Origin: Undibacterium sp.
GTDB taxonomy: Bacteria > Pseudomonadota > Gammaproteobacteria > Burkholderiales > Burkholderiaceae_D
Assembly: GCA_030645915.1 (NCBI GenBank)
Contig: JAUSNO010000030.1
Location: 1-64,000 of the forward strand
Reading direction: 5' to 3'
DNA length: 64,000 bases
Under the pieces are notes generated by a model. That model ran no database searches. It was not told where the DNA came from and saw only the letters and a list, made by a program, of their open reading frames with translations. Each line of letters begins with the position of its first letter. Position 1 is the first letter of the stretch. Shown in pieces: positions 1 to 64,000 of this stretch. Both the position numbers and the translations under genes were made by a program.

Positions 1-1
1 G

Positions 2-346
2 CTCATCAAGACCTTGCATCAGATTAAGCAGCTCGGCATTCGTGTCTCGATCGACGATTTCGGAACAGGATTTTCTTCTTTGAGCCATTTGCAAAAACTC
101 GACGTCGACAAACTTAAGATTGACCGTGCTTTTGTCAATGAAATCAAGGATAGCTCGGGTGATGGCAGCATTGCCAAGATGGTGGTTCAGCTCGGCCAGA
201 GCCTGCAGATGGAAATCATTGCCGAGGGTGTGGAAACAACGATGCAGGCAGAGACCCTGCTCTCTTTTGGTTGCCACCTGGCGCAGGGCTACCTGTATGC
301 AAAACCAATGACGCCAGATGACTTGCATGTTTGGCTAGCTAAATGA
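2..346 (+). CDS. EAL-domain protein, C-terminal fragment (5' end outside window)
   Basis: This is the last ~114 residues of an EAL-type cyclic-di-GMP phosphodiesterase domain; the reading frame is open from base 2 and ends with TGA at 344-346. Visible landmarks are the DDFGTGFSSLSHL loop that carries metal-binding aspartates, the K-IDRAFV strand, and AEGVET near the end, all typical of the second half of EAL domains. The EAL signature itself and any N-terminal sensor or GGDEF domain lie upstream, so activity and input cannot be judged. It resembles the EAL end of the large sensor at 5121-10022 but is not identical to it. Confidence 0.93.
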   Translation, partial: LIKTLHQIKQLGIRVSIDDFGTGFSSLSHLQKLDVDKLKIDRAFVNEIKDSSGDGSIAKMVVQLGQSLQMEIIAEGVETTMQAETLLSFGCHLAQGYLYAKPMTPDDLHVWLAK

Positions 347-557
347 TAATCAGGCAGCATCTCCAACAACATCGTATTTTCATCTTGAGCGTTACGCGAT
401 TGCCACATGATCAAAACATGATGCTTCTCTCTTCAGATGGTGCAATTTACTGCCGTCATTAAGCCGTCACAATTTATCGCCAAGATGCAAAATAGTTGTA
501 AATTGTCCTAGTTTCTGCCTGTTTTCAACCAAATCACTAAAAATTTCTTGCAAGCTC

Positions 558-586
558 TTGACTTGAAACATGAGTCGTTAGTTAAT
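558..586 (+). promoter_or_regulatory. Candidate sigma-70 promoter
   Basis: TTGACT (558-563), a 17-nt spacer and GTTAAT (581-586) give 5/6 and 4/6 matches to the -35 and -10 consensus. The predicted start falls inside the palindrome at 591-610. The downstream start codon is at 854, so the leader would be about 260 nt, which is long and lowers confidence. Confidence 0.35.
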
Positions 587-590
587 ACGA

Positions 591-610
591 AATCGTTTGC
601 GCAAACGATT
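591..610. promoter_or_regulatory. Perfect 20-bp palindrome, LacI/GalR-type operator candidate
   Basis: AATCGTTTGCGCAAACGATT is an exact inverted repeat with no spacer. Even-length palindromes with a central CG or GC step and TTTGC/GCAAA half-sites are typical of LacI/GalR-family operators (known family property). It sits where it would cover the start of the candidate promoter. No LacI-family gene lies in the window, so the regulator is unknown. Confidence 0.5.
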
Positions 611-853
611 GCTTTATTAATTAGATGAAAAATTTGTATTTTTTCAAGAAATAGGTGCCTGAAAATGAGGATTTTTATTTTTTAAAAGCGGAACGTGAAA
701 GCGCCACCGCCGAGGTTTTGGACTATTTGCAATTTTTTCATTGAATGTAAAAGAAACAAAAAATGAAATTTATGTTTCACCACACTTACTCAGTAATCAA
801 CATGTTATTTATCCGATAGATTTACCTCGCAATTCATCAGGGAGAACCATTTC

Positions 854-3664
854 ATGAAATATCTAGACAATCATTCTCGTATCAAAACATATCTGCGCAG
901 TCTCGGTTTTATTCTTGCATTTACATTAGTTAGTAACGCCCCTGCTTTTGCATCCATTGCAGATCATCATGAATTTGAGGCGACTTTACACGTGCCTTTT
1001 CGAGCCGACACAAATGCCAGAACTGGCAATGAATCACGCTATTTCACAATGGACTTCGACTTCCCTTTAGTTCAGCGTCAACAGGCAGTTACATGGCGCT
1101 TAGAAGTATTAAGCGCTGACGGAAAACTGGTCGAGAAATGGTACGGGATAGAAAAACTATTTAAACAACCAGTCTCGGCAAAGGTCTTGTGGGCAGGACG
1201 TCGATTTGGATCAAGAAGTTTAGCGGATGGAATGTATCAGGTCCGCCTGACAGCCAGTGCGAACGACGCAACTGCGCTCAATGGATCGCGCGGCGGCAAT
1301 GGTCTGGTCGTTGAAAACATGTTATTGCATGGCGCAGGAGAAGTCATTGTCCAAAGTTGGCCTATGCAGGTAGGAAGCGTCACCGCTCCGACCATGCCTG
1401 CATTCAGTGCGTTGCCATTGCGGGCAAAAACACAAATAGGTATGGCCAATACATCCACCACTAACGCCAGCGTTAAACCTGCTGTAAAAGTGCAAGCGAT
1501 GGTTGCTGCAAGTACGTTGCCATACACGATCTATTTTGGCAATTTGCATAGCCAAACCAATCACAGCGACGGTGGCGGCAATCTTAGTTCATGCGCGGGG
1601 GCTCAAGCGCCACAATCAGCCGCCTTCGGCCCGAACGATGCTTACCAATATGCGATGAACAAGGGCTTGGATTTCTTGATGACGTCAGAGCACAACCATA
1701 TGTACGATGGTTCTGACAGCACCAATACAGCGGCCAATCCGGCTACAGCAAAAAATCTGTATCAATCAGGTCTTACGACCGCCAGCACATTCAACGCAGC
1801 GCATCCTAATTTCTTAGGTATCTATGGAATGGAATGGGGTGTCATCAACAATGGCGGACACCTGAACATCTTCAACTCTAACGAATTGTTAGAGTGGGAA
1901 TACAACAGCAGCAACCAATTAATCGGTGATACGTTTACGACCAAAGGCGACTATTCAGCCTTGTACACATTGATGCGACAACGTGGCTGGATTGGCCAGT
2001 TCAATCACCCAGCCAGTAGCGGCCAGTTCAGCGTCGGCGGCGTAGCATTGGGTTACACCGCCGATGGTGATCAGGCGATGGTGATGTGTGAAGTATTGAA
2101 TACCTCAGCGTTCTCCACCAACACAACTGAAACCGAAACGGGTCGCAGCAATTACGAATCCGCCTGCAACAAAGCGCTGGAAGCGGGTTTTCACATTGCC
2201 TTTAGTACCAACCAAGACAACCACTGCGCCAACTGGGGTGCATCGTACACCAACCGTACCGGCGTGTTGATTCCCAATGGCACGGCAATGACCAGCACCA
2301 GTTTTATTGATGCCCTAAAAGCGCGTCGCGTATATGCGACTATGGATAAAAATTCGCAGCTTGTATTCACGGCTAACGGTCATGTCATGGGTGAACGCTT
2401 CACCAATAGTGGGCCGCTTACGCTAGTCAGTAATTTTACCAATAGCGCTGGACGTACAGCCGCAACTGTCGCGATCTATGAAGGCGTCCCTGGTAGAAAA
2501 GGTACGGTCACCCTAATGTCTTCGACCGCTACAAACACGATTACACCGACCATAGGTGAGCATTTCTATTATGCAAAAGTAACACAAGATGACGGCAAAA
2601 TTTTATGGTCTGCGCCGGTATGGGTCACGCAATCCTCAGGTAGCGGCGACACCACCGCACCGACAGTCAGTGCCACTGAGAGCGGTACCAGTGGCACCAT
2701 TACTTTATCTGCCAATGCGACCGACAATGTCGGTGTCACTAAAGTAGATTTTTATGTCGACAACGTTTTGAAAGGCAGCAAAACCAGCGCGCCCTACAGC
2801 ATTACACTCAATTCAACTACGTTGACCAATGCTGGTCACACGCTTATTGCAAAGGCCTACGATGCAGCCAACAATATCGGTAACTCAAATGCCGTTAATT
2901 TCACCATCAGCAATCCAGTAACAGACACCACGGCACCAACCGTTACGGTAACGACACCCGGCAGTAGCGGGATAATTACCCTATCAGCCAGCGCAACGGA
3001 CAATGTCGGAGTAAGTCTGGTTGAATTTTATGTTGACGGTTTGTTAAAAGGCAGCACTAACCTAGCCCCTTATACGCTCGCGCTGAACTCAAGCACATTG
3101 AGCAATGCCACACACACACTAAGTGCTAAAGCTTATGACGCAGCGAACAACGTCGGGGTTTCCGGCATGGTTAATTTTGCTGTTAACAATAGCGCAGCCA
3201 CGCAACTGATTCTTAATGGTGGGTTTGAAAGCGGCGCAACGTCATGGACAGCGACCAGTGGCGTCATCACTAATGACGCGAGCCAGGCAGGACATGGCGG
3301 CACATACAAGGCATGGCTAAATGGATATGGCACGGCGCATACCGACAGTCTCTACCAGCAAGTGACTATTCCCTCGACAGTATCCACAGCGAGCTTGAGT
3401 TTCTGGTTAAAAGTGGTGTCAAGTGAAACCACGACAACGCAAGCATATGACACCTTAAAAGTGCAGGTACGTAACAGCAGTGGCACAGTAATTGGTACTT
3501 TAGCTAGCTACTCCAACCTGAATAAAGGTAGCAGTTATCTCAACAAGACATTTGATCTCACAAGCTACAAAGGTCAAACCATCAGAATTTACTTTCTAGG
3601 AGTAGAGGGTTCGGTCACGGCGACATCATTTTTGATCGACGACATCAGCCTGATCACGCAATAA
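854..3664 (+). CDS. Secreted PHP-type (CehA/McbA-like) metallohydrolase with Ig-like repeats
   Basis: 936 residues. GGGAGA at 840-845 supports the ATG at 854. Residues 1-33 form a Sec signal peptide ending in AFA. The region from about 229 to 520 looks like a PHP/CehA-McbA metal-dependent hydrolase: GNLHSQTNHSDG at 229-240, then EHNH, a GGHLNIF segment, FNHPAS and QDNH supply the usual His/Asp metal ligands. Two tandem Ig-like modules of about 90 residues follow (about 599-690 and 690-782, each opening DTTAPTV and containing TDNVGV), then a C-terminal jelly-roll-like module (about 784-936, starting NGGFESG) of the kind found in extracellular binding domains. The substrate is unknown; phosphoester or carbamate-type hydrolysis is only a family expectation. 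It probably acts outside the cell or on its surface. Confidence 0.8.
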   Translation: MKYLDNHSRIKTYLRSLGFILAFTLVSNAPAFASIADHHEFEATLHVPFRADTNARTGNESRYFTMDFDFPLVQRQQAVTWRLEVLSADGKLVEKWYGIEKLFKQPVSAKVLWAGRRFGSRSLADGMYQVRLTASANDATALNGSRGGNGLVVENMLLHGAGEVIVQSWPMQVGSVTAPTMPAFSALPLRAKTQIGMANTSTTNASVKPAVKVQAMVAASTLPYTIYFGNLHSQTNHSDGGGNLSSCAGAQAPQSAAFGPNDAYQYAMNKGLDFLMTSEHNHMYDGSDSTNTAANPATAKNLYQSGLTTASTFNAAHPNFLGIYGMEWGVINNGGHLNIFNSNELLEWEYNSSNQLIGDTFTTKGDYSALYTLMRQRGWIGQFNHPASSGQFSVGGVALGYTADGDQAMVMCEVLNTSAFSTNTTETETGRSNYESACNKALEAGFHIAFSTNQDNHCANWGASYTNRTGVLIPNGTAMTSTSFIDALKARRVYATMDKNSQLVFTANGHVMGERFTNSGPLTLVSNFTNSAGRTAATVAIYEGVPGRKGTVTLMSSTATNTITPTIGEHFYYAKVTQDDGKILWSAPVWVTQSSGSGDTTAPTVSATESGTSGTITLSANATDNVGVTKVDFYVDNVLKGSKTSAPYSITLNSTTLTNAGHTLIAKAYDAANNIGNSNAVNFTISNPVTDTTAPTVTVTTPGSSGIITLSASATDNVGVSLVEFYVDGLLKGSTNLAPYTLALNSSTLSNATHTLSAKAYDAANNVGVSGMVNFAVNNSAATQLILNGGFESGATSWTATSGVITNDASQAGHGGTYKAWLNGYGTAHTDSLYQQVTIPSTVSTASLSFWLKVVSSETTTTQAYDTLKVQVRNSSGTVIGTLASYSNLNKGSSYLNKTFDLTSYKGQTIRIYFLGVEGSVTATSFLIDDISLITQ

Positions 3665-3728
3665 TCGCCCATCGCAGTAGCGACAAAAAAACCAACCATA
3701 GTTAATTGTTTGGTTTTAACAAAAAAGG

Positions 3729-3776
3729 CTGGTAAATGGAACTTTTACAAAATTGTTCCATTTGCCAGTTTTTTTT
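3729..3776 (+). terminator. Rho-independent terminator after the PHP metallohydrolase
   Basis: CTGGTAAATGGAAC (3729-3742) pairs with GTTCCATTTGCCAG (3755-3768) with one G-T pair, followed by a run of eight T. It lies 65 bp after the stop codon. Confidence 0.9.
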
Positions 3777-3916
3777 GTTTGATCTTCAAAAAATTTAAGT
3801 AACAATGTATTTTTATCACGGACCTGGATATCCCAATAAAACTTGATGTTGCACAAGAACCATATAATCATGCGAGAAGAAAAAAAAACAAGGTAGTATA
3901 TTGGGTAGCAAAACCT

Positions 3917-5116
3917 GTGAAATTTTCTATGAAATACATGGCATGGTTACTCTTCCCCTCAAGCAAACCTTTTATCAAAAATAACGTTTTTTCGTTTTTT
4001 AGGACATGTAAAACATTGATTCATATTGCATTAATATTGAGGCATTTTTCACGAATTTTTTTTTCGTTCAGCATTTCTGCTCTTATTTTTCATGGAGTGG
4101 CACTGGCAAGCCCTGAAGCATACTTTGACCGTTACGGATTACGCCCCTCCTCACCCGAAATCGATCTTGGGATACAACCATTAGGCTATCCATCCGGAGT
4201 AATTAGCGCCTTAATGCAGCGCGATCGGATTCTTAAAAAAACACTCACGAGCAGTAAGCAGCCTCAAAAAATGCACGCCTTCCTGCGAGGTGCCGATATG
4301 CTTGCCTTGTTCGCTGATAAACGGCTTGAGGCCGGGCTACTCGGTGATATGCCATCCATCCTTGCGGCGTCAGCCGGAAACGTCTACATCGTCGGATTGG
4401 TCAAACAAGCTTCTACCGCCATCGTTGCCAAGGGTGACTTACAGGTCAACGGCCTTGCTGGCAAGCGGATAGGCTATGTTGAAGCATCAAGCGCCCATCA
4501 CACGTTACTGCAGGGATTAAGCTCTGCAGGAATAAAAGAGTCTGAAGTTAAGCTTATTCCCATGGGAATAAGCGATATGCCCGATGCGCTCGCGCGCGGC
4601 GACATAGATGCGTTTTCGGCATGGGAGCCAGCCCCCACCATTGCAATGAGTAAAAACGCACAGATTCACATCGTGTTTCGTGGTGTAAGCACAGATTATT
4701 TTGTTATCGAGCGCGATTTTGCCAATCGTGCGCCACAGACCGCGCTTCACCTGGTGGCAGCCTTTGTTCGAGCCATTGATTGGATGCGCCGTTCCAGCCG
4801 CAATACAGATAAAGCGATCAGATGGGCAATGGCTGACGCGCTTAAATTTTCTGGCAAGCCTAGCCAACTATCAGTCGCACAGATCGCTGCCATCATGCAT
4901 CGTGAAATATTGGATATTCCATCGGCCCCTGTCATACTAAACGACCCAAGGACGCCGACTCTGCAGAAAGAATTTCAATTTTTGCACCATCTAGGTAAAT
5001 TGCCAGCAAGCGCCAAATGGGAAAATGTCCAAAGCGCATTGCGCTACGATGGCCTGGCGAAAGTGCTGGCAGAACCCCGTACCTTCCAAATACAAATTGA
5101 CGATTACGAAGATTAG
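3917..5116 (+). CDS. NMT1/SsuA-like periplasmic substrate-binding protein
   Basis: Up to 399 residues from a GTG at 3917; ATGs follow at 3929 and 3938. None has a good ribosome site and the N-terminus is long for a signal peptide. The hydrophobic stretch RIFFSFSISALIFHG and the VALAS cleavage site lie near residues 47-65, so the true start may be a TTG at 4037. The mature part resembles nitrate/sulfonate/taurine-type binding proteins: LGYPSGV, a GLLGDMPSILAAS loop, LAGKRIGYVEASSAHHTLLQGLS and GDIDAFSAWEPAP, the usual ligand-cleft segments. No ABC permease or ATPase is adjacent. The next gene starts 4 bp downstream and encodes a membrane GGDEF/EAL sensor, so this protein more likely serves as its ligand-binding partner than as part of a transporter (inference). 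Confidence 0.75.
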   Translation: MKFSMKYMAWLLFPSSKPFIKNNVFSFFRTCKTLIHIALILRHFSRIFFSFSISALIFHGVALASPEAYFDRYGLRPSSPEIDLGIQPLGYPSGVISALMQRDRILKKTLTSSKQPQKMHAFLRGADMLALFADKRLEAGLLGDMPSILAASAGNVYIVGLVKQASTAIVAKGDLQVNGLAGKRIGYVEASSAHHTLLQGLSSAGIKESEVKLIPMGISDMPDALARGDIDAFSAWEPAPTIAMSKNAQIHIVFRGVSTDYFVIERDFANRAPQTALHLVAAFVRAIDWMRRSSRNTDKAIRWAMADALKFSGKPSQLSVAQIAAIMHREILDIPSAPVILNDPRTPTLQKEFQFLHHLGKLPASAKWENVQSALRYDGLAKVLAEPRTFQIQIDDYED

Positions 5117-5120
5117 GATC

Positions 5121-8100
5121 ATGTACCCCATTCACCCGTCTTTCTCAAACAGAGTTACCGCCTATTTCGGCGCTTTGTTTTTGCTTGCAATGGGTGTCTT
5201 GTTTTGGCTCTGGTACTTTGGTTTTGCGCAACTGGGAATAGCTGGTGCAAAAAACCAGCACCTGTCCGAAGCGATGCACTTAATTGAGATTAAAGCAGAT
5301 ACGCAGCGCTCCGTTATTACCCGGGGAATCAAGGAGCGTCGTGGTGACATAGTAGTGATTGCGGAAAATCGCGTTATCGCAAAACACCTGGAAGAGCGAA
5401 ATCAAACAATTCAAAAAGAACTCAATCGGGTATTCGATCGCCTTCAGCGCGCATATCCAGACCGCTATCAGCACCTGATTATTGTCGATCCGGCCAATCA
5501 CCAGATACTCGCAAGTGACATTGCAGATGATCAGGGAAAAACATTTAGTAATTCAGCCCTGATCAAGCGCGCGACACAACCGGGCGCGACAGAAATCATC
5601 GAACATCTGGCTCAGAAGGACTCCCTGAAGACATTGGCCATCGTGCGACAAATCCATGCGCCAGATATTGATGGATACGCCAATGAGAAATTAGTAGGCA
5701 TCCTGATTGCCTATGTCGAATTGCAGCAGTTTGTGAATGAAGGGCAATTTGAAGAAACAGCAAGTGAAAACATGAGGCAAAGCACCCTGCTGCTCGATCC
5801 GGCAGGAAGAATTCTGGCGCGATTTCCCGCAGAGGCAAAGAAAGAAGATAGTTTTACCCTAAATACGAAGGTGATCGCAGGGTTCGAAGGAACGTTATTA
5901 GAAAACAATGCGACCGGTGAGGAATTCATGGTGGTCTATCGTCACCTTCCTCTCAGCGGTTCTCAAGCGTTTACCTTAGTCCATTACGCAAATACGAATG
6001 ACGCCCTCGGTGATCTGAATAAACGAGCAAACATTCTGATCATTGCAGGTTTCTTGGTCACACTGATGGCACTGGCATTAATCAGCCTGGTCGCGCGTCG
6101 ACTGACACTTCCGCTCCTGTCTCTTTCTCAAGTTGCCGAGCAACTTGGTGCCGGGGATCTATCGGTACGTGCGCGCATTGACAAAGACGAAAGCCAGGAA
6201 ATCACAATCCTGTCTAATGCATTCAACCGTATGGCAGAGGATATTCAAAAATCCCAGCATACCCTTGAAGACAAAATAGAAGAACGCAATAAGGAATTGC
6301 AGCGATCTGAAATCCGTTATCGAATACTGTTTGAATCTACCCCGGATGCGGTACTGGTACTAGGGCGAGATGGCCTGATCGACTGCAACCCGGCGGCAGT
6401 GCAAATGTTCGGCGCAAATAGCCACGCAGATCTGCTCAGCAAACAAATCATCGAGCTATCCCCATCGACCCAGATGGATGGCCAAGAATCGCGTCAGGCC
6501 GCCGATAAAAGATTTCAACAACTTATTGAGAAAGGTAACATTAGCTTTGAGTGGTTGCATCACCGCCTTGATACAGGAAAGACCTTCATTGTCGAAATTC
6601 TTTTAAATCGCTTCAAGATCGACGGCCGCACACTGATTCACGGAACAATCAGAGATATTTCAGTACGCAAACTCGCTGAGGAAAAACTGCGATTGAGCGA
6701 AGAAAACCTGTCAATTACATTGCAGTCGATAGGTGACGCAGTGATCGTTACCGATGAGAATGGATACATCACGCGCATGAATGCGACGGCAGAGCGTTTA
6801 ACCGGCTGGACACTGGCAGACGCTTGCGGTCGTTCCCTACCTGAAGTTTTTCGTATCGTTAATGCGCAAACTCGCGTTCCTTCCATTAATCCAGTGCAAT
6901 TGGTCATGCAGCATGGCGAAGTAGTCGGTCTGGCTAACCATACGGCACTACTTAGCCGCGATGGCAACGAATATCAGATTTCTGACAGTGCAGCACCCAT
7001 CCGCAGCCCATCAGGGAAAATCACAGGTGTGGTGTTAGTGTTCAGCGATGTCACCGAGGACTATAGGGTTCGGGAAGCGCTGGCAAGTACGGCCGAATTA
7101 CTTGTCCATACCGGTGAACTTGCCAAGGTTGGCGGGTGGGAATTGGATTTGCGCACGATGAAATTTAACTGGGCATTACAGACCTTCCGCATTCATGAAA
7201 TGGATCCGCCAATACCTCCGACCATCGAGCAATCGATAGAGCTGTTCACTCCGGAGGCGCGCCCGCTCATGCAGGCTGCAGTTGACAATGCCATCAATCA
7301 TGGCACCGCTTACGATCTGGAACTGCCCAAACTGACGATGAAGGGTCGCCCGATCTGGGTGCGGGTTCAGGGTTCTGCCGTCATGGAAAACGGCAAGGCA
7401 ATCAAGCTATTTGGCGCACTGCATGACATTACTGCGCGCAAGGAGGCAGAACAGTACGAACAATTTCGTAGCAACATCTTAGAAATGCTGGCGGGCACGG
7501 CGTCACTCAACGCGATTCTCAGGAGCTTGGTATTGGGTGTTGAACAACTGCATCCTGAAATGATTTGCAGCATCTTGTTGCTCGATAGCGAAGGCAAGCA
7601 TCTGATTAAAGGTATTGCACCTAGCCTGCCTGATTTTTATAACGAAGCGCTAGATGGCGTCTCAATTGGTCCGGCTACCGGATCATGCGGAACGGCAGCA
7701 TACACGGGCGAGCGCGTCATCGTCGCCGATATCGGCTCCCACCCTTACTGGGCCGACTACAAAGGCCTCGCGGCGAAGGCAAACTTAGGGGCATGCTGGT
7801 CACAACCGATACGCTCGTCAGACGAACAAATGCTTGGCACCTTTGCGATCTATCATCGCGAGGCGAACGAGCCAAAGGCACATGACATCACGATCATCGA
7901 ACAATGCGCTCGTCTGGCCAGCATCGCTATCGAGCGCAATCTTGCAGCAGAAAAACTACGTGATAGCGAAGAGCACTACCGTCTGCTCACCGAAGATGCT
8001 TCTGACGTAGTCTGGAAAATGACCGAGGACAGCTACTTTACCTATATCAGTCCGGCGGATCAGCGCATGCGCGGCTATCATGCAGACGAAGTCATTGGGC

Positions 8101-10022
8101 ACCATGTTTTTGAGTTACTGACTGAAGAAGGAGTAGCCGCTCTCAGGAAAAAAACACTAGAAAGAATAGAGGCTGAAGCGCATGGTGACCTGACCGGCAC
8201 GGTAAATTTCGAGTTACAACAGCGCTGCAAAGACGGACGACTGATATGGACAGAAGTACGCTCAACACCAACGCGTGATGAACGAGGCAATATCAACGGC
8301 TACCAGGGGATTACCAGGGATATCACCAACCGTAGAAATGCCGATGAAGCGCTGCGCATTGCCGCCATTGCTTTTGAGTCGCAAGAGGGAATGTACATCA
8401 CCAATACCGATTGGGTGTTTTTGCGTGTCAATAAGGCCTTCTCGGACATAACCGGCTACAGCACCGAAGACGCAATCGGACAAAAACCAGAACTGCTGAG
8501 ATCGGGCATGCATGATGCTGTCTTTTATGCCGAGATGACTGAACACCTCATATCAAGCGGATCATGGCAAGGCGAGATTTGGGATAGGCGTAAAAATGGC
8601 GAAGTCTATCCGATACTTCTCACCGTCACGGTCGTCAAAGATGATACCGGCAAGACCACCCATTATGTCGGTACGTTTACCGATATTTCTTCTCGTAAGA
8701 CCGCTGAAGAAAAAATCAAGAGCCTGGCGTTTTATGACCCGTTGACGTACTTACCCAACCGCCGCCTCTTGATGGATAGACTAGAGCAAGCACTGGCAGG
8801 TGGTGCGCGACATCAACGCAAAGGTGCCCTCCTCTTTGTCGATCTGGATAATTTCAAGACGCTTAACGACACGCTTGGTCATGACAAGGGCGATATTTTA
8901 TTGCAACAGGTTGCGAAACGATTAGTCACCTGCACACGTGATGGCGACACCGTTGCGCGCCTCGGTGGTGATGAGTTTGTCGTCATGCTGGAAGGCTTGA
9001 GCGAAGATGCAATAGAAGCGGCCACGCAAGCTGAAGCGGTCGGAGAAAAAATTCTCGATACCCTCAACCAGGGATACACGCTAGCGGGCATAGAGCATCG
9101 CAGCACGCCAAGTATCGGCATCACCCTTTTTGGCGAACATCCGGAAACGATTGATGAACCGTTAAAACGTGCTGACCTGGCGATGTACCAAGCCAAGGCT
9201 GCCGGTCGCAATACATTGCAATTTTTTGACCCGCAGATGCAGGCCGTGGTCGCTGCGCATGTCGCCATGGAGGAAGGATTGCGCGAGGCAATCGCCAAAG
9301 ATCAGTTCCTCATTTACTACCAGGTTCAAGTCATGGGTGAAGGCCAGCTTACCGGTGCAGAAGCGCTGGTGCGCTGGAAGCATCCAGAGCGCGGCATGGT
9401 ACCGCCAGCAGAATTCATCCCCCTTGCCGAAGAAACTGGCCTCATCCTTCCTTTGGGCCAATGGGTACTCAACACCTCATGCGCGCAATTAGCCGTTTGG
9501 GCCAATGATCCGGCGATGGAGCATCTGACACTCGCGGTCAATGTCAGCCCGCGTCAATTTCATCAGCGTGATTTTGTTGAACAAGTGCAGGCGGCGCTCA
9601 AGCGTACCGGCGCCAACCCCAAACGACTTAAGCTTGAGCTAACGGAAGGTCTGCTGGTTTCCAATGTGGAAGATGTCATCGCCAAAATGCGCGTATTAAA
9701 GCAACAGGGCGTAGGTTTTTCTCTTGACGATTTTGGCACGGGTTTCTCATCCCTCTCGTATTTAAAACGACTGCCTTTAGATCAGCTAAAGATCGATCAG
9801 GGCTTTGTCAGAGATATTTTGATTGACCCTAACGATGCCGCCATCGCCAGAATGGTGATTGTACTGGCGCAAAGTCTTGGGCTAGCGGTCATCGCCGAAG
9901 GTGTCGAGACTAAAGAACATCGCGACTATCTTGCCAGTCAAGGCTGCCATGCGTATCAAGGTTACTTGTTTAGCCGTCCATTGCCATTACTAGAATTTGA
10001 GGCATTTGTGAAGCGCCACTAA
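5121..10022 (+). CDS. Membrane-bound PAS/GAF sensor with GGDEF and EAL domains
   Basis: 1633 residues from the ATG at 5121, just after the binding-protein stop; the open frame extends upstream only by overlapping that gene. Order: transmembrane helix (about 12-30), periplasmic Cache-like sensor (about 35-295), second helix (about 302-325), HAMP (about 320-372), PAS (about 395-515), PAS (about 527-650), PAS (about 656-775), GAF (about 780-935), PAS (about 950-1075), PAS (about 1077-1195), GGDEF (about 1200-1370) and EAL (about 1382-1630). The GGDEF motif is intact at 1282-1286, with an RDGD inhibitory-site motif five residues before it. The EAL motif is intact at 1414-1416, followed by the DDFGTGFSSLSYL loop. 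Both cyclase and phosphodiesterase activity are therefore possible, and the net output cannot be predicted. It acts at the inner membrane to set cyclic-di-GMP. Confidence 0.93.
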   Translation: MYPIHPSFSNRVTAYFGALFLLAMGVLFWLWYFGFAQLGIAGAKNQHLSEAMHLIEIKADTQRSVITRGIKERRGDIVVIAENRVIAKHLEERNQTIQKELNRVFDRLQRAYPDRYQHLIIVDPANHQILASDIADDQGKTFSNSALIKRATQPGATEIIEHLAQKDSLKTLAIVRQIHAPDIDGYANEKLVGILIAYVELQQFVNEGQFEETASENMRQSTLLLDPAGRILARFPAEAKKEDSFTLNTKVIAGFEGTLLENNATGEEFMVVYRHLPLSGSQAFTLVHYANTNDALGDLNKRANILIIAGFLVTLMALALISLVARRLTLPLLSLSQVAEQLGAGDLSVRARIDKDESQEITILSNAFNRMAEDIQKSQHTLEDKIEERNKELQRSEIRYRILFESTPDAVLVLGRDGLIDCNPAAVQMFGANSHADLLSKQIIELSPSTQMDGQESRQAADKRFQQLIEKGNISFEWLHHRLDTGKTFIVEILLNRFKIDGRTLIHGTIRDISVRKLAEEKLRLSEENLSITLQSIGDAVIVTDENGYITRMNATAERLTGWTLADACGRSLPEVFRIVNAQTRVPSINPVQLVMQHGEVVGLANHTALLSRDGNEYQISDSAAPIRSPSGKITGVVLVFSDVTEDYRVREALASTAELLVHTGELAKVGGWELDLRTMKFNWALQTFRIHEMDPPIPPTIEQSIELFTPEARPLMQAAVDNAINHGTAYDLELPKLTMKGRPIWVRVQGSAVMENGKAIKLFGALHDITARKEAEQYEQFRSNILEMLAGTASLNAILRSLVLGVEQLHPEMICSILLLDSEGKHLIKGIAPSLPDFYNEALDGVSIGPATGSCGTAAYTGERVIVADIGSHPYWADYKGLAAKANLGACWSQPIRSSDEQMLGTFAIYHREANEPKAHDITIIEQCARLASIAIERNLAAEKLRDSEEHYRLLTEDASDVVWKMTEDSYFTYISPADQRMRGYHADEVIGHHVFELLTEEGVAALRKKTLERIEAEAHGDLTGTVNFELQQRCKDGRLIWTEVRSTPTRDERGNINGYQGITRDITNRRNADEALRIAAIAFESQEGMYITNTDWVFLRVNKAFSDITGYSTEDAIGQKPELLRSGMHDAVFYAEMTEHLISSGSWQGEIWDRRKNGEVYPILLTVTVVKDDTGKTTHYVGTFTDISSRKTAEEKIKSLAFYDPLTYLPNRRLLMDRLEQALAGGARHQRKGALLFVDLDNFKTLNDTLGHDKGDILLQQVAKRLVTCTRDGDTVARLGGDEFVVMLEGLSEDAIEAATQAEAVGEKILDTLNQGYTLAGIEHRSTPSIGITLFGEHPETIDEPLKRADLAMYQAKAAGRNTLQFFDPQMQAVVAAHVAMEEGLREAIAKDQFLIYYQVQVMGEGQLTGAEALVRWKHPERGMVPPAEFIPLAEETGLILPLGQWVLNTSCAQLAVWANDPAMEHLTLAVNVSPRQFHQRDFVEQVQAALKRTGANPKRLKLELTEGLLVSNVEDVIAKMRVLKQQGVGFSLDDFGTGFSSLSYLKRLPLDQLKIDQGFVRDILIDPNDAAIARMVIVLAQSLGLAVIAEGVETKEHRDYLASQGCHAYQGYLFSRPLPLLEFEAFVKRH

Positions 10023-10323
10023 AATCGCATCACCGCCCTTGCCACATAGTCGCGCATTCAAGGTTTGACTAACGACTTGCTTACCTGCTCTGGCAGGTCT
10101 GAAAAGCATTTTCAGGCATAGGATTGAGAATTAGCATATTTCCCCAAAATATCATTTTTTACATGAGAACACGCAATAGCCATGCGCCTTCTGGCAGCAT
10201 TTGCCTCTGAAAGGCCGATGGATATTGCGCTCTAAAAATAGGTTTTTAGAAGTTCCTTTTTAAATTTTTCCCTCTCATTCATATCCAGATGATGTATCAC
10301 AAGCACAGTCGTCATAACCGCGA
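10023..10323. other. Convergent intergenic region
   Basis: About 300 bp between the 3' ends of the GGDEF/EAL gene and the lysR-type gene. Apart from the degenerate hairpin repeat at 10171-10230, nothing recognisable was seen. Confidence 0.6.
10171..10230. repeat. Dispersed hairpin repeat, copy 1 (degenerate)
   Basis: Left arm ACGCAATAGCCATGCG (10171-10186); right arm GATGGATATTGCG (10217-10229). The arms pair imperfectly and the spacer includes CTGAAAGGC, as in other copies. It lies between two convergent genes and has no T-tract. It belongs to the family also seen at 15395, 17916, 20308, 36911 and 56334. Confidence 0.65.
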
Positions 10324-11241
10324 TCAGTTCGGCAAGACATGTGGCCGCAACACCTCAGATACCCAATGCATGAAGCTTTGCGTACGTTTTGGCAGGTGCC
10401 GGCGGTTGGCATACAGGAGGGTGAGCGGCATCGCCTCCGCTAAATAGCCATCCAGAATCTTCACCAATTTACCCTGTTCCAACAATGTTCCAAGGCCGAT
10501 TTCTGGCGCCTGAATGATGCCTAAGCCCGCAACGCAGGCCGCCTGATACGCATCACTGTTGTTGACAGTGATGCTGCCTGTCATTTCCTGCCTCTTGTTT
10601 TGCACTTTATGCTGAAGATAAACCTGATATTCAAAGCCGACTGGTTTGCCGCCAAAGTTGCTGGCGTAATGGATCAGCCTGTGCTGAGTTAACTCCTCTA
10701 TCGTTTGCGGCACGCCATAGCGTGCGAGGTATTCAGGACTAGCGCAATTGATCTGGCGCAAATAGCCCAGAGGTCTGGCGATTAAGCTCTGATCGATCAG
10801 CTGGCCCACTCTGATCACGCAATCGAAGCCTTCTCGCACCACATCCACCCGCCTGTCGGTGCATGACAGTTCTATCTCCACTTTTGGGTGTAATTGTAAA
10901 AACTGTGGCAATTGCGGGATGATGATGTTTCTGGCGATAGCGTTCGGCAAATCCACCCGCAAGCGCCCGCTGATCTCACGCTCTCCTTGTTGAAACAAGG
11001 TCTGCAGCTCTTCCATATCGGCCAGCATATCTTTGCTGCGCTCATAAAATATGAGTCCGTCCTGCGTCATCTGTACGCTACGCGTGGTGCGATGCAGGAG
11101 ACGCGTCGCCAACAGAATTTCCAGCTGTTTGATGGCCGTTGAAACACTCGCCTTCGGCAATCCCAAGCTGTCAGCCGCCTGAGTAAAACTGGCCAGTTCG
11201 GCGACCCGCACGAAAATTTGCATGGCTTCTACATGATGCAT
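10324..11241 (-). CDS. LysR-family transcriptional regulator
   Basis: 305 residues, the usual size. The N-terminal winged helix-turn-helix spans about 1-60 (MQIFVRVAELASFTQAADSL, then KASVSTAIKQLE and LLHRTTRSVQMT), followed by a linker helix and a type-2 periplasmic-binding-like effector domain. It is transcribed divergently from the short-chain dehydrogenase at 11391, with 149 bp between start codons, so that gene is the expected target. The subfamily resembles LysR regulators of quinone, aldehyde or SDR reductases, but no effector can be named. Confidence 0.92.
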   Translation of the reverse strand: MHHVEAMQIFVRVAELASFTQAADSLGLPKASVSTAIKQLEILLATRLLHRTTRSVQMTQDGLIFYERSKDMLADMEELQTLFQQGEREISGRLRVDLPNAIARNIIIPQLPQFLQLHPKVEIELSCTDRRVDVVREGFDCVIRVGQLIDQSLIARPLGYLRQINCASPEYLARYGVPQTIEELTQHRLIHYASNFGGKPVGFEYQVYLQHKVQNKRQEMTGSITVNNSDAYQAACVAGLGIIQAPEIGLGTLLEQGKLVKILDGYLAEAMPLTLLYANRRHLPKRTQSFMHWVSEVLRPHVLPN

Positions 11242-11264
11242 CGAGATAATCCGGTTGATTTTAT

Positions 11265-11283
11265 TGTTCCGATTAAGCGAACA
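11265..11283. promoter_or_regulatory. Candidate LysR operator
   Basis: TGTTC-N9-GAACA (11265-11283) is a short interrupted inverted repeat containing a T-N11-A core, as LysR-family proteins usually bind. It lies 24 bp upstream of the lysR start codon in the divergent region, the normal place for autoregulation and activation of the SDR gene. Confidence 0.35.
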
Positions 11284-11390
11284 GTGCGATCATTTTACCC
11301 ATCTTTATCTCCAATTAGCCAGGCTATAAACTAGCCTTACCCGATATGGCTTGAGTACAGGCAAACGTCAATTCACCAGGAGCTACAAAA

Positions 11391-12149
11391 ATGAAACAGA
11401 AAATAGCCTTAATCACCGGCGGCAGTCGCGGCCTGGGCAAAAGTGCCGCATTGACACTGTCAGCACAAGGCGTCGATATCATTCTTACCTATCAAACCAG
11501 GCATGCAGAAGCATTGGCTGTTGTCGCAGAGATCGCAGCGATGGGCCGCAGCGCCGTGGCGCTGCAACTTGATGTCAGCAAGGCCGGCACGTTTGCCGCG
11601 TTTGTAGCAGCATTACATCAGGCACTTGAGCAAACCTGGCAGCGCAAGGATTTCGATTTTCTGCTCAATAACGCCGGCATCGGTGTCCATGCAGCCTTTG
11701 CCGATACCACGGAAGCGCAGTTTGATCAGTTGGTGAACATTCAGTTTAAGGGCGTGTTCTTTTTGACTCAGGCACTTTTGCCACTGATTGCAGATCATGG
11801 TCGCATCCTCAATGTATCGACTGGCTTGACCCGGTTTACGCTACCTGGTTTTGCCGCCTATGCCACCATGAAAGGGGCGATCGAGGTGCTGACCAAATAT
11901 CTCGCCAAAGAACTGGGCGCGCGCGGCATAACGGTTAACGTAATCGCGCCAGGGGCGATAGAGACTGATTTTGGTGGTGGTGCGGTCAGGGATAATGCAC
12001 AGATGAACGCCTTTGTCGCAGGCCAGACGGCATTGGGCAGAACCGGCTTGCCAGACGATATAGGTGGCGCCATTGCGGCCCTGTTATCCGACCATAGCGG
12101 CTGGATCAATGCGCAGCGCATCGAGGTATCCGGCGGCATGTTTATTTGA
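11391..12149 (+). CDS. Short-chain dehydrogenase/reductase (SDR)
   Basis: 252 residues; AGGAG at 11379-11383 supports the ATG. It shows the classical SDR pattern: TGGSRGLGKS nucleotide-binding motif (residues 9-18), NNAG, a catalytic Ser in LNVSTGL, YATMKGA as YxxxK, and an IAPGAIETDF segment. The Rossmann fold uses NAD(P)H to reduce a carbonyl or oxidise an alcohol; the substrate is not visible. It is divergent from, and probably controlled by, the adjacent LysR protein. A terminator follows closely, so it is likely a single-gene unit. Confidence 0.92.
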   Translation: MKQKIALITGGSRGLGKSAALTLSAQGVDIILTYQTRHAEALAVVAEIAAMGRSAVALQLDVSKAGTFAAFVAALHQALEQTWQRKDFDFLLNNAGIGVHAAFADTTEAQFDQLVNIQFKGVFFLTQALLPLIADHGRILNVSTGLTRFTLPGFAAYATMKGAIEVLTKYLAKELGARGITVNVIAPGAIETDFGGGAVRDNAQMNAFVAGQTALGRTGLPDDIGGAIAALLSDHSGWINAQRIEVSGGMFI

Positions 12150-12205
12150 GTTAGCTCAGATACACCATCGAACAGCGATGAACAACGCTAGCTGCTGATA
12201 GGCAA

Positions 12206-12244
12206 CGCGCCCGTGATTGCGTTTCCCGGGCGCGCTGATTTTTT
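12206..12244 (+). terminator. Rho-independent terminator after the SDR gene
   Basis: CGCGCCCG (12206-12213) pairs with CGGGCGCG (12227-12234), followed by CTGA and six T (12239-12244). It sits 56 bp after the SDR stop, between convergent genes. Confidence 0.85.
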
Positions 12245-12285
12245 AACGCCTCTATTCACAAAACTATCAAAACAGCGCTTAGTGC

Positions 12286-12885
12286 TTACTCTTTCTCACC
12301 TAACAGTAAGCGCTTCAATTTGGGATCGACTACGTTATCCCCCAACCAAATTCGCAGAATCGCATGCATCGTGAGATCATCTTTAAGCGTCTCGCCAATT
12401 TGCTTGCCATTCGATCTAAATACAGTGCCTTTATTTCGGCTCCAGTCGATAGTCATGACATCACCGACCTTCCAGTCACCTATCGCCGCGAATCCTTCCC
12501 CCAATGCCAATAATTGGGTAAGAAGCTGATTGCGTTCTTCTTTGCTGGTGCTTGTGCGGATGTCAGCCAAAAAACGCCGGCTCATGAGCTCACTTTCAAC
12601 CTCCTTAAGCATCACCAACTTCAACCGTACCGGTCCTGTGGACGCAAACAATTCTTGTTGAGTCGACACCGCTTTCGGCAAGTATACGGCGATCGCAAAT
12701 ATCTTCACCCTTCGGATTAAATGGATGCCATTTCCATTGGGTACCAGCGTCTTTCCATCAACCTGAATTGCCTCGTCAAAAATAAGATTACTATCCTTGG
12801 CCGCTAATGACAAGCCAGGTAAGCTGAGGAAAAAACACACGCATGTGGCGAATATGGCTCGCCTTAATTGCTGAATAGTTTTCAT
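12286..12885 (-). CDS. Periplasmic chalcone isomerase-like protein
   Basis: 199 residues from the ATG at 12885; the frame is open to a TTG at 12930 that overlaps the upstream gene, but the ATG gives a clean signal peptide (about residues 1-28, ending SLAA). The mature part matches the bacterial chalcone-isomerase-like family: IHLIRRVKIFAIAVYLP near the start, then a GDVMTIDW strand and LKDDLTMHAILRIWLGDN at the end. In bacteria this fold usually lacks flavonoid activity and is thought to bind fatty-acid-like ligands (family knowledge). It follows the outer-membrane protein gene and probably shares its transcript. Confidence 0.8.
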   Translation of the reverse strand: MKTIQQLRRAIFATCVCFFLSLPGLSLAAKDSNLIFDEAIQVDGKTLVPNGNGIHLIRRVKIFAIAVYLPKAVSTQQELFASTGPVRLKLVMLKEVESELMSRRFLADIRTSTSKEERNQLLTQLLALGEGFAAIGDWKVGDVMTIDWSRNKGTVFRSNGKQIGETLKDDLTMHAILRIWLGDNVVDPKLKRLLLGEKE

Positions 12886-12926
12886 AGTTGTCTCATGTAA
12901 TTGTGGCTTTTTCCAATATTCAAACA

Positions 12927-13964
12927 TCAAAACAATCTACTTAGGGTTACCAGCGCCAATCCACCTTCTGGTCTTGCGCGAGCAGAAAACTCTTTCAGGT
13001 ACTTAAGGTCGATCTGTGTTTTCAAATCATCCGTCTGATAGCTAAAAATCGGTCCCAGCGCAGAGACTCTTGCCCTATTTCCACCAACTAAAGTGAGCGC
13101 AGTGGTATTGCCAGGGTCTTTATCGTCGCTAGTCTGCTGCAAATAATATCCTTGAATACCACCTTTGAAATTATTTGAAAACTGATAGCTGCCAACATAT
13201 TCAGCATGAATATATTGTCCGGACTTGTAATTGGTTTCGCGATTGGCGGTGCTGTAGTTATAACTTATCGATGCCGCCACATCAAAACCTGATTCGGTTG
13301 ACCATGCGGCAGAAACCAATGGGCGGATGGAGTAGGAATTCAATCCTAAATTGACCTGGCTATTGCGATCAAAAGAACCTGTAGGCAAATCCACATTCAT
13401 CGCGGCGACGAGCGACAAGCTTTCAAATTTCCAGCCGATAAAACCAGCAACTTCCACATCGCCAATACCGCGTTTTTCTCCACTGGCGGCATGAGACGCT
13501 TCAGAAGAGATTTTTTGTTGTAGCGCTAATGGCAAAGGTGTCGTAACCGATATTGTCACATCACGGCTTTTATTCAGCAAAGGAACGGCAATATAACTGC
13601 CTATACGCCCGCCAAAAACCGGATCCTCACTAACATAGACCAATTTTGGCACCAGTGCATCGACCTTGATACGTGCGTTAACCCGACCATTGATAGGAAT
13701 AGCAATTCCCGGGATCGACTTATTGAATGAAAAGTCCTTGCCACTACTGTCTTTGACGCTATCAGCGCGATAACTCGGCGCAATGATTTGTCCGTATAGA
13801 CCTGAGAGCGGCAAGATCGCGGAATCCAATCCCCACACGCCCATCGGGACGGCCAGTTCATTGTTTTCAGCAGCAAGGGCTGGGTTTGATAAATAACATG
13901 CGCAAAGCAATACGGAAGCCGAAATGAGACGCGGACGATTCAAAAGGGAATTTGGGGTGATCAT
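12927..13964 (-). CDS. SphA/MetA-type outer-membrane channel-like protein
   Basis: 345 residues from the ATG at 13964 (AGGA nine bases upstream); an upstream in-frame start lacks this. The signal peptide covers about residues 1-31 (ending NPALA). The rest is beta-rich with alternating aromatic strands and ends in SRLF, the terminal-Phe signature recognised by the BAM complex. The pattern resembles the phenol-degradation MetA/SphA family of outer-membrane proteins, thought to take up hydrophobic compounds (family knowledge). The chalcone-isomerase-like gene follows within 45 bp. A joint role in handling a hydrophobic ligand is inference. Confidence 0.75.
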   Translation of the reverse strand: MITPNSLLNRPRLISASVLLCACYLSNPALAAENNELAVPMGVWGLDSAILPLSGLYGQIIAPSYRADSVKDSSGKDFSFNKSIPGIAIPINGRVNARIKVDALVPKLVYVSEDPVFGGRIGSYIAVPLLNKSRDVTISVTTPLPLALQQKISSEASHAASGEKRGIGDVEVAGFIGWKFESLSLVAAMNVDLPTGSFDRNSQVNLGLNSYSIRPLVSAAWSTESGFDVAASISYNYSTANRETNYKSGQYIHAEYVGSYQFSNNFKGGIQGYYLQQTSDDKDPGNTTALTLVGGNRARVSALGPIFSYQTDDLKTQIDLKYLKEFSARARPEGGLALVTLSRLF

Positions 13965-14009
13965 AATGTTTTTCCTGATTTTTAATAAATAAGTAGCAAG
14001 CAATTTCAA

Positions 14010-14556
14010 GAGAAAACAAAATCTTGATGCAAAAATACCGACTAAACAAAGCTTGAAATAAACGTTTTTAGTAGTTGCAACGGTTGCTGTGACCGGGAAA
14101 AATCAACTCAATGCTGAATCAAAAGATACTTTTTAAAAAAACAACGAACAAGTTTTTTTTGATTGCGCTTGTGTTTATTTGGACGGGCATTATAGCTTTA
14201 ATGGGATTTTGTTGCTTGCCGGCATTAATATCGGTCAACGGTAAAGCGCCGACGCCATTATTCTTTGGAGACCAGAATAGCCATCTAGGCTAGATATTTT
14301 CTTCGATGCGACAATAATTTTTTTGCAAAGTAGCGCCAGTTATTTTGTGTAACGCCAATGCATCGTGGCGTGTTTGCCATTGATTGCCTCAGCGGCTGCC
14401 ATAAATATCATGGCTACTTCTTTTGTAGCCTATCGCCATTGCCAGAATTCAAGCTTTTTGTGAAGTACTACTAAGCCATGTCTACACTTTTGCCACATAG
14501 ACAGCGCCATTGCAATCCAGTTTTCAGATTCCTCAACGGGCTCTAAAACCAAAGTC
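14010..14556. other. Intergenic region with one doubtful small ORF
   Basis: About 550 bp between the outer-membrane protein start and the LysE-type gene end. It carries only the possible small membrane ORF at 14111-14293. No repeat copy, RNA gene or convincing terminator was seen. Confidence 0.5.
14111..14293 (+). CDS. Possible small single-pass membrane protein or gene remnant
   Basis: 60 residues with a basic N-terminus (KKTTNKFF), one strong hydrophobic helix (about residues 15-41) and a short tail ending PTPLFFGDQNSHLG. A weak GGGAAA-like purine stretch precedes the ATG. The tail after a helix faintly recalls the end of DUF5706-type membrane effectors, but this is too short to claim. It may be a chance ORF or a truncated gene. 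Confidence 0.25.
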   Translation: MLNQKILFKKTTNKFFLIALVFIWTGIIALMGFCCLPALISVNGKAPTPLFFGDQNSHLG

Positions 14557-15213
14557 TTAATGCAAACTAGCCGCTGCCAGCTTTGCGCCAAACCAGATAA
14601 ACAACCAGCCGACTCCACCAGAGAGCCCGGCGGACAATCGCCTGCGCTTGCTGAAATTTTGCGCCATGCGCGCGCCCAGAAAAATCAAGGCCGATAGATA
14701 TACAGCGCTAAACACCATGATCACCGCGCTCAGGATCAGGAAAGGCACGGCCGGTGTCGGGTAATCGTGATCGATAAACTGCACAAAAAATGACAACAGG
14801 AAAAGTATCGCCTTGGGATTAAGCAAACTAATGAACAAGGCACGTCTGAACGGGTTTTGCATGTTGCCGGCGCTTTCGGGCGTCGCCACTATCGCCCGAT
14901 CTTTCCCGATCAATTTCCGGATTGCCGCCCAGATCAGATTACAGCCCAGCCAGGTCAGATACGCGGCGCCCGCATACTTCAGCAGCAAAAACAAAGCCGG
15001 ATAAGTGCGCAACAGACTGGCCGCGCCCAGGGCCGTTAACATCAACAAAATGGTATCGCCCAAAAAAACACCTAGCGCGCCCTTGTAACCGGCCCTGACT
15101 CCACGCGTAGTCGCCACCGCCAGCACATACAGCGAATTCGGGCCAGGTAATAGAACGATGCCCAAGGCACCCAGTACGTAAGTCCAAAGATCGGTAACGC
15201 CGTAAAAATTCAT
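14557..15213 (-). CDS. LysE/RhtB-family amino-acid exporter
   Basis: 218 residues from the ATG at 15213; an in-frame upstream start adds 15 polar residues unlike the family. The N-terminus carries LGIVLLPGPNSLYVL, the LysE/RhtB hallmark PGPN, followed by GVRAGYKGALGVFLGD and about six transmembrane segments. These inner-membrane proteins export amino acids or their lactones; the substrate cannot be deduced. The gene stands alone, with the hairpin repeat at 15395 upstream and the TetR gene beyond it. Confidence 0.92.
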   Translation of the reverse strand: MNFYGVTDLWTYVLGALGIVLLPGPNSLYVLAVATTRGVRAGYKGALGVFLGDTILLMLTALGAASLLRTYPALFLLLKYAGAAYLTWLGCNLIWAAIRKLIGKDRAIVATPESAGNMQNPFRRALFISLLNPKAILFLLSFFVQFIDHDYPTPAVPFLILSAVIMVFSAVYLSALIFLGARMAQNFSKRRRLSAGLSGGVGWLFIWFGAKLAAASLH

Positions 15214-15394
15214 GATAAATCCATTGATGTGGTAAGGACCCAAGCCCTCAGACCGCAAGCGAAATGCAGGCGAACATTGGTTCGGTTAAACAGCGTATTG
15301 CGCAAGGCGAGCATTATCCCATAGTCTTCTTTTGCACATGATGGCCCCGCAGATCAAGACCATCGATATAAACTCAATCTACGGCACCCCGCTG

Positions 15395-15453
15395 ACGCAA
15401 TATCCATGCGGGTTTGCGGGTACAGTGCCTCGAAACCCGCATGGATATTGCGT
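15395..15453. repeat. Dispersed hairpin repeat, copy 2 (perfect arms)
   Basis: The left arm (15395-15415, ACGCAATATCCATGCG plus GGTTT) and right arm (15433-15453) are exact 21-base reverse complements around a 17-base loop. The core N6 is ATATCC. It lies 3' of the TetR gene and 5' of the LysE-type gene, with no adjacent T-tract. Confidence 0.85.
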
Positions 15454-15504
15454 GCTGGCGGTAGTGCATTTTGATTTTTTAGCCTGTCAGGATGACAGGT
15501 CCTG

Positions 15505-16137
15505 CTAACGCTGCAAATACCCCAGCACTAGCTCGCCCAATTGCTGACGAAACTCTGCGCTGGCCACCTGCTGCGGTGCCGTCATCAAGCGCTGATACAG
15601 CAAGCCGTAAACTGCGGCATGCACGACGCCGGCTTGTTTGCCGGGATAACTGGCGATGTCACCACTGGCATCAAATGCCTGCTGCCAGACGTCAACAATG
15701 CTCTGATACAAATGTTGAAAAGCGGGCGCATCGGAAATTTTACGTTCCAGAAAAATCAGCGCCGACCACTCCTCCACCTTCTGTGTATGCAGCGCCACCA
15801 TCTGGTCGAGAATTGCATCAACCAACTCCACCAGTGTGGCGCCGCGTCTGGCTTCTATGCATGCCTGCATCTGTACGCCAGCTTGCCTAAAGCGCTGCTG
15901 AATGCCGTGCGCCGCAATCGATTTTTTATTCGGAAAATATTCATACAAGGTGCCCAAGCCTACTCCGGCAACCAGTGCAATATCGCGTATCGTCAGGCGC
16001 TCATATCCCTTCTCGACCAAAAGCCGAACAAAGGCGTCGATGATCGCCACTTGCGTCATCACCGAGCGTTGCTGCACAGGCTTACGGCGCAGTTTCAACG
16101 GGCTAACAGGGACAGGAATTACCGGGCGGACAGTCAA
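15505..16137 (-). CDS. TetR-family transcriptional regulator
   Basis: 210 residues. The N-terminal TetR helix-turn-helix is clear: IIDAFVRLLVEKGYERLTIRDIA, then GVGLGTLYEYFPNKKSI (about residues 30-75). The C-terminal ligand domain is less conserved. It is divergent from aidB, with 96 bp between start codons, so it probably represses aidB and perhaps itself. In acyl-CoA dehydrogenase regulons TetR proteins usually sense acyl-CoA esters (family knowledge); here the ligand is unknown. Confidence 0.93.
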   Translation of the reverse strand: MTVRPVIPVPVSPLKLRRKPVQQRSVMTQVAIIDAFVRLLVEKGYERLTIRDIALVAGVGLGTLYEYFPNKKSIAAHGIQQRFRQAGVQMQACIEARRGATLVELVDAILDQMVALHTQKVEEWSALIFLERKISDAPAFQHLYQSIVDVWQQAFDASGDIASYPGKQAGVVHAAVYGLLYQRLMTAPQQVASAEFRQQLGELVLGYLQR

Positions 16138-16233
16138 TTTAACTCACCTCAAAAGTCGAACATCCTGCATCCCGGGAAGGTCTACAATCGATTCAAAGAA
16201 ACCATTCATATACCACCATCACGGAGACGCATC

Positions 16234-17880
16234 ATGCCATGGCACACCCACGAGATTAGCAATCAGGTTCCGGATCTGCAAGACTACAATATTTTCAGTA
16301 CTGACGTGGTATTGATGCAAGGGGTGGAACACGCTGGTGCCGCCTGGCATCATGCCGCCCTGCTGCGTTACGGCGCCGAGCTAGGCAGCAAAGAAGTATT
16401 GCAACTGGGCGAGCTGGCCAATCGCCATCTGCCCGAGCTGCAAACGCACGACCGCATCGGCCGTCGCATCGACCAGGTTGAATTCCATCCCAGTTGGCAC
16501 CAGCTGCTTGGATTGCTACGCAAGGAAGGCCTGCAAGCGTTGCCCTGGATGCAGCCACAAGCCGGCGCACATGTAGCACGTGCGGCTGGCTACTACCTGC
16601 AATCGCAAGTGGAATCCGGCTCGCTATGCCCCACCACCATGACCTTCGCCGCCATACCCGTATTACAAAATGAGCCGGCGCTGTTTGCCCAGCTCAAGGA
16701 CAAACTCTATGCGCGGCATCACGATGCACGCGATCTGCCTATCGCGCAAAAAACCTCGATCATGATAGGCATGGGCATGACCGAAAAACAGGGCGGATCG
16801 GATGTGCGCAGCAACAGCACCGTCGCCGTGCCGGTAACCACAGGCGGGCGCGGCGCAGAGTATTTGCTGACTGGCCACAAATGGTTTTTCTCGGCACCGA
16901 TGTGCGATGCGCATCTGATACTGGCGCGCAGCGAGACTGGCCTGTCCTGCTTCTTCGTGCCACGCTGGAAACCCGATGGCAGCAAAAATGCCGTACTGGT
17001 GCAAAGGTTAAAAGAAAAACTGGGCAACCGTTCCAACTCCAGCAGCGAAGTCGAATTCCAGGACGCGTTAGGCATCATGGTCGGTGAAGAAGGCCGCGGC
17101 ATTCCCACCATCATAGAAATGGCCAACCTCACGCGGCTAGATTGCGTGATCGGCAGTGCGGCGTTGATGCGCCACGCGCTCACGCAAGCCGTCCACCATG
17201 CACGCCACCGCAGCGCCTTTGGCCGCCTGCTGGCAGAACAGCCGCTGATGCGCAATGTGCTGGCCGATCTGGCTCTGGAGAGCGAAGCCGCCACTTTACT
17301 AATGCTAAAACTCGCCAGCGCACTCGATGCGCCGGACGATCCGCTACAGCGCGCCTGGAAGCGCATCATCACGCCCGCAGCCAAGTTCTGGATCTGCAAA
17401 CGCGCACTGGAATTTACCGGCGAATGCATGGAAGTCTGGGGCGGCAACGGCTATGTAGAAAGCAGCCCCATGGCGCGCATGTATCGCGAGGCGCCGGTCA
17501 ACTCGATCTGGGAAGGTTCGGGCAATGTCATGTGCCTCGATGTCCTGCGCGCCATCGCGCGCGATCCGCAAGGTATGCAACTCTTGCTGGAACAATTGGA
17601 TCATTCACCAGCGCAGGCAGTGCAAGAACTTAGCAAGGATATCCGCAAAGATTTGAGCGCTGCGCCAGAGCAGCAAGAAATGCTGGCCCGTCGCTTCACG
17701 CAAAAACTGGTGCTGGCGATGCAGGGGCATCTGATGCAAGAGCAAGCCCCGCCAGAAATTGCCGAGGCATTTATCCGCAGCAGATTGGATGCCGCGTGCG
17801 GCCGCATCTACGGCACACTCAGCACCGACTGCGACGTCAGCCTGCAACAGCAGATACTGGAACGCGCCTGGCCGCGCTGA
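16234..17880 (+). CDS. aidB: AidB-type acyl-CoA dehydrogenase
   Basis: 548 residues from the ATG at 16234, preceded by GGAGA at 16222. The frame is open much further upstream, but only across the divergent tetR gene. It closely follows AidB: WHTHEISNQVPDLQDYNIFSTD at the N-terminus, GSLCPTTMTFAAIP, the flavin-binding GMGMTEKQGGSDVRSN, LTGHKWFFS, KLGNRSNSSSEVEFQDA, and EVWGGNGYVE and NSIWEGSGNVMCLDVLR near the C-terminus. AidB is a tetrameric FAD protein of the acyl-CoA dehydrogenase superfamily, associated in E. coli with protection from alkylation damage. Here it has its own divergent TetR regulator rather than an Ada context, so its trigger may differ. Confidence 0.93.
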   Translation: MPWHTHEISNQVPDLQDYNIFSTDVVLMQGVEHAGAAWHHAALLRYGAELGSKEVLQLGELANRHLPELQTHDRIGRRIDQVEFHPSWHQLLGLLRKEGLQALPWMQPQAGAHVARAAGYYLQSQVESGSLCPTTMTFAAIPVLQNEPALFAQLKDKLYARHHDARDLPIAQKTSIMIGMGMTEKQGGSDVRSNSTVAVPVTTGGRGAEYLLTGHKWFFSAPMCDAHLILARSETGLSCFFVPRWKPDGSKNAVLVQRLKEKLGNRSNSSSEVEFQDALGIMVGEEGRGIPTIIEMANLTRLDCVIGSAALMRHALTQAVHHARHRSAFGRLLAEQPLMRNVLADLALESEAATLLMLKLASALDAPDDPLQRAWKRIITPAAKFWICKRALEFTGECMEVWGGNGYVESSPMARMYREAPVNSIWEGSGNVMCLDVLRAIARDPQGMQLLLEQLDHSPAQAVQELSKDIRKDLSAAPEQQEMLARRFTQKLVLAMQGHLMQEQAPPEIAEAFIRSRLDAACGRIYGTLSTDCDVSLQQQILERAWPR

Positions 17881-17915
17881 GGCGGAGAAGTAGTTGAAAT
17901 TTCAAATAGAGGCAG

Positions 17916-17988
17916 GCCCACCACGCACTGTTCATGCGCCTTGCAGACCAACATGCCTGAAGAAGCGCATGAACAGTGCGCGGTGGGC
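17916..17988. repeat. Dispersed hairpin repeat, copy 3
   Basis: The left arm 17916-17939 (GCCCACC then ACGCACTGTTCATGCG) and right arm 17965-17988 pair at 23 of 24 positions. The core N6 is CTGTTC, matched by GAACAG on the other arm, different from copy 2 but still fully paired. It lies between the convergent aidB and pbpC genes. Confidence 0.85.
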
Positions 17989-18002
17989 GTACCACTTTTC
18001 AG

Positions 18003-20246
18003 TTATTTGGGTCTTGGCGATTCAAGCTGTATCTTTTTTTGTTTCACCGCCTTGCCAGATGGCGCATCTATCCTCACCAGCGCCCCACGCACTTCAAATC
18101 GAATCTGATCCAGCACCAATCCCTTGTCATCAATCAGCTGCAACAGATGCTTGCCGGGCCAGGGCATCCAGTCGATGCTGAGCGCGGTCGGATTTGCCTT
18201 GTTTGTGTTGACGGAAGCCTTGCCATCGAGCAGCCACATTGCCTGTTTTACGCCCTGCGCGGCAAAGCGTATGCGCTGGCGCTCTGGCGGGATGTCCGGA
18301 TCGATCGCGACCAGCATGCCCGCGGTCGGATAGCGGATGACGGGACGTATCTGGTCAGGCCGCGCGAAACTGATCTTGCTTTGCTCGGTACCCGGCAAAA
18401 AATATTCCGTACGTCGCGCTTCCAGCTGCGCCTCATACTCTATCGCCTGAGTGACGACGCCGGCCGGAGCGATGTTGGCAGCGCCATTCTTTTCATTGCC
18501 TTTTTGCGCCACCCTGTGCTGGTGCAGATACTGCATGACTTCCTGCCAGACGGGTGCTGCGCCTGTCACGCCAGAGACATCCCACATCGGCGCGCCGGAG
18601 GCATTGCCAACCCAGACACCGACCGTATACCGATCCGAATAACCGATGCACCAGTTGTCGCGCATGTCCTTGGATGTGCCGGTCTTCACCGCCGACCAGA
18701 TGCGCGTGGATAAGGCGTTTTCCAAGCCGAAGGTGCTGGCCCGTGCTGCGCGGTCGGACAAGATATCGCTGACGATGAAAGCCGCCGCCGGGTCCATCAC
18801 CCTGGTCAATACGAGCTTAAGCGGATCTGTATCGCTGCTGCGCAAGGCAGAAAACTGCCCCTGATTGGCTAGCGACCGGTAGGCGTTGGTCAGCGCCAGC
18901 AGGCTGACATCTGCGCTACCCAGCGCCAGGCTAAAACCATAATAGTCGCCTGATTCGCGCAAGCCAAAACCCAGTTGTTGCAGGCGTTGAAAAAACAGTT
19001 CCGGCGTCACCGTCACCAGCGTGCGCACCGCAGGAATATTAAGTGAAGAACCGAGCGCCGTGCGTACGCTCACCAGTCCCTTAAAATGCTTGTCGTAGTT
19101 TTGCGGAATATACAGGCCGGATGCGGTCGGCAGATTCACGGCAGAATCATCTAGGATAGAGGCAGCGGTCAGCCATTTTTTTTCTATCGCCAGCTCATAT
19201 AAAAAGGGCTTCAGAGTCGAGCCGGCCTGGCGCAAGGCTAGCACGCCATCCACCTGATTGGCATCCGACAAAGCGCCGCTAGAACCCACCCAGACCAGCA
19301 CATCACCGCTCTGATTGTCGATCGCCAATACCGCACCGTCTTCAATATTTCGGTCGACCAGGGCTGATAACTGGCGCACCAAGGCATCTCTGGCAAATTG
19401 CTGTGTACTGGCGTCCAAGGTGGAATGTAGCAATAGCGGGCCCTTATTGGCAGCAAACAATTTGCGCGCCAAGTGCGGTGCCAGCTGCGGCCCGCTGATC
19501 GTGCGCGCCACATCCGATTTCGCCGTCAGACGGGCGAAATACTGCGTTGTCTGCCCTGCCAGATTGGCGCAAAACTGCGGTAAAGCTTGCTCCTTTAATG
19601 TGGCGCAGGCGCGCTCCGCCACTTTGGTGACGCTGGCATTGGGCCCGCGTATCAACGCCACCGCAATCGCCGCCTCGATTTTATCCAGACCGCTGGGGTG
19701 TTTATCAAACATCACGCGCGACAGGGCATGTACGCCCACCAGTTCGCCCTTAAACGCCACCAGGTTCAGATAAGCTTCCAGTATCTGATCCTTGCGCCAG
19801 CTACGCTCCAGCCACTGCGCCACCACCGCCTGCGTGATCTTTTGGCCCGCGCTGCGGGCAGCAGACTTGCGCCGCAAATCCTCTTCCAGCAAGCCCGCCA
19901 GCTGCATGGTAATGGTCGATGCGCCACGGGTCTTCTTATTCCACAAATTACCCCAGGCCGCCCCCGCCACGGCATTCCAATCCACCCCGCCGTGCTGGTA
20001 AAAACGCTTGTCTTCCGAAGCGACCAAAGCCATGCGCAAGGCAGGTGAAACATCCTCAAGCTTCACCCACGCCAGCTTGCGCTCCTTGGGGTTAATGCGC
20101 AGCTGGTGAATGGAGATGCCATTACGGTCGGTCAGGATGGCATCTGAGGAGAGGAAGTTTTGCTGGACTTCTTTGAATGTGGGTATGGCTTGCGCGCTGT
20201 GGTGGCAACTCAGCAAAAAAACGATGAATAGAAATCGGATGTGCAT
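18003..20246 (-). CDS. pbpC: Penicillin-binding protein 1C
   Basis: 747 residues from the ATG at 20246, the start that gives a proper signal anchor (MHIRFLFIVFLLSC); upstream in-frame ATGs lack this and no start has a strong ribosome site. Order: GT51 transglycosylase (EDKRFYQHGGVDW and GASTITMQLAG), transpeptidase with SxxK in GSTLKPF, SxN in SSLNIPA and KTGTS, and a C-terminal BiPBP_C-type domain rich in beta strands. It polymerises and may cross-link peptidoglycan at the inner membrane. It lies downstream of the alpha-2-macroglobulin gene, a pairing well known in proteobacteria, but here with a DUF2971 gene between them. Confidence 0.95.
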   Translation of the reverse strand: MHIRFLFIVFLLSCHHSAQAIPTFKEVQQNFLSSDAILTDRNGISIHQLRINPKERKLAWVKLEDVSPALRMALVASEDKRFYQHGGVDWNAVAGAAWGNLWNKKTRGASTITMQLAGLLEEDLRRKSAARSAGQKITQAVVAQWLERSWRKDQILEAYLNLVAFKGELVGVHALSRVMFDKHPSGLDKIEAAIAVALIRGPNASVTKVAERACATLKEQALPQFCANLAGQTTQYFARLTAKSDVARTISGPQLAPHLARKLFAANKGPLLLHSTLDASTQQFARDALVRQLSALVDRNIEDGAVLAIDNQSGDVLVWVGSSGALSDANQVDGVLALRQAGSTLKPFLYELAIEKKWLTAASILDDSAVNLPTASGLYIPQNYDKHFKGLVSVRTALGSSLNIPAVRTLVTVTPELFFQRLQQLGFGLRESGDYYGFSLALGSADVSLLALTNAYRSLANQGQFSALRSSDTDPLKLVLTRVMDPAAAFIVSDILSDRAARASTFGLENALSTRIWSAVKTGTSKDMRDNWCIGYSDRYTVGVWVGNASGAPMWDVSGVTGAAPVWQEVMQYLHQHRVAQKGNEKNGAANIAPAGVVTQAIEYEAQLEARRTEYFLPGTEQSKISFARPDQIRPVIRYPTAGMLVAIDPDIPPERQRIRFAAQGVKQAMWLLDGKASVNTNKANPTALSIDWMPWPGKHLLQLIDDKGLVLDQIRFEVRGALVRIDAPSGKAVKQKKIQLESPRPK

Positions 20247-20307
20247 GGAGATCGAAATCATTGATATGGAGTTAAATGCGCACGAAAAAAACAATTTAAA
20301 AAAAATA

Positions 20308-20367
20308 ACGCAATATTCATGCGGGTTTTAAGAATATTTTGGCTTGTAAGGCGCATGGATATTGCGT
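20308..20367. repeat. Dispersed hairpin repeat, copy 4
   Basis: ACGCAATATTCATGCG (20308-20323) pairs with CGCATGGATATTGCGT (20352-20367) with one G-T type mismatch. It sits between the DUF2971 stop and the pbpC start, on the pbpC promoter side. Confidence 0.8.
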
Positions 20368-20403
20368 AACAAGTTTTTGTTTTTAATGATTTCGTAGATT
20401 GAA

Positions 20404-21213
20404 CTAAAGCTTTATCAGCCCAAGACGTTTAGCATCTATATGGCTTGTATAAGTGAACCTTTCAAAATTCACCTCAAATTTTTCTGCACTTCGCTTTCCG
20501 CGCCAGAACTTAACGTCTGAGTTTTGTCCTGCAATTATTAGACAAATAATCTGCAAGGATTGTTCGTCGATATCAGGTCCAAAATAAATTGAGTCCAAAG
20601 TAGTTGCATCGTATGTATAAAGTGTACCCACTTTCTCGTGAATACTTCTCCATTCTTTTTCATAACTCCAAGACTCCGATTTTGTGCAGAATAAATCGAT
20701 AATTTGATCAAAATCGTCCGTCAATAAAGCTTTAACGGCATCAAATTTGGGAATGATGTTGGTGTACTTAACTCTCCTCATTTTTATGAATGGTTCAAAC
20801 TCAGTTAGAAATCCCAAACAGAATCCTTTATATTGACCTCCATAATGAGACCACATTAATAAGCTGTCATTTCGTTCGGAAAAACAAGATACACCGCGAT
20901 TTTTCAAGAAAAATTGAGTTTGTTTTTCTATTGTTGAAATAGCAGAATTTATTATTATTTTCCGCAAGTCAGAAATGTTAGCGGACTTAAATTGTTTCTG
21001 TATTTCTCTTGATACATCACTTCGTTCTGAATATGAATTTCGATACGTTTCCAATTCGCTATCGGTTGGCTCCTTAATACTGGCTTTCAATGCACAATCA
21101 TAAGGATCATTAAAACCTAGTGGAGAACCAAAATATACCGACTGAGACTTGAGATTTTTCAAGCTCTGAATTGAAAATGATTCATATTTATAAATTATTT
21201 TTGGCTTATTCAT
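20404..21213 (-). CDS. DUF2971-family protein, probably acquired
   Basis: 269 residues from an ATG at 21213. The pattern fits DUF2971: IYKYESFSI near the start, VYFGSPLGFNDPYDC, RGVSCFSERNDSLLMWSHYGGQYKGFCLGF, and a later WSYEKEWRSIHE. The biochemical role of the family is unknown to me. The DNA is visibly richer in A+T than the genes on either side, with many AAA, ATT and TTT codons, and it interrupts the common alpha-2-macroglobulin/pbpC pair. Both features suggest horizontal entry. DUF2971 genes often occur in variable or defence-like regions (general impression, not checked). Confidence 0.75.
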   Translation of the reverse strand: MNKPKIIYKYESFSIQSLKNLKSQSVYFGSPLGFNDPYDCALKASIKEPTDSELETYRNSYSERSDVSREIQKQFKSANISDLRKIIINSAISTIEKQTQFFLKNRGVSCFSERNDSLLMWSHYGGQYKGFCLGFLTEFEPFIKMRRVKYTNIIPKFDAVKALLTDDFDQIIDLFCTKSESWSYEKEWRSIHEKVGTLYTYDATTLDSIYFGPDIDEQSLQIICLIIAGQNSDVKFWRGKRSAEKFEVNFERFTYTSHIDAKRLGLIKL

Positions 21214-21263
21214 AATTCAAAGAATGTTTAATTTCATCGCATAGGCTGCATTTAAAACGTCAT

Positions 21264-24200
21264 TTACTTCACACTAACAGCAGCATTAGGCATTTCCCCA
21301 AACATCTCAGGCGCATACATCGCCTCTACCCTGGTCTGCGGCAACTTGAATTCGCCTGCATTATTCAAACGCATGGTGTAAGACGCGCTGAATTTACCTT
21401 TGGGCACAAACTGGTAATACGCGCGATACGACTCAAAGCTGCGCTCTTCGTAGGCCATCCAGGCGTTGCTATAGTTTTGCTCTGGGCTTGGTGTATTGGC
21501 GGCGATGGCTGAATCCCTGCCTAAGCCAGAACCTAACAAACTGGCGCCGGCGGGGATGGGGTCGGTCAGCACTACCCAAGTCATGTCGGTCTGGGCGTCA
21601 ACTTCTAGCGTGACCCTGATGATGTCACCGCGGGTGGTTTTGCCCTTCTCTTTTTGCTCTACCGGCGTGAATGTTTTAGTAATGCGGTAGCCGCTGCTAA
21701 ACGGTGCCTTGAGAGGCACTGCTGCCAGGCTTTGCAGCGTGACCCAAGGTTTGCCTTTGCCTTCGTGATTGAGCTTGATGCTGTCAGTCGCTGCGCCAAC
21801 CGTTGGCCATGGCAGCATGAGTTTGCCGCCACCGGTGGCTGTCCAGTTATAGCTCTGCGCTGGGCCGCTATTTGCGCCTTGTTGCAGGCTGGCCTTGGTG
21901 CTACCTGCGACTTTTTCAGTCTCGAATTTTTGTGCGAATTTTTCTAGCGCGAGGCTGCCCCAGACGTTGGCGGTGGTGGACATCCAGTGGCCGCGGATTT
22001 GCCTTTGGATCGCACCGATCATCAGCTTGGGCATGTCGTCGCCCCATGCCGGGTTATTCAGCATCAAGAGGATAAGCCGGTTGGCGCTGTTATCACTATT
22101 GCCCATCAACCACCACCAGTAGTCGTCTTGTTCGTTGGAGAAGCCCAGGCGTGTGCTCTGATAATTGAGGCGTGAGCGAAGTATCTGGTCGGCTTCTTTC
22201 AGATAGGCATCGCGCTTGCTGATGCCGTTGGTTCTTTGCAGGATGGCGATCCAATCGAGCACAGCCGAAGTCGGCCACAGATTGGGGTTGATTTGTATCG
22301 ACCCTAACATGCGCTCCTGCACCAGACCGTGGCGCGACAAGGCTTCTAACGCGGCTAACTTGCGCACTTCCAGATCCTTTTTAGGCGACCAGAAATCACG
22401 CGTGATCTTGCCTTCGACAAAGGCTGCCAGACCCTGCAACATCTTGGTACGACTGGCATCCGGCAGCGCAAAATTGGCTTCGTGCGTCGCAGCGATCAGA
22501 TAGGCGGTGAGCGTGTCGCTGCCCCTGGTGCCGCTTTCACTTGGCGGGTAGTAATACGCGAGTCCGTCGCTGTCGAGGTAGGTCGGCAAATCGTTGGCCA
22601 CCTTCTGCCACATGGCGGCATCACGCAAGCCGATGGCGCGCGAGGTCTTTTGCTCCAGGCAGGAGTATGGGTAATCGGTGAAGTAACGGCGCAGGCCTTC
22701 ATGCGATCCGGCAAGGCTAGGCATCAACGATACTGCAATACCGCCGCGCCCTGGCAAAGAATCCGCCGGTTGGGTGATGGGCATACTGATAGGCTTGTCG
22801 AGCTGCATCAGGCTCGCTTGCTGCACCGTCACTGGCACGGCGGGCACAACACGTTGGGTGAATTTCAACGCGTCTTTGACGCCAGCACCGCCCTGCTCTT
22901 GCGCTTTCAGTTCCCACACCAATTGCTGGGTGTCGCTGGCCTGTGCGGCCGAAGGCACGGAGATGTTCCAGTTAATTTCGCGTGATTCGCCAGCGGGGAT
23001 AGCAACATTCTGTTTAGCTAGTTCAAGCGACAAACCAGTGACCTGCGCAGCCACCTGCACTTGCATCACACGTGTGGTGGTATTGCGCACCGTTAGCATG
23101 GCGGTGAATACGTCACCCTCCCGCACCAGCGGTGGCAAGCCTGAGATGATTTGCAGGTCTTGGGTTGAGCGTATGCTGGCGCTGCCTGTGCCAAACAGCG
23201 CATCGCCGCTTTGCGCTATCGCTACGATCTTGAAACTGGTCAAGGCGTCGTTCAGGGGCACGTCGATTTGCGCACGGCCTTGTGCATCAAGCATGACCAC
23301 TGGTTTCCATAGCAACAGGGTGTCTAGCAGTTCACGCGTCGGCGATTTGCCGCCACCACCGCCAGCCGCTACCGCCTTGCGGCCGTAATGGCGCTTGCCG
23401 ATGACTTGCATTTGCGCCGTCGCGGTCTCTATGCCATAACTGCGTCGTTGCAGCATGGCGCTCAGCAGATCCCAGCTGCCATTCGGTTGCAGTTCCAGCA
23501 GCGCCTCATCGACAGCCGCCAGCGCGATCTCAGCACCAGCCGCCGGCTTGCCATCGGGCAGCAGCACTTGCACCGTGGCCTTGGCGGTGGCGCGGATCGG
23601 GTAACTGCTCTTGTCTGTGCTGACGGTGACGCCCAGCTTATGTGCCGCATTGCCGACGGTGATCTCGGCGATGCCGTATTTGTAGGCCGGCTTGGCCAGA
23701 TCAACGGTGGCGCTCGGGTCTTGGTATTCGCGGAACTCGCTCCACCAGTTGAGCGGCTCTTTCCAGCCCCAGGTGAAGAAGGAATACCACGGCACTTCGC
23801 GCATACGCCCGCGTACTGCCAGCACCGAGACAAACACGTTAGGGCCGTAACCCGCTTTGACCGGTACTTTGATGCTCGGGTCACGGCCATTGAGTTGTAC
23901 CACCATGGTGTCGATCACACCTTCGCGCTCGATCGCAACCAAGGCGGTGGCGTAACGGAAAGGCATGCGCACCTGGAAGCTGGCAGTCTCGCCCGCCTCG
24001 TAGTGCTTGCGCTCAGGCAGGATATCCATGCGGTCCTGGTTTTCCCCATCAAACCAGATCTCACCACGACCCGTCACCCAGGCCGAGGTTTGCGCAAATG
24101 AACTCTTGCCGTTGTCATCTTTGGCTTTGGCGACAATCTCGATATTGCCCGGCTCGGACAGATCGACTTCGCAGATCAGCAGGCCGCGCGCATCGCTTTT

Positions 24201-27092
24201 TCCCGAGCATAGTTTGCCCAGATCCTTCTTGCTTTCGGCGTTCTCGTAGGCGTAGAAGCCGCCGACCATGCGCTTGCGATGCGAGTTGTTTTGTCTGGCC
24301 GTTCCTGTCAGTTCGATGGCGACGTCGGCTTTTGGCTTGCCAAAGGTATCGAGCGCAATCGCGCTTAAGGTGATTTTCTTTTTGACAGAAACCCACTGCC
24401 CCGCCTTGACACCGACCACCACGGTAGACGGCCATAGCGGCGTGACGGCGGTGATGGTTTGAATCTCGCCATTCGGGTCGGCATAGGTCATTTCAGAAAC
24501 CAGCTCCTGCGCCTTGATAATGGTGGGCAGGTTCTTGATGACGGTCTTGCCGCTACCGTTTTTATCCAGGCTGATGGGCAGTTTGTTAGCGACGATTTTT
24601 TGCTCGTCATTCGATTCTCCTGCTTGGCCTGCTTGACCAGGATAGAAAGAAAATTCTTCATAGGCGGGGTAAGACCAGCCTTTAGTGCGCAGCAAACTGG
24701 TGATCTGTACCGGCAGGCCAGATGCGCCGCCGCCGTTCAAATAATTGAGCTGCACATCCAAAGGCAATTCTTTAGGAGAAATTTGCACCGCTTTTGGTGG
24801 CGTGATGCGCCCTTGCAGCAAAGGCAGGCGGAACTCTTCCACCCGAAAACTGCCGGTCATCGTGCTGTTGCTGCCGTAACGATCATCACCCTCCGCCTCG
24901 TCCAGATTATTGTTGCCGGGATCTGAGTTTTTGGCTGTGCCTTTATCCAAAATAATGTCATAGGTGCCGAGTTTGGCCTGCTTGGGTAAAACAAAAACCG
25001 TCTCTGCCGCGTTTCTGTTACGCCAGACCAGCGGGAACTGGAATTCCTGATTGCTGCCCTGATGGATCACGCGTGCGCGGTCCGGCAATAGCTCGGCCTT
25101 TTGCAAGCTAAAACCACGCATGTTCTCGATACGAAATACGTGTTTCATCGACACCGTTTCGCCTGCGCGGAACAGACTGCGATCGAGGATGGTATGGGCA
25201 CGCGCAGTCGCAGAATTTTTGGTGTCGGTAGGCAGATTGAAGCGGTAGGATTCGATGCCGTTGTTCCATGAGCTCAATGCAAATGCCATGTCGGCACGGC
25301 CCTTGTCATCGGTCTTGCGTGCGCTGACAAAATAGCCGTTGACCTTGGCTGAGTTATTCCGGTCTGCAGTGTCATATCGGTTGCAGGCATCACTCAAGGC
25401 TTCTGGCAACATGGCGATACCTTTGGCATCGGTCTTGCCGCGCCAGACTTCCCTGCCGCGGCAATCAGAAATACGCACATCAGCCGCAGCAACAGGTTTG
25501 GCCTGATCCAAGGTGGTGACCCAGACGGCGCCGTTCTCGCGGCCCAACTTGATATGCACCGCCATATTCGTGACCAGCGCGCTGGTGCGCACAAACATCG
25601 GTGCTGCCTTGCCCAGCAACGCGCTGCCGAGCTTTTTCGACTCCAGCTCTACGACATAAAAACCGGGGTCTTTAAACGGAATGCCGACCACTTCAAACGG
25701 GCGTACCGTCGGGTCTGTTCCTGATGGCGTTGCCGGCAGATCAAGCTTGCGCACTCCCGGCTCTTTCGACAGCAGGCCAATACTGCGGGTTTGTACATCT
25801 TCGTCCGCAACTCTGATGTAAGTCTCGTGATATTGATTGAGCCTGGCGATCCAGTTCATGATGCCGATGTCATCGCCAACCTTGAGATGGCTGACCTTAC
25901 CTGGCGAATTTTTGCCATCTACACTACGCGCCACCAGATCTTTTTCAACATTACGCAGGGTGACTGGCAAGGTGGCATCTGCGTTGAGCTCAATAATGCC
26001 AAATGGTGCAGCGGGAAACTTTGCCAGCGGCGGGAAATCGGCTGTCGAAAATTTCAACGGGAACTGCGCCGCGTTAGACAAGCTTCTACCGCTTTCATCC
26101 AGCAGTTTGGACGGCAGGATGATGGCATATTCTGCCTTCTCGGCAAACGGCGGTTTGAAATTAACATAAGTGACTGTCGCCTCTTTATCGTCGCGGCTAA
26201 ATTCAGGTTTGACCTTGCCCTTGCTGCCCTTAATGACGATGTCTTCGGCCAGCTTGCGGCTGATGGGGGAGCTAAAATGCAAGCTCACAGGGGAGATCGG
26301 CGTACAGGCTGCATTGGCGTTTTCGCGCTGACAACTCATGCTGGCCGTAAACGCTGCCCGTGCTCTGAAGGTGAATGATTGCGGCTTGGAAGTGGCAACG
26401 CCGGATGCCGTGGCGATACCCGCGTCCCACACCAGCTTGACCGACGCCGCATTCGGGAAACGCTGCTGACATTGCACGGTACTCACCCGCTCCGGTTCTA
26501 TGCCGGTGGCGAAATGCTTCAACAAGGCACTACGCGCCTCTTTGTCTAAAAACTTGACCGGCACACGTTCATGCACCCCTTCAATTTCGCAATACAGATG
26601 CTGGCGTATGCTGGCCTCGGTTGCCGCGCCGTTTTGGATCAGGATAAACGCCTGCTCTTCTTCAATGGAAGCGCCGCCATAAGGCTGGATGCGTATGACT
26701 GCTGGGCCACCGGTAGAAAAAGCGAACGAGGATTTGCCTACGATGGCGTTGCCCGCAACGGTCTTGAAACCTGCTTTAAGGTTAAAAGCGCACTGCGTTG
26801 CCGGCGGCAGATCACGGTTAAAATCAAATACCCAGTTCTTGTCATCCGCCCAGTGTGCGGTGCCCGCCTCGCTACATTTGACATCGAATGGTGATGGCGC
26901 CTTGGGGTCACCAAAAGCCACAGCCGCTTCAGAGAAGGTGGCGCGCACCTGGCGTATTTGGGCAATCTCGCCTTGCGGACTAAATCGAATGACACTGGCA
27001 GCCTGGGCTGAGGATGATAATAGTAAGGAGCTGAACAACACACCCATCATGCAACCCACTTGAATAACACACCTGCCAGTGATCATTTTCAT
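21264..27092 (-). CDS. Alpha-2-macroglobulin family protein (YfhM-like)
   Basis: 1942 residues, longer than the ~1650 of E. coli YfhM. ATG at 27092 follows the upstream stop by one base. The signal peptide ends around SSAQA; no convincing lipobox Cys follows, so it seems periplasmic and soluble rather than a lipoprotein. It has many macroglobulin-type beta domains, a bait-region area near the middle, and the thioester motif CLEQ at residues 1478-1481 (in YPYSCLEQKTSRA), followed by the helical thioester domain. The family traps attacking proteases in the periplasm and is commonly paired with PBP1C, which repairs the wall. It is cotranscribed with the LplT/PlsC fusion gene upstream. Confidence 0.93.
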   Translation of the reverse strand: MKMITGRCVIQVGCMMGVLFSSLLLSSSAQAASVIRFSPQGEIAQIRQVRATFSEAAVAFGDPKAPSPFDVKCSEAGTAHWADDKNWVFDFNRDLPPATQCAFNLKAGFKTVAGNAIVGKSSFAFSTGGPAVIRIQPYGGASIEEEQAFILIQNGAATEASIRQHLYCEIEGVHERVPVKFLDKEARSALLKHFATGIEPERVSTVQCQQRFPNAASVKLVWDAGIATASGVATSKPQSFTFRARAAFTASMSCQRENANAACTPISPVSLHFSSPISRKLAEDIVIKGSKGKVKPEFSRDDKEATVTYVNFKPPFAEKAEYAIILPSKLLDESGRSLSNAAQFPLKFSTADFPPLAKFPAAPFGIIELNADATLPVTLRNVEKDLVARSVDGKNSPGKVSHLKVGDDIGIMNWIARLNQYHETYIRVADEDVQTRSIGLLSKEPGVRKLDLPATPSGTDPTVRPFEVVGIPFKDPGFYVVELESKKLGSALLGKAAPMFVRTSALVTNMAVHIKLGRENGAVWVTTLDQAKPVAAADVRISDCRGREVWRGKTDAKGIAMLPEALSDACNRYDTADRNNSAKVNGYFVSARKTDDKGRADMAFALSSWNNGIESYRFNLPTDTKNSATARAHTILDRSLFRAGETVSMKHVFRIENMRGFSLQKAELLPDRARVIHQGSNQEFQFPLVWRNRNAAETVFVLPKQAKLGTYDIILDKGTAKNSDPGNNNLDEAEGDDRYGSNSTMTGSFRVEEFRLPLLQGRITPPKAVQISPKELPLDVQLNYLNGGGASGLPVQITSLLRTKGWSYPAYEEFSFYPGQAGQAGESNDEQKIVANKLPISLDKNGSGKTVIKNLPTIIKAQELVSEMTYADPNGEIQTITAVTPLWPSTVVVGVKAGQWVSVKKKITLSAIALDTFGKPKADVAIELTGTARQNNSHRKRMVGGFYAYENAESKKDLGKLCSGKSDARGLLICEVDLSEPGNIEIVAKAKDDNGKSSFAQTSAWVTGRGEIWFDGENQDRMDILPERKHYEAGETASFQVRMPFRYATALVAIEREGVIDTMVVQLNGRDPSIKVPVKAGYGPNVFVSVLAVRGRMREVPWYSFFTWGWKEPLNWWSEFREYQDPSATVDLAKPAYKYGIAEITVGNAAHKLGVTVSTDKSSYPIRATAKATVQVLLPDGKPAAGAEIALAAVDEALLELQPNGSWDLLSAMLQRRSYGIETATAQMQVIGKRHYGRKAVAAGGGGGKSPTRELLDTLLLWKPVVMLDAQGRAQIDVPLNDALTSFKIVAIAQSGDALFGTGSASIRSTQDLQIISGLPPLVREGDVFTAMLTVRNTTTRVMQVQVAAQVTGLSLELAKQNVAIPAGESREINWNISVPSAAQASDTQQLVWELKAQEQGGAGVKDALKFTQRVVPAVPVTVQQASLMQLDKPISMPITQPADSLPGRGGIAVSLMPSLAGSHEGLRRYFTDYPYSCLEQKTSRAIGLRDAAMWQKVANDLPTYLDSDGLAYYYPPSESGTRGSDTLTAYLIAATHEANFALPDASRTKMLQGLAAFVEGKITRDFWSPKKDLEVRKLAALEALSRHGLVQERMLGSIQINPNLWPTSAVLDWIAILQRTNGISKRDAYLKEADQILRSRLNYQSTRLGFSNEQDDYWWWLMGNSDNSANRLILLMLNNPAWGDDMPKLMIGAIQRQIRGHWMSTTANVWGSLALEKFAQKFETEKVAGSTKASLQQGANSGPAQSYNWTATGGGKLMLPWPTVGAATDSIKLNHEGKGKPWVTLQSLAAVPLKAPFSSGYRITKTFTPVEQKEKGKTTRGDIIRVTLEVDAQTDMTWVVLTDPIPAGASLLGSGLGRDSAIAANTPSPEQNYSNAWMAYEERSFESYRAYYQFVPKGKFSASYTMRLNNAGEFKLPQTRVEAMYAPEMFGEMPNAAVSVK

Positions 27093-27093
27093 C

Positions 27094-28980
27094 TTATTTC
27101 CAGTCGCCGCGTAAGGATTTCACTTTTTCCTGCAAGACCAGAGGCGTCACCTCTGACGGCTGCAGTGCTTCACCGACCACCATTTCCAATTTGGAGAATG
27201 GCCCGCGCCGGAATGAGCGGCCAAAAGAATTGCCTTTGTCGCGTGTGAGAAAGCTGCCCCACAAGCCACGCAATGCCATCGGAAATACAGGTACCGGCGA
27301 GCGCTCCAGTATCTTCATGATGCCGCCTTTGAACTCGTTCATATCGCCCGTCGCAGTGAGTTTACCTTCAGGGAAAATACAAACTAGCTCACCATCGTGC
27401 AGCGCCTTGGCGATATCAATATAAGATTTTTCCATCAGCCAAGGATCTTCCTTGGCCGGCGCAATCGGGATCGCCTTGGCGGTTCTGAATACCCAGGACA
27501 AAAATGGAATCTGAAAAATCCTATGGTCCATCACAAAGCGGATCGGCCTGGGGCTATATGCCATGATGACAATCGCATCCATGTAGCTGACGTGGTTGCA
27601 GACCAATACCGCAGCCCCTTCTTCCGGCAAAATTTCGGTATTGACACCGTTGACCCTATGCACGGTATGGATCAGCAACCATGCAATGAATCGCATCAAA
27701 AACTCTGGCAGCAAGCTAAAAATGTAAGTCGCCACGATCGCATTCAAGATCGCCGTCACCAGAAATATTTCAGGGATAGTGAGACCGGATTTCAGCATCA
27801 GCATGGCTGCCAGCGCCGCGACTACCATGAAGATCGCATTCAGAATATTCATGCCGGCAATGGTGCGGGATAAATGCTTGGGGTCGCAACGTGTCTGGAT
27901 CAACGCGAACAAGGGGACAATATATAAACCGCCAAAAACACCGATCATGCTGATGTCAAACAGAATGCGCCAGCTACCAGCCTGCTGCAGGAAACCCATC
28001 AAGCCCACCGCAACTGTGTTGGTATAAGTCAGACTCGATAGGTATAAATCAAAACCGAACAACGACAAACCGATCGAGCCAAAAGGCACCAGGCCTATTT
28101 CTATCTTATGACCGGATAGGCGCTCGCATAGCAGGGAACCGGCACCGATGCCGAAAGAAAAGATCGTCAGCAATAAAACAAAAACGCTGTGATCGCCGTG
28201 CAGGTAGTTTTTGGCGTACATAGGAAATTGCGCCAGAATGATCGCACCATAGAACCAGAACCATGAATTGCCCAGCAAGGATAAAAAAACAGGCCGGTTC
28301 TGCTTGCTAAAACTGATGTTGCGCACCGTTTCAGTCGCGGCGTTCCAGTTGATCACCAGCTCAGGTTCGGGCGCAGGTGAATACGGAATGCGCAGACTAA
28401 ACAGCCAGCCAATAATCGCAATAGCAATCGTGCCGCCGGCAACCATCTCCAGACCCCAGGGTTTATGCACCACCAATATAGCGCCGAGTATCTCGCCGAG
28501 CAGAATGCCGACAAAGGTCCCCATCTCAATTACGCCATTGCCACCGACCAGCTCATCCGCTTTTAGATGCTGCGGCAGATACGCATATTTAACCGGGCCG
28601 AATAGCGTTGAATGAATGCCCATGCCAGCCACCGCTGCGATCAACAACCAAAGCTGATGCTGCATCCACCCCACGGCGGCAATACACATGATGGCAATTT
28701 CGAGCAGCTTGACGTAGCGCGCCATCTTGCCTTTTTCAAATTTGTCGGCAAGCTGCCCGGAGGTGGCCGAGAACAGGACAAACGGCAGAATAAATAAACC
28801 GGGAATCAGGTTATTCAACAAGCCCACATCCATGTCAGTCCACTGCAACGCATCATAAGTGAGGATGGTCAATAAGGCGGTCTTAAAAACATTGTCATTA
28901 AACGCACCAAGAAACTGCGTCCAGAAAAAAGGCGAAAAACGGCGCTGCCCAAGCAGAGAAAACTGGCTATGTTGGCTCAT
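27094..28980 (-). CDS. MFS lysophospholipid transporter fused to PlsC-type acyltransferase
   Basis: 628 residues. The first ~415 residues are a twelve-helix MFS transporter of the LplT type (FFWTQFLGAFNDNVFKTAL at the start). The C-terminal ~200 residues are a 1-acylglycerol-phosphate acyltransferase domain with NHVSYMD (NHx4D, N462 to D468) and FPEGKLT. The usual third module of Aas-type fusions, an acyl-ACP synthetase, is absent. It probably flips lysophospholipids inward and re-acylates them at the inner membrane (family inference). The alpha-2-macroglobulin ATG lies one base after its stop, so the two are translationally linked. Confidence 0.9.
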   Translation of the reverse strand: MSQHSQFSLLGQRRFSPFFWTQFLGAFNDNVFKTALLTILTYDALQWTDMDVGLLNNLIPGLFILPFVLFSATSGQLADKFEKGKMARYVKLLEIAIMCIAAVGWMQHQLWLLIAAVAGMGIHSTLFGPVKYAYLPQHLKADELVGGNGVIEMGTFVGILLGEILGAILVVHKPWGLEMVAGGTIAIAIIGWLFSLRIPYSPAPEPELVINWNAATETVRNISFSKQNRPVFLSLLGNSWFWFYGAIILAQFPMYAKNYLHGDHSVFVLLLTIFSFGIGAGSLLCERLSGHKIEIGLVPFGSIGLSLFGFDLYLSSLTYTNTVAVGLMGFLQQAGSWRILFDISMIGVFGGLYIVPLFALIQTRCDPKHLSRTIAGMNILNAIFMVVAALAAMLMLKSGLTIPEIFLVTAILNAIVATYIFSLLPEFLMRFIAWLLIHTVHRVNGVNTEILPEEGAAVLVCNHVSYMDAIVIMAYSPRPIRFVMDHRIFQIPFLSWVFRTAKAIPIAPAKEDPWLMEKSYIDIAKALHDGELVCIFPEGKLTATGDMNEFKGGIMKILERSPVPVFPMALRGLWGSFLTRDKGNSFGRSFRRGPFSKLEMVVGEALQPSEVTPLVLQEKVKSLRGDWK

Positions 28981-29308
28981 GAAAGTCTAGTGTTGTCGAA
29001 AACAAAGACGATTATAATTTAAACATGATTTTATTTAAGTAATATCTGAACGTATTGCAAGCGAAGAAAAAAAATCAAGCTATATCTCGCTCACTGATCA
29101 ATCTCATGATCTGGCACATCACAACATGGTGTGCACCACCACTCTTTCAGCCGCAATCTGCCAATAAGTCACATCTGAACTTAGCGGTTCAGCATAACAA
29201 TTGCCTTGTTGTAACAATGTCGTCATCTTCGGAAATTATAATCGCCGCAGTGCAATATTTTTTCGCATTACACGTCACTGATTTACACCGCCTCAAAGGG
29301 ACTACTCC
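28981..29308. other. Divergent promoter region, no gene seen
   Basis: 328 A+T-rich bases between the divergent lplT/plsC and PilJ-like genes. An ORF that crosses it (29055-29480) overlaps the real gene in another frame and looks spurious. No clear operator was found. Confidence 0.5.
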
Positions 29309-30148
29309 ATGCCTCGAAGTATCAATACTTTATTTTTTTCTACCTTATTTATTTTTTGCGCTGCGGTACATCCTGGCAGGGCGGTATCCGCACCGACTGG
29401 TTATAGCAATAATGAAGTGTCGCCACCGTTACTCACCGCCGGCATATTTCGCATTGAATCTGAACGCAGTTACAAGCTAAGCTTGCAGGTGGCACTGGGC
29501 ATACTCAATACGCAATCCATTTCCGACCGCGATCAGTCGCTCATGTTGATAGCGCGTGCACGTAAAGATTTGGCTAAGGTGACAGACAAGACCAGCAAGA
29601 CAACGAAGGCATTTTCCCGTGTCAACGCAGCACTGGATGACCAGATGAATGCATTGCCAAAATTAACCGCCAGTACAGCCAGTGCGACCTATGACATCAA
29701 TGAAGATTTGCTTAACAAACTCAATTTTTTGTCGTTCGCGTTAGAAGCTGAAACCAACGATACAGCTTCACGCATTGTTGGCTTGGCCTTGCGCCAGGCA
29801 TCTCTTGCACAACGCATGGCGAAGATCGTCCTGTTGCGCTCAGTCGATAAATCTTTGGCGGCAAAACAAGGCCTGCAAGTGGATCTGGCCCAATCAATCA
29901 TTGAATTTACCAATGGCTTGGCCTTGCTCACGCAGGAAGCGGGTTCGGACCGTTTGCTCAAAGACCGTGTGGTATTAGCCCAATCTCAGTGGGTGTTTTA
30001 TCAAACTGCGCTGGCGCCCAAAGTAAATAGTTCTAACAACCTTCGGGATATTTCCACTACCAGCGACCGGATCGCAGAGCTAATGGTGGAGATTGTTCGT
30101 CTGGGCTATGCCTTACCGCCAGATCCTGGTCTGTATGCGGGTCGTTGA
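29309..30148 (+). CDS. Secreted protein with PilJ-type sensor domain
   Basis: 279 residues; AAAGGGA upstream supports the ATG. Residues 1-28 form a signal peptide (ending AVSA). The remainder is mostly helical, with LRQASLAQRMAKIVLLRS near residue 165, matching the N-terminal sensor module of type IV pilus methyl-accepting proteins (PilJ_N: QRMAK core). There is no transmembrane anchor or signalling domain after it, so the sensor module stands free in the periplasm. A PstS-like binding protein follows 68 bp later, which suggests the two work together; the ligand is unknown. Confidence 0.7.
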   Translation: MPRSINTLFFSTLFIFCAAVHPGRAVSAPTGYSNNEVSPPLLTAGIFRIESERSYKLSLQVALGILNTQSISDRDQSLMLIARARKDLAKVTDKTSKTTKAFSRVNAALDDQMNALPKLTASTASATYDINEDLLNKLNFLSFALEAETNDTASRIVGLALRQASLAQRMAKIVLLRSVDKSLAAKQGLQVDLAQSIIEFTNGLALLTQEAGSDRLLKDRVVLAQSQWVFYQTALAPKVNSSNNLRDISTTSDRIAELMVEIVRLGYALPPDPGLYAGR

Positions 30149-30216
30149 TCCTCCGTTTGCTTCAAAAAACATCTGTTCCTAGCGGTTCTTATAATCAATA
30201 ATTCACAGGAAATTCC

Positions 30217-31224
30217 ATGAAAACACATTTTGCATGTCACACCAGATTACTCTTTTCTACATTAGCCATGTTCGGTCTTATAGCCACAGCAGATGCGCAA
30301 ACGCACATCAAGATTGATGGTTCAAGCACGGTCTTCCCTCCAACTCAGGCGGCGGCAGAAAATTTTCAAGCACTGAAAAAAAACGCGGTAAAAATAACGA
30401 TAGGCATTGCCGGTACTGGCGGCGGGTTTAAAAAATTCTGCCGTGGCGAGACCGATATATCCAATGCTTCCCGCCCTATCTTAAAGAAAGAAATGGACGA
30501 ATGCGCCAAGAACGGCATTAAATATATTGAGCTGCCTATCGCCTTCGACGCGCTCACGGTCGTGGTCAATCCCAAGGCAAAATTTCTCAATAAAATGACG
30601 GTAGAAGAACTCAAAAAAATCTGGGAACCGGCAGCACAGGGCACAATCACTACCTGGAAACAAGTCAATCCTGCATGGCCAAATACGCCGATCAAGTTAT
30701 TTGGCCCTGGCACAGACTCAGGAACATTTGACTATTTTACCGAAGCGATCGTCGGCAAAGCAAAATCTAGCCGCACCGATTACAACGCATCAGAAGACGA
30801 TAACGTCATGGTTCAGGGTGTGTCGCGTGATGTGAACGCAATTGGCTATTTTGGCTACGCCTACTTTTTGGAAAACAGTAAAAAATTGAAAGCGGTTTCC
30901 ATTATTCAAAAACCTGGAAAACCTGCAGTTGCACCTTCGGTGAATGCGGTATTGGATGGTACATATCAGCCACTGGCAAGACCGCTGTTCATTTATGTCA
31001 GCGCAAAGGCGGATGAACGCGCAGAGGTCAGGGAGTTTGTTGAGTACTACCTAAACAACGGTGAAAAAATAGTGAAAGAAGTCAATTACATTCCACTTTC
31101 ATTCAAGGACTATAAACATGCCTTGGTTAATTTTAAAACCAAAAAAACTGGTACCGCATTTGGTGGCGTAGCTGAGGTAGGCGTCACGATTGCCGAACTT
31201 TTGCGCCGCAACCCTACTGAATAA
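30217..31224 (+). CDS. PstS-like phosphate/oxyanion-binding protein
   Basis: 335 residues with AGGAA before the ATG and a signal peptide ending ATADA (residue 27). It has PstS features: KIDGSSTVFP at the mature N-terminus, GIAGTGGGFKKFCRGETDISNASRPI, FGPGTDSGTFDYF, the usual phosphate-loop serines and threonines, and VSRDVNAIGYFGYAYF. It should bind phosphate or arsenate in the periplasm. No pstCAB genes adjoin it; instead an arsenic operon begins 198 bp downstream. It may therefore tune phosphate versus arsenate supply, or act with the PilJ-like protein (inference). Confidence 0.88.
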   Translation: MKTHFACHTRLLFSTLAMFGLIATADAQTHIKIDGSSTVFPPTQAAAENFQALKKNAVKITIGIAGTGGGFKKFCRGETDISNASRPILKKEMDECAKNGIKYIELPIAFDALTVVVNPKAKFLNKMTVEELKKIWEPAAQGTITTWKQVNPAWPNTPIKLFGPGTDSGTFDYFTEAIVGKAKSSRTDYNASEDDNVMVQGVSRDVNAIGYFGYAYFLENSKKLKAVSIIQKPGKPAVAPSVNAVLDGTYQPLARPLFIYVSAKADERAEVREFVEYYLNNGEKIVKEVNYIPLSFKDYKHALVNFKTKKTGTAFGGVAEVGVTIAELLRRNPTE

Positions 31225-31279
31225 GCAAGCTAAGCAAGCATATAAGCGACTTTACAATTTCTGCAACGGCAGTGTCGTG

Positions 31280-31307
31280 CTGCCTTGGTCCTGCAGGGCC
31301 AAGGCAG
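31280..31307 (+). terminator. Hairpin after the PstS-like gene, probable terminator
   Basis: CTGCCTTGG (31280-31288) pairs with CCAAGGCAG (31299-31307), followed by TATTTAT rather than a clean T-run. It separates the PstS-like gene from the ars promoter. Confidence 0.6.
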
Positions 31308-31362
31308 TATTTATCTCAGTGTTTAATACAAGGTATTTGTTTTTCAAATTCGTCAAATTTTT

Positions 31363-31399
31363 TTGATTTATTAATTCGACTATTATAGAATCATCGAAT
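31363..31399 (+). promoter_or_regulatory. ars operon promoter with ArsR-type operator
   Basis: TTGATT (31363-31368), a 17-nt spacer and TAGAAT (31386-31391) form a good sigma-70 promoter. The inverted repeat ATTCGA-N14-TCGAAT (31374-31399) covers the spacer and the -10, as expected for repression by ArsR. The arsR start codon lies 23 bp further on, with AAGG at 31412-31415. Confidence 0.7.
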
Positions 31400-31421
31400 C
31401 GAAAGAACATTAAGGTTTGCC

Positions 31422-31748
31422 ATGGAAACAAAAAACGTCATATCCGCCCTAGCCGCCCTGGCACAAGAGTCGCGCCTTGGCGTTTTTCGCTTGCTGGTTC
31501 AAATAGGACCAGAAGGCTTGGCGGCAAGCAAAATAGCGGAACAGTTAAGCATCCCGCCCTCCTCTTTATCGTTTCATCTCAAGGAATTAACGCACGCGGG
31601 CTTGGTAATTCCAAAGCAAGATGGTCGTTTCATTATCTATGCCGTGAATTTCCAGACGATGAACGAGGTGATGGGCTTCTTGACCGAAAGCTGTTGTAGC
31701 GGCAAGCCTTGTACACCGCTGGCAAGCCTGGTGTGTGAGACATCTTGA
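31422..31748 (+). CDS. arsR: ArsR/SmtB-family arsenic-responsive repressor
   Basis: 108 residues with a winged helix-turn-helix (LAASKIAEQLSIPPSSLSFHLKELTHAGLV). It lacks the classical CVC motif in the DNA-recognition helix; instead a C-terminal Cys cluster, C91-C92 with C97 and C105 (in ESCCSGKPC), resembles the As(III) site of the Acidithiobacillus-type ArsR. As(III) binding would release it from the operator at 31374-31399 and induce the seven-gene operon. It is the first gene of the arsenic operon. Confidence 0.92.
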   Translation: METKNVISALAALAQESRLGVFRLLVQIGPEGLAASKIAEQLSIPPSSLSFHLKELTHAGLVIPKQDGRFIIYAVNFQTMNEVMGFLTESCCSGKPCTPLASLVCETS

Positions 31749-31818
31749 AAAAAATACTTGCATCAAAAAAATCTGATTTGACCATTTTAATTTTCGTACA
31801 AAACTTGAGAAACCAATC

Positions 31819-32319
31819 ATGACCGACAAAATCTACAACGTACTTTTTCTGTGCACTGGCAATTCCGCACGCAGCATCATGGCTGAAGCCTTGATCAGCA
31901 CCATGGGCAACGGCCGTTTCCGTGGCTTTAGCGCAGGCAGCCAACCTGGCGGTACCGTCAACCCCTACGCCATTGAACAAATCAAAAACACCAGCTATCC
32001 AGTGGACCATTTGCGCAGTAAAAGCTGGGATGAGTTTGCGCAGGCGGATGCACCGCAGATGGATTTCATTATTACCGTTTGCGATAACGCCGCTGGCGAA
32101 CCTTGTCCGGTGTGGATCGGTCATCCCATGTCTGCCCACTGGGGCTTTGAAGATCCGGCTGCTTTTATTGGTACTGATGAAGAAAAGCGTGAAGAATTTC
32201 ATAGAATTTTTCGTCAGATCATGGGACGGGTACATACCTTTGTTGAATTGCCGCTAGCCATGCTCGAAAGAAACGCGATTCAACAAGAAATTAAAAACAT
32301 AGGCGATAAGCCGGTATGA
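31819..32319 (+). CDS. arsC: Low-molecular-weight phosphatase-type arsenate reductase
   Basis: 166 residues. The CTGNSARS loop (C12 to R18) is the Cx5R phosphatase-type active site, and a later VCDNAAGEPCPVW supplies the pair of cysteines used to relay the disulfide. This class reduces arsenate to arsenite with thioredoxin or related thiols. It is unrelated in fold to the second ArsC at 33016, so the operon has two independent arsenate reductases. It overlaps the next gene through ATGA. Confidence 0.9.
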   Translation: MTDKIYNVLFLCTGNSARSIMAEALISTMGNGRFRGFSAGSQPGGTVNPYAIEQIKNTSYPVDHLRSKSWDEFAQADAPQMDFIITVCDNAAGEPCPVWIGHPMSAHWGFEDPAAFIGTDEEKREEFHRIFRQIMGRVHTFVELPLAMLERNAIQQEIKNIGDKPV

Positions 32320-32993
32320 CGTCCGCCCGACGCTTAGTGGCCGAGGGGCTGGGCACTGCTTTTCTATTGGCGATAGTCGTCGGTTCGGGCATCATGGCTG
32401 AGCGCCTTGCCGGCGGAAATATCGCCCTCGCCTTGCTGGCCAACGCCATCGCTACGGGCGCAGGCCTGGTATCGCTGATTTTAATGTTTGGCACCATTTC
32501 AGGTGCGCACTTTAATCCTGTTGTGACCTTATCCGAAGCATGGCAAAAAAATATGCCGGCTGCTGAAGTTATTCCGTATATCAGTGTGCAAGTCATCGGC
32601 GCTTTTGCGGGCGTTGCTGCAGCACATATGATGTTTGGCGAACCCTTGTTTTTTGCCTCTGGACATATCCGCACCGGCGCTTCGCAATGGTGGAGCGAAT
32701 TTGTCGCGACCTTTGGTCTGATCGCTGTCATCATCGGCTGTTCGCGCAGCCGCCCCAGCGTGACTCCATTTGCTGTCGCCACCTACATTACCGCCGCTTA
32801 CTGGTTCACTTCCTCTACCTCTTTTGCCAATCCGGCAGTCACTTTGGCCCGCAGCGCATCCAATACCTTTGCCGGCATACGACCTGTCGACGCGCCCGGT
32901 TTTATTCTGGCGCAACTAGCAGGTGCCGCTACGGCAACAGTGATCTTTTGCTGGCTGTATCCAGCGCCAGCGACAACATTATCCGACCACTAA
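32316..32993 (+). CDS. aqpS: MIP-family channel, arsenite-permeable aquaglyceroporin (AqpS-like)
   Basis: 225 residues with six predicted helices and the two aquaporin half-loops, GAHFNPVVT (NPV instead of NPA) and FANPAVTLARS (NPA). The start ATG overlaps the arsC stop. In Sinorhizobium and relatives, an AqpS channel in an arsR-aqpS-arsC-arsH operon lets arsenite leave down its gradient in place of a pump (established). Here it occupies the position where arsB or acr3 is usually found. The NPV in the first loop may alter pore selectivity (inference). Confidence 0.85.
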   Translation: MTSARRLVAEGLGTAFLLAIVVGSGIMAERLAGGNIALALLANAIATGAGLVSLILMFGTISGAHFNPVVTLSEAWQKNMPAAEVIPYISVQVIGAFAGVAAAHMMFGEPLFFASGHIRTGASQWWSEFVATFGLIAVIIGCSRSRPSVTPFAVATYITAAYWFTSSTSFANPAVTLARSASNTFAGIRPVDAPGFILAQLAGAATATVIFCWLYPAPATTLSDH

Positions 32994-33015
32994 TTGACTC
33001 AACCTGGACTCAATC

Positions 33016-33447
33016 ATGACTATCACGATTTACCACAACCCCGCCTGCGGCACCTCGCGCAACACTTTGGCCCTGATACGCAACACCGGCGTTGAGCCTG
33101 TCGTCGTCGAGTATTTGAAGTCACCGCCGACGCAAGAGGCCCTGCGTGACATGATAGCCAAAGCTGGCTTGAGCGTACGCCAGGCTATCCGTGAAAAAGG
33201 CACCCCTTACGCCGAGCTGGGCCTGGATGACTTGAGCCTGAGTGACGAGGCACTGCTTGCCGCGATGGTAGCGACGCCTGGTCTGATCAATCGCCCATTC
33301 GTCGTCACGGAGATGGGAGTGCGTTTATGCCGGCCGTCTGAATTGGTTTTGGACATTTTATCTTTGCCGCAGAAAGCTGCGTTCAGCAAGGAAGACGGTG
33401 AGCTCGTGATTGATGCCAATGGCAAGAAGGTCGCGCCCTATGCATGA
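33016..33447 (+). CDS. arsC: Glutaredoxin-dependent arsenate reductase
   Basis: 143 residues. It matches E. coli-type ArsC closely: [14 protein letters not shown] with the catalytic Cys11, a [10 protein letters not shown] region and [19 protein letters not shown], which carry the arginines binding arsenate. It reduces As(V) to As(III) using glutathione and glutaredoxin in the cytoplasm. arsH begins eight bases before its end. Confidence 0.95.
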
Positions 33448-34147
33448 GCATATTGCCGGCTTGCCCAATATCGCGCCTCAGCATCTTGATGTGCCTGACT
33501 TAACGAAGTTGGCGCCGCGCAACGAGTTTGACCACCCACCGCGAATTTTACTGATGTATGGCTCTTTACGTGAACGCTCCTTCAGCCGATTTCTGGTCGA
33601 AGAGGCTGCCCACATTTTGCAGCACATGGGTGCCGAAGTAAAAATATTCAATCCTGCCGAATTACCCATGGCCGGTAGCGTGCCTGACACGCATCCCAAG
33701 GTGCAAGAACTGCGCGCCTTATCGATGTGGTCTGAGGGGCAAGTCTGGTGCAGCCCGGAGCGCCATGGCGCCATCACCGCCGTGATGAAGAACCAGATCG
33801 ACTGGATACCGTTAGAGCAAGGCGCAATGCGGCCCAGCCAGGGTAGAACATTGGCGGTGATGCAAGTATGCGGCGGCTCTCAGTCATTTAATACGGTGAA
33901 TACCTTAAGATTACTGGGCCGATGGATGCGGATGTTTACTATCCCGAATCAATCATCGGTGGCAAAAGCCTATGAGGAATTCGACGAGACTGGCCGCATG
34001 AAACCTTCAGCCTATTACGACCGGGTAGTAGATGTCATGGAAGAATTATTCAAATTCACCCTGCTTCTGCGAGACAGAGTGGACTATATGACGGATCGGT
34101 ATAGTGAACGAAAACAGCATGCGGGCGATATAGTCAATAAGCTTTAG
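33440..34147 (+). CDS. arsH: ArsH NADPH-dependent FMN reductase
   Basis: 235 residues from the ATG at 33440, overlapping arsC by eight bases (AAGAAGG at 33424-33430); an in-frame upstream start would add residues that do not fit. It shows the flavodoxin-like FMN loop [23 protein letters not shown] and [17 protein letters not shown], all typical of ArsH. ArsH reduces flavins and can oxidise trivalent organoarsenicals, and it is common in arsenic operons. Confidence 0.95.
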
Positions 34148-34281
34148 TAAAGCATCAAATTTTTAATGCAAGCATAGATGATCCAGATCAAATTTATTAT
34201 TGTCAGATCATGGTGCAATGCAGATGACCTGCGCTAATAACTTGCGTTAACCCAGATTCTAAAAGAGAAGGAAACCACGAT

Positions 34282-34650
34282 ATGACGACGATAAAAATTT
34301 ACGATCCAGCAATGTGTTGCAGCTCTGGCGTATGCGGCGTAGATGTTGATCAGCAGCTCGTGACTTTCTCTGCCGATGTGGATTGGGTAAAGGCACAAGG
34401 CAAGCAGATAGAGCGATTTAACCTGGCGCAACAACCCATGGCATTTGCCGAAAATGCAGCCGTAAAAGGTTTTTTGGAGCGATCCGGACAGGAAGGTTTG
34501 CCATTAGTTCTGGTGGATGGCGAAATCGCCTTGACCGGGCGCTATCCACGCCGTGCGGAACTGGCACGCTGGGTCGGCATTAGCGCCTTCCCCGTTTCTT
34601 CTGCACCAGCAGCACCCTCGGGTTGCTGCGACGGCAAAACGAGCTGCTAA
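34282..34650 (+). CDS. arsD: ArsD arsenite metallochaperone
   Basis: 122 residues. Cys12, Cys13 and Cys18 match the arsenite-binding triad of E. coli R773 ArsD, and a further Cys pair with a terminal Cys (C115, C116, C122) lies at the end. ArsD hands As(III) to ArsA and raises its ATPase activity, so its presence makes an active ArsA likely. It is separated from arsH by 135 bp, where a second promoter could lie, though none is clear. Confidence 0.95.
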   Translation: MTTIKIYDPAMCCSSGVCGVDVDQQLVTFSADVDWVKAQGKQIERFNLAQQPMAFAENAAVKGFLERSGQEGLPLVLVDGEIALTGRYPRRAELARWVGISAFPVSSAPAAPSGCCDGKTSC

Positions 34651-34705
34651 ATAGCTGCTAACAATGCGTCGTTTGTAGAAGTCATCAATGAAAAGAGGAA
34701 TCACC

Positions 34706-36466
34706 ATGCTTTACCTGGAAAATACCCCGCAGTTCTTATTTTTTACCGGTAAAGGTGGTGTCGGCAAAACCTCTCTCGCCTGTGCCACCGCGATCAAACT
34801 TGCTGATGCACAAAAACGCGTGTTATTGGTCAGTACCGATCCTGCATCCAATGTCGGCCAGGTTTTTGGCATTGCCATCGGCAATCACATCACGCCAGTT
34901 GCGGCAGTGGCGAATTTATCTGCTTTGGAGATTGATCCGCAAGCTGCTGCACAGGTCTACCGCGACCGCATCGTCGGCCCGGTACGTGGTGTCTTACCAG
35001 ACGCCGTCGTCAAGAGCATAGAAGAGCAGCTCTCGGGCGCATGCACCACCGAGATCGCCGCCTTTGACGAGTTTACCGGCTTGCTGACCAATGCAGACAT
35101 TCTGCGCGATTACGACCATATCATCTTCGATACCGCACCGACCGGCCACACCATACGCATGCTGCAATTGCCTGGCGCCTGGTCAGGTTTTCTGGAAGAA
35201 GGCAAAGGCGATGCGTCTTGCCTGGGACCATTGGCCGGATTGGAAAAACAGCGCGACCAATATCACGCAGCGGTTGAAGCGCTGTCAGACCCGGCGCGCA
35301 CCCGAATGATCCTGGTAGCAAGGGCGCAACGCGCCACGCTCAGGGAGGCAGCACGCACGCATGAAGAGCTGGCAGATATTGGATTTCACAAACAATATCT
35401 GGTGATCAATGGCGCCTTGCCAGAAAGTGAAATTGCGATTGATCCTTTAGCCGCCGCAGTCTGGAAACGTGAGCAAGCCGCCGTCAAGGACATGCCAGAA
35501 ATTCTGCAAACTTTGCCCACCGATTTCGTGCCCTTGCAACCGTTTAACCTGGTTGGTTTGACTCCATTGCGCGCCCTGTTATCAAAGTCCAGCGCGCTAA
35601 TTGAAACGACAGCGGCACCAGTTGATCTGCCCATAGCACCGAACCTGGCAAGTCTGGTCGATGGTTTAGCCGCAGATGGCCATGGCTTAATCATGACCAT
35701 GGGCAAAGGCGGCGTGGGTAAAACCACGGTGGCGGCAGCGGTCGCGGTAGAACTTGCCAGACGTGGCTACGCGGTGCACTTAACCACCTCGGACCCGGCG
35801 GCGCATTTGATCGAAACCCTGGAAGGCTCGTTGGAAAATCTGACTGTCAGCCGCATCGATCCGCACGCAGAAACCGAGCGCTATCGCAATGAGGTGATGG
35901 CCACCAAGGGCAAGAATCTTGACGCGCAAGGTCGTGCTTTGCTGGAAGAAGATTTACGTTCACCCTGCACCGAGGAGATTGCCGTGTTTCAGGCGTTTTC
36001 GCGCATCATTCGCGAAGCGGGCAAGAAATTTGTCGTCATGGATACCGCACCCACCGGTCACACCCTGTTATTGCTTGATGCCACCGGTGCCTACCACAGG
36101 GAGATCGAACGCCAGATGGCCAATACCGGCTTGCATTTCACTACCCCGATGATGCAACTGCAAGACCCCAAGCAAACCAAAATCCTCATCGTCACCCTGG
36201 CAGAAACCACCCCGGTACTGGAAGCGGCTGGCCTGCAGACGGATTTGCGCCGCGCCGGCATAGAACCTTGGGCATGGGTCATCAACAACAGCCTGGCGAT
36301 GGCTAACCCAAGTTCAGCACTATTGCGCCAGCGCGCTGCAAATGAAGTCAATCAGATCAACGAAGTGGCTACAAAATACGCCACGCAATGGGCCGTGATA
36401 CCGCTGCTGGCAGAAGAACCTGTCGGCCTGGATCGTTTGAAAAAACTTGTTCACGCTGAAAAGTAA
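34706..36466 (+). CDS. arsA: ArsA arsenite-stimulated ATPase
   Basis: 586 residues from the ATG at 34706 (GAGGA upstream). This start places the arsenite-site cysteines at C113, C172 and C421, against 113, 172 and 422 in R773 ArsA, and so supports the choice. Two nucleotide-binding halves are present: FTGKGGVGKTS and TMGKGGVGKTT P-loops, and DTAPTGHTIRML and DTAPTGHTLLLL signal segments. In known systems ArsA energises the ArsB pump, but no ArsB or Acr3 gene is in this window. The downstream hypothetical gene is 55 bp away. Confidence 0.96.
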   Translation: MLYLENTPQFLFFTGKGGVGKTSLACATAIKLADAQKRVLLVSTDPASNVGQVFGIAIGNHITPVAAVANLSALEIDPQAAAQVYRDRIVGPVRGVLPDAVVKSIEEQLSGACTTEIAAFDEFTGLLTNADILRDYDHIIFDTAPTGHTIRMLQLPGAWSGFLEEGKGDASCLGPLAGLEKQRDQYHAAVEALSDPARTRMILVARAQRATLREAARTHEELADIGFHKQYLVINGALPESEIAIDPLAAAVWKREQAAVKDMPEILQTLPTDFVPLQPFNLVGLTPLRALLSKSSALIETTAAPVDLPIAPNLASLVDGLAADGHGLIMTMGKGGVGKTTVAAAVAVELARRGYAVHLTTSDPAAHLIETLEGSLENLTVSRIDPHAETERYRNEVMATKGKNLDAQGRALLEEDLRSPCTEEIAVFQAFSRIIREAGKKFVVMDTAPTGHTLLLLDATGAYHREIERQMANTGLHFTTPMMQLQDPKQTKILIVTLAETTPVLEAAGLQTDLRRAGIEPWAWVINNSLAMANPSSALLRQRAANEVNQINEVATKYATQWAVIPLLAEEPVGLDRLKKLVHAEK

Positions 36467-36521
36467 ATACCTTCCGCCGTGCTAAGATAATCGCTTCCAT
36501 CACTCTGTACATAAGACAAAA

Positions 36522-36875
36522 ATGACTACTGATACCGACATTCAACTCAGCGGCCCATTCAAAGCTAGCGATTCATCCAGTGCAGAGCACGAAGTCAGCG
36601 CCATCCGCATATTTGACGAAGGCTACGGCATCATCGATGTCTATGTCGATTTTTCCGCTCCGATAGAAAACAGCTTATGCAAAGACAAAGTGCTGCTCGG
36701 CCACATCATGGCGAAGCTACGTAGTCTTGGCTATGTGGGCCCGGATTTTGGCCACAGCGATCTCGGTTTGCAGGAAAGAAAACTGATCGTATTGGAAGCA
36801 CCGGAAGAATTTTGCGCCTTCGCCCAGAAACACGGCTGGAAGAATCTGGCTGAAGAATTTGATGATGAAGAATAG
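36522..36875 (+). CDS. Conserved-looking small hypothetical protein after arsA
   Basis: 117 residues, acidic, ending EEFDDEE; no signal peptide, transmembrane helix or Cys pattern. Part of it (IRIFDEGYGIIDVYVDF) suggests a compact alpha/beta fold. I do not recognise the family. It starts 55 bp after arsA on the same strand, and the hairpin repeat at 36911 follows it, so it may be the last gene of the ars transcript (inference). Confidence 0.6.
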   Translation: MTTDTDIQLSGPFKASDSSSAEHEVSAIRIFDEGYGIIDVYVDFSAPIENSLCKDKVLLGHIMAKLRSLGYVGPDFGHSDLGLQERKLIVLEAPEEFCAFAQKHGWKNLAEEFDDEE

Positions 36876-36910
36876 CCAAGCAAGTTAATTAAAAAGTTAA
36901 CAAGCACCTA

Positions 36911-36983
36911 CGCCAGCACGCATGTTCCATGCGGCTTTGCGAGCATGTAGGCTGGAAAGGCGCATGGAACATGCGTGCTGGCG
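36911..36983. repeat. Dispersed hairpin repeat, copy 5 (perfect 23-bp arms)
   Basis: Left arm 36911-36933 and right arm 36961-36983 are exact reverse complements, reading CGCCAGC then ACGCATGTTCCATGCG. The core N6 is TGTTCC, again compensated on both arms. The loop is 27 bases. It lies downstream of the hypothetical gene and 180 bp before the quinone-reductase-like gene. Confidence 0.9.
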
Positions 36984-37164
36984 CTGCCTCATTTCAAAAT
37001 CAGAGCAAGCTGACTGAACAAAAGTGCATTTACGGCTGATCTAGCAGCCTGATCTGCGGCAAAAATTGGCAATTAATGACCAAAGAAAGGTTGAGAATAG
37101 TCAACCTAAAGCACTCTTAACTGTGCCAAGCTCATGGCAATGAATTTATCTTTTCAAACTTCCC

Positions 37165-37752
37165 ATGAGCAAACGCATACTTTTGATTCAAGGTCATCCT
37201 GATGACAGCCAACCTCACCTGTGCCACGCATTAGAAATTGCCTATGGCAGAGGGGCAGAATCTGTCGGACATGAAATCAAGCGCATCAACGTGGCCGCAC
37301 TCGATTTCCCTTTGCTGCGCAGCGAACAGGAATGGCAAAACGGACAATTGCCATCCACGCTTACCGAGTCACAAGATGCGATCAGATGGGCCGAGCATAT
37401 CGTCCTGTTTTTCCCCTTATGGCTAGGTGACATGCCTGCGCTGCTCAAAGGTTTTCTGGAACAGGTGGCGCGCCCGGGTTTTGCATTTTCGCGCGACGCC
37501 AAAAACCCTATGGCAGCAAAAGGCCTCACCGGCAGATCGGCGCGTCTGGTCGTTACCATGGGAATGCCGGCATCACTATATCGCTGGTACTTTAGAGCGC
37601 ATAGCATCAAATCACTTGAGCGCAATATTCTCGGCTTTGTAGGTATTGCGCCAGTCAACGATACATTGATCGGAATGACAGGGAACATGAAATCCACAAT
37701 GACAGAAAAATGGATGTCCCGGCTAGAAAAACTGGGTAATAAAGGAGAATGA
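37165..37752 (+). CDS. NAD(P)H quinone reductase-like flavodoxin-fold protein
   Basis: 195 residues with the flavodoxin-like pattern of the quinone-reductase/KefF type: ILLIQGHPDDSQPH at the start, FFPLWLGDMPALLKGFLEQV and LVVTMGMPASLYRWYFRAH. It probably transfers two electrons from NAD(P)H to quinones via FMN or FAD. The ribosome site is weak. It stands alone and is not part of an obvious operon. Confidence 0.85.
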   Translation: MSKRILLIQGHPDDSQPHLCHALEIAYGRGAESVGHEIKRINVAALDFPLLRSEQEWQNGQLPSTLTESQDAIRWAEHIVLFFPLWLGDMPALLKGFLEQVARPGFAFSRDAKNPMAAKGLTGRSARLVVTMGMPASLYRWYFRAHSIKSLERNILGFVGIAPVNDTLIGMTGNMKSTMTEKWMSRLEKLGNKGE

Positions 37753-37773
37753 CGCCGATGCAAACATCAGCAT

Positions 37774-37797
37774 TTGCCGGGCTGAAGCGCCCGGCAA
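37774..37797. terminator. GC-rich hairpin after the quinone-reductase-like gene
   Basis: TTGCCGGGC (37774-37782) pairs with GCCCGGCAA (37789-37797) around a six-base loop, 21 bp after the stop. No T-tract follows, so termination is uncertain. Confidence 0.4.
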
Positions 37798-37834
37798 GGT
37801 ATCTCCAGCAAATATGACTGTTGATTATTAATTG

Positions 37835-37859
37835 TTAATGATTAACGATTAATCATTAA
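37835..37859. repeat. A+T-rich perfect inverted repeat
   Basis: TTAATGATTAA (37835-37845) and TTAATCATTAA (37849-37859) are exact reverse complements around CGA. It lies between the convergent quinone-reductase-like gene and lolD. It could be a protein-binding site or a weak bidirectional stop. Confidence 0.6.
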
Positions 37860-37890
37860 ATCTAGCGAACAACGTTCACCGCAATCAAAA

Positions 37891-38586
37891 TCAAGCTGTC
37901 ATCAATCCATTCTCAGCCAGACGCAAGGTCCGATCACAGCGCCCCGCCAGCTCGGCATCATGCGTGACGATGACAAACGCCGTGCCCAGAGTGCTCGACA
38001 ATTCCAGCATTAACGCAAAAATCTGATCTGCAATTCCACGATCAAGATTCCCTGTGGGCTCGTCGGCCAGCACGCAGGCCGGTTGCGTGACCAAGGCACG
38101 CGCCAGTGCCACCCTCTGCCTTTCGCCGCCTGACAGTTCACCGGGCACGTGCGAGGCACGGTGCGACAGGCCCACGCGTGCCAGTATCGCAAGTGCGGCT
38201 TCCTGCGCGTCAGCACGTTTCATGCGGCGGATCAGCAAAGGCATCGCCACATTATCCAGGGCAGAAAATTCCGGCAGCAGGTGATGGAACTGGTACACGA
38301 AACCCAGCGAACTATTGCGCAGATCGCCGCGTGCGGCCTCACCTAAACTGGCAAAATCCTGGCCTTGCAGAATCACTTTTCCAGTAGTGGGAGTATCCAG
38401 ACCGCCCAGCAGGTGCAACAGGGTAGATTTGCCAGAACCGGAAGCACCAACAATCGCAACGCGTTCGCCGGCATTCACACTGAGATCGATATTATTCAAT
38501 ACCTTGACTGAGTAGTCGCCCTGGGTAAAAGTTTTGCCCAGGTTAGTGCAAGAAAGTACGTTTTTGTTATCAATAGAATTACTCAT
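37891..38586 (-). CDS. lolD: LolD, ATPase of the lipoprotein-releasing system
   Basis: 231 residues from the ATG at 38586, which overlaps the upstream permease stop by eight bases; the longer frame runs into that gene. It has Walker A (GASGSGKST), the signature [14 protein letters not shown] and Walker B with DEPTGNLD, and it lacks transmembrane helices. With LolC/E it extracts lipoproteins from the inner membrane for transfer to LolA. It is translationally coupled to lolC/E. Confidence 0.95.
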
Positions 38587-39835
38587 AGCGCAGGGCCTCC
38601 GCAGGTTTGACGCGGGCAGCACGCCAGCTAGGATAAATCGTGGCCAGAAAAGCCAGGACAATGGCAACGCCACCAATAGTCCATACATCAGACCAGTGCA
38701 GATCAGAGGGTAAAGAGCTGATCACATATACTTCTTTCGCCAAAAATTGTATGCCCAAAATATGCTCGATAAACGGCACGATGATGTCAATGTTCAGCGC
38801 AACCACAATACCGGAACCGACGCCGAGCGCAGTGCCCATCAGGCCGACCAGCGCTCCCTGTATCATGAAAATTTTCATGATCGACCAGGGCGATGCGCCT
38901 AACGTGCGCAAGATCGCGATATCCGCTTGCTTCTCGGTCACTGTCATGACCAGGGTAGAGACCAGATTGAACGCCGCCACCGCAATGATCAGGGTGAGAA
39001 TGATGAACATCATGGTTTTTTCGGTTTTGACTGCGGCAAAATAGTTGGAATTTTGCTGAGACCAGTCACGCGGGATCAGGTATTCCGGCAAGCTATTGCG
39101 CAGTTCATAGGCCACTTGAGGAGCCTTGAGCATGTCTTGTATGCGTAGTCGAATGCCGCTGGGCGCCGGTTGCCTGAAAAACTTTTGCGCATCGCTGATA
39201 TGGATAAAAGCCATGCCGGAATCAAACTCGTAATGCCCTGCCTCAAACACGGCCACGACATTAAAACCCTTCAGGCGTGGCACCATGCCTGCAGGTGTCA
39301 ACTGGCTCTCTGGTGCTGCCAGTGTGACTTTATCGCCGATGCTGACATGCATGGCGCGCGCCAGTTCGACACCTAGAATAATATTAAATTCGCCTTCGCG
39401 TAAGTCAGTCAGTTTGCCTGCCTTGACCTTGCTAGCGACCACGGATACCTTCGGCTCTTCCTCCGGCAAAATACCACGCAAGATGACGCCGCGCATCACG
39501 CCATCATTAATGATCATGGCTTGAGCATCAACATACGGGGCGGTACCGAGTACCGCCTTGTTTTTCTGCACTTCCAGTGCAGTCGCTTTCCAGTCTGAAA
39601 GCGCGCCACTGGCATCGAACACTTCAATGTGCGGCAAAACCGACAGCATACGGTCGCGCACTTCTTTTTGAAAACCGTTCATCACTGACAGCACCACGAT
39701 GAGTGCGGCAACACCGAGCGCAATACCAGCCATCGAGATCAGGGAGATGAAAGAAATAAAGCTATTGCGACTGCTGCGACGGCCAGCGCGCGTGTAGCGC
39801 AGGCCGACCAGCCATTCAAAAGGGAGATTTTTCAC
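38579..39835 (-). CDS. LolC/E-family lipoprotein-releasing permease
   Basis: 418 residues from a GTG at 39835; the start gives [12 protein letters not shown], the usual LolC/E N-terminus. There is one N-terminal helix (about 32-54), a large periplasmic domain and three C-terminal helices. A single LolC/E gene next to lolD, rather than separate lolC and lolE, points to the LolF-type arrangement common outside the gammaproteobacteria (family knowledge). It is divergent from the RpfE-type gene. Confidence 0.93.
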
Positions 39836-39900
39836 GAAAGTCTTTATTTAAAAGTTAATGCTGATTTTGGCAGCCCGCCAGTTTGCCATACAATGACGCT

Positions 39901-40950
39901 ATGAGCCATTTACAAATTATTCTTCCATTCAGCATTCCGCCAGCGCCAATCGCAACAGACTTGCGCAGAGAACTGCACACTCCCGCCTTTGCCAAGATAA
40001 TTGCCTTATCAAATCGAGGCGAGATTCAGCAGTTTGAGGATTTTTCCCGGCTACTCCCGCATGAATCCTTGCTCGCAGGGCATTTTGCGGTGGAAAGCAG
40101 CACGGGTGTTGCGTTGTCTGTTTTAGATTTTCAAAATAACAGCCCCGCCACTACCCATAATAAAATGCAGGACTTCGGTCTGACACCCACTGAAGGTTTT
40201 TGGTTCACCCTCAACCCCATCCATATTCACGTCGCGCAAGATCATCTGGTGCTCACCGACCAGCGCCAGCTAACGCTCAGCGATGACGAGGCACGCAGCT
40301 TATTCGAGGCCGCCAAGACCATGTGTGAAGAAGTCGGCAAAACCTTAGTCTATGGCGATGCCAAAACCTGGTTTCTACGTGCCGATGAATGGGATGCGCT
40401 ACAGACTGCCACCATGGATGCGGCCTGTGGCCACAATATTGATATCTGGATGGCCAAAGGCGAACATGGGCTACCGTGGCGTAAGCTGCAAAATGAGATA
40501 CAAATGCTATGGTTCATCCATGACATCAATACACAGCGCGAAGCACGCGGCGACAATACGGTGAATTCTGTCTGGCTCCATAGCGGCAGCGCTGCGGTAG
40601 TGCCGGCGCCAACGACACACGACAGCAGCCACACTATCGACCAGATCATTGCACAAGTAAAAAATCAGGAGACCGTTTTCCTGCATCTCGATGCACTGCT
40701 GGCACCCGCACTCAATAATGACTGGCCAGGCTGGCTAGACGCCATACACAAACTGGAAGCAGATTGGTTTGCGCCTTTACTGCTTGCGCTTAGCGACAAA
40801 AAAATACAGCGGCTGAGCCTGATCGCGACAGATGCCAATAGAGTAGCGACATTTACCGTAACACCTCGTAGCTTATGGAAATTCTGGACTAAGCCATCAT
40901 TAGATCAGCTCTTTTCCGTGGCGACATCAGAAACGCCGGACACATTATGA
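39901..40950 (+). CDS. RpfE-type conserved protein upstream of recJ
   Basis: 349 residues from the ATG at 39901; an upstream TTG gives six more residues without support. No signal peptide or membrane helix is seen. The DUF-like protein (SHLQIILPF at the start, FHDI-like segments and AHxxLPWRK-like GLPWRKLQNEIQ) is repeatedly found before recJ in beta- and gammaproteobacteria and is annotated as RpfE or as phosphoglycerate-mutase-related. In Xanthomonas the rpf cluster also joins rpfE, recJ, prfB and lysS, and here recJ follows with a 4-bp overlap. Its biochemical role is unknown. Confidence 0.7.
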   Translation: MSHLQIILPFSIPPAPIATDLRRELHTPAFAKIIALSNRGEIQQFEDFSRLLPHESLLAGHFAVESSTGVALSVLDFQNNSPATTHNKMQDFGLTPTEGFWFTLNPIHIHVAQDHLVLTDQRQLTLSDDEARSLFEAAKTMCEEVGKTLVYGDAKTWFLRADEWDALQTATMDAACGHNIDIWMAKGEHGLPWRKLQNEIQMLWFIHDINTQREARGDNTVNSVWLHSGSAAVVPAPTTHDSSHTIDQIIAQVKNQETVFLHLDALLAPALNNDWPGWLDAIHKLEADWFAPLLLALSDKKIQRLSLIATDANRVATFTVTPRSLWKFWTKPSLDQLFSVATSETPDTL

Positions 40951-42635
40951 CTAGACTTAGCATTCGCCCTTATGCATTAAGACAATCCGAGATGTTGCGC
41001 CAGAGCGGCCTGCATCCTGTGCTAGCAAGGCTCTATGCGGCACGTGGCGTGACGGATAGCGGCGAACTCGCCACCGAATTAAGCTCGCTCATCGCGCCCG
41101 CCGGTTTACTGCATATTGAAAAAGCGGCGATATTTTTGGCCGATGCCATCGCACAGAACAAAAAAATGTGCATCGTTGCCGACTATGATTGCGACGGCGC
41201 CACCGCCTGTGCAGTGGGCTTGCGCGGTTTGCGCATGCTGGGCGCGACGGTCGACTATATCGTGCCGAATCGATTTGAATACGGTTACGGTCTCACGCCA
41301 GAAATCGTGGCACTCACCGCCAAAGAAAAATCGCCAGACATAATCGTTACGGTCGATAACGGCATCGCCAGCATAGACGGCGTGGCGGAAGCCAATGCGC
41401 GCGGTATACAGGTGGTGATCACCGACCACCATTTGCCGGCCGACACCCTGCCCAACGCCAGCGTCATCGTCAATCCCAATCAACCGCATTGCGGCTTCCC
41501 GAGCAAAAATCTGGCGGGCGTAGGCGTAATGTTTTATGTCTTGCTGGCCTTGCGTGCCGAGATGCGCAAGCGCGGCATTTTCGATAATCAAACCCAACCA
41601 AAGCTCGACACCTTGCTTGATCTGGTGGCACTGGGCACCGTGGCTGACGTGGTCAAGCTTGATCCGAATAATCGCATCCTCGTCGCGCAAGGGCTCAAGC
41701 GCATGCGCGCTGGCCGTATGCATGCAGGCATTGCGGCGCTGTTTCGCGTTGCAGGGCGCGAACCACGCAACGCCAGCCCCTTCGACCTGGGCTTTGCGGT
41801 CGGGCCTCGCCTGAATGCGGCAGGCCGTCTGGCCGATATGTCGCTGGGCATAGAATGCCTGACTACCGACGATGAAGGCCGCGCCTGGCAGATCGCGCAA
41901 GAACTCAACAGCATCAACGCCGACCGCAAGGACATAGAGCGCGAGATGCAGGATGTGGCGCTCTTGCATCTGGACGATTTCAAGGCAGAAGCGAGCCATA
42001 CCATTGCGGTGTTTGATCCTGGCTGGCATCAGGGCGTGATCGGTATCGTCGCCTCGCGCCTGAAGGATAAATTCTTCCGGCCGACTATCACCTTCGCCCC
42101 AGGAGATGAAGGTTTGATGAAAGGCTCGGGCCGTTCCATCCCCGGATTCCATCTGCGCGATGCGCTTGATCTGGTGTCAAAACATGCACCAACGCTGATC
42201 CAAAAATTCGGCGGCCATGCCATGGCAGCTGGTCTCACCATACGCAGCGAAGATTTTCCGGCGTTCCAGGCCGCATTTGAAGCCGTGGGTAAAAGCTGGC
42301 TCAAGCAAGAACAGTTAGAACGCATCATCGAAACCGACGGCGCCCTGGAAGATGCCTATTTCACGACCGACTTTATCGATCTGATAGGCGGCCAGGTATG
42401 GGGCCAGGGCTTCGCCCCGCCTATTTTCTGCGACGACTTCAAACTGGTGTCGCAACGCATACTCAAGGAACGTCACCTGAAGATGGTGTTGGAGAAAAAC
42501 GGCCTGCGCTACGACGCGATCTGGTTTGGCCATACCGACAGTTTTGGCGATAAAGTGAAGGTGGCTTTTCGCCTCGATGCGAATGAATACAATGGTGTGA
42601 CCAAGGTGCAGTTACTGGTGGAGCATGTGGAGTGA
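40947..42635 (+). CDS. recJ: RecJ single-stranded-DNA 5'-3' exonuclease
   Basis: 562 residues; ATG overlaps the previous stop (ATGA). The DHH-family motifs are all visible: DYDCDGATA (about 80), VDNGIAS, TDHHLPAD, GTVADVV, and GGHAMAAG in the DHHA1 region. RecJ degrades 5' single-stranded ends in recombination and mismatch repair and needs Mg or Mn. The terminator at 42672 follows. Confidence 0.96.
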   Translation: MTRLSIRPYALRQSEMLRQSGLHPVLARLYAARGVTDSGELATELSSLIAPAGLLHIEKAAIFLADAIAQNKKMCIVADYDCDGATACAVGLRGLRMLGATVDYIVPNRFEYGYGLTPEIVALTAKEKSPDIIVTVDNGIASIDGVAEANARGIQVVITDHHLPADTLPNASVIVNPNQPHCGFPSKNLAGVGVMFYVLLALRAEMRKRGIFDNQTQPKLDTLLDLVALGTVADVVKLDPNNRILVAQGLKRMRAGRMHAGIAALFRVAGREPRNASPFDLGFAVGPRLNAAGRLADMSLGIECLTTDDEGRAWQIAQELNSINADRKDIEREMQDVALLHLDDFKAEASHTIAVFDPGWHQGVIGIVASRLKDKFFRPTITFAPGDEGLMKGSGRSIPGFHLRDALDLVSKHAPTLIQKFGGHAMAAGLTIRSEDFPAFQAAFEAVGKSWLKQEQLERIIETDGALEDAYFTTDFIDLIGGQVWGQGFAPPIFCDDFKLVSQRILKERHLKMVLEKNGLRYDAIWFGHTDSFGDKVKVAFRLDANEYNGVTKVQLLVEHVE

Positions 42636-42671
42636 GGTCATTACACCTGACGACAGCGGTAATTCCCGATC

Positions 42672-42703
42672 AATAAAAAAGGAGGCGCACCTCCTTTTTT
42701 ATT
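42672..42703 (+). terminator. Terminator after recJ
   Basis: AATAAAAAAGGAGG (42672-42685) and CCTCCTTTTTTATT (42690-42703) form a perfect 14-bp stem around CGCA, with the T-run in the stem. It abuts the foldback element that starts at 42707. Confidence 0.85.
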
Positions 42704-42706
42704 AAT

Positions 42707-42878
42707 CCGAGAATTTCCATTAGGATTTGAGATGATGACGGATGCATTTTTCGAGGCAGTTTTGGCGTGAATGAGGCGCCCATGGCTAGCCATGGGCAAC
42801 GAAGAATGGCAAAAATGACCGAAAATGCGCCGTCAGCGCTCAAATAGGAGCTTTGCTGCGCCTAATGGAAAATCTCGG
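42707..42878. mobile_element. 172-bp foldback element (MITE-like) with 5-bp direct repeats
   Basis: Terminal arms CCGAGAATTTCCATTAGG (42707-42724) and CCTAATGGAAAATCTCGG (42861-42878) pair at 17 of 18 positions. The inner halves (ATTTGAG to GCC) also align as imperfect inverted repeats, apart from a 15-base extra segment in the right half (42846-42860). The centre, GCCCATGGCTAGCCATGGGC (42778-42797), is a perfect 20-bp palindrome. TTAAT flanks both ends (42702-42706 and 42879-42883) as a direct repeat, consistent with a target-site duplication. No transposase is encoded, so it would be non-autonomous. Confidence 0.75.
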
Positions 42879-42895
42879 TTAATGCTGAGCAAAAT

Positions 42896-44452
42896 TTACT
42901 TCGCCGCCGGATTCCATACTGCCATCATATCTGGAGATCCCTGTGAACGGATTCCATTATCCGAAAGCACAGATTCAGTCTGCTCGAGCATGGCCTTGCG
43001 CGGCAACACCATGGTCTCACCATTGCGCTGATCAAAATGAATCACCACCAGTTCATCTTTAAGATCACGCAGCACGCTCACCAGATGCTTTAGGCTGCGC
43101 ACTTGCGTGCCATTGATCGAATACACCACAGAACCAAAACGATTGCTGTAACCGGTAACCAGTTTATTCGGGAAAAATGGTGAACTGATCACGACTAGCT
43201 CCTCCCGGTTGGCATCGGGCATATCGCCGCGCCGTGTTACCAGAGGGCTGGCATTATAGGCATACGCATTCAATGCCGCAGCATTCCCACTGATGACTGA
43301 CAGGAATTCGCTGGTGGCGCGAGAAAAAACAATGGGACCGTATATGAAATACGATGGATATTCACCTTTTAAATCAGAGATTAACAAGGGACGGCCAGAA
43401 TATACCGGAAGCTGCACATTAAGTGATTTTCCGGCACGAACCACCGTCAGCGGCACTTTCCCGTTCATCGCCAATTGTTGTACCCGATACTGAAAACGCA
43501 CACGCAAATTGCCATTTAGTTTAACCATCCCCTGGTTATCTACCGCCGAATCGCCAATGCGGGTAATGACATCCCATTCTTTCAGAGGAGAAGCCGTGTT
43601 GTTTTGATATGGTCTATGCACGATGGCACCTTCAACCGACTTATCGAGCTTAAGAAATTCGCGCATTGCTGGATTTTCCAATGTCTGCACGACGTCCAGC
43701 ATGACTGGCTTGCCATCATATTTACCATCTGAAATATCGCGCAAAAACAGTTCTATTTCTTCATTGGGAATGATGTAGCCGATATTTTGCGCGTTGAGTG
43801 CAACGGCGAACGCTAGCCCTATCATCTTGTCGCCGGCAATCGCGGGGCCACCGCTGTTTCCGGGATTGATCGCTGCATCAATCTGAATACGCAGGCCCTC
43901 GACCGGGCCGTGGATATTGACGAATTCGATACGCGAGACTATGCCCTTGGTAATGGACAGGGAGTTGCCGCCCGTCGGGTAGCCATAGGCAAATATGGCA
44001 TCCCTTACCATCGGCAAATTGCTGGTACGTGCAACCGGGGCATGGGTATCAAAAAAAGATTCATCATCCAATTTAAGGACAGCAAGATCCATCCCGCGTG
44101 ACATAGCGACCACGGTAGCCGACACCTTGTCGCCGGCTTGTCCGGTTTGCACCTGCACCTGGCTAGCATAGCCAACAACATGGGCATTCGTTAGTATGCG
44201 TTTACCTTCGATCACCACGCCTGAACCGGTAATGTCTTGTGGTGCCGCCTTACCCCACGGTTTGAATGGATCCGGCCCACGCAGTGTAGAGAACACCTTG
44301 ACCACCGAGTTTTCCAAATTGACCGGACTTGGACTGATGCTCTCTGGAGTAACAAGCGCTTTTTCGGAATTTTGTGCATAAATCGTCGCACTGGCCGACA
44401 ACAGAACCAGAGCCTTGAAAACCATTCTCACCATCTGAGGAAATCGATACAT
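42896..44452 (-). CDS. HtrA/Deg-like periplasmic serine protease
   Basis: 518 residues from the ATG at 44452; a TTG two codons upstream is the only alternative, and neither has a good ribosome site. Signal peptide (about 1-26, ending IYAQ). A trypsin-like S1C domain (about 40-240) has the catalytic triad in TNAHVVG (His), DLAVLKLD (Asp) and GNSGGPAI (Ser). The region after it contains a PDZ-like domain and a long C-terminal part with a second, weaker PDZ-like area, more like plant Deg9-type proteins than DegP. It probably degrades or senses damaged proteins in the periplasm. It stands alone between recJ and ygiQ. Confidence 0.88.
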   Translation of the reverse strand: MYRFPQMVRMVFKALVLLSASATIYAQNSEKALVTPESISPSPVNLENSVVKVFSTLRGPDPFKPWGKAAPQDITGSGVVIEGKRILTNAHVVGYASQVQVQTGQAGDKVSATVVAMSRGMDLAVLKLDDESFFDTHAPVARTSNLPMVRDAIFAYGYPTGGNSLSITKGIVSRIEFVNIHGPVEGLRIQIDAAINPGNSGGPAIAGDKMIGLAFAVALNAQNIGYIIPNEEIELFLRDISDGKYDGKPVMLDVVQTLENPAMREFLKLDKSVEGAIVHRPYQNNTASPLKEWDVITRIGDSAVDNQGMVKLNGNLRVRFQYRVQQLAMNGKVPLTVVRAGKSLNVQLPVYSGRPLLISDLKGEYPSYFIYGPIVFSRATSEFLSVISGNAAALNAYAYNASPLVTRRGDMPDANREELVVISSPFFPNKLVTGYSNRFGSVVYSINGTQVRSLKHLVSVLRDLKDELVVIHFDQRNGETMVLPRKAMLEQTESVLSDNGIRSQGSPDMMAVWNPAAK

Positions 44453-44614
44453 ATTCAATTGTCTTTGAGAAAATTAGGAGAGTGAATTATATATTGTTCA
44501 ACAACATAATCAAAAAAGCATTTGTCAGCATTTTAAAAAAATGATATCCGGATAATATCCCTTAATATCAATGCCTTAGAACGTAAGTCGTCCATTTCAG
44601 GTAGAATCGCGCCC

Positions 44615-46924
44615 ATGAATCCTACACCGCAAAACCTGTTCTCGTTTCCCCGCTATCGCCCTGAAGTAGGTGGCAGCAATGCCGCGCCCTTCCTACCTAT
44701 GTCTCGCTTAGAGATGGATGCACTTGGGTGGGATAGTTGTGACGTCATTTTGATTACTGGCGATGCCTATATCGATCACCCCAGTTTTGGCATGGCTTTG
44801 GTGGGACGTCTACTTGAGCAACAGGGTTTCAGAGTCGGGATTATCAGCCAGCCTGACTGGCATTCTGCGGAGGCTTTCCGCGCTTTGGGGCGCCCCAATC
44901 TATATTTTGGCATCACTGCCGGCAATATGGATTCGATGGTGAATCGCTATACCGCTGACCGCAAGATCCGTTCTGATGATGCCTACACGCCAGATGGCGA
45001 ACCGGGCAAGCGACCAGATCGCGCGGTGGTCGTGTATGCACAGCGCGCGCGCGAAGCCTTCCCAGATACGGCAGTCGTGATCGGCAGTATCGAAGCAAGT
45101 TTGAGACGTATTGCCCATTACGATTATTGGTCAGATAAAGTGAAGCGATCGGTATTGCCGGATTCAAAAGCCGACATTCTCCTTTTTGGCAATGCCGAAC
45201 GGGCGCTGGTCGACCTGACGCACAGACTGGCTGCAGGTGAGCCAATCAAGTCGATCCGCGATTTACGTGGCACTGCATTCATGACGCCACCGAATTGGTT
45301 GCCCGATGCAGACTGGGCAGAAATCAATTCGATCAAAATCGATACGCCAGGCAAAGTGGAAGAGCGCACCAATCCCTATCAAATGATTCCGGAAAAAGAC
45401 GCCAAATGCGCCACGGGTGACAGTGATGGCAAAAGCGCGGGTGAAGCTGCCCCAGTTCCGGACGTGGTGAAGCAGCAAGCTGTCCGCATTATGAGTCGCG
45501 AGGAACGGCAGGCTATGCTGCGCGACAAGCACAACAAGACCGTGATTCGCCTGCCCTCTTTTGAAGCGATCAAAGATGATCTGGTGATGTATGCACATGC
45601 ATCAAGAGTATTTCATCTGGAAGCCAATCCGGGCAATGCCAAGGCATTGTCACAGGCGCATGGTGAACGCGATGTGTGGATTAATCCACCACCGCTGCCA
45701 TTGGTCATGGATGAAATGGATGGCGTGTATGACCGCGAATATGCACGTTCGCCCCACCCTAGCTATGGCAAGGCGCGCATCCCCGCCTGGGAGATGATCC
45801 GTTTCTCGATCAACATCATGCGTGGTTGTTTTGGTGGCTGTACTTTTTGCTCTATCACTGAGCATGAAGGGCGAATTATTCAAAGCCGCTCCGAGCCATC
45901 TATCTTGCGCGAGATTGAAGAGATTCGTGACAAGACCAAGGGCTTTACCGGCACCATTTCTGATCTTGGAGGACCGACTGCAAATATGTATCGACTGGCG
46001 TGCAAAGACAAGAAAATTGAAGAATCTTGCCGTCGTTTATCTTGCGTATATCCATCCATTTGCAGCAATTTGGGTACCGACCATAGCAAGCTGATCAACT
46101 TATACCGCAAGGCGCGCGCTATTCCAGGGGTAAAGAAAATACTGATCAGTTCAGGCTTGCGTTATGACCTCGCGGTACGTTCTCCGGAATACGTAAAAGA
46201 GCTTGTCACACATCACGTCGGTGGCCTGTTGAAAATTGCCCCGGAACATACAGAATCAGGCACTTTATCGAAGATGATGAAGCCTGGCATCGGTGCTTAT
46301 GATGAGTTCAAAGCGATGTTTCACAAGTACTCGAAAGAAGCTGGTAAAGAACAATATTTGATCCCCTATTTTATTGCGGCGCATCCTGGCACCACAGATG
46401 AAGACATGGTCAATCTGGCCTTGTGGTTAAAGAAAAATGACTTTAAATTGGATCAGGTGCAAACCTTTATGCCTACGCCTATGGCACTGGCAACCACCAT
46501 GTATCACACGCGGAAAAACCCCTTGAAAAAGGTGACACAAGATTCCGAAATAGTGGAAACGGCCCGATCTGGAAAAATTCGAAAATTTCACAAAGCACTG
46601 CTGCGGTATCACGCACCGGAAAACTGGGAGTTGGTACGAGAAGGTTTATTGCGCATGGGAAGATCCGACCTCATCGGCAGTAGCGAAAAACATCTTATTT
46701 CGTCGCGCGCACCTGTGATACCCATGGTGGCTAGCAATGGTATAAAAACCGGACGAGCAGCAAGCGATAGTACGCGTAGCGTTGCCCCTAAAATGAATAC
46801 TTATGGCAATAGGCCTGTCTCCAACAATAAGCCAGGCTCGGTCAATGTGGCGCCCGCCCGGCCTGGTCTGGCCTTCCGGTCCGCCAAGCCAAAACCTGCG
46901 ACGACGAAATCGGGCCGTAAGTAG
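44615..46924 (+). CDS. ygiQ: YgiQ-family radical SAM protein
   Basis: 769 residues, the usual size. The radical SAM cluster motif is at C405, C409 and C412 ([11 protein letters not shown]). The N-terminus ([13 protein letters not shown], then [33 protein letters not shown]) is the B12-binding-like domain of the UPF0313 family. The ~100-residue C-terminus is rich in Ser, Arg and Pro and appears disordered. The reaction is not known. It is transcribed alone. Confidence 0.93.
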
Positions 46925-47150
46925 GCGTCAACAATATCCGGTTACGCAGTCCGCGTTTCAATCAAAGCCTCTCCCCAATTTCACGCAGATTTGGGCGAGA
47001 GTCGTCTTCTGCTTAAAAGCTTCACGCCATAAAAAGTTAAATAAATGCAATTACTGTAAAAACACGCGCGTGTTTTATGCCTGCGATGTACAATTTCCTG
47101 CGCCTTATTTCATCACGCAATCCCCACCGCAGCACTTCACAGGAGGCTTT

Positions 47151-47441
47151 ATGAAGCACATGAAAACAGTCTTGATTCTGGAACACTCAGAAGAAGTCTT
47201 TGATAAATTGACCTGCGACGTGTGTGGTGCAGAATCCAAATGGGACGAGAACTGGAGCACCAAAGAGCACGAGAAAATCATTACCAAGATACTGCTCGAA
47301 GAAGAAGAGTCATTATCGACTGGCGGCCAGTCCAGGCAAGTTGAGTACCACATATGCCCGTCATGCTTCAAAGAACATCTGGCGAAATGGTTCGAGAGCC
47401 ATCGCAATGGCAAACCGACCGTGACTAGCTCAGTCTGGTGA
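47151..47441 (+). CDS. Small Zn-ribbon-like protein
   Basis: 96 residues; AGGAGG at 47141-47146 fixes the ATG at 47151. The open frame runs far upstream, but overlaps ygiQ and lacks a site. Two CxxC pairs (CDVC and CPSC) about 50 residues apart could hold one zinc. The N-terminal half starts MKHMKTVLILEHSEEV. No family is recognised. It lies between ygiQ and prfB and could have a regulatory or redox role. Confidence 0.7.
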   Translation: MKHMKTVLILEHSEEVFDKLTCDVCGAESKWDENWSTKEHEKIITKILLEEEESLSTGGQSRQVEYHICPSCFKEHLAKWFESHRNGKPTVTSSVW

Positions 47442-47669
47442 CCATCGATTTTCATCGTCTCGTATGATTTGATGCGGATAGGTGCCTCGTCTCGACGTCT
47501 CCCCCGTGTTTATCATTTTCACGTCTCATTTATATCAAAATATCTCAACAACACATAAAAACTGTTGAGATATTGATCATTTCATTGATTTTCGCGTCCT
47601 ATCATTCAAAGTAGCTCGTCTGGCTCGGGTATAATCGAAGGTTGATTATTTAGCCTATAGAAGAACCAT

Positions 47670-48774
47670 ATGGAAGCCGAACGCCTTAATAGCCTGTCCA
47701 ACCTGCTGACCGACCTGACTGGTCGCGAAGCCGAACTTCGGAGGTATCTTTGACTTCGATGTCAAGTCAGAGAAACTAGAACAAGTTAACGCCGAACTCG
47801 AAGATCCCAAAGTCTGGGAAGAGCCGAAGCGCGCCCAGGAGTTGGGCAAAGAGAAAAAATCCCTCGAAGCCATCGTCCATACGCTGACCAAGATCGATGT
47901 CGATCTTAAAGATGCAAACGACCTGTTTACCATGGCGCGTGAAGAGAACGACGAAGACACGTTGGAAGCCATTGAAGTCGATGCCCAGACCTTGAAAGAA
48001 CTGGTCGAAGGCATGGAATTCCGACGCATGTTTAACAATCCGATGGACCCGAACAACTGCTTTATTGACATCCAGGCCGGTGCAGGTGGAACGGAGGCGC
48101 AAGACTGGGCATCAATGCTGTTGCGCCAATATCTGCGCTATTGCGAGCGCAAGGGTTTCAAAGTCGAGATCATGGAACAATCCGACGGTGAGGTCGCAGG
48201 AATCAAGACCGCAACATTAAAAGTTGAAGGCGAATACGCTTATGGCTTTTTACGTACTGAAACGGGTGTACACCGTTTGGTACGTAAGTCACCGTTTGAT
48301 TCAGCCAATGGTCGTCACACCTCCTTCTCAAGCCTGTTCGTCTACCCCGAAGTGGACGAGTCGTTTGAGATCGACATTAATCCGGCCGACGTACGCGTAG
48401 ACACCTACCGCGCATCCGGCGCAGGTGGTCAGCACATCAACAAAACTGATTCTGCTGTTCGCCTGACTCATGGCCCATCCGGCATTGTGGTGCAATGTCA
48501 AAATGATCGCAGCCAGCATCGTAACCGCGCTGAGGCATGGGAAATGTTGAAAGCCAAACTGTTTGAGCTGGAACTGCGCAAGCGCATGAGCGAAAAACAA
48601 AATCTTGAAGATACCAAGACCGATGTCGGCTGGGGTCATCAGATTCGCTCTTACGTTCTTGATCAGTCTCGCATCAAGGACCTGCGGACCAATTTTGAAA
48701 TGGGTAATACCAAGGCAGTGTTGGATGGCGATCTGGACGGTTTCATTGCTGCATCACTAAAGCAAGGCGTGTAA
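47670..48774 (+). CDS. prfB: Peptide chain release factor 2 (programmed +1 frameshift)
   Basis: 367 residues by joining 47670-47750 and 47752-48774. The first 27 codons end at an in-frame TGA (47751-47753), and reading resumes one base later. The rest contains SPF in RKSPFDS, which reads UGA, and GGQ in [13 protein letters not shown], which releases the peptide. RF2 terminates at UGA and UAA and controls its own level through the frameshift: low RF2 makes the ribosome pause at UGA and shift. lysS follows 89 bp later, as in many proteobacteria. Confidence 0.97.
47740..47753 (+). promoter_or_regulatory. prfB +1 frameshift signal
   Basis: GGAGG (47740-47744), TAT, then CTTTGAC: the internal Shine-Dalgarno-like element three bases before the CTT slippery codon and the UGA stop at 47751, the classical arrangement known from E. 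coli prfB. Confidence 0.95.
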
Positions 48775-48863
48775 TCGTGGCATTTACAACTTCAATTCTA
48801 AATGCACACTAGCCGAGTCAAACCGTTCAAGACAAGCTTCAATTAAAATTTTAGAGAATAATC

Positions 48864-50396
48864 ATGTCCGACAATCAAAGTACTGCCGCAGAACTGCCAC
48901 AAGACGAAAACTCCATCATTGCAGAGCGTCGCGCCAAGCTAAACGCCATTCGCGCGCAAGGCATCGCATTTCCCAATGACTTCAGACCTCAGCACAAGGC
49001 AGCAGCCTTGCAAGAGCAATACGGCGCTAACACTCGTGAAGAACTGGAAGCCTTGAACGTGGAAGTGGTGATAGCAGGCCGCATGATGCTTAAGCGTGAA
49101 GCCGGCAAGAAAGCTGCATTCGCAACCTTGCAAGACGCGTCTGGAATGAAAGCCGACGGTCGCATTCAGCTGTATATCACGAGCGACAAAACAGGTGAAG
49201 CAGAGATGGAAGCCTTCCGCCATTACGATTTGGGTGACATCCTCGGCATCGTCGGTACTTTATTCAAGACCAAGACCGATGAATTGACAGTCAAAGTCAC
49301 TACATTGCGTCTGCTAACCAAATCTTTACGTCCGCTGCCGGACAAGTTCCATGGTTTGTCGAATCAGGAAACCAAGTACCGCCAGCGTTATGTTGATCTG
49401 ATCATGAGCGAAGAGACACGCCGCACGTTCAAGGCGCGTACCGCCGCGATGAACTCTATCCGTAGTTTCATGAATAGCCATGAATTTATGGAAGTGGAAA
49501 CACCGATGCTGCACGTTATTCCAGGCGGCGCTGCAGCCAAGCCATTCATCACGCATCACAATGCGCTGGATATGGAAATGTATCTGCGTATTGCGCCAGA
49601 ATTGTATTTAAAGCGCCTTGTCGTCGGTGGTTTTGATCGTGTTTTTGAAGTCAATCGCAACTTCCGCAATGAAGGCGTTTCGCCGCGTCACAATCCAGAA
49701 TTCACGATGATGGAATTCTATGCTGCGTATGTTGACTACAAGTGGTTGATGGATTTTACTGAAGAGGTAATACGCAAAGCAGCAGTTGATGCGCACGGCA
49801 CAGCAGTATTGACTTACCAGGGAAAAGAACTGGATTTATCCAAACCATTCCAGCGCCTGACCATCGTCGGCGCGATCAATAAATATGCACCGAGCTATAC
49901 GCACGAGCAATTACATGATGCCGATTTCATCAAGGCAGAATTGAAAAAATTCGGTGTCAAACCCTTCGCCACATCTGGCCTGGGAGCGCTGCAATTGGCA
50001 CTGTTTGAAGAAACAGCCGAAGCCCAGTTGTGGGAGCCAACCTATATCGTTGACTACCCCGCAGAAGTGTCGCCATTGGCACGAGCATCAGACACCGTTG
50101 CGGGCATCACCGAGCGCTTTGAACTATTCATGACAGGCCGTGAAATAGCAAACGGTTTCTCTGAATTGAATGATTCGGAAGATCAGGCCGCCCGCTTCCA
50201 GGCGCAGGTTGCCGCTAAAGATGCCGGCGATGAAGAAGCCATGTTTTATGATGCGGACTACATCCGTGCACTGGAATATGGTCTGCCACCCACCGGTGGT
50301 TGCGGTATCGGTATCGATCGCTTGATGATGCTCATTACCGACTCGCCGAACATCCGTGACGTCATACTTTTCCCGCATTTGCGCCGCGAAGATTAA
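48864..50396 (+). CDS. lysS: Lysyl-tRNA synthetase, class II
   Basis: 510 residues. It has an N-terminal OB-fold anticodon domain (about 60-175), then the class II core with motif 1 around MEVETPMLH, motif 2 in [20 protein letters not shown], and motif 3 in [12 protein letters not shown]. It charges tRNA-Lys in the cytoplasm. It shares the prfB-lysS order widespread in proteobacteria and ends in a clear terminator at 50403. Confidence 0.97.
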
Positions 50397-50402
50397 ACCC
50401 TC

Positions 50403-50445
50403 AAAACCTCTCACTGAACCTCTTACTAAGTGAGAGGTTTTTTTT
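50403..50445 (+). terminator. Terminator after lysS
   Basis: AAAACCTCTCACT (50403-50415) pairs with AGTGAGAGGTTTT (50429-50441), and the T-run continues to 50445. Confidence 0.92.
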
Positions 50446-50463
50446 ACCCATTTTTTCAAACCC

Positions 50464-52245
50464 ATGCCCACCATTCATCCGCTTAAAAAATTACTTATCT
50501 ACGCCAATGCCTACAGACGTGATTTTCGCCTGGCTGCACTGTATTCTGTACTCAATAAATTTTTCGATATCTTGCCGGAAGTGCTGATTGGTGTAGCTGT
50601 CGATATCGTGGTAAACGGTGACAAAAGCTTTTTGGCAAAGAAAGTACTTGGCGGCTTTGGCATCACAGATACCTGGCATCAACTCATGTTATTGGGCGCA
50701 CTCAATGCGATCATTTGGGGTGGTGAATCGTGGTTTGAATATCTACTCTCGATTAAATGGCGCAAGCTGGCGCAAAACCTGCAGCACGATTTGCGGCTGG
50801 ATACCTATAGCCACGTGCAAAAGCTGGAAATGGCTTATTTCGAAAATCAGCGTACCGGCAATCTGATGTCGATTCTGAATGAAGACATCAATCAGATGGA
50901 GCGATTCTTGAATGGCGGGGCCAATCAGATCATTCAGGTAGTTTGCTCATCTGTCATGGTCAGTGCGGTATTTTTCACCTTACAGCCTTCATTGGCGGTC
51001 ATTTCCTTGCTGCCGGTACCGGCGATTTTATTTGGCGCATTCTGGTTTCAGAAACGGCTGGCACCACGTTACGCTGAAGTGCGTGAAGCAGCAGGCGACG
51101 TCAGTGCACGCCTTAACAATAACCTGCTGGGTTTGGCGACGATCAAGGCATTTGCCACAGAAGACTTCGAAACACAACACATCGCGCAGGCGAGTGATAA
51201 TTATCGCACCGCGAATCAACGTGCCATCGCCATTAGCGCAGCAATTACGCCTGTCATTCGCATGGCAATACTGGCCGGTTTCACCGCCACGCTGGTGTAT
51301 GGCGGCTGGCTGACCCTGCATGATGAACTCGCAGTCGGCGCCTACTCCGTACTGGTATTTTTGACGCAACGCCTGCTCTGGCCTTTGACTGGTTTAGCCG
51401 ACGTGGCGGATATGTACCAGCGCTCAATGTCAGCTATTGACCGCGCCATGAACTTACTCAATACACCAATTAATATCACCTATGAAGGCGCGCATCTTGC
51501 ACCGCGAAGTGTCAGAGGTGAGTTACGGTTTGAGCAGGTCAGATTCGCTTATGGCGAAACAATCACGCTGGAAAATATCAACTTAGTTATCCCTGCCGGG
51601 AAAACCGTCGCCTTTGTTGGCTCTACAGGTTCGGGAAAATCAACCCTGGTTAAACTTTTACTGCGGTTTTATTCCGCCCAATCGGGACAAATTTTACTTG
51701 ATGGGCAATCGATCACTGAGCTGAATTTACAAGATTTGCGGCGTGCCATCGGTTATGTCGCGCAGGATAGTTTCCTCACGGACGGCACCATCGCAGAGAA
51801 TATTGCCTATGGCGCGACTGACGTAAATGAACAGGCCATAGCGGATGCCGCAAACGCTGCAGAAGCGATGGAATTCATTCAAAAATTGCCATTGGGTTTC
51901 GCAACGCGAATTGGTGAACGCGGACAAAAGCTCTCCGGCGGGCAGCGTCAGCGTTTAGCATTAGCGCGCGCCATACTTAAGGACCCTGCCATTCTTGTTT
52001 TAGATGAGGCGACCAGTGCCGTCGACAATGAAACCGAAGCTGCCATCCAGCGCAGTCTGGATATAGTCAGTCGCAACCGAACTACGATCGTCATCGCGCA
52101 CAGATTGTCGACAACCAGGCAAGCCGATTGCATTCATTTGATGGAGGCCGGGAATATTGTCGAAAGTGGCACGCATGACCAGTTACTGGCCTTGAACGGC
52201 GGATACGCTTCACTCTGGCGTTTGCAGACGGGTGAGCGCGTATAA
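50464..52245 (+). CDS. ABC exporter, permease and ATPase in one chain
   Basis: 593 residues: a six-helix transmembrane domain (about 1-320) and an ATPase domain (about 345-593) with Walker A (GSTGSGKST, near 386), signature LSGGQRQRLALARA, Walker B LVLDEATS and a H-loop AHRLST. The half-transporter must dimerise. It belongs to the MsbA/multidrug-type exporters; the substrate is unknown. It starts 19 bp after the lysS terminator and is not linked to it. Confidence 0.92.
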   Translation: MPTIHPLKKLLIYANAYRRDFRLAALYSVLNKFFDILPEVLIGVAVDIVVNGDKSFLAKKVLGGFGITDTWHQLMLLGALNAIIWGGESWFEYLLSIKWRKLAQNLQHDLRLDTYSHVQKLEMAYFENQRTGNLMSILNEDINQMERFLNGGANQIIQVVCSSVMVSAVFFTLQPSLAVISLLPVPAILFGAFWFQKRLAPRYAEVREAAGDVSARLNNNLLGLATIKAFATEDFETQHIAQASDNYRTANQRAIAISAAITPVIRMAILAGFTATLVYGGWLTLHDELAVGAYSVLVFLTQRLLWPLTGLADVADMYQRSMSAIDRAMNLLNTPINITYEGAHLAPRSVRGELRFEQVRFAYGETITLENINLVIPAGKTVAFVGSTGSGKSTLVKLLLRFYSAQSGQILLDGQSITELNLQDLRRAIGYVAQDSFLTDGTIAENIAYGATDVNEQAIADAANAAEAMEFIQKLPLGFATRIGERGQKLSGGQRQRLALARAILKDPAILVLDEATSAVDNETEAAIQRSLDIVSRNRTTIVIAHRLSTTRQADCIHLMEAGNIVESGTHDQLLALNGGYASLWRLQTGERV

Positions 52246-52280
52246 AAAAACCACTCAGCTATTGAATATGGGCTGAGTGG
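52244..52280 (-). terminator. Terminator for the FAD oxidoreductase gene (minus strand)
   Basis: CCACTCAGC (52251-52259) and GCTGAGTGG (52272-52280) form a stem. The run of seven A at 52244-52250 is a T-run only when read on the minus strand, so it ends the gene at 52318-53307. Confidence 0.8.
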
Positions 52281-52317
52281 CTATGCATTTACATCGACAA
52301 GCTCAATACAAAGCGAT

Positions 52318-53307
52318 TTATATTTCCTTGGCTAATGCCAAGGCACTTAAAAACGCATTTTCGACTCGCCCAACGCCTTCCAACTCAACCGCAAACCAAT
52401 CGCCACAAACGCCTATCCGCTGCTTTGCGTCCCACAGACAAGGCTCAGGCAATGGCTCTGTTGCCTGAGCAAATCGCCATCGGTGCGCTGCAGCGTGTAT
52501 CGCTTGTATCGGTGAACCTGTGGCTTCATGAAAGGCCTTGGTCAATTTATCTTTAGCGCGCTCAGCGTCGTCTTCAATATGCTCTTTGCTCCACGCTGCC
52601 GTTGCATGACAAACCCAGCGTTCACCGGCGCGATGATCCGGCTTGGACGTATCTCTGGAAATCCACCCGAGTCTGGAATGCGATACCCATGCACCGTCGT
52701 AAGGTAAATTAAGCGGCGTTTGAAATGCCAGCATCAAACTCCAGCACGGCTCCAAGTTAACTTTGCCTACTTTTTTAGAGAATGCCGAATGTACTTGCAA
52801 CAAGGGAGTAGCTTGCTCTGGTGGGATGGCAAGAATCACCGCATCAAATGGTCCCGCAGAGGCGGCAATTGGTACCATTTCAGATTTAACTGAAAGTAAC
52901 CATTGTTTTTCAAATTTTTCGAGCGCCACAACCTGCTGTTCAGTGCGTACATCGAGACCGTGCGCCAGCTGCTTTCCAAGAGAACTCATGCCTGGCACAG
53001 GTACGAAGCGTTTACTGGTGCGACCGGCTGCCGCTACCGCGCCACAGTCAAGGCTGACCAATTTACTTTCCCATGGCACTACCCAGCCTACCTTGCGCCA
53101 ATCGGCAATCTCTTTTTTAAAACGATCAGATGCTGCGGTGAAGTATTGCGCTCCATGATCAAAACCGCCAAACTCGGTAAGCCGCGTACTCATACGACCG
53201 CTTACTCCTGCGCTTTTTTCATAGACCGTGACGGTATGTCCTTGCGACTGTAATTGACGTGCTGCAGTCAAGCCGGAGATACCGGCCCCTACTATCGCTA
53301 TTTGCAT
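52318..53307 (-). CDS. FAD-dependent amine-oxidase-like oxidoreductase
   Basis: 329 residues from the ATG at 53307 (AGGA upstream); the longer frame adds 18 residues before the dinucleotide-binding motif. IAIVGAGISGLTAARQL (residues 3-19) is the FAD-binding motif, and GRMSTRL and FDHGAQYF follow, as in renalase and related FAD oxidoreductases. Its C-terminus contains GVCGDWF, near the flavin. The substrate is unknown. It is monocistronic, with terminators on both sides. Confidence 0.88.
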   Translation of the reverse strand: MQIAIVGAGISGLTAARQLQSQGHTVTVYEKSAGVSGRMSTRLTEFGGFDHGAQYFTAASDRFKKEIADWRKVGWVVPWESKLVSLDCGAVAAAGRTSKRFVPVPGMSSLGKQLAHGLDVRTEQQVVALEKFEKQWLLSVKSEMVPIAASAGPFDAVILAIPPEQATPLLQVHSAFSKKVGKVNLEPCWSLMLAFQTPLNLPYDGAWVSHSRLGWISRDTSKPDHRAGERWVCHATAAWSKEHIEDDAERAKDKLTKAFHEATGSPIQAIHAAAHRWRFAQATEPLPEPCLWDAKQRIGVCGDWFAVELEGVGRVENAFLSALALAKEI

Positions 53308-53337
53308 GTTAACTATCCTTTTCAAAGATGATCTAGC

Positions 53338-53372
53338 AAAAAAAAGCCTGCAAATTTTCATTGCAGGCTTTT
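53338..53372 (-). terminator. Terminator after the CBS-pair gene (minus strand)
   Basis: AAAAGCCTGCAA (53342-53353) pairs with TTGCAGGCTTTT (53361-53372); the eight A at 53338-53345 read as a T-run on the minus strand. It ends the CBS gene at 53396. Confidence 0.9.
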
Positions 53373-53395
53373 GGGGAACTAATTCTCGAATAACA

Positions 53396-53845
53396 TTATT
53401 CTTCGCTTTCTTCTACTGGCCAATCACGAATATAGGCCTTCAACATCTTATTTTCGAAACTCTGCGCTTCAAGCACTGCTCTTGCCACATCGTAAAATGA
53501 AATCACGCCAAGTAGCGTCTTGGCATCCATCACGGGAAGATAACGGGAATGTTTTTCCAGCATCATGCGCCGAACTTCGTTTACTTCGGTTTCTGGTGTG
53601 ACAGTAAGAGGATGATCGTCCATATACTTGCGGACAGTGCCTTGGCCAAGTGAGCCATTATTTTTATTAATTCCACGAATCACTTCACGGAAAGTCAAAA
53701 TGCCGACCAAATCGCCAAATTCCATCACGACCAACGAGCCAATATCCTTTTCTTCCATCACGCTGGCAGCTTCAGCGATGGGTGTGTCCGGTGTTACGGT
53801 AAAGAGAATATTACCTTTTACCTGAAGGATTTCCGAGACTTTCAT
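53396..53845 (-). CDS. CBS-domain pair protein
   Basis: 149 residues; AAGGGGG before the ATG. Two tandem CBS motifs fill it: TPDTPIAEAASVMEEKDIGSLVVM, then HPLTVTPETEVNEVRRMMLEKHSRYLPVMDAKTLLGVISFYDVAR. Such stand-alone pairs bind adenosine nucleotides and control a partner protein. No partner is adjacent; metY starts divergently. Confidence 0.93.
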   Translation of the reverse strand: MKVSEILQVKGNILFTVTPDTPIAEAASVMEEKDIGSLVVMEFGDLVGILTFREVIRGINKNNGSLGQGTVRKYMDDHPLTVTPETEVNEVRRMMLEKHSRYLPVMDAKTLLGVISFYDVARAVLEAQSFENKMLKAYIRDWPVEESEE

Positions 53846-54076
53846 GTTACCCCCTTAACGTTGTAGCTTTGCTGTTGATCTATTTATTTGCTTCTTTTTC
53901 CACAAAGAATTTCTTCCGCTTCCAATGTATCGCATGCATTGCAAAAAATCCAGCATTAGCAGAATGATCGTGTCGTTTCACAAAATAATTCATCCTGAAA
54001 CATAACAAAAAGCATCATTTTTCAAGTTCAAACGATGGTAGCATTACCGCATCAAAATTAGGAGAAAAACATCATC

Positions 54077-55387
54077 ATGAGCGGACCAAAATACCACGGT
54101 TTTGACACGATGTCGCTGCATGCCGGCGCAGCGCCAGATCCGGCAACTGGAGCACGGGCAACACCGATTTACCTTACTTCGTCGTTCGTCTTCAAAGACT
54201 CCGACCATGCCGCGTCCCTGTTTAATATGGAACGGTCCGGCCATGTATATTCTCGCATCTCCAATCCGACTAACGCCGTTTTGGAAGAACGTATCGCCGC
54301 ACTCGAAGGTGGGGTAGCAGGCCTCGCGGTCGCCAGCGGCCAGGCGGCCATGCATCTGGGTCTGGCAACCATCGCAGGCGCAGGGTCGCACGTGGTTGCG
54401 TCGCGCGCCTTGTATGGCGGCTCGCAAAACTTGCTGGCCTATACAATGAAGCGCTTTGGCATAGAGACTACTTTTGTGGACCCGCGCGATATGGATGCCT
54501 GGCGTAATGCCATCCGTCCGAACACCAAGGTTTTATTTGGCGAAACCTTGGGCAACCCCGGATTAGACGTACTCAACATCCCCGAAGTGGCCACCATCGC
54601 GCATGAGAATTATCTTCCGCTGATGCTCGACTCCACCTTCACGACACCTTATCTATTGCGCCCGTTTGATCACGGTGCAGACCTGATCTGTCATTCAGCC
54701 ACCAAATTTTTATGCGGGCACGGAACGGCTATCGGCGGTTTGCTAGTGGACGGCGGCACTTTCGACTGGCAAGAGGCCTATGAAAAGACCGGCCGTTTCG
54801 CCGAATTGTGCGAACCTTATGATGGATTTCATGGCATGGTCTTCGCGGAGGAATCGACGGTCGCTGCATTCTCCCTGCGTGCCAGACGTGAAGGGATGCG
54901 CGACTTTGGCGCAGCGATGAGCCCGCATAATGCCTTCGCCATCTTGCAGGGCATAGAAACGCTGGGCCTGCGCATGGACAGGCACGTCGCCAATGCGCGC
55001 AAAGTGGTCGACTTCCTGGTATCGCATCCGGCTGTAGCCTCGGTGTCTTACCCTGAATTAGAGACGCATCCTGACTATGAACTGGCAAAAACCTTGCTGC
55101 CAAAAGGCTGCGGTGCCGTGTTCTCGTTTAATATCAATGGCGACCGGGCGGCGGGACAGCGCTTTGTCGAAGCCTTAAAAATATTTTCGCATCTCGCCAA
55201 CGTCGGCGACGCTAAATCGCTGGTGATTCACCCTGCATCCACTACTCACTTCCGCGTGCCTAGCGAACAACTGGCGGCCTCGGGCATTGCAGAAGGCACC
55301 ATGCGCTTATCCATCGGGCTGGAAGATGTCGATGATCTGATTGAAGACTTGGCACGTGGCTTAAAAGCCGCTCAGAAAGGGGTATAA
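54077..55387 (+). CDS. metY: O-acetylhomoserine sulfhydrylase-type PLP enzyme
   Basis: 436 residues; AGGAGA at 54060-54065 supports the ATG. It is a Cys/Met-metabolism PLP enzyme with the lysine in SATKF (K210), SGQAAMHLGLATI, an upstream YSRISNPTNAVLEERIAALE and C-terminal SLVIHPASTTH. Its length and the extra loop fit MetY, which makes homocysteine from O-acetylhomoserine and sulfide, better than the shorter MetZ. An alpha/beta hydrolase gene starts one base after the stop. Confidence 0.88.
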   Translation: MSGPKYHGFDTMSLHAGAAPDPATGARATPIYLTSSFVFKDSDHAASLFNMERSGHVYSRISNPTNAVLEERIAALEGGVAGLAVASGQAAMHLGLATIAGAGSHVVASRALYGGSQNLLAYTMKRFGIETTFVDPRDMDAWRNAIRPNTKVLFGETLGNPGLDVLNIPEVATIAHENYLPLMLDSTFTTPYLLRPFDHGADLICHSATKFLCGHGTAIGGLLVDGGTFDWQEAYEKTGRFAELCEPYDGFHGMVFAEESTVAAFSLRARREGMRDFGAAMSPHNAFAILQGIETLGLRMDRHVANARKVVDFLVSHPAVASVSYPELETHPDYELAKTLLPKGCGAVFSFNINGDRAAGQRFVEALKIFSHLANVGDAKSLVIHPASTTHFRVPSEQLAASGIAEGTMRLSIGLEDVDDLIEDLARGLKAAQKGV

Positions 55388-55388
55388 G

Positions 55389-56195
55389 ATGCTATTGAAA
55401 ATGAATGGACAAGACGTCTATTGCTATACCGGCGGCAAAATTTTTAATCCCGCATTGCCCACCGTCGTATTTATTCATGGCGCGCAAAACGATCACTCGG
55501 TTTGGGTATTGCAAACGCGTTATTTCGCGCACCATGGCTTTAGCGTGCTGGCAGTTGATCTGCCTGGGCATGGCCGTAGCAAAGGCGACGCACTTAAAAG
55601 TATAGAGGAGATGGCGGCATGGATACTGGCTGTCATGGATGCAGCAGGCGTGCAAAGTGCCAGCCTGGTAGGCCACAGCATGGGTTCTCTGATCGCACTT
55701 GAAACCTGCCACAAGGCGCCGGAAAGAGTGGCCAGATTAGCCCTGGTTGGCATCGCCTATCCGATGAAGGTGTCGGAGGTTCTATTGAATGCCTCACGCG
55801 ATGAAGAGCAGACCGCCATCGACATGGTGAATATCTGGCAACACTCGACGATAGCGCAAAAACCATCCTGCCCGGGACCGGGTTTTTATGTCATGGGCGG
55901 CAGTCGACGCTTGATGCAGCGCATCTCCAAGATCAATCCGGAAAAAGTTTTCTTTACCGATTTCACTGCCTGCAACACCTATGCCAATGGCGAGCAAGCC
56001 GCCAGCACGGTGCCATGCCCTACCCTATTTGTGCTGGCCAAAAATGACATGATGACGCCACCCAAGGCCAGCACCCTGATCAGCAAAGCCATCCCGCATA
56101 GCAAGGTGACGCTGCTTGACAACTGCGGCCACGATATCATGGCAGAACAGCCGGATGCCCTATTGAGCGCACTCTTTTCATTTGCAAAAATTTGA
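55389..56195 (+). CDS. Alpha/beta hydrolase downstream of metY
   Basis: 268 residues. HGAQN (oxyanion region), GHSMGSL with the nucleophile Ser, an Asp in a KNDMMTP loop and His in NCGHDIM near the end make a complete triad. The fold fits esterases and related enzymes. It is directly coupled to metY, so a role near homoserine or methionine metabolism is possible, but it is too short for MetX. The substrate is unknown. Confidence 0.85.
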   Translation: MLLKMNGQDVYCYTGGKIFNPALPTVVFIHGAQNDHSVWVLQTRYFAHHGFSVLAVDLPGHGRSKGDALKSIEEMAAWILAVMDAAGVQSASLVGHSMGSLIALETCHKAPERVARLALVGIAYPMKVSEVLLNASRDEEQTAIDMVNIWQHSTIAQKPSCPGPGFYVMGGSRRLMQRISKINPEKVFFTDFTACNTYANGEQAASTVPCPTLFVLAKNDMMTPPKASTLISKAIPHSKVTLLDNCGHDIMAEQPDALLSALFSFAKI

Positions 56196-56215
56196 TTGCC
56201 GTTTAACCTGGCAAC

Positions 56216-56270
56216 AACGGTAGAAAACGTCTTGCTGTTGTCCGCCAGCGTAGCGGCAAGACCCGCCGTT
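56216..56270. other. Hairpin after the alpha/beta hydrolase gene
   Basis: AACGG (56216-56220) and CCGTT (56266-56270) enclose GTCTTG/CAAGAC (56229-56234 and 56257-56262) and CCGC/GCGG. It is an imperfect stem in the convergent gap, with no T-tract, and is distinct from the repeat family at 56334. Confidence 0.4.
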
Positions 56271-56333
56271 ATCTTGGCCACATGGACCGAAAGACGTTAG
56301 CGCTTGATAAAACCAACAATGCACACGGCTACC

Positions 56334-56392
56334 ACGCAATGCCCATGCCGCTTTCCAGCCACCCTGGCCTGCAGGGCGCATGGACATTGCGT
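56334..56392. repeat. Dispersed hairpin repeat, copy 6
   Basis: ACGCAATGCCCATGC (56334-56348) pairs with GCATGGACATTGCGT (56378-56392) at 14 of 15 positions. The core N6 is ATGCCC. It lies between the convergent hydrolase and DHH phosphoesterase genes. Confidence 0.8.
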
Positions 56393-56461
56393 GCTGGGCC
56401 TGCCTATTTTCAATTTTGCTTTTCAAGCGAATGCGAATTCACTCTCATCAGTGACATAACG

Positions 56462-57454
56462 CTAAAAATAGGAAAAAAATCGCTGCGAAAAGAAGGCAAG
56501 TTCTTGCACTGGAAGGCGATTGATCCCCGCGGCACTTTGCCGCCCGCCCCCGCTGGGAAATGCGGAACAAAAATTACTTGCCGGTTTATTGATCGGATCA
56601 GCCGAGCGTATGCTGACCACATAATCGCCATCTGTTTTTTGCGTTAACACCGCAAAGGATTTGTCGTTGGTGTTATGCGCCAGCTTATTGGCCAGCAAGC
56701 CTGACATCCGTCTTGCCCATGCATGATTGGGCAAGACATAAATAGCCGCATTATTTTGCTCGCAGGTGGGCCGCAGGTCGTCCAGCATCGCCATATCTTC
56801 GGCATATGCTTGTCTAAGCATGGAAAAATAGGACGAGCTGGCAATAAATTCGTACGGATCTTCATACTGATGCAAATGTTGGTATAGCTTGGCGGGATGG
56901 ATATTGAGATCGTCGACATTTTCGCCGTAAGCATTGTAGTTAAGCAAAGTACCAAGCTCAAGCAACTGATGACTCTGCTCTATGCTCAACCCGGCCTTCG
57001 CGGCTATTGCATACCCGGTCTTGATCAGGTTATCTCCAAACGCAGCGACGTTTGCCCATATCGCAAATTTTTCATTCAAATGACGATTGACCAAAATACT
57101 GCTGCAGACATCGACGGCATCATCCCAATGAAAGTGCAAGCCAGGATGCGCAAATATTTTTTTTGCCGTGTGATGATCGAAATAAGACACCACTGCACCA
57201 TTAGCCAAATGCTGTTTCAATGCATCAATATTGGCATCAAGCGAAATGTCGAGTACCGTAATCTGATCGCCTTGAATTGACTGGAAATTTTGCAATAAAT
57301 GCACATCACGCTTAACGCCTGTGACCAGGACGGCATCTACCGGATGGGCGAGACGCAACTGATGTAACGCACAGATTCCATCGGCGTCGCCATTGAATAC
57401 ATCGTAGGCGCACTGCGCTGAACTTGTTTCCATCGATACGACGTCAACCATCAT
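56462..57454 (-). CDS. DHH-family phosphoesterase
   Basis: 330 residues. ATG overlaps the upstream cysC stop (ATGA). GDADG at 22-26, DHH at 93-95, and a DHHA1-like GGGRQSAAG near the C-terminus are typical, though the usual GGGH has Arg in place of His. The family includes nanoRNases that also release the 3'-phosphate of 3',5'-bisphosphoadenosine. The coupling with APS kinase suggests such a PAP-recycling role (inference). Confidence 0.8.
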   Translation of the reverse strand: MMVDVVSMETSSAQCAYDVFNGDADGICALHQLRLAHPVDAVLVTGVKRDVHLLQNFQSIQGDQITVLDISLDANIDALKQHLANGAVVSYFDHHTAKKIFAHPGLHFHWDDAVDVCSSILVNRHLNEKFAIWANVAAFGDNLIKTGYAIAAKAGLSIEQSHQLLELGTLLNYNAYGENVDDLNIHPAKLYQHLHQYEDPYEFIASSSYFSMLRQAYAEDMAMLDDLRPTCEQNNAAIYVLPNHAWARRMSGLLANKLAHNTNDKSFAVLTQKTDGDYVVSIRSADPINKPASNFCSAFPSGGGRQSAAGINRLPVQELAFFSQRFFSYF

Positions 57455-58155
57455 CTGTTTGATTTAATGAAATTATTCGCCAGTAAGTACGCATGAAGCG
57501 TTTGAGCGGCAGCTTCGATAGAACACAATTCTGTGTTGATCTCTATCTCGGGTGCGACCGGTTTTTCATAGGGAGACGAAATGCCGGTGAATTCGCTTAT
57601 TTCGCCTTTGCGGGCACGAGCGTATAAACCCTTGGTGTCGCGTGACTCGCATAGTTCTGTTGAGGTGCTAACGTGTACTTCAATAAAGCGTTGCGTATTA
57701 ACAATCTGGCGGGCCATGGCGCGATCATTTGCAAAGGGTGAAATAAGGGCGACGATCGTAATTAACCCTGCCTCATTCATCAAATGCGCCACTTCAGCGG
57801 CACGGCGCAAATTTTCTCGCCTATCTGCTGCTAAAAATCCCAAGTCGCTGTTGAGGTGATGGCGTAAGTTATCACCATCGAGAACAAAACAAGAATGGCC
57901 TCGTTCCAATAAGATTTTCTCAAGTGCAAATGCAATTGTTGATTTACCGGCGCCACTTAATCCAGTCAGCCACAATGTCGCTGGATATTGATGCATTAAG
58001 CGTTGCCTGAGCGCCGCACAGTCAGCCCCTTCATGCCAGATGATGTCCGCACCTGTTGTCTGCGGACTGGCAACAAATCGACCAAATTGCGCATGCACAT
58101 CAGAATGCAGGGGCACATCCAATGGTGTTTGTTTTTTTGCTAAACCCTGCGGCAT
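57451..58155 (-). CDS. cysC: Adenylyl-sulfate (APS) kinase
   Basis: 234 residues. An N-terminal stretch with IIWHEGAD precedes the P-loop GLSGAGKST (65-73), then DGDNLRHHLN, SPFANDRAMAR, FIEVHVS, and GLYARARKGEISEFTGISSPYEKP, all as in CysC. It phosphorylates APS to PAPS. No cysD, cysN, cysH or sulfotransferase gene lies in the window. It is the gene before the DHH phosphoesterase and overlaps it by four bases. Confidence 0.93.
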   Translation of the reverse strand: MPQGLAKKQTPLDVPLHSDVHAQFGRFVASPQTTGADIIWHEGADCAALRQRLMHQYPATLWLTGLSGAGKSTIAFALEKILLERGHSCFVLDGDNLRHHLNSDLGFLAADRRENLRRAAEVAHLMNEAGLITIVALISPFANDRAMARQIVNTQRFIEVHVSTSTELCESRDTKGLYARARKGEISEFTGISSPYEKPVAPEIEINTELCSIEAAAQTLHAYLLANNFIKSNR

Positions 58156-58208
58156 GTTTTTCCCAAATTTAAAAGCGCAATGTGAGAGGTCTAAACTGAA
58201 ATGAACGT

Positions 58209-58634
58209 CTAAAAGTTATGCGTCATGTGGACGTGGGGAATACCGGCTTCTTCAAATAATTCGCCTTCGCGTGCAAAGCCTTCGCGTTGATAGAATGACT
58301 CTGCCGTAACTTGCGCATTGAGTTGCACGCCGTGCTGCCCACGCAATTTGGCTTGTGCCATTAACAGTAACAAAATCGCCGCACCGATACCTGTTCCGCG
58401 CGCAGATTCCATCACTGCCATACGGCCGATATGACCATCTGGCAGCAATCTTCCGGTGCCGATCGGCTTGTTATTTTCATCATAGGCAACCGCGTGCAGA
58501 CACAATGCGTCCATCGCATCCCACTCAAGATCAGCAGGGATTTTTTGTTCAACGACAAACACCGCATAACGTATCGCTTGCGCATCTTTTTGTAAGCTGG
58601 TCCAGTCGCCTAATTTGATATTCTTGTCATTCAT
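58209..58634 (-). CDS. GNAT-family N-acetyltransferase (ElaA-like)
   Basis: 141 residues with the acetyl-CoA-binding RGTGIGAAILLLLMAQAK motif and an ElaA-like start (RYAVFVVEQKIPADLEWDAMD). The substrate is not known. It lies eight bases downstream of the thioesterase gene and is probably cotranscribed. Confidence 0.88.
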   Translation of the reverse strand: MNDKNIKLGDWTSLQKDAQAIRYAVFVVEQKIPADLEWDAMDALCLHAVAYDENNKPIGTGRLLPDGHIGRMAVMESARGTGIGAAILLLLMAQAKLRGQHGVQLNAQVTAESFYQREGFAREGELFEEAGIPHVHMTHNF

Positions 58635-58641
58635 GATGTGT

Positions 58642-59085
58642 TTATTTTATTAATTCACTTGGTTTGAGTATTTCAACGCGTTTTATTATCTCACGCCACG
58701 CTACGGGTATGGCAACCCCCTTGCGGATGCTGGTATCGGCATAGACGTAATACAATTCACCGGTGACCAGGTGCTGCTCGCCTATATAAATTTCAATGGC
58801 AAACTGCATGGATGAATTGCCCAGCTTTACGCAGCGTACGCCTATGTCCAGCACGTCATCAAAACGCGCCGGCGCCATGTATTCTATGCTGGCTTTACGG
58901 GCAAATAATTCCTTGCCGTCCTTCGCCTGCAGTAAGGCATTTGGCAACTCTAAGGCACGCCAGTATTCGGTAAACGCCACATCAAAATAAGTGAGGTAAT
59001 GGCCATTGAATACGATGGCCTGGATATCAACCTCGGCCCAGCGCACGCGCAAAGAATGAAAAAATGCAAAGTCTGAACGTGCCAC
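58642..59085 (-). CDS. 4HBT-type acyl-CoA thioesterase
   Basis: 147 residues from a GTG at 59085 (AAAGGAA upstream). The hotdog fold is indicated by VRWAEVDIQAIVFNGHYLTYFD, in which the Asp is typical of YbgC/4HBT thioesterases. It hydrolyses acyl-CoA. The hydrolase gene ends two bases before its start. Confidence 0.88.
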   Translation of the reverse strand: MARSDFAFFHSLRVRWAEVDIQAIVFNGHYLTYFDVAFTEYWRALELPNALLQAKDGKELFARKASIEYMAPARFDDVLDIGVRCVKLGNSSMQFAIEIYIGEQHLVTGELYYVYADTSIRKGVAIPVAWREIIKRVEILKPSELIK

Positions 59086-59086
59086 G

Positions 59087-59983
59087 CTATTCCTTTAGAT
59101 ATTGACGGATCAAGGCATTGATTCTATCTGGCTGCTCGTGAATTATCCAATGCGAACCTTCTTCGATTCGCTCAATGTGCAGATCCGCGATGAATTCGTC
59201 TAGCCCATCAAGCAAGGTCTTGGGCAAGGCTTTATCGTTCTCGCCCCAGATAACGCGCGTAGGCACCCTGACTTTGAAATCGTCTGGATTGAAACTCAAT
59301 TTTGATGCGCCTTTATCATTTGACGTGGGCGGATGCAGAGGTGAAGCTCGATAGTAATTGACGCCGCCAGTCAGGCCATGCTGCCAGCATTCATGGTATC
59401 TGGCACGGGTCGCCTCATCAAACCAGCTTGCTGCAGGCTGCCCCATACCTGTGAAAAACCCTTCAAGCAGGGCGAAATCGTCTTTAGCCAGAGCGGCTTC
59501 CGAACCTTCATTACGCAACCAGTTCATGTATTCGCTGGAGGATTGTTGCGACTGGTCTTGCGCCAGCGCCCGCATGAAAAGATACGGGTGCGGCGAGTTG
59601 ATGATGATGAGTTTCTCTACCAGCGCAGGCAAGGCAATCGCCAGATTCCAGCAGATGGCACCGCCCCAATCGTGCGCGACGATGACCGTTTTTTCATATC
59701 CCAGATGGGCAATCAATAAGCGCAGATCATCGACGATATGTTTGGCTTTATAGGCCGAGACATCGGCGGGCATGTCGGATAAATTGAAGCCGCGCAAGTC
59801 AGGCGCCACGGCGAAATAGTCATCGCCAAATTCGGGTAGCTGCGCCGACCATTCGTACCAGAATTCGGGGAATCCATGCACGAATATAATGAGTGGATTC
59901 TGTTTTTTACCCGCGCTGGCATAATGCAAACGGGTACCGTTAGACAGAGATGCAAATTGGCCTGAGTGAATTGCTGCAGTCAT
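59087..59983 (-). CDS. Alpha/beta hydrolase, epoxide-hydrolase-like
   Basis: 298 residues. HGFPEFWYEW (oxyanion region), VAHDWGGAICW with Asp as nucleophile (as in epoxide hydrolases and haloalkane dehalogenases), a cap domain with YYRASPLHPP, WGENDKALP (acid) and GSHWIIHEQP (His). The Asp nucleophile separates it from serine esterases. The substrate is unknown. It starts a tightly packed trio with the thioesterase and GNAT genes. Confidence 0.88.
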   Translation of the reverse strand: MTAAIHSGQFASLSNGTRLHYASAGKKQNPLIIFVHGFPEFWYEWSAQLPEFGDDYFAVAPDLRGFNLSDMPADVSAYKAKHIVDDLRLLIAHLGYEKTVIVAHDWGGAICWNLAIALPALVEKLIIINSPHPYLFMRALAQDQSQQSSSEYMNWLRNEGSEAALAKDDFALLEGFFTGMGQPAASWFDEATRARYHECWQHGLTGGVNYYRASPLHPPTSNDKGASKLSFNPDDFKVRVPTRVIWGENDKALPKTLLDGLDEFIADLHIERIEEGSHWIIHEQPDRINALIRQYLKE

Positions 59984-60078
59984 TTATCATCTCTCGCAGA
60001 TGAAGGTTAATGAACATACTCCCCCTTTTTTTTCAATAAAAATGCTAATCACGCAATGTTGACGGGCGTTCTTATAAA

Positions 60079-60095
60079 ATACTCAGTGAGAGTAT
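60079..60095. promoter_or_regulatory. Short palindromic operator candidate
   Basis: ATACTC-AGTGA-GAGTAT (60079-60095) is a perfect inverted repeat, 96 bp upstream of the hydrolase ATG. On the minus strand it precedes a TATAAG box. It could be a regulator site for the downstream trio. Confidence 0.35.
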
Positions 60096-60117
60096 GGAAT
60101 ATTGCCTTATATTTGAA

Positions 60118-61020
60118 TTAGACCGCTTTCATCTTTGCCCGCAACATGTCGCGTATGTGCGGCGCAGCTTTGTACGGATCGCTAGGATTGCGCAGCGCAA
60201 GAATGTCTTCCATACGCTCTTGTACGTTACCCAAGGCGGCCGGATGCGAGAAGATATAGAACTGTTCATCGCGGATGGCGTTGAAAGTATTTTCTGCCAC
60301 CTCTGCGGCGCTCACTTTGCCCGACGACACCGCCTTATCCGACATCGCTTGTGATGCTCTTTGGCTCGCGGTGACTGCGCCCATCGGCACATCCGATGGA
60401 CGATTGCGATGCGACTGGCTAATCCCGGTCGGTACAAAATACGGGCACAATACCGATGCGCCTATCGGCGCTTCAGCCAACTGAAGATCCTGGTACAAGG
60501 TCTCGGACAAAGAAACGACTGCATGTTTAGAGACGTTGTAGACACCCATGGTCGGCGCATTGAGCATGCCGGCCATCGACGCGGTATTGACGATATGCCC
60601 TTCATATTCAGGATCTTTTTTGGCGCACTCCAGCATCAGGTTGGTAAAGATGCGCACACCGTGGATGACACCCCACAAATTGACGCCCAAGACCCATTCC
60701 CAATCGGCCTGGGTATTTTCCCAAATCAAACCGCCGGAACCTACACCCGCATTATTGAACACCAGATGCACCGCGCCAAAACGCGCCATCGTTGCGTCCG
60801 CCAAGGCTTGCACTTCGTCGGCATGGCGCACATCGCAGCGCATGGCCAGCACTTGCGCGCCCTGCTCTTCCAATTCTGCCTTGACCTTGTCGAGCGCATC
60901 TTGCTGCACGTCGGCCAGCACCAGTTTCATGCCTAGTCTGGCGCCGATCAGTGCAAATTCACGTCCAAAACCGCTGCCACCACCGGTAATGACGGCGACT
61001 CTATCTTTAAAAATTTTCAT
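60118..61020 (-). CDS. Short-chain dehydrogenase/reductase
   Basis: 300 residues with TGGGSGFGREFA, NNAGVGSGG, Ser in NTASMAGM and YNVSKHA (YxxxK). It is longer than most SDRs, with a C-terminal extension. It is probably NADP(H)-linked; the substrate is unknown. It ends the group of genes from 63999 to 60118. Confidence 0.92.
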   Translation of the reverse strand: MKIFKDRVAVITGGGSGFGREFALIGARLGMKLVLADVQQDALDKVKAELEEQGAQVLAMRCDVRHADEVQALADATMARFGAVHLVFNNAGVGSGGLIWENTQADWEWVLGVNLWGVIHGVRIFTNLMLECAKKDPEYEGHIVNTASMAGMLNAPTMGVYNVSKHAVVSLSETLYQDLQLAEAPIGASVLCPYFVPTGISQSHRNRPSDVPMGAVTASQRASQAMSDKAVSSGKVSAAEVAENTFNAIRDEQFYIFSHPAALGNVQERMEDILALRNPSDPYKAAPHIRDMLRAKMKAV

Positions 61021-61040
61021 TGTTGTCTCCTAAAATTATT

Positions 61041-61979
61041 TTAATCTGCACGTTTCATTTGATAGCCGATCCGCGGAAAATGCACGACCACCGTGCCGGC
61101 GCGTTCGTCGGTGCGACGTAGCGCCAAGGCATTGCCTGAACAGATAACAAGCTCGCCCACCACCGCATCCATCGCATAATCGCTAGGCATGATGGCGACG
61201 CGATCACCGAGTGCAATGTCATGCGTATCGACAAATGCGAGATCATCCGCGCTGCAGGCAACTGAGGTCGATGCAATTTGTATCGCATCGCCACTCCGCA
61301 TTTTTTCAAACTGGCCATGGCCAATGGCGGCGACCTTATCCATCCACGCCAGCAATTTAGGATGGGCATCCAGGATCCCGGCTACCGCAGGCACCCGCCG
61401 AATGAACCAGAGCGAGTGATAGACAGAAAAATCAGCGATGCTCGCTTCACTACCCAGCAACCATGCCTGATTAGTGTCATTGGCCAACATGGCATCAAGA
61501 CGGCGCAGATACTCCGTAAGCTGGCCGGTTGCCTCCGATAGCGTCATGCGTGGCGCATTGGCGCGCATGGCGGCACGATCGGAGCCGAAGGCTTTCATTT
61601 GTTCCGGCGTGAGGTTTCCCAAAATACCGGCCATGGCGGCAGGCTGAAAAGTGTAGGCAATGACAGTCCAGAACAGGGTCGTATCCGCCCATTGCGCCAC
61701 TATTTTCGCGACACCGGAGATAGAAGCAGGATACAGCGACGGCGTCGGTGCGATGCGTTCCAGCACGTCAGCGATCAAGGCGGTATCGCAATAGATATCC
61801 GCACCAATTTGCAGGATAGGCGTGCGGCGATATCCGCCCGTCAGCGCCACCACATCTGGCTTGGGCATGATGGATGGAATCATCACGGACTTCCAGCTCA
61901 AGTTCTTATAACCCAGGATCAGGCGTATTTTTTCTGAAAATGGGGAAACCGGATAATGATGAAAAATGATGTCCTGCAT
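61041..61979 (-). CDS. Glutathione S-transferase family protein
   Basis: 312 residues, longer than usual. It has an N-terminal thioredoxin-like fold (HYPVSPFSEKIRLILGYKNL, then TPILQIGADIYCDTALIADVLE) and a helical C-terminal domain with IADFSVYHSLWFI. The last ~90 residues form an extra beta-rich domain. It may act on an electrophilic lipid or aldehyde (inference). It is closely spaced with its neighbours. Confidence 0.85.
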   Translation of the reverse strand: MQDIIFHHYPVSPFSEKIRLILGYKNLSWKSVMIPSIMPKPDVVALTGGYRRTPILQIGADIYCDTALIADVLERIAPTPSLYPASISGVAKIVAQWADTTLFWTVIAYTFQPAAMAGILGNLTPEQMKAFGSDRAAMRANAPRMTLSEATGQLTEYLRRLDAMLANDTNQAWLLGSEASIADFSVYHSLWFIRRVPAVAGILDAHPKLLAWMDKVAAIGHGQFEKMRSGDAIQIASTSVACSADDLAFVDTHDIALGDRVAIMPSDYAMDAVVGELVICSGNALALRRTDERAGTVVVHFPRIGYQMKRAD

Positions 61980-61988
61980 AAATCCCCC

Positions 61989-62987
61989 CTAGTTCAGCTT
62001 CACAAGCTGCTTGCCAAAATTCTTGCCTTTGAGCAGGCCCAAAAATGCCTCTGGCGCAGCTGCCAGATTGGGCGCGACAGATTCACGGAACTTCAATTTC
62101 CCGGTCGCGACCAGCATGCCCAGTTCTTTCAGGCCTTCTGGCCACAGATCGATATGTTCGGAGACGATAAAACCACGCATCGTCAGGCGCATGGTCAACA
62201 AGACGCGGGTGTTTTTGATCGGCAATGGCTCGCCATCGTAACCGGCGATCATGCCGCACAAGGCAATGCGCCCGAACGGGTTCATGCGCGCCAGACTGGC
62301 ATCGAATATCTCGCCACCGACGTTTTCAAAAACCGCATCGATGCCGTCAGGTGTAGCGGCGGCCAAGTCAGCTTGCAAATTGCCGGCCTTGTAATCCACG
62401 CAGGCATCAAAACCAAGTTCATTGACGACATACGCGCATTTTTCTGCACCACCTGCGATACCCACCGCACGGCAGCCGCGCAATTTGGCCAATTGCCCGA
62501 CCACGCTACCGACCGCGCCGCTGGCGGCAGACACGACGATGGTTTCGCCAGCTTTGGGTTGCATGATCTGCGTCAGGCCGTACCATGCCGTCATGCCGGG
62601 CATGCCGACCGAACCTAAGTAAGCCGACAACGGGATATGCGTGGTATCTACCTTGCGTAACATCATACCGTCAGACACGCCCATCTCTGCCCAGCCCAGC
62701 ATGCCGACGACCTTGTCGCCGACGGCAAATTTGGGATTTTTGGTCGCGACGACTTCACCTACGGTGCCGCCTATCATGGTCTCGCCTATCGCTTGCGGCG
62801 CTGCATAGCTCTTGGCATCCTCCATGCGCATGCGCATGTAAGGGTCGAGTGACAAATAGTGATTGCGAATCAGGACTTCGCCGTCTTTTAGTTCAGGGAC
62901 TGGCGCGGTTTCGAGGCGAAAATTATCGGCAGTAACTTCGCCTTTTGGACGAGATGCCAGAACGATGCGTTGGTAAGTGTTGGTCAT
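61989..62987 (-). CDS. NADP-dependent MDR-family oxidoreductase (CurA-like)
   Basis: 332 residues from the ATG at 62987, which has AAGGAA upstream; an in-frame start eight codons earlier lacks it. GMPGMTAWYGL and SAASGAVGSVVGQLAKLRGCRAVGIAGG are the nucleotide-binding motif of zinc-independent MDR reductases, which reduce alkenals and enones. The neighbour GST and SDR genes support a detoxification or acyl-metabolism role. Confidence 0.9.
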   Translation of the reverse strand: MTNTYQRIVLASRPKGEVTADNFRLETAPVPELKDGEVLIRNHYLSLDPYMRMRMEDAKSYAAPQAIGETMIGGTVGEVVATKNPKFAVGDKVVGMLGWAEMGVSDGMMLRKVDTTHIPLSAYLGSVGMPGMTAWYGLTQIMQPKAGETIVVSAASGAVGSVVGQLAKLRGCRAVGIAGGAEKCAYVVNELGFDACVDYKAGNLQADLAAATPDGIDAVFENVGGEIFDASLARMNPFGRIALCGMIAGYDGEPLPIKNTRVLLTMRLTMRGFIVSEHIDLWPEGLKELGMLVATGKLKFRESVAPNLAAAPEAFLGLLKGKNFGKQLVKLN

Positions 62988-63029
62988 TTTATTTTCCTTA
63001 AATTTGGTCACTGCCTGCTGAAAGTCTAA

Positions 63030-63491
63030 TCAATCACTGCCACATAATTTCTTCATGTTATCGCCCGATTTCAGGCGACGTAAATATTTGAATGTGCCCA
63101 TCGCCTTGGCCACCAATCTATCGCCATTCCAGATTTCACCTTCACAAAAACACATGGTGGTGGATTGGTGAAACGCCTTGCCGCGCGCTTCTATGCGGCC
63201 GCCGGCAATACCGCCCGGTTGCAAGAAACTGGTCTTCATCTCTACCGTAACCACGCCTTTTAATTCTTCACTCAGAGAGCGCCCTGCCATTGCCATCACC
63301 ACATCGAGCATGGTCATGAGCACGCCACCATGCGTGATCTGCCAGCTATTCATGTGCCTGTCAGTGAGATCCAATGCCAGCGTGGCCTGGCCATCTTTCA
63401 TCTCTAAAAATTCCACGCCCAGGTCATGCAGAAACGGATTGAGCGCCTGAGTTGGCTGAGGTATAGGCATCATTTCTGAGATAGTCATCAT
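63030..63491 (-). CDS. PaaI-family hotdog thioesterase
   Basis: 153 residues; two adjacent ATGs (63491, 63488) follow AGGA. The hotdog fold is seen in DRHMNSWQITHGGVLMTMLDVVMAMAG, with HGG motif, and in VTVEMKTSFLQPG. It hydrolyses acyl- or aryl-CoA. It follows the last SDR gene by 13 bp. Confidence 0.88.
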   Translation of the reverse strand: MMTISEMMPIPQPTQALNPFLHDLGVEFLEMKDGQATLALDLTDRHMNSWQITHGGVLMTMLDVVMAMAGRSLSEELKGVVTVEMKTSFLQPGGIAGGRIEARGKAFHQSTTMCFCEGEIWNGDRLVAKAMGTFKYLRRLKSGDNMKKLCGSD

Positions 63492-63504
63492 TTATCCTTG
63501 TGAA

Positions 63505-63999
63505 TCAAACAGCAGAAACACCGCCATCCACCGCCAGAGTTTGGCCGGTAATGTGCTTGCCCGCATCCGAGGCGAACAACATCGTGACACCCTTCAAATC
63601 TTCATCATCGCCGATGCGTTGCAAAGGCGATTCTTTGGACAAGCGCTCTTCGCCCAGATGTTCCAAAATGCCTTTAGTCATTTTGGATGGGAAGAAACCC
63701 GGCGCAATCGCATTGACGGTAATACCATGCTCGCCCCACTCGCCCGCCAAGGTGCGCGTGAAATTGATGACCGCCGCTTTGGAGGTGTTGTAGGCAATGG
63801 TTTTCATGGTGCCAGGTGCATTGCCGGCCAAACCAGCAATGGAAGCAATGTTGATAATGCGGCCGGATTTGCGCGGTATCATCGAGCGCTTGCCCACCGC
63901 TTGCGACATCAGAAATATACTGCGGATATTCAGGTTCATGACCTTATCCCAGGCATCGATAGGATGATCTTCCGCCGGTGCGCCCCAGGTCGCGCCGGC
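63505..63999 (-). CDS. SDR-family reductase, N-terminus outside window
   Basis: The last 164 codons are present and the frame is open to the window end, so the first ~85 residues are missing. It includes NLNIRSIF, Ser in NIASIAG, YNTSKAA (YxxxK), VNAIAPGFF and GQTLAVDGG. It is probably a 3-oxoacyl-type reductase. It heads the visible part of the minus-strand run. Confidence 0.92.
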   Translation of the reverse strand, partial: AGATWGAPAEDHPIDAWDKVMNLNIRSIFLMSQAVGKRSMIPRKSGRIINIASIAGLAGNAPGTMKTIAYNTSKAAVINFTRTLAGEWGEHGITVNAIAPGFFPSKMTKGILEHLGEERLSKESPLQRIGDDEDLKGVTMLFASDAGKHITGQTLAVDGGVSAV

Positions 64000-64000
64000 A

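Follow-up and report, generated by a model that had tools for sequence, protein, structure and literature searches.

The window, 64,000 nt of an Undibacterium contig, holds six copies of a short palindromic repeat, which are listed here with their cores and gene contexts.

10146..10255, unstranded: copy 1, 60-nt core 10171-10230 with 25 nt per side; AT-rich-flank sub-type, convergent gap
15370..15478, unstranded: copy 2, core 15395-15453; arms perfect over 21 bp, divergent gap
17898..18006, unstranded: copy 3, core 17923-17981; convergent gap between acyl-CoA dehydrogenase and PbpC-like genes
20283..20392, unstranded: copy 4, 60-nt core 20308-20367; AT-rich-flank sub-type, gap between tandem minus-strand genes
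36893..37001, unstranded: copy 5, core 36918-36976; arms perfect over 23 bp
56309..56417, unstranded: copy 6, core 56334-56392; convergent gap

All six hairpins reported in the initial annotation were found and their cores placed; a chance origin is countered by a genome-wide scan of the host, in which the arm pair matched exactly 128 times and its reversal, used as a control, not once. The exact arms described at 15395 (21 bp) and 36911 (23 bp) are both present, while the matching of the six-base word (N6) between arms holds for half of the copies: the words are identical at 15395, 17923 and 36918 but one base off at 10171, 20308 and 56334. Other parts of that description had to be revised. 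The T-tract said to be missing is there: in the 30 nt past the core, five of the six copies have 4-6 consecutive T and the sixth has 3, and in the 30 nt preceding it all six have 3-8 consecutive A. The element is also larger than first described, reaching about 111 nt with A/T-rich ends. Not every copy lies 3' of a gene, as the one at 15395 sits between a LeuE-like gene (14557-15258, minus strand) and a divergent acyl-CoA dehydrogenase gene (15541-17880, plus strand). Instead of three convergent and three tandem gaps, our gene calls give four convergent, one tandem and one divergent, the class of the 36918 copy hinging on the reality of the ORF at 37165-37752. Rfam 15 at gathering score returned no matches in the window or in five host loci with copies.

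Aligned across the genome, the unit of about 111 nt consists of an A-tract, a GC arm, a 58-60-nt core, a GC arm and a T-tract, the core being laid out as a CGCA-N7-TGCG dyad, an asymmetric loop and an inverted second dyad. Counted from the core, conservation drops at symmetric positions near -26 and +86, and the unit has the terminal inverted repeats and defined ends of a MITE-type element. In a scan permitting cores of 54-65 nt, the 68 copies that matched with two mismatches or fewer all had cores of 58-60 nt, 56 of them exactly 59 nt. CGCA and ATGCG are near-invariant in the copy alignment and the mid-stem N6 is free; a 14-bp tandem insert, seen on 29 element sides, accompanies eight different N6 words. 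Nearly all arms belong to an inverted pair: of 134 arm matches, 117 fall inside listed copies, and the 17 outside, as a raw count, include two in extra model copies. Of 72 copies, 43 have a T-run of at least four after the core (29 lack one), 38 an A-run of at least four before it, and 57 one or the other.

This is a dispersed family of a few hundred short intergenic palindromic repeats in Undibacterium, a freshwater genus. Further copies are abundant in the genome, at a density of about 75 per Mb in contiguous samples, or some 300 in total by extrapolation, and the family thereby survives the refuting condition set at the outset, that additional copies be scarce or absent. Among the matches listed, the named ones are mostly Undibacterium; the cultured strain Jales W-56 is one carrier. 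A survey of 43 genomes of the genus gave a patchy picture, with large populations in six and zero matches in 24; these model counts, which include both strands, have an upper cap and were subject to stricter filters for more than 40 genomes, are lower bounds. No matches were found in a sample of 43 other genera of the same bacterial family, with 24 candidates scored per genome. Family members are also present in three loci (L127, L132 and L156) of two metagenome genomes titled 'Burkholderiales bacterium', so that limitation to the named genus is not established; the family is found so far in and near Undibacterium. Species differ in their dialects of arm words, and the exact arm pattern misleads as a finder of relatives, since one genome (G085) has 0 exact-pattern matches and at least 87 model matches. 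Resembling matches in a Chloroflexota metagenome genome were judged to be a different repeat.

With genes placed by a simple purpose-made gene caller and the comparison restricted to gaps of at least 100 bp, the element occupies 25 of 52 convergent gaps against 40 of 223 others (odds ratio 4.2, p = 1.7e-5). Divergent gaps hold 11 of the 68 placed copies. Across 53 gene ends the edge of the element lies a median of about 20 nt from the stop codon, and the sites are enriched just past stop codons as well as in convergent gaps. Intrinsic bidirectional terminators are legible on both strands as an A-tract, a GC hairpin and a T-tract, and the Undibacterium repeats have the same layout, with a GC hairpin followed by a T-tract on both strands in the majority of copies, not all. 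Ordinary terminators are not known to have sequence in common from one locus to the next, as these repeats do. We infer that the copies would act, or be tolerated, as bidirectional intrinsic terminators because each strand yields a long hairpin and a U-rich tract near a stop codon. As 53 of 271 examined free gene 3' ends, about a fifth, carry an element, the family may shape transcript ends genome-wide. The idea that elements replace ordinary terminators was dropped, as the latter are not significantly rarer beside elements (8 of 53 ends) than elsewhere (42 of 218; p = 0.56). One element is preceded by a classical terminator, located between it and the stop codon of the gene.

The varying stems were first read as a hairpin RNA or ssDNA maintained by compensatory selection, a reading that we now find improbable. 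Compensatory covariation is mostly absent from the arms, where per-pair association is near zero, although a small residual excess of pairing stands. When arms were re-paired at random among 99 copies (a set that takes in copies chosen for the 14-bp insert or a good score), the real arms formed 22.00 of 34 pairs against 21.61 +/- 0.30 (p = 0.10), so whole-arm re-pairing costs almost nothing in the host genome. Chimeras made by swapping halves fold no worse than real copies (-32.2 against -31.3 kcal/mol), and an orthologous copy (L197:10783 against L196:11397) is altered in one arm only. On the loop side, the partners 21/39, 23/37 and 24/36 pair below chance. RNAalifold returned zero consensus pairs on the copies, and the search model (R1) therefore uses sequence only. 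In favour of selection, paired cells reach 65.1% against 63.5 +/- 0.6 in shuffles (attained in 1 of 500), the covariation score is 0.179 against 0.161 (3 of 500) and 36 pairs changed on both sides against 33.4 (21 of 500), an excess of a kind that relatedness of the copies alone can produce. The true pairing register also outscores all slid registers, swapping the right arm alone costs a mean of about 0.9 kcal/mol (about 1.9 sd), arm pairs in the host genome number 12.77 of 15 against 12.56 expected (p = 0.019), and the N6 words of the two arms are identical in 30 of the 99 copies, where 14.6 would be expected. The excess is stronger in relatives: the E14 set, whose copies, like those of Jales, come mostly from an exact-pattern scan with arm ends fixed and N6 free, has 13.02 of 15 pairs where 12.09 are expected, and G155, which shares DNA with G157 and is not independent of it, has 13.28 against 12.50. 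The copies that carry the small excess are a minority with perfectly matched arms. Given the near-zero association per pair, the good folds of the chimeras and the small size of the excess, selection on the fold is weak or indirect, and the arm copying also proposed at the outset is possible for a minority of copies. What makes the arms match is chiefly the single consensus that both of them follow, not joint change. The family is thus a warning case, in which a few copies of a palindromic family can mimic compensatory covariation when their arms share one consensus.

Resemblance to REP/BIME elements, noted from the six copies, is borne out as far as the kind of repeat family is concerned; a link to a RAYT is not supported. 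As in the REPIN literature, a short dyad forms inverted intergenic doublets in hundreds of copies, with convergent and tandem gaps preferred (PMC3116915, PMC3733652), and the 3' sites, population-like variation and three host genes of PF01797, the enzyme family covered by the search, would suit REPINs, that is, inverted REP doublets mobilised by a RAYT tyrosine transposase. We nevertheless hold such an origin to be very improbable and rejected it on three grounds. The 72-copy alignment has no common GTAG or CGTC tag at the hairpin foot. At none of the three PF01797 loci is the gene flanked by repeats of this family as its own: in L018 a copy lies about 0.6 kb from the RAYT-like gene, but the gene's own GTAG-type repeat pair is nearer and its reading frame ends early, and around the other two loci the nearest 1.5 kb or so is free of copies. 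Across 43 genomes, PF01797 counts are untied to elements, being 1-4 in six element-rich genomes and 9-12 in three with none or two matches. The Undibacterium unit further differs from REPINs in being longer, with few single arms, and in its weak compensatory changes, which in REPINs are called common (PMC3116915, PMC3733652). Each arm could instead be a dyad binding site for a putative protein, with 42 bp, or roughly four helical turns, between the site centres and the hairpin as a by-product. A near-invariant CGCA/ATGCG with a free N6 would be unexpected if the stem were purely structural, and the near-constant core (68 of 68 at 58-60 nt), the almost exclusive inverted pairing of arms (117 of 134) and the species dialects, which would reflect a protein drifting between species, all fit. 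Common descent also gives constant length, however, and neither the A/T tracts nor the position 3' of genes is explained. We consider binding sites an unlikely account. DNA-uptake sequences mostly occur as single sites, and with single arms rare outside pairs (17 of 134) instead of the many expected, Neisseria-like paired uptake sequences doubling as terminators are extremely improbable. It is the inverted pairs at gene ends and the dialects that recall the Neisseria case (mentioned in PMC3049150).

The closer likenesses lie elsewhere. An intergenic repeat unit of enterobacteria, 127 bp in size, which we take to be ERIC, is a long imperfect palindrome. That 127-bp repeat is intergenic and varies from 30 to 711 copies among relatives (PMC10969869, PMC2759123). 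The Undibacterium family, compared by description only, is of similar size, palindromic form, intergenic location and variable copy number, and differs in host group. SPRITE of Streptococcus pneumoniae is AT-rich (28.1% GC), numbers 30 copies in the genome studied and has an 18-bp duplex followed by a U-rich tract (PMC3049150). Shared with it are a dispersed terminator-like repeat, an AAAA/TTTT end pair, strong enrichment in convergent gaps, proximity to gene 3' ends, the failure to find a target-site duplication or empty site, and occurrence mostly in one species and near kin (PMC3049150). The Undibacterium family differs, again by description only, in its roughly 300 copies, GC-rich arms and longer, two-sided palindrome. 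We regard it as a new SPRITE/ERIC-like family whose copies, judged from their predicted structure, probably act as bidirectional terminators; it adds to the known repeats one for which no published description was found in the literature searched.

As to its spread, the scanned boundaries of 72 copies gave no direct-repeat signal of target-site duplication, and no base-exact empty site was found in relatives. There are gene pairs that have an element in the host and none in G172 or other relatives, with flanks too diverged for a base-exact comparison, and one site common to host and relative bears different arm words. Only 4 of 99 copies have a neighbour at 90% identity or more, which gives no support to recent transposition. 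Linkage between positions within the element decays over about 12-18 nt. We infer a non-autonomous spread by an enzyme, long ago for most copies, followed by diversification through mutation and short-tract exchange between copies; such a history would let both arms keep one half-site consensus and pair without compensatory change in each copy. The whole account, a family of the SPRITE/ERIC kind with bidirectional terminators, non-autonomous spread and mosaic diversification, is the best explanation we have, and we give it an even chance.

A more far-reaching version, which we think quite unlikely, is a population of paired protein-binding dyads, four helical turns apart, that freely exchange 10-15-nt tracts near linkage equilibrium and fall into species dialects. 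If true, it would amount to a sexual population of hairpins in one chromosome, driven by template switching, or by gene conversion, where forks stall, and accompanied by a binding protein that co-evolves. The quick decay of linkage in a 111-nt repeat offers a measurable system for sequence exchange among dispersed bacterial repeats. The mosaic pattern could also arise from copies evolving singly under local sequence constraint. G155 and G157 have in common blocks of about 99-100% identity in a background of about 80%, and some of the blocks end near elements. An explanation by recombination sites or by gene cassettes was considered there and set aside, as the G157 block junctions cut genes and carry scraps and the arrangement looks like chimeric assembly.

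The six palindromic repeats that the initial annotation had described in the window are all present, with small positional shifts, and their cores lie as follows:

10171-10230: 60-nt core
15395-15453: 59-nt core, exact 21-bp arms
17923-17981: 59-nt core
20308-20367: 60-nt core
36918-36976: 59-nt core, exact 23-bp arms
56334-56392: 59-nt core

The family extends genome-wide: the arm pair ACGCA-N6-ATGCG ... CGCAT-N6-TGCGT is matched exactly at 128 places in the host genome (4.17 Mb, 39 contigs), against 0 for the reversed arm pair used as a control. A relaxed scan of 851,635 bases (the window, all of contig C5 and stretches of C3, C6, C9, C10 and C12) yielded 72 copies, and a sequence model of the family added two more, at fetched loci L051:17156 and L049:9770. 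On the better strand, the listed copies scored 28.7 to 86.4 bits with the model, the few remaining matches reaching about 16 bits or less. The contiguous samples of C5 (26 copies), C6 (16) and the window (6), about 637 kb together, give some 75 copies per Mb, which extrapolates to a total of about 300 in the genome; the stretches of C9, C10 and C12 were omitted from this estimate because they had been picked for holding exact matches.

Column composition in the 59-nt class places the conserved span at about -25 to +85 from the first core base, with T at 75% frequency at +75 to +77. The element runs from an A-rich end through a GC-rich outer arm and the dyad CGCA-N7-TGCG into a loop that contains an asymmetric GC-rich stem, then through the inverted dyad and a GC arm to a T-rich end; several 60-nt copies, including those at 10171 and 20308, have AT-rich instead of GC-rich flanks. 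In a scan permitting 54-65 nt, each of the 68 copies with no more than two mismatches had a core of 58-60 nt (59 nt in 56 of them), and from the core layout the dyad centres are calculated to lie 42 bp apart at near-constant spacing. Many copies also carry in the outer arm a 14-bp insert, CACTAGGCGGAGCG, which is matched 42 times in the host genome. The unit is present once or repeated exactly in tandem, up to at least four times, and its point of insertion is constant in nearly all of 29 listed element sides. An example is:

Host contig C35, 103558-103615: CACTAGGCGGAGCG insert in the outer arm of an element

The initial annotation had interpreted the changing arm words as compensatory covariation. 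This reading was mostly not borne out. At nearly every stem column pair (59 copies), pairing equalled that after random left/right re-pairing, and over 34 stem pairs in 99 copies we counted 22.00 Watson-Crick pairs per copy versus 21.61 +/- 0.30 when whole arms were re-paired at random (p = 0.10). Where partner columns between -13 and 18 vary, their association z-scores stayed between -1.4 and 2.0, and RNAalifold found no consensus pair in the aligned copies. Real cores folded with a mean of -31.3 kcal/mol, compared with -32.2 for half-swapped chimeras (sd of means 0.70) and -30.4 when only the right arm was swapped (sd 0.48).

A small excess of pairing did stand, however, and it comes from an exactly matched minority. 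A dedicated pair counter reported 65.1% paired cells versus 63.5 +/- 0.6 in shuffled sets (1 of 500 shuffles) and a covariation score of 0.179 versus 0.161 (3 of 500), and its signal peaked clearly when the arms were in true register. Over the 15 inner arm pairs, 12.77 were paired against 12.56 expected (p = 0.019), and 24 copies had perfect arms where 10.8 were expected. Likewise, 30 of 99 copies had two identical N6 words where 14.6 were expected, and 9 copies of this set had perfect 20-bp arms (1.9 expected). The inner-pair excess was larger in Undibacterium isolate E14_maxbin.296 (E14; 13.02 versus 12.09 of 15, 52 copies) and in congener G155 (13.28 versus 12.50, 32 copies); G157, which is not independent of G155, gave 13.35 versus 12.76 (20 copies), and strain Jales W-56 11.70 versus 11.05 (10 copies, p = 0.06). 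Near-random pairing overall together with this excess of perfect arms describes a population whose arms are near-independent draws from one self-complementary consensus, plus an exactly matched minority. The window copies with exact 21- and 23-bp arms fall within that minority.

The copies also vary as mosaics. Mutual information between variable columns fell from a mean z of 9.9 at 1-2 nt to 1.9 at 9-11 nt, 1.0 at 12-14 nt and 0.9 at 15-17 nt, and was about background past 18 nt; eight different N6 words accompany the CACTAGGCGGAGCG insert. Pairwise identity averaged 0.61, with a nearest-neighbour median of 0.80 and a neighbour at 0.90 or above for only 4 of 99 copies. Nearest-neighbour identities were somewhat higher than in mosaics made from 45-nt blocks, indicating that some genealogical structure is left. 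Sequence exchange between copies would explain the mosaic pattern, which might also have arisen through separate evolution of each copy under local constraint. This near-linkage-equilibrium and the near-constant 42-bp dyad spacing are the family's unusual points.

A simple gene caller put 68 of the 72 copies into gaps between genes (26 in convergent, 31 in tandem and 11 in divergent arrangement); two fell inside a called gene, and two could not be placed. Among gaps of at least 100 bp, 25 of 52 convergent ones hold a copy versus 40 of 223 others (odds ratio 4.2, p = 1.7e-5). A copy lies within 160 nt of 53 of the 271 gene 3' ends that had free space, the median distance from stop codon to element edge being about 20 nt. 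A T-run of at least four follows the core in 43 of 72 copies and an A-run of at least four precedes it in 38. These runs and the placement in convergent gaps and at gene ends are compatible with predicted bidirectional terminators. Outside the element, canonical terminators occurred at 8 of 53 element-bearing ends and 42 of 218 others, a non-significant difference in a comparison biased by element masking.

Within the genus, 19 of 43 genomes match the sequence-only model R1 (E <= 1e-4). Six, the host included, hold large populations (at least 69-90 matches each, both strands counted), two have 12 matches and eleven have 1-4. In a survey of 155 genomes of the taxonomic family at E <= 1e-6, with stricter filters than the genus survey, three matched, all Undibacterium, hence one of 44 genera. 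E14 and Jales W-56 recur among the matches listed in a pattern scan of named genomes. Arm words vary from species to species: CTATCC, CTGTTC and ATACCC are commonest in the host, TATTCC and TATCCC in G155, G157 and E14, and Jales W-56 has GCTGG-type words. Members with 41 to 62 bits on the best strand also occur in two metagenome genomes that are titled only 'Burkholderiales bacterium':

Loci L127, L132 and L156: family members in C8_MAG_00021 and REEB395

The pattern scan also fitted by chance a Chloroflexota metagenome genome (isolate M_MetaBat97), which has its own dispersed repeat, palindromic and about 100 nt long, apparently one family at L115, L117, L120, L137, L141, L144, L148, L152, L155 and L163.

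At equivalent sites, the element at L034:8641 occupies the same place in the host, G155 and G157 with differing arm words, and G174 has there a weak, decayed-looking element (18.6 bits). The classical terminator preceding the element at L034:13354 also occurs in G155, G174 and G085, all of which lack the element; as the model has difficulty with G085 copies, its absence from that genome is weak evidence. In congener G172 the model found nothing in the counterparts of the L034 and L052 regions, even at E <= 1, and the gene pairs adjoining L034:3451, L034:5579 and L052:6540 are thus without the element there. The search in relatives for a base-exact empty site found none, the flanks being too diverged. 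Two pairs of orthologous copies lie where G155 and G157 are 85% identical; one pair has both arms intact and diverged outer flanks, and in the other one arm has changed and one has not.

The initial annotation had also proposed looking for a RAYT-like or other transposase near similar sequences. No target-site duplication was found at element boundaries, and the host genome has three PF01797 transposase genes. That at L018:1140-1910 (contig C3) is RAYT-like with an ORF that ends early, and was judged REP-type by eye; its family match spans only positions 4-61 of 121. Beside it are inverted GTAGGGCGGGT...ACCCGC repeats, a GTAG-type REP pair distinct from our family, whose nearest copy is about 0.6 kb away; the other two genes have no copy within their 3.3-kb loci. 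Across the 43 genomes, PF01797 genes do not track elements (G119, nine genes and no element matches; G161, 12 and none; G143, 10 and two; element-rich G173, a single gene). A RAYT-driven origin was rejected on these grounds and, by the features tested, the family is not a RAYT REPIN.

No Rfam family matches in the window or in five host loci with copies, and in a literature search on palindromic or intergenic repeats in Undibacterium the titles and abstract openings gave no sign of this one. The nearest known kinds are SPRITE (PMC3049150), ERIC (PMC10969869) and REP/REPIN (PMC3116915, PMC3733652). In REPIN hairpins compensatory changes are reported to be common (PMC3116915 / PMC3733652), whereas in the Undibacterium family they are mostly absent. 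In contrast to DNA uptake sequences, its arms seldom occur singly: of 134 arm matches, 117 fall in listed copies and two in the extra model copies. The family is best read as a new addition to the dispersed, terminator-like palindromic repeats.

Other repeats were seen near some copies. Adjoining the copy in L052 (host contig C9), positions 6369-6550 hold a different repeat, some 180 bp long and with inverted ends around AACCGAGAATTTCCATTGG, which looks like a MITE and recurs at 18 further places in G172 (70-87% identity), two in G174 (92-96%) and one in G085. In G155, at locus L199, units resembling AGTCAAAAnCAG form tandem arrays close to element copies (3900-4110 and 11060-11300), alongside a GTAGGTGCGATTA...TAATCGCAC palindrome. 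Blocks L199:2150-12550 and L198:3980-14480 of G155 and G157 are about 99-100% identical in genomes otherwise about 80% alike; the G157 block junctions interrupt genes and contain scraps, which points to a chimeric assembly or to an exchange in the very recent past.
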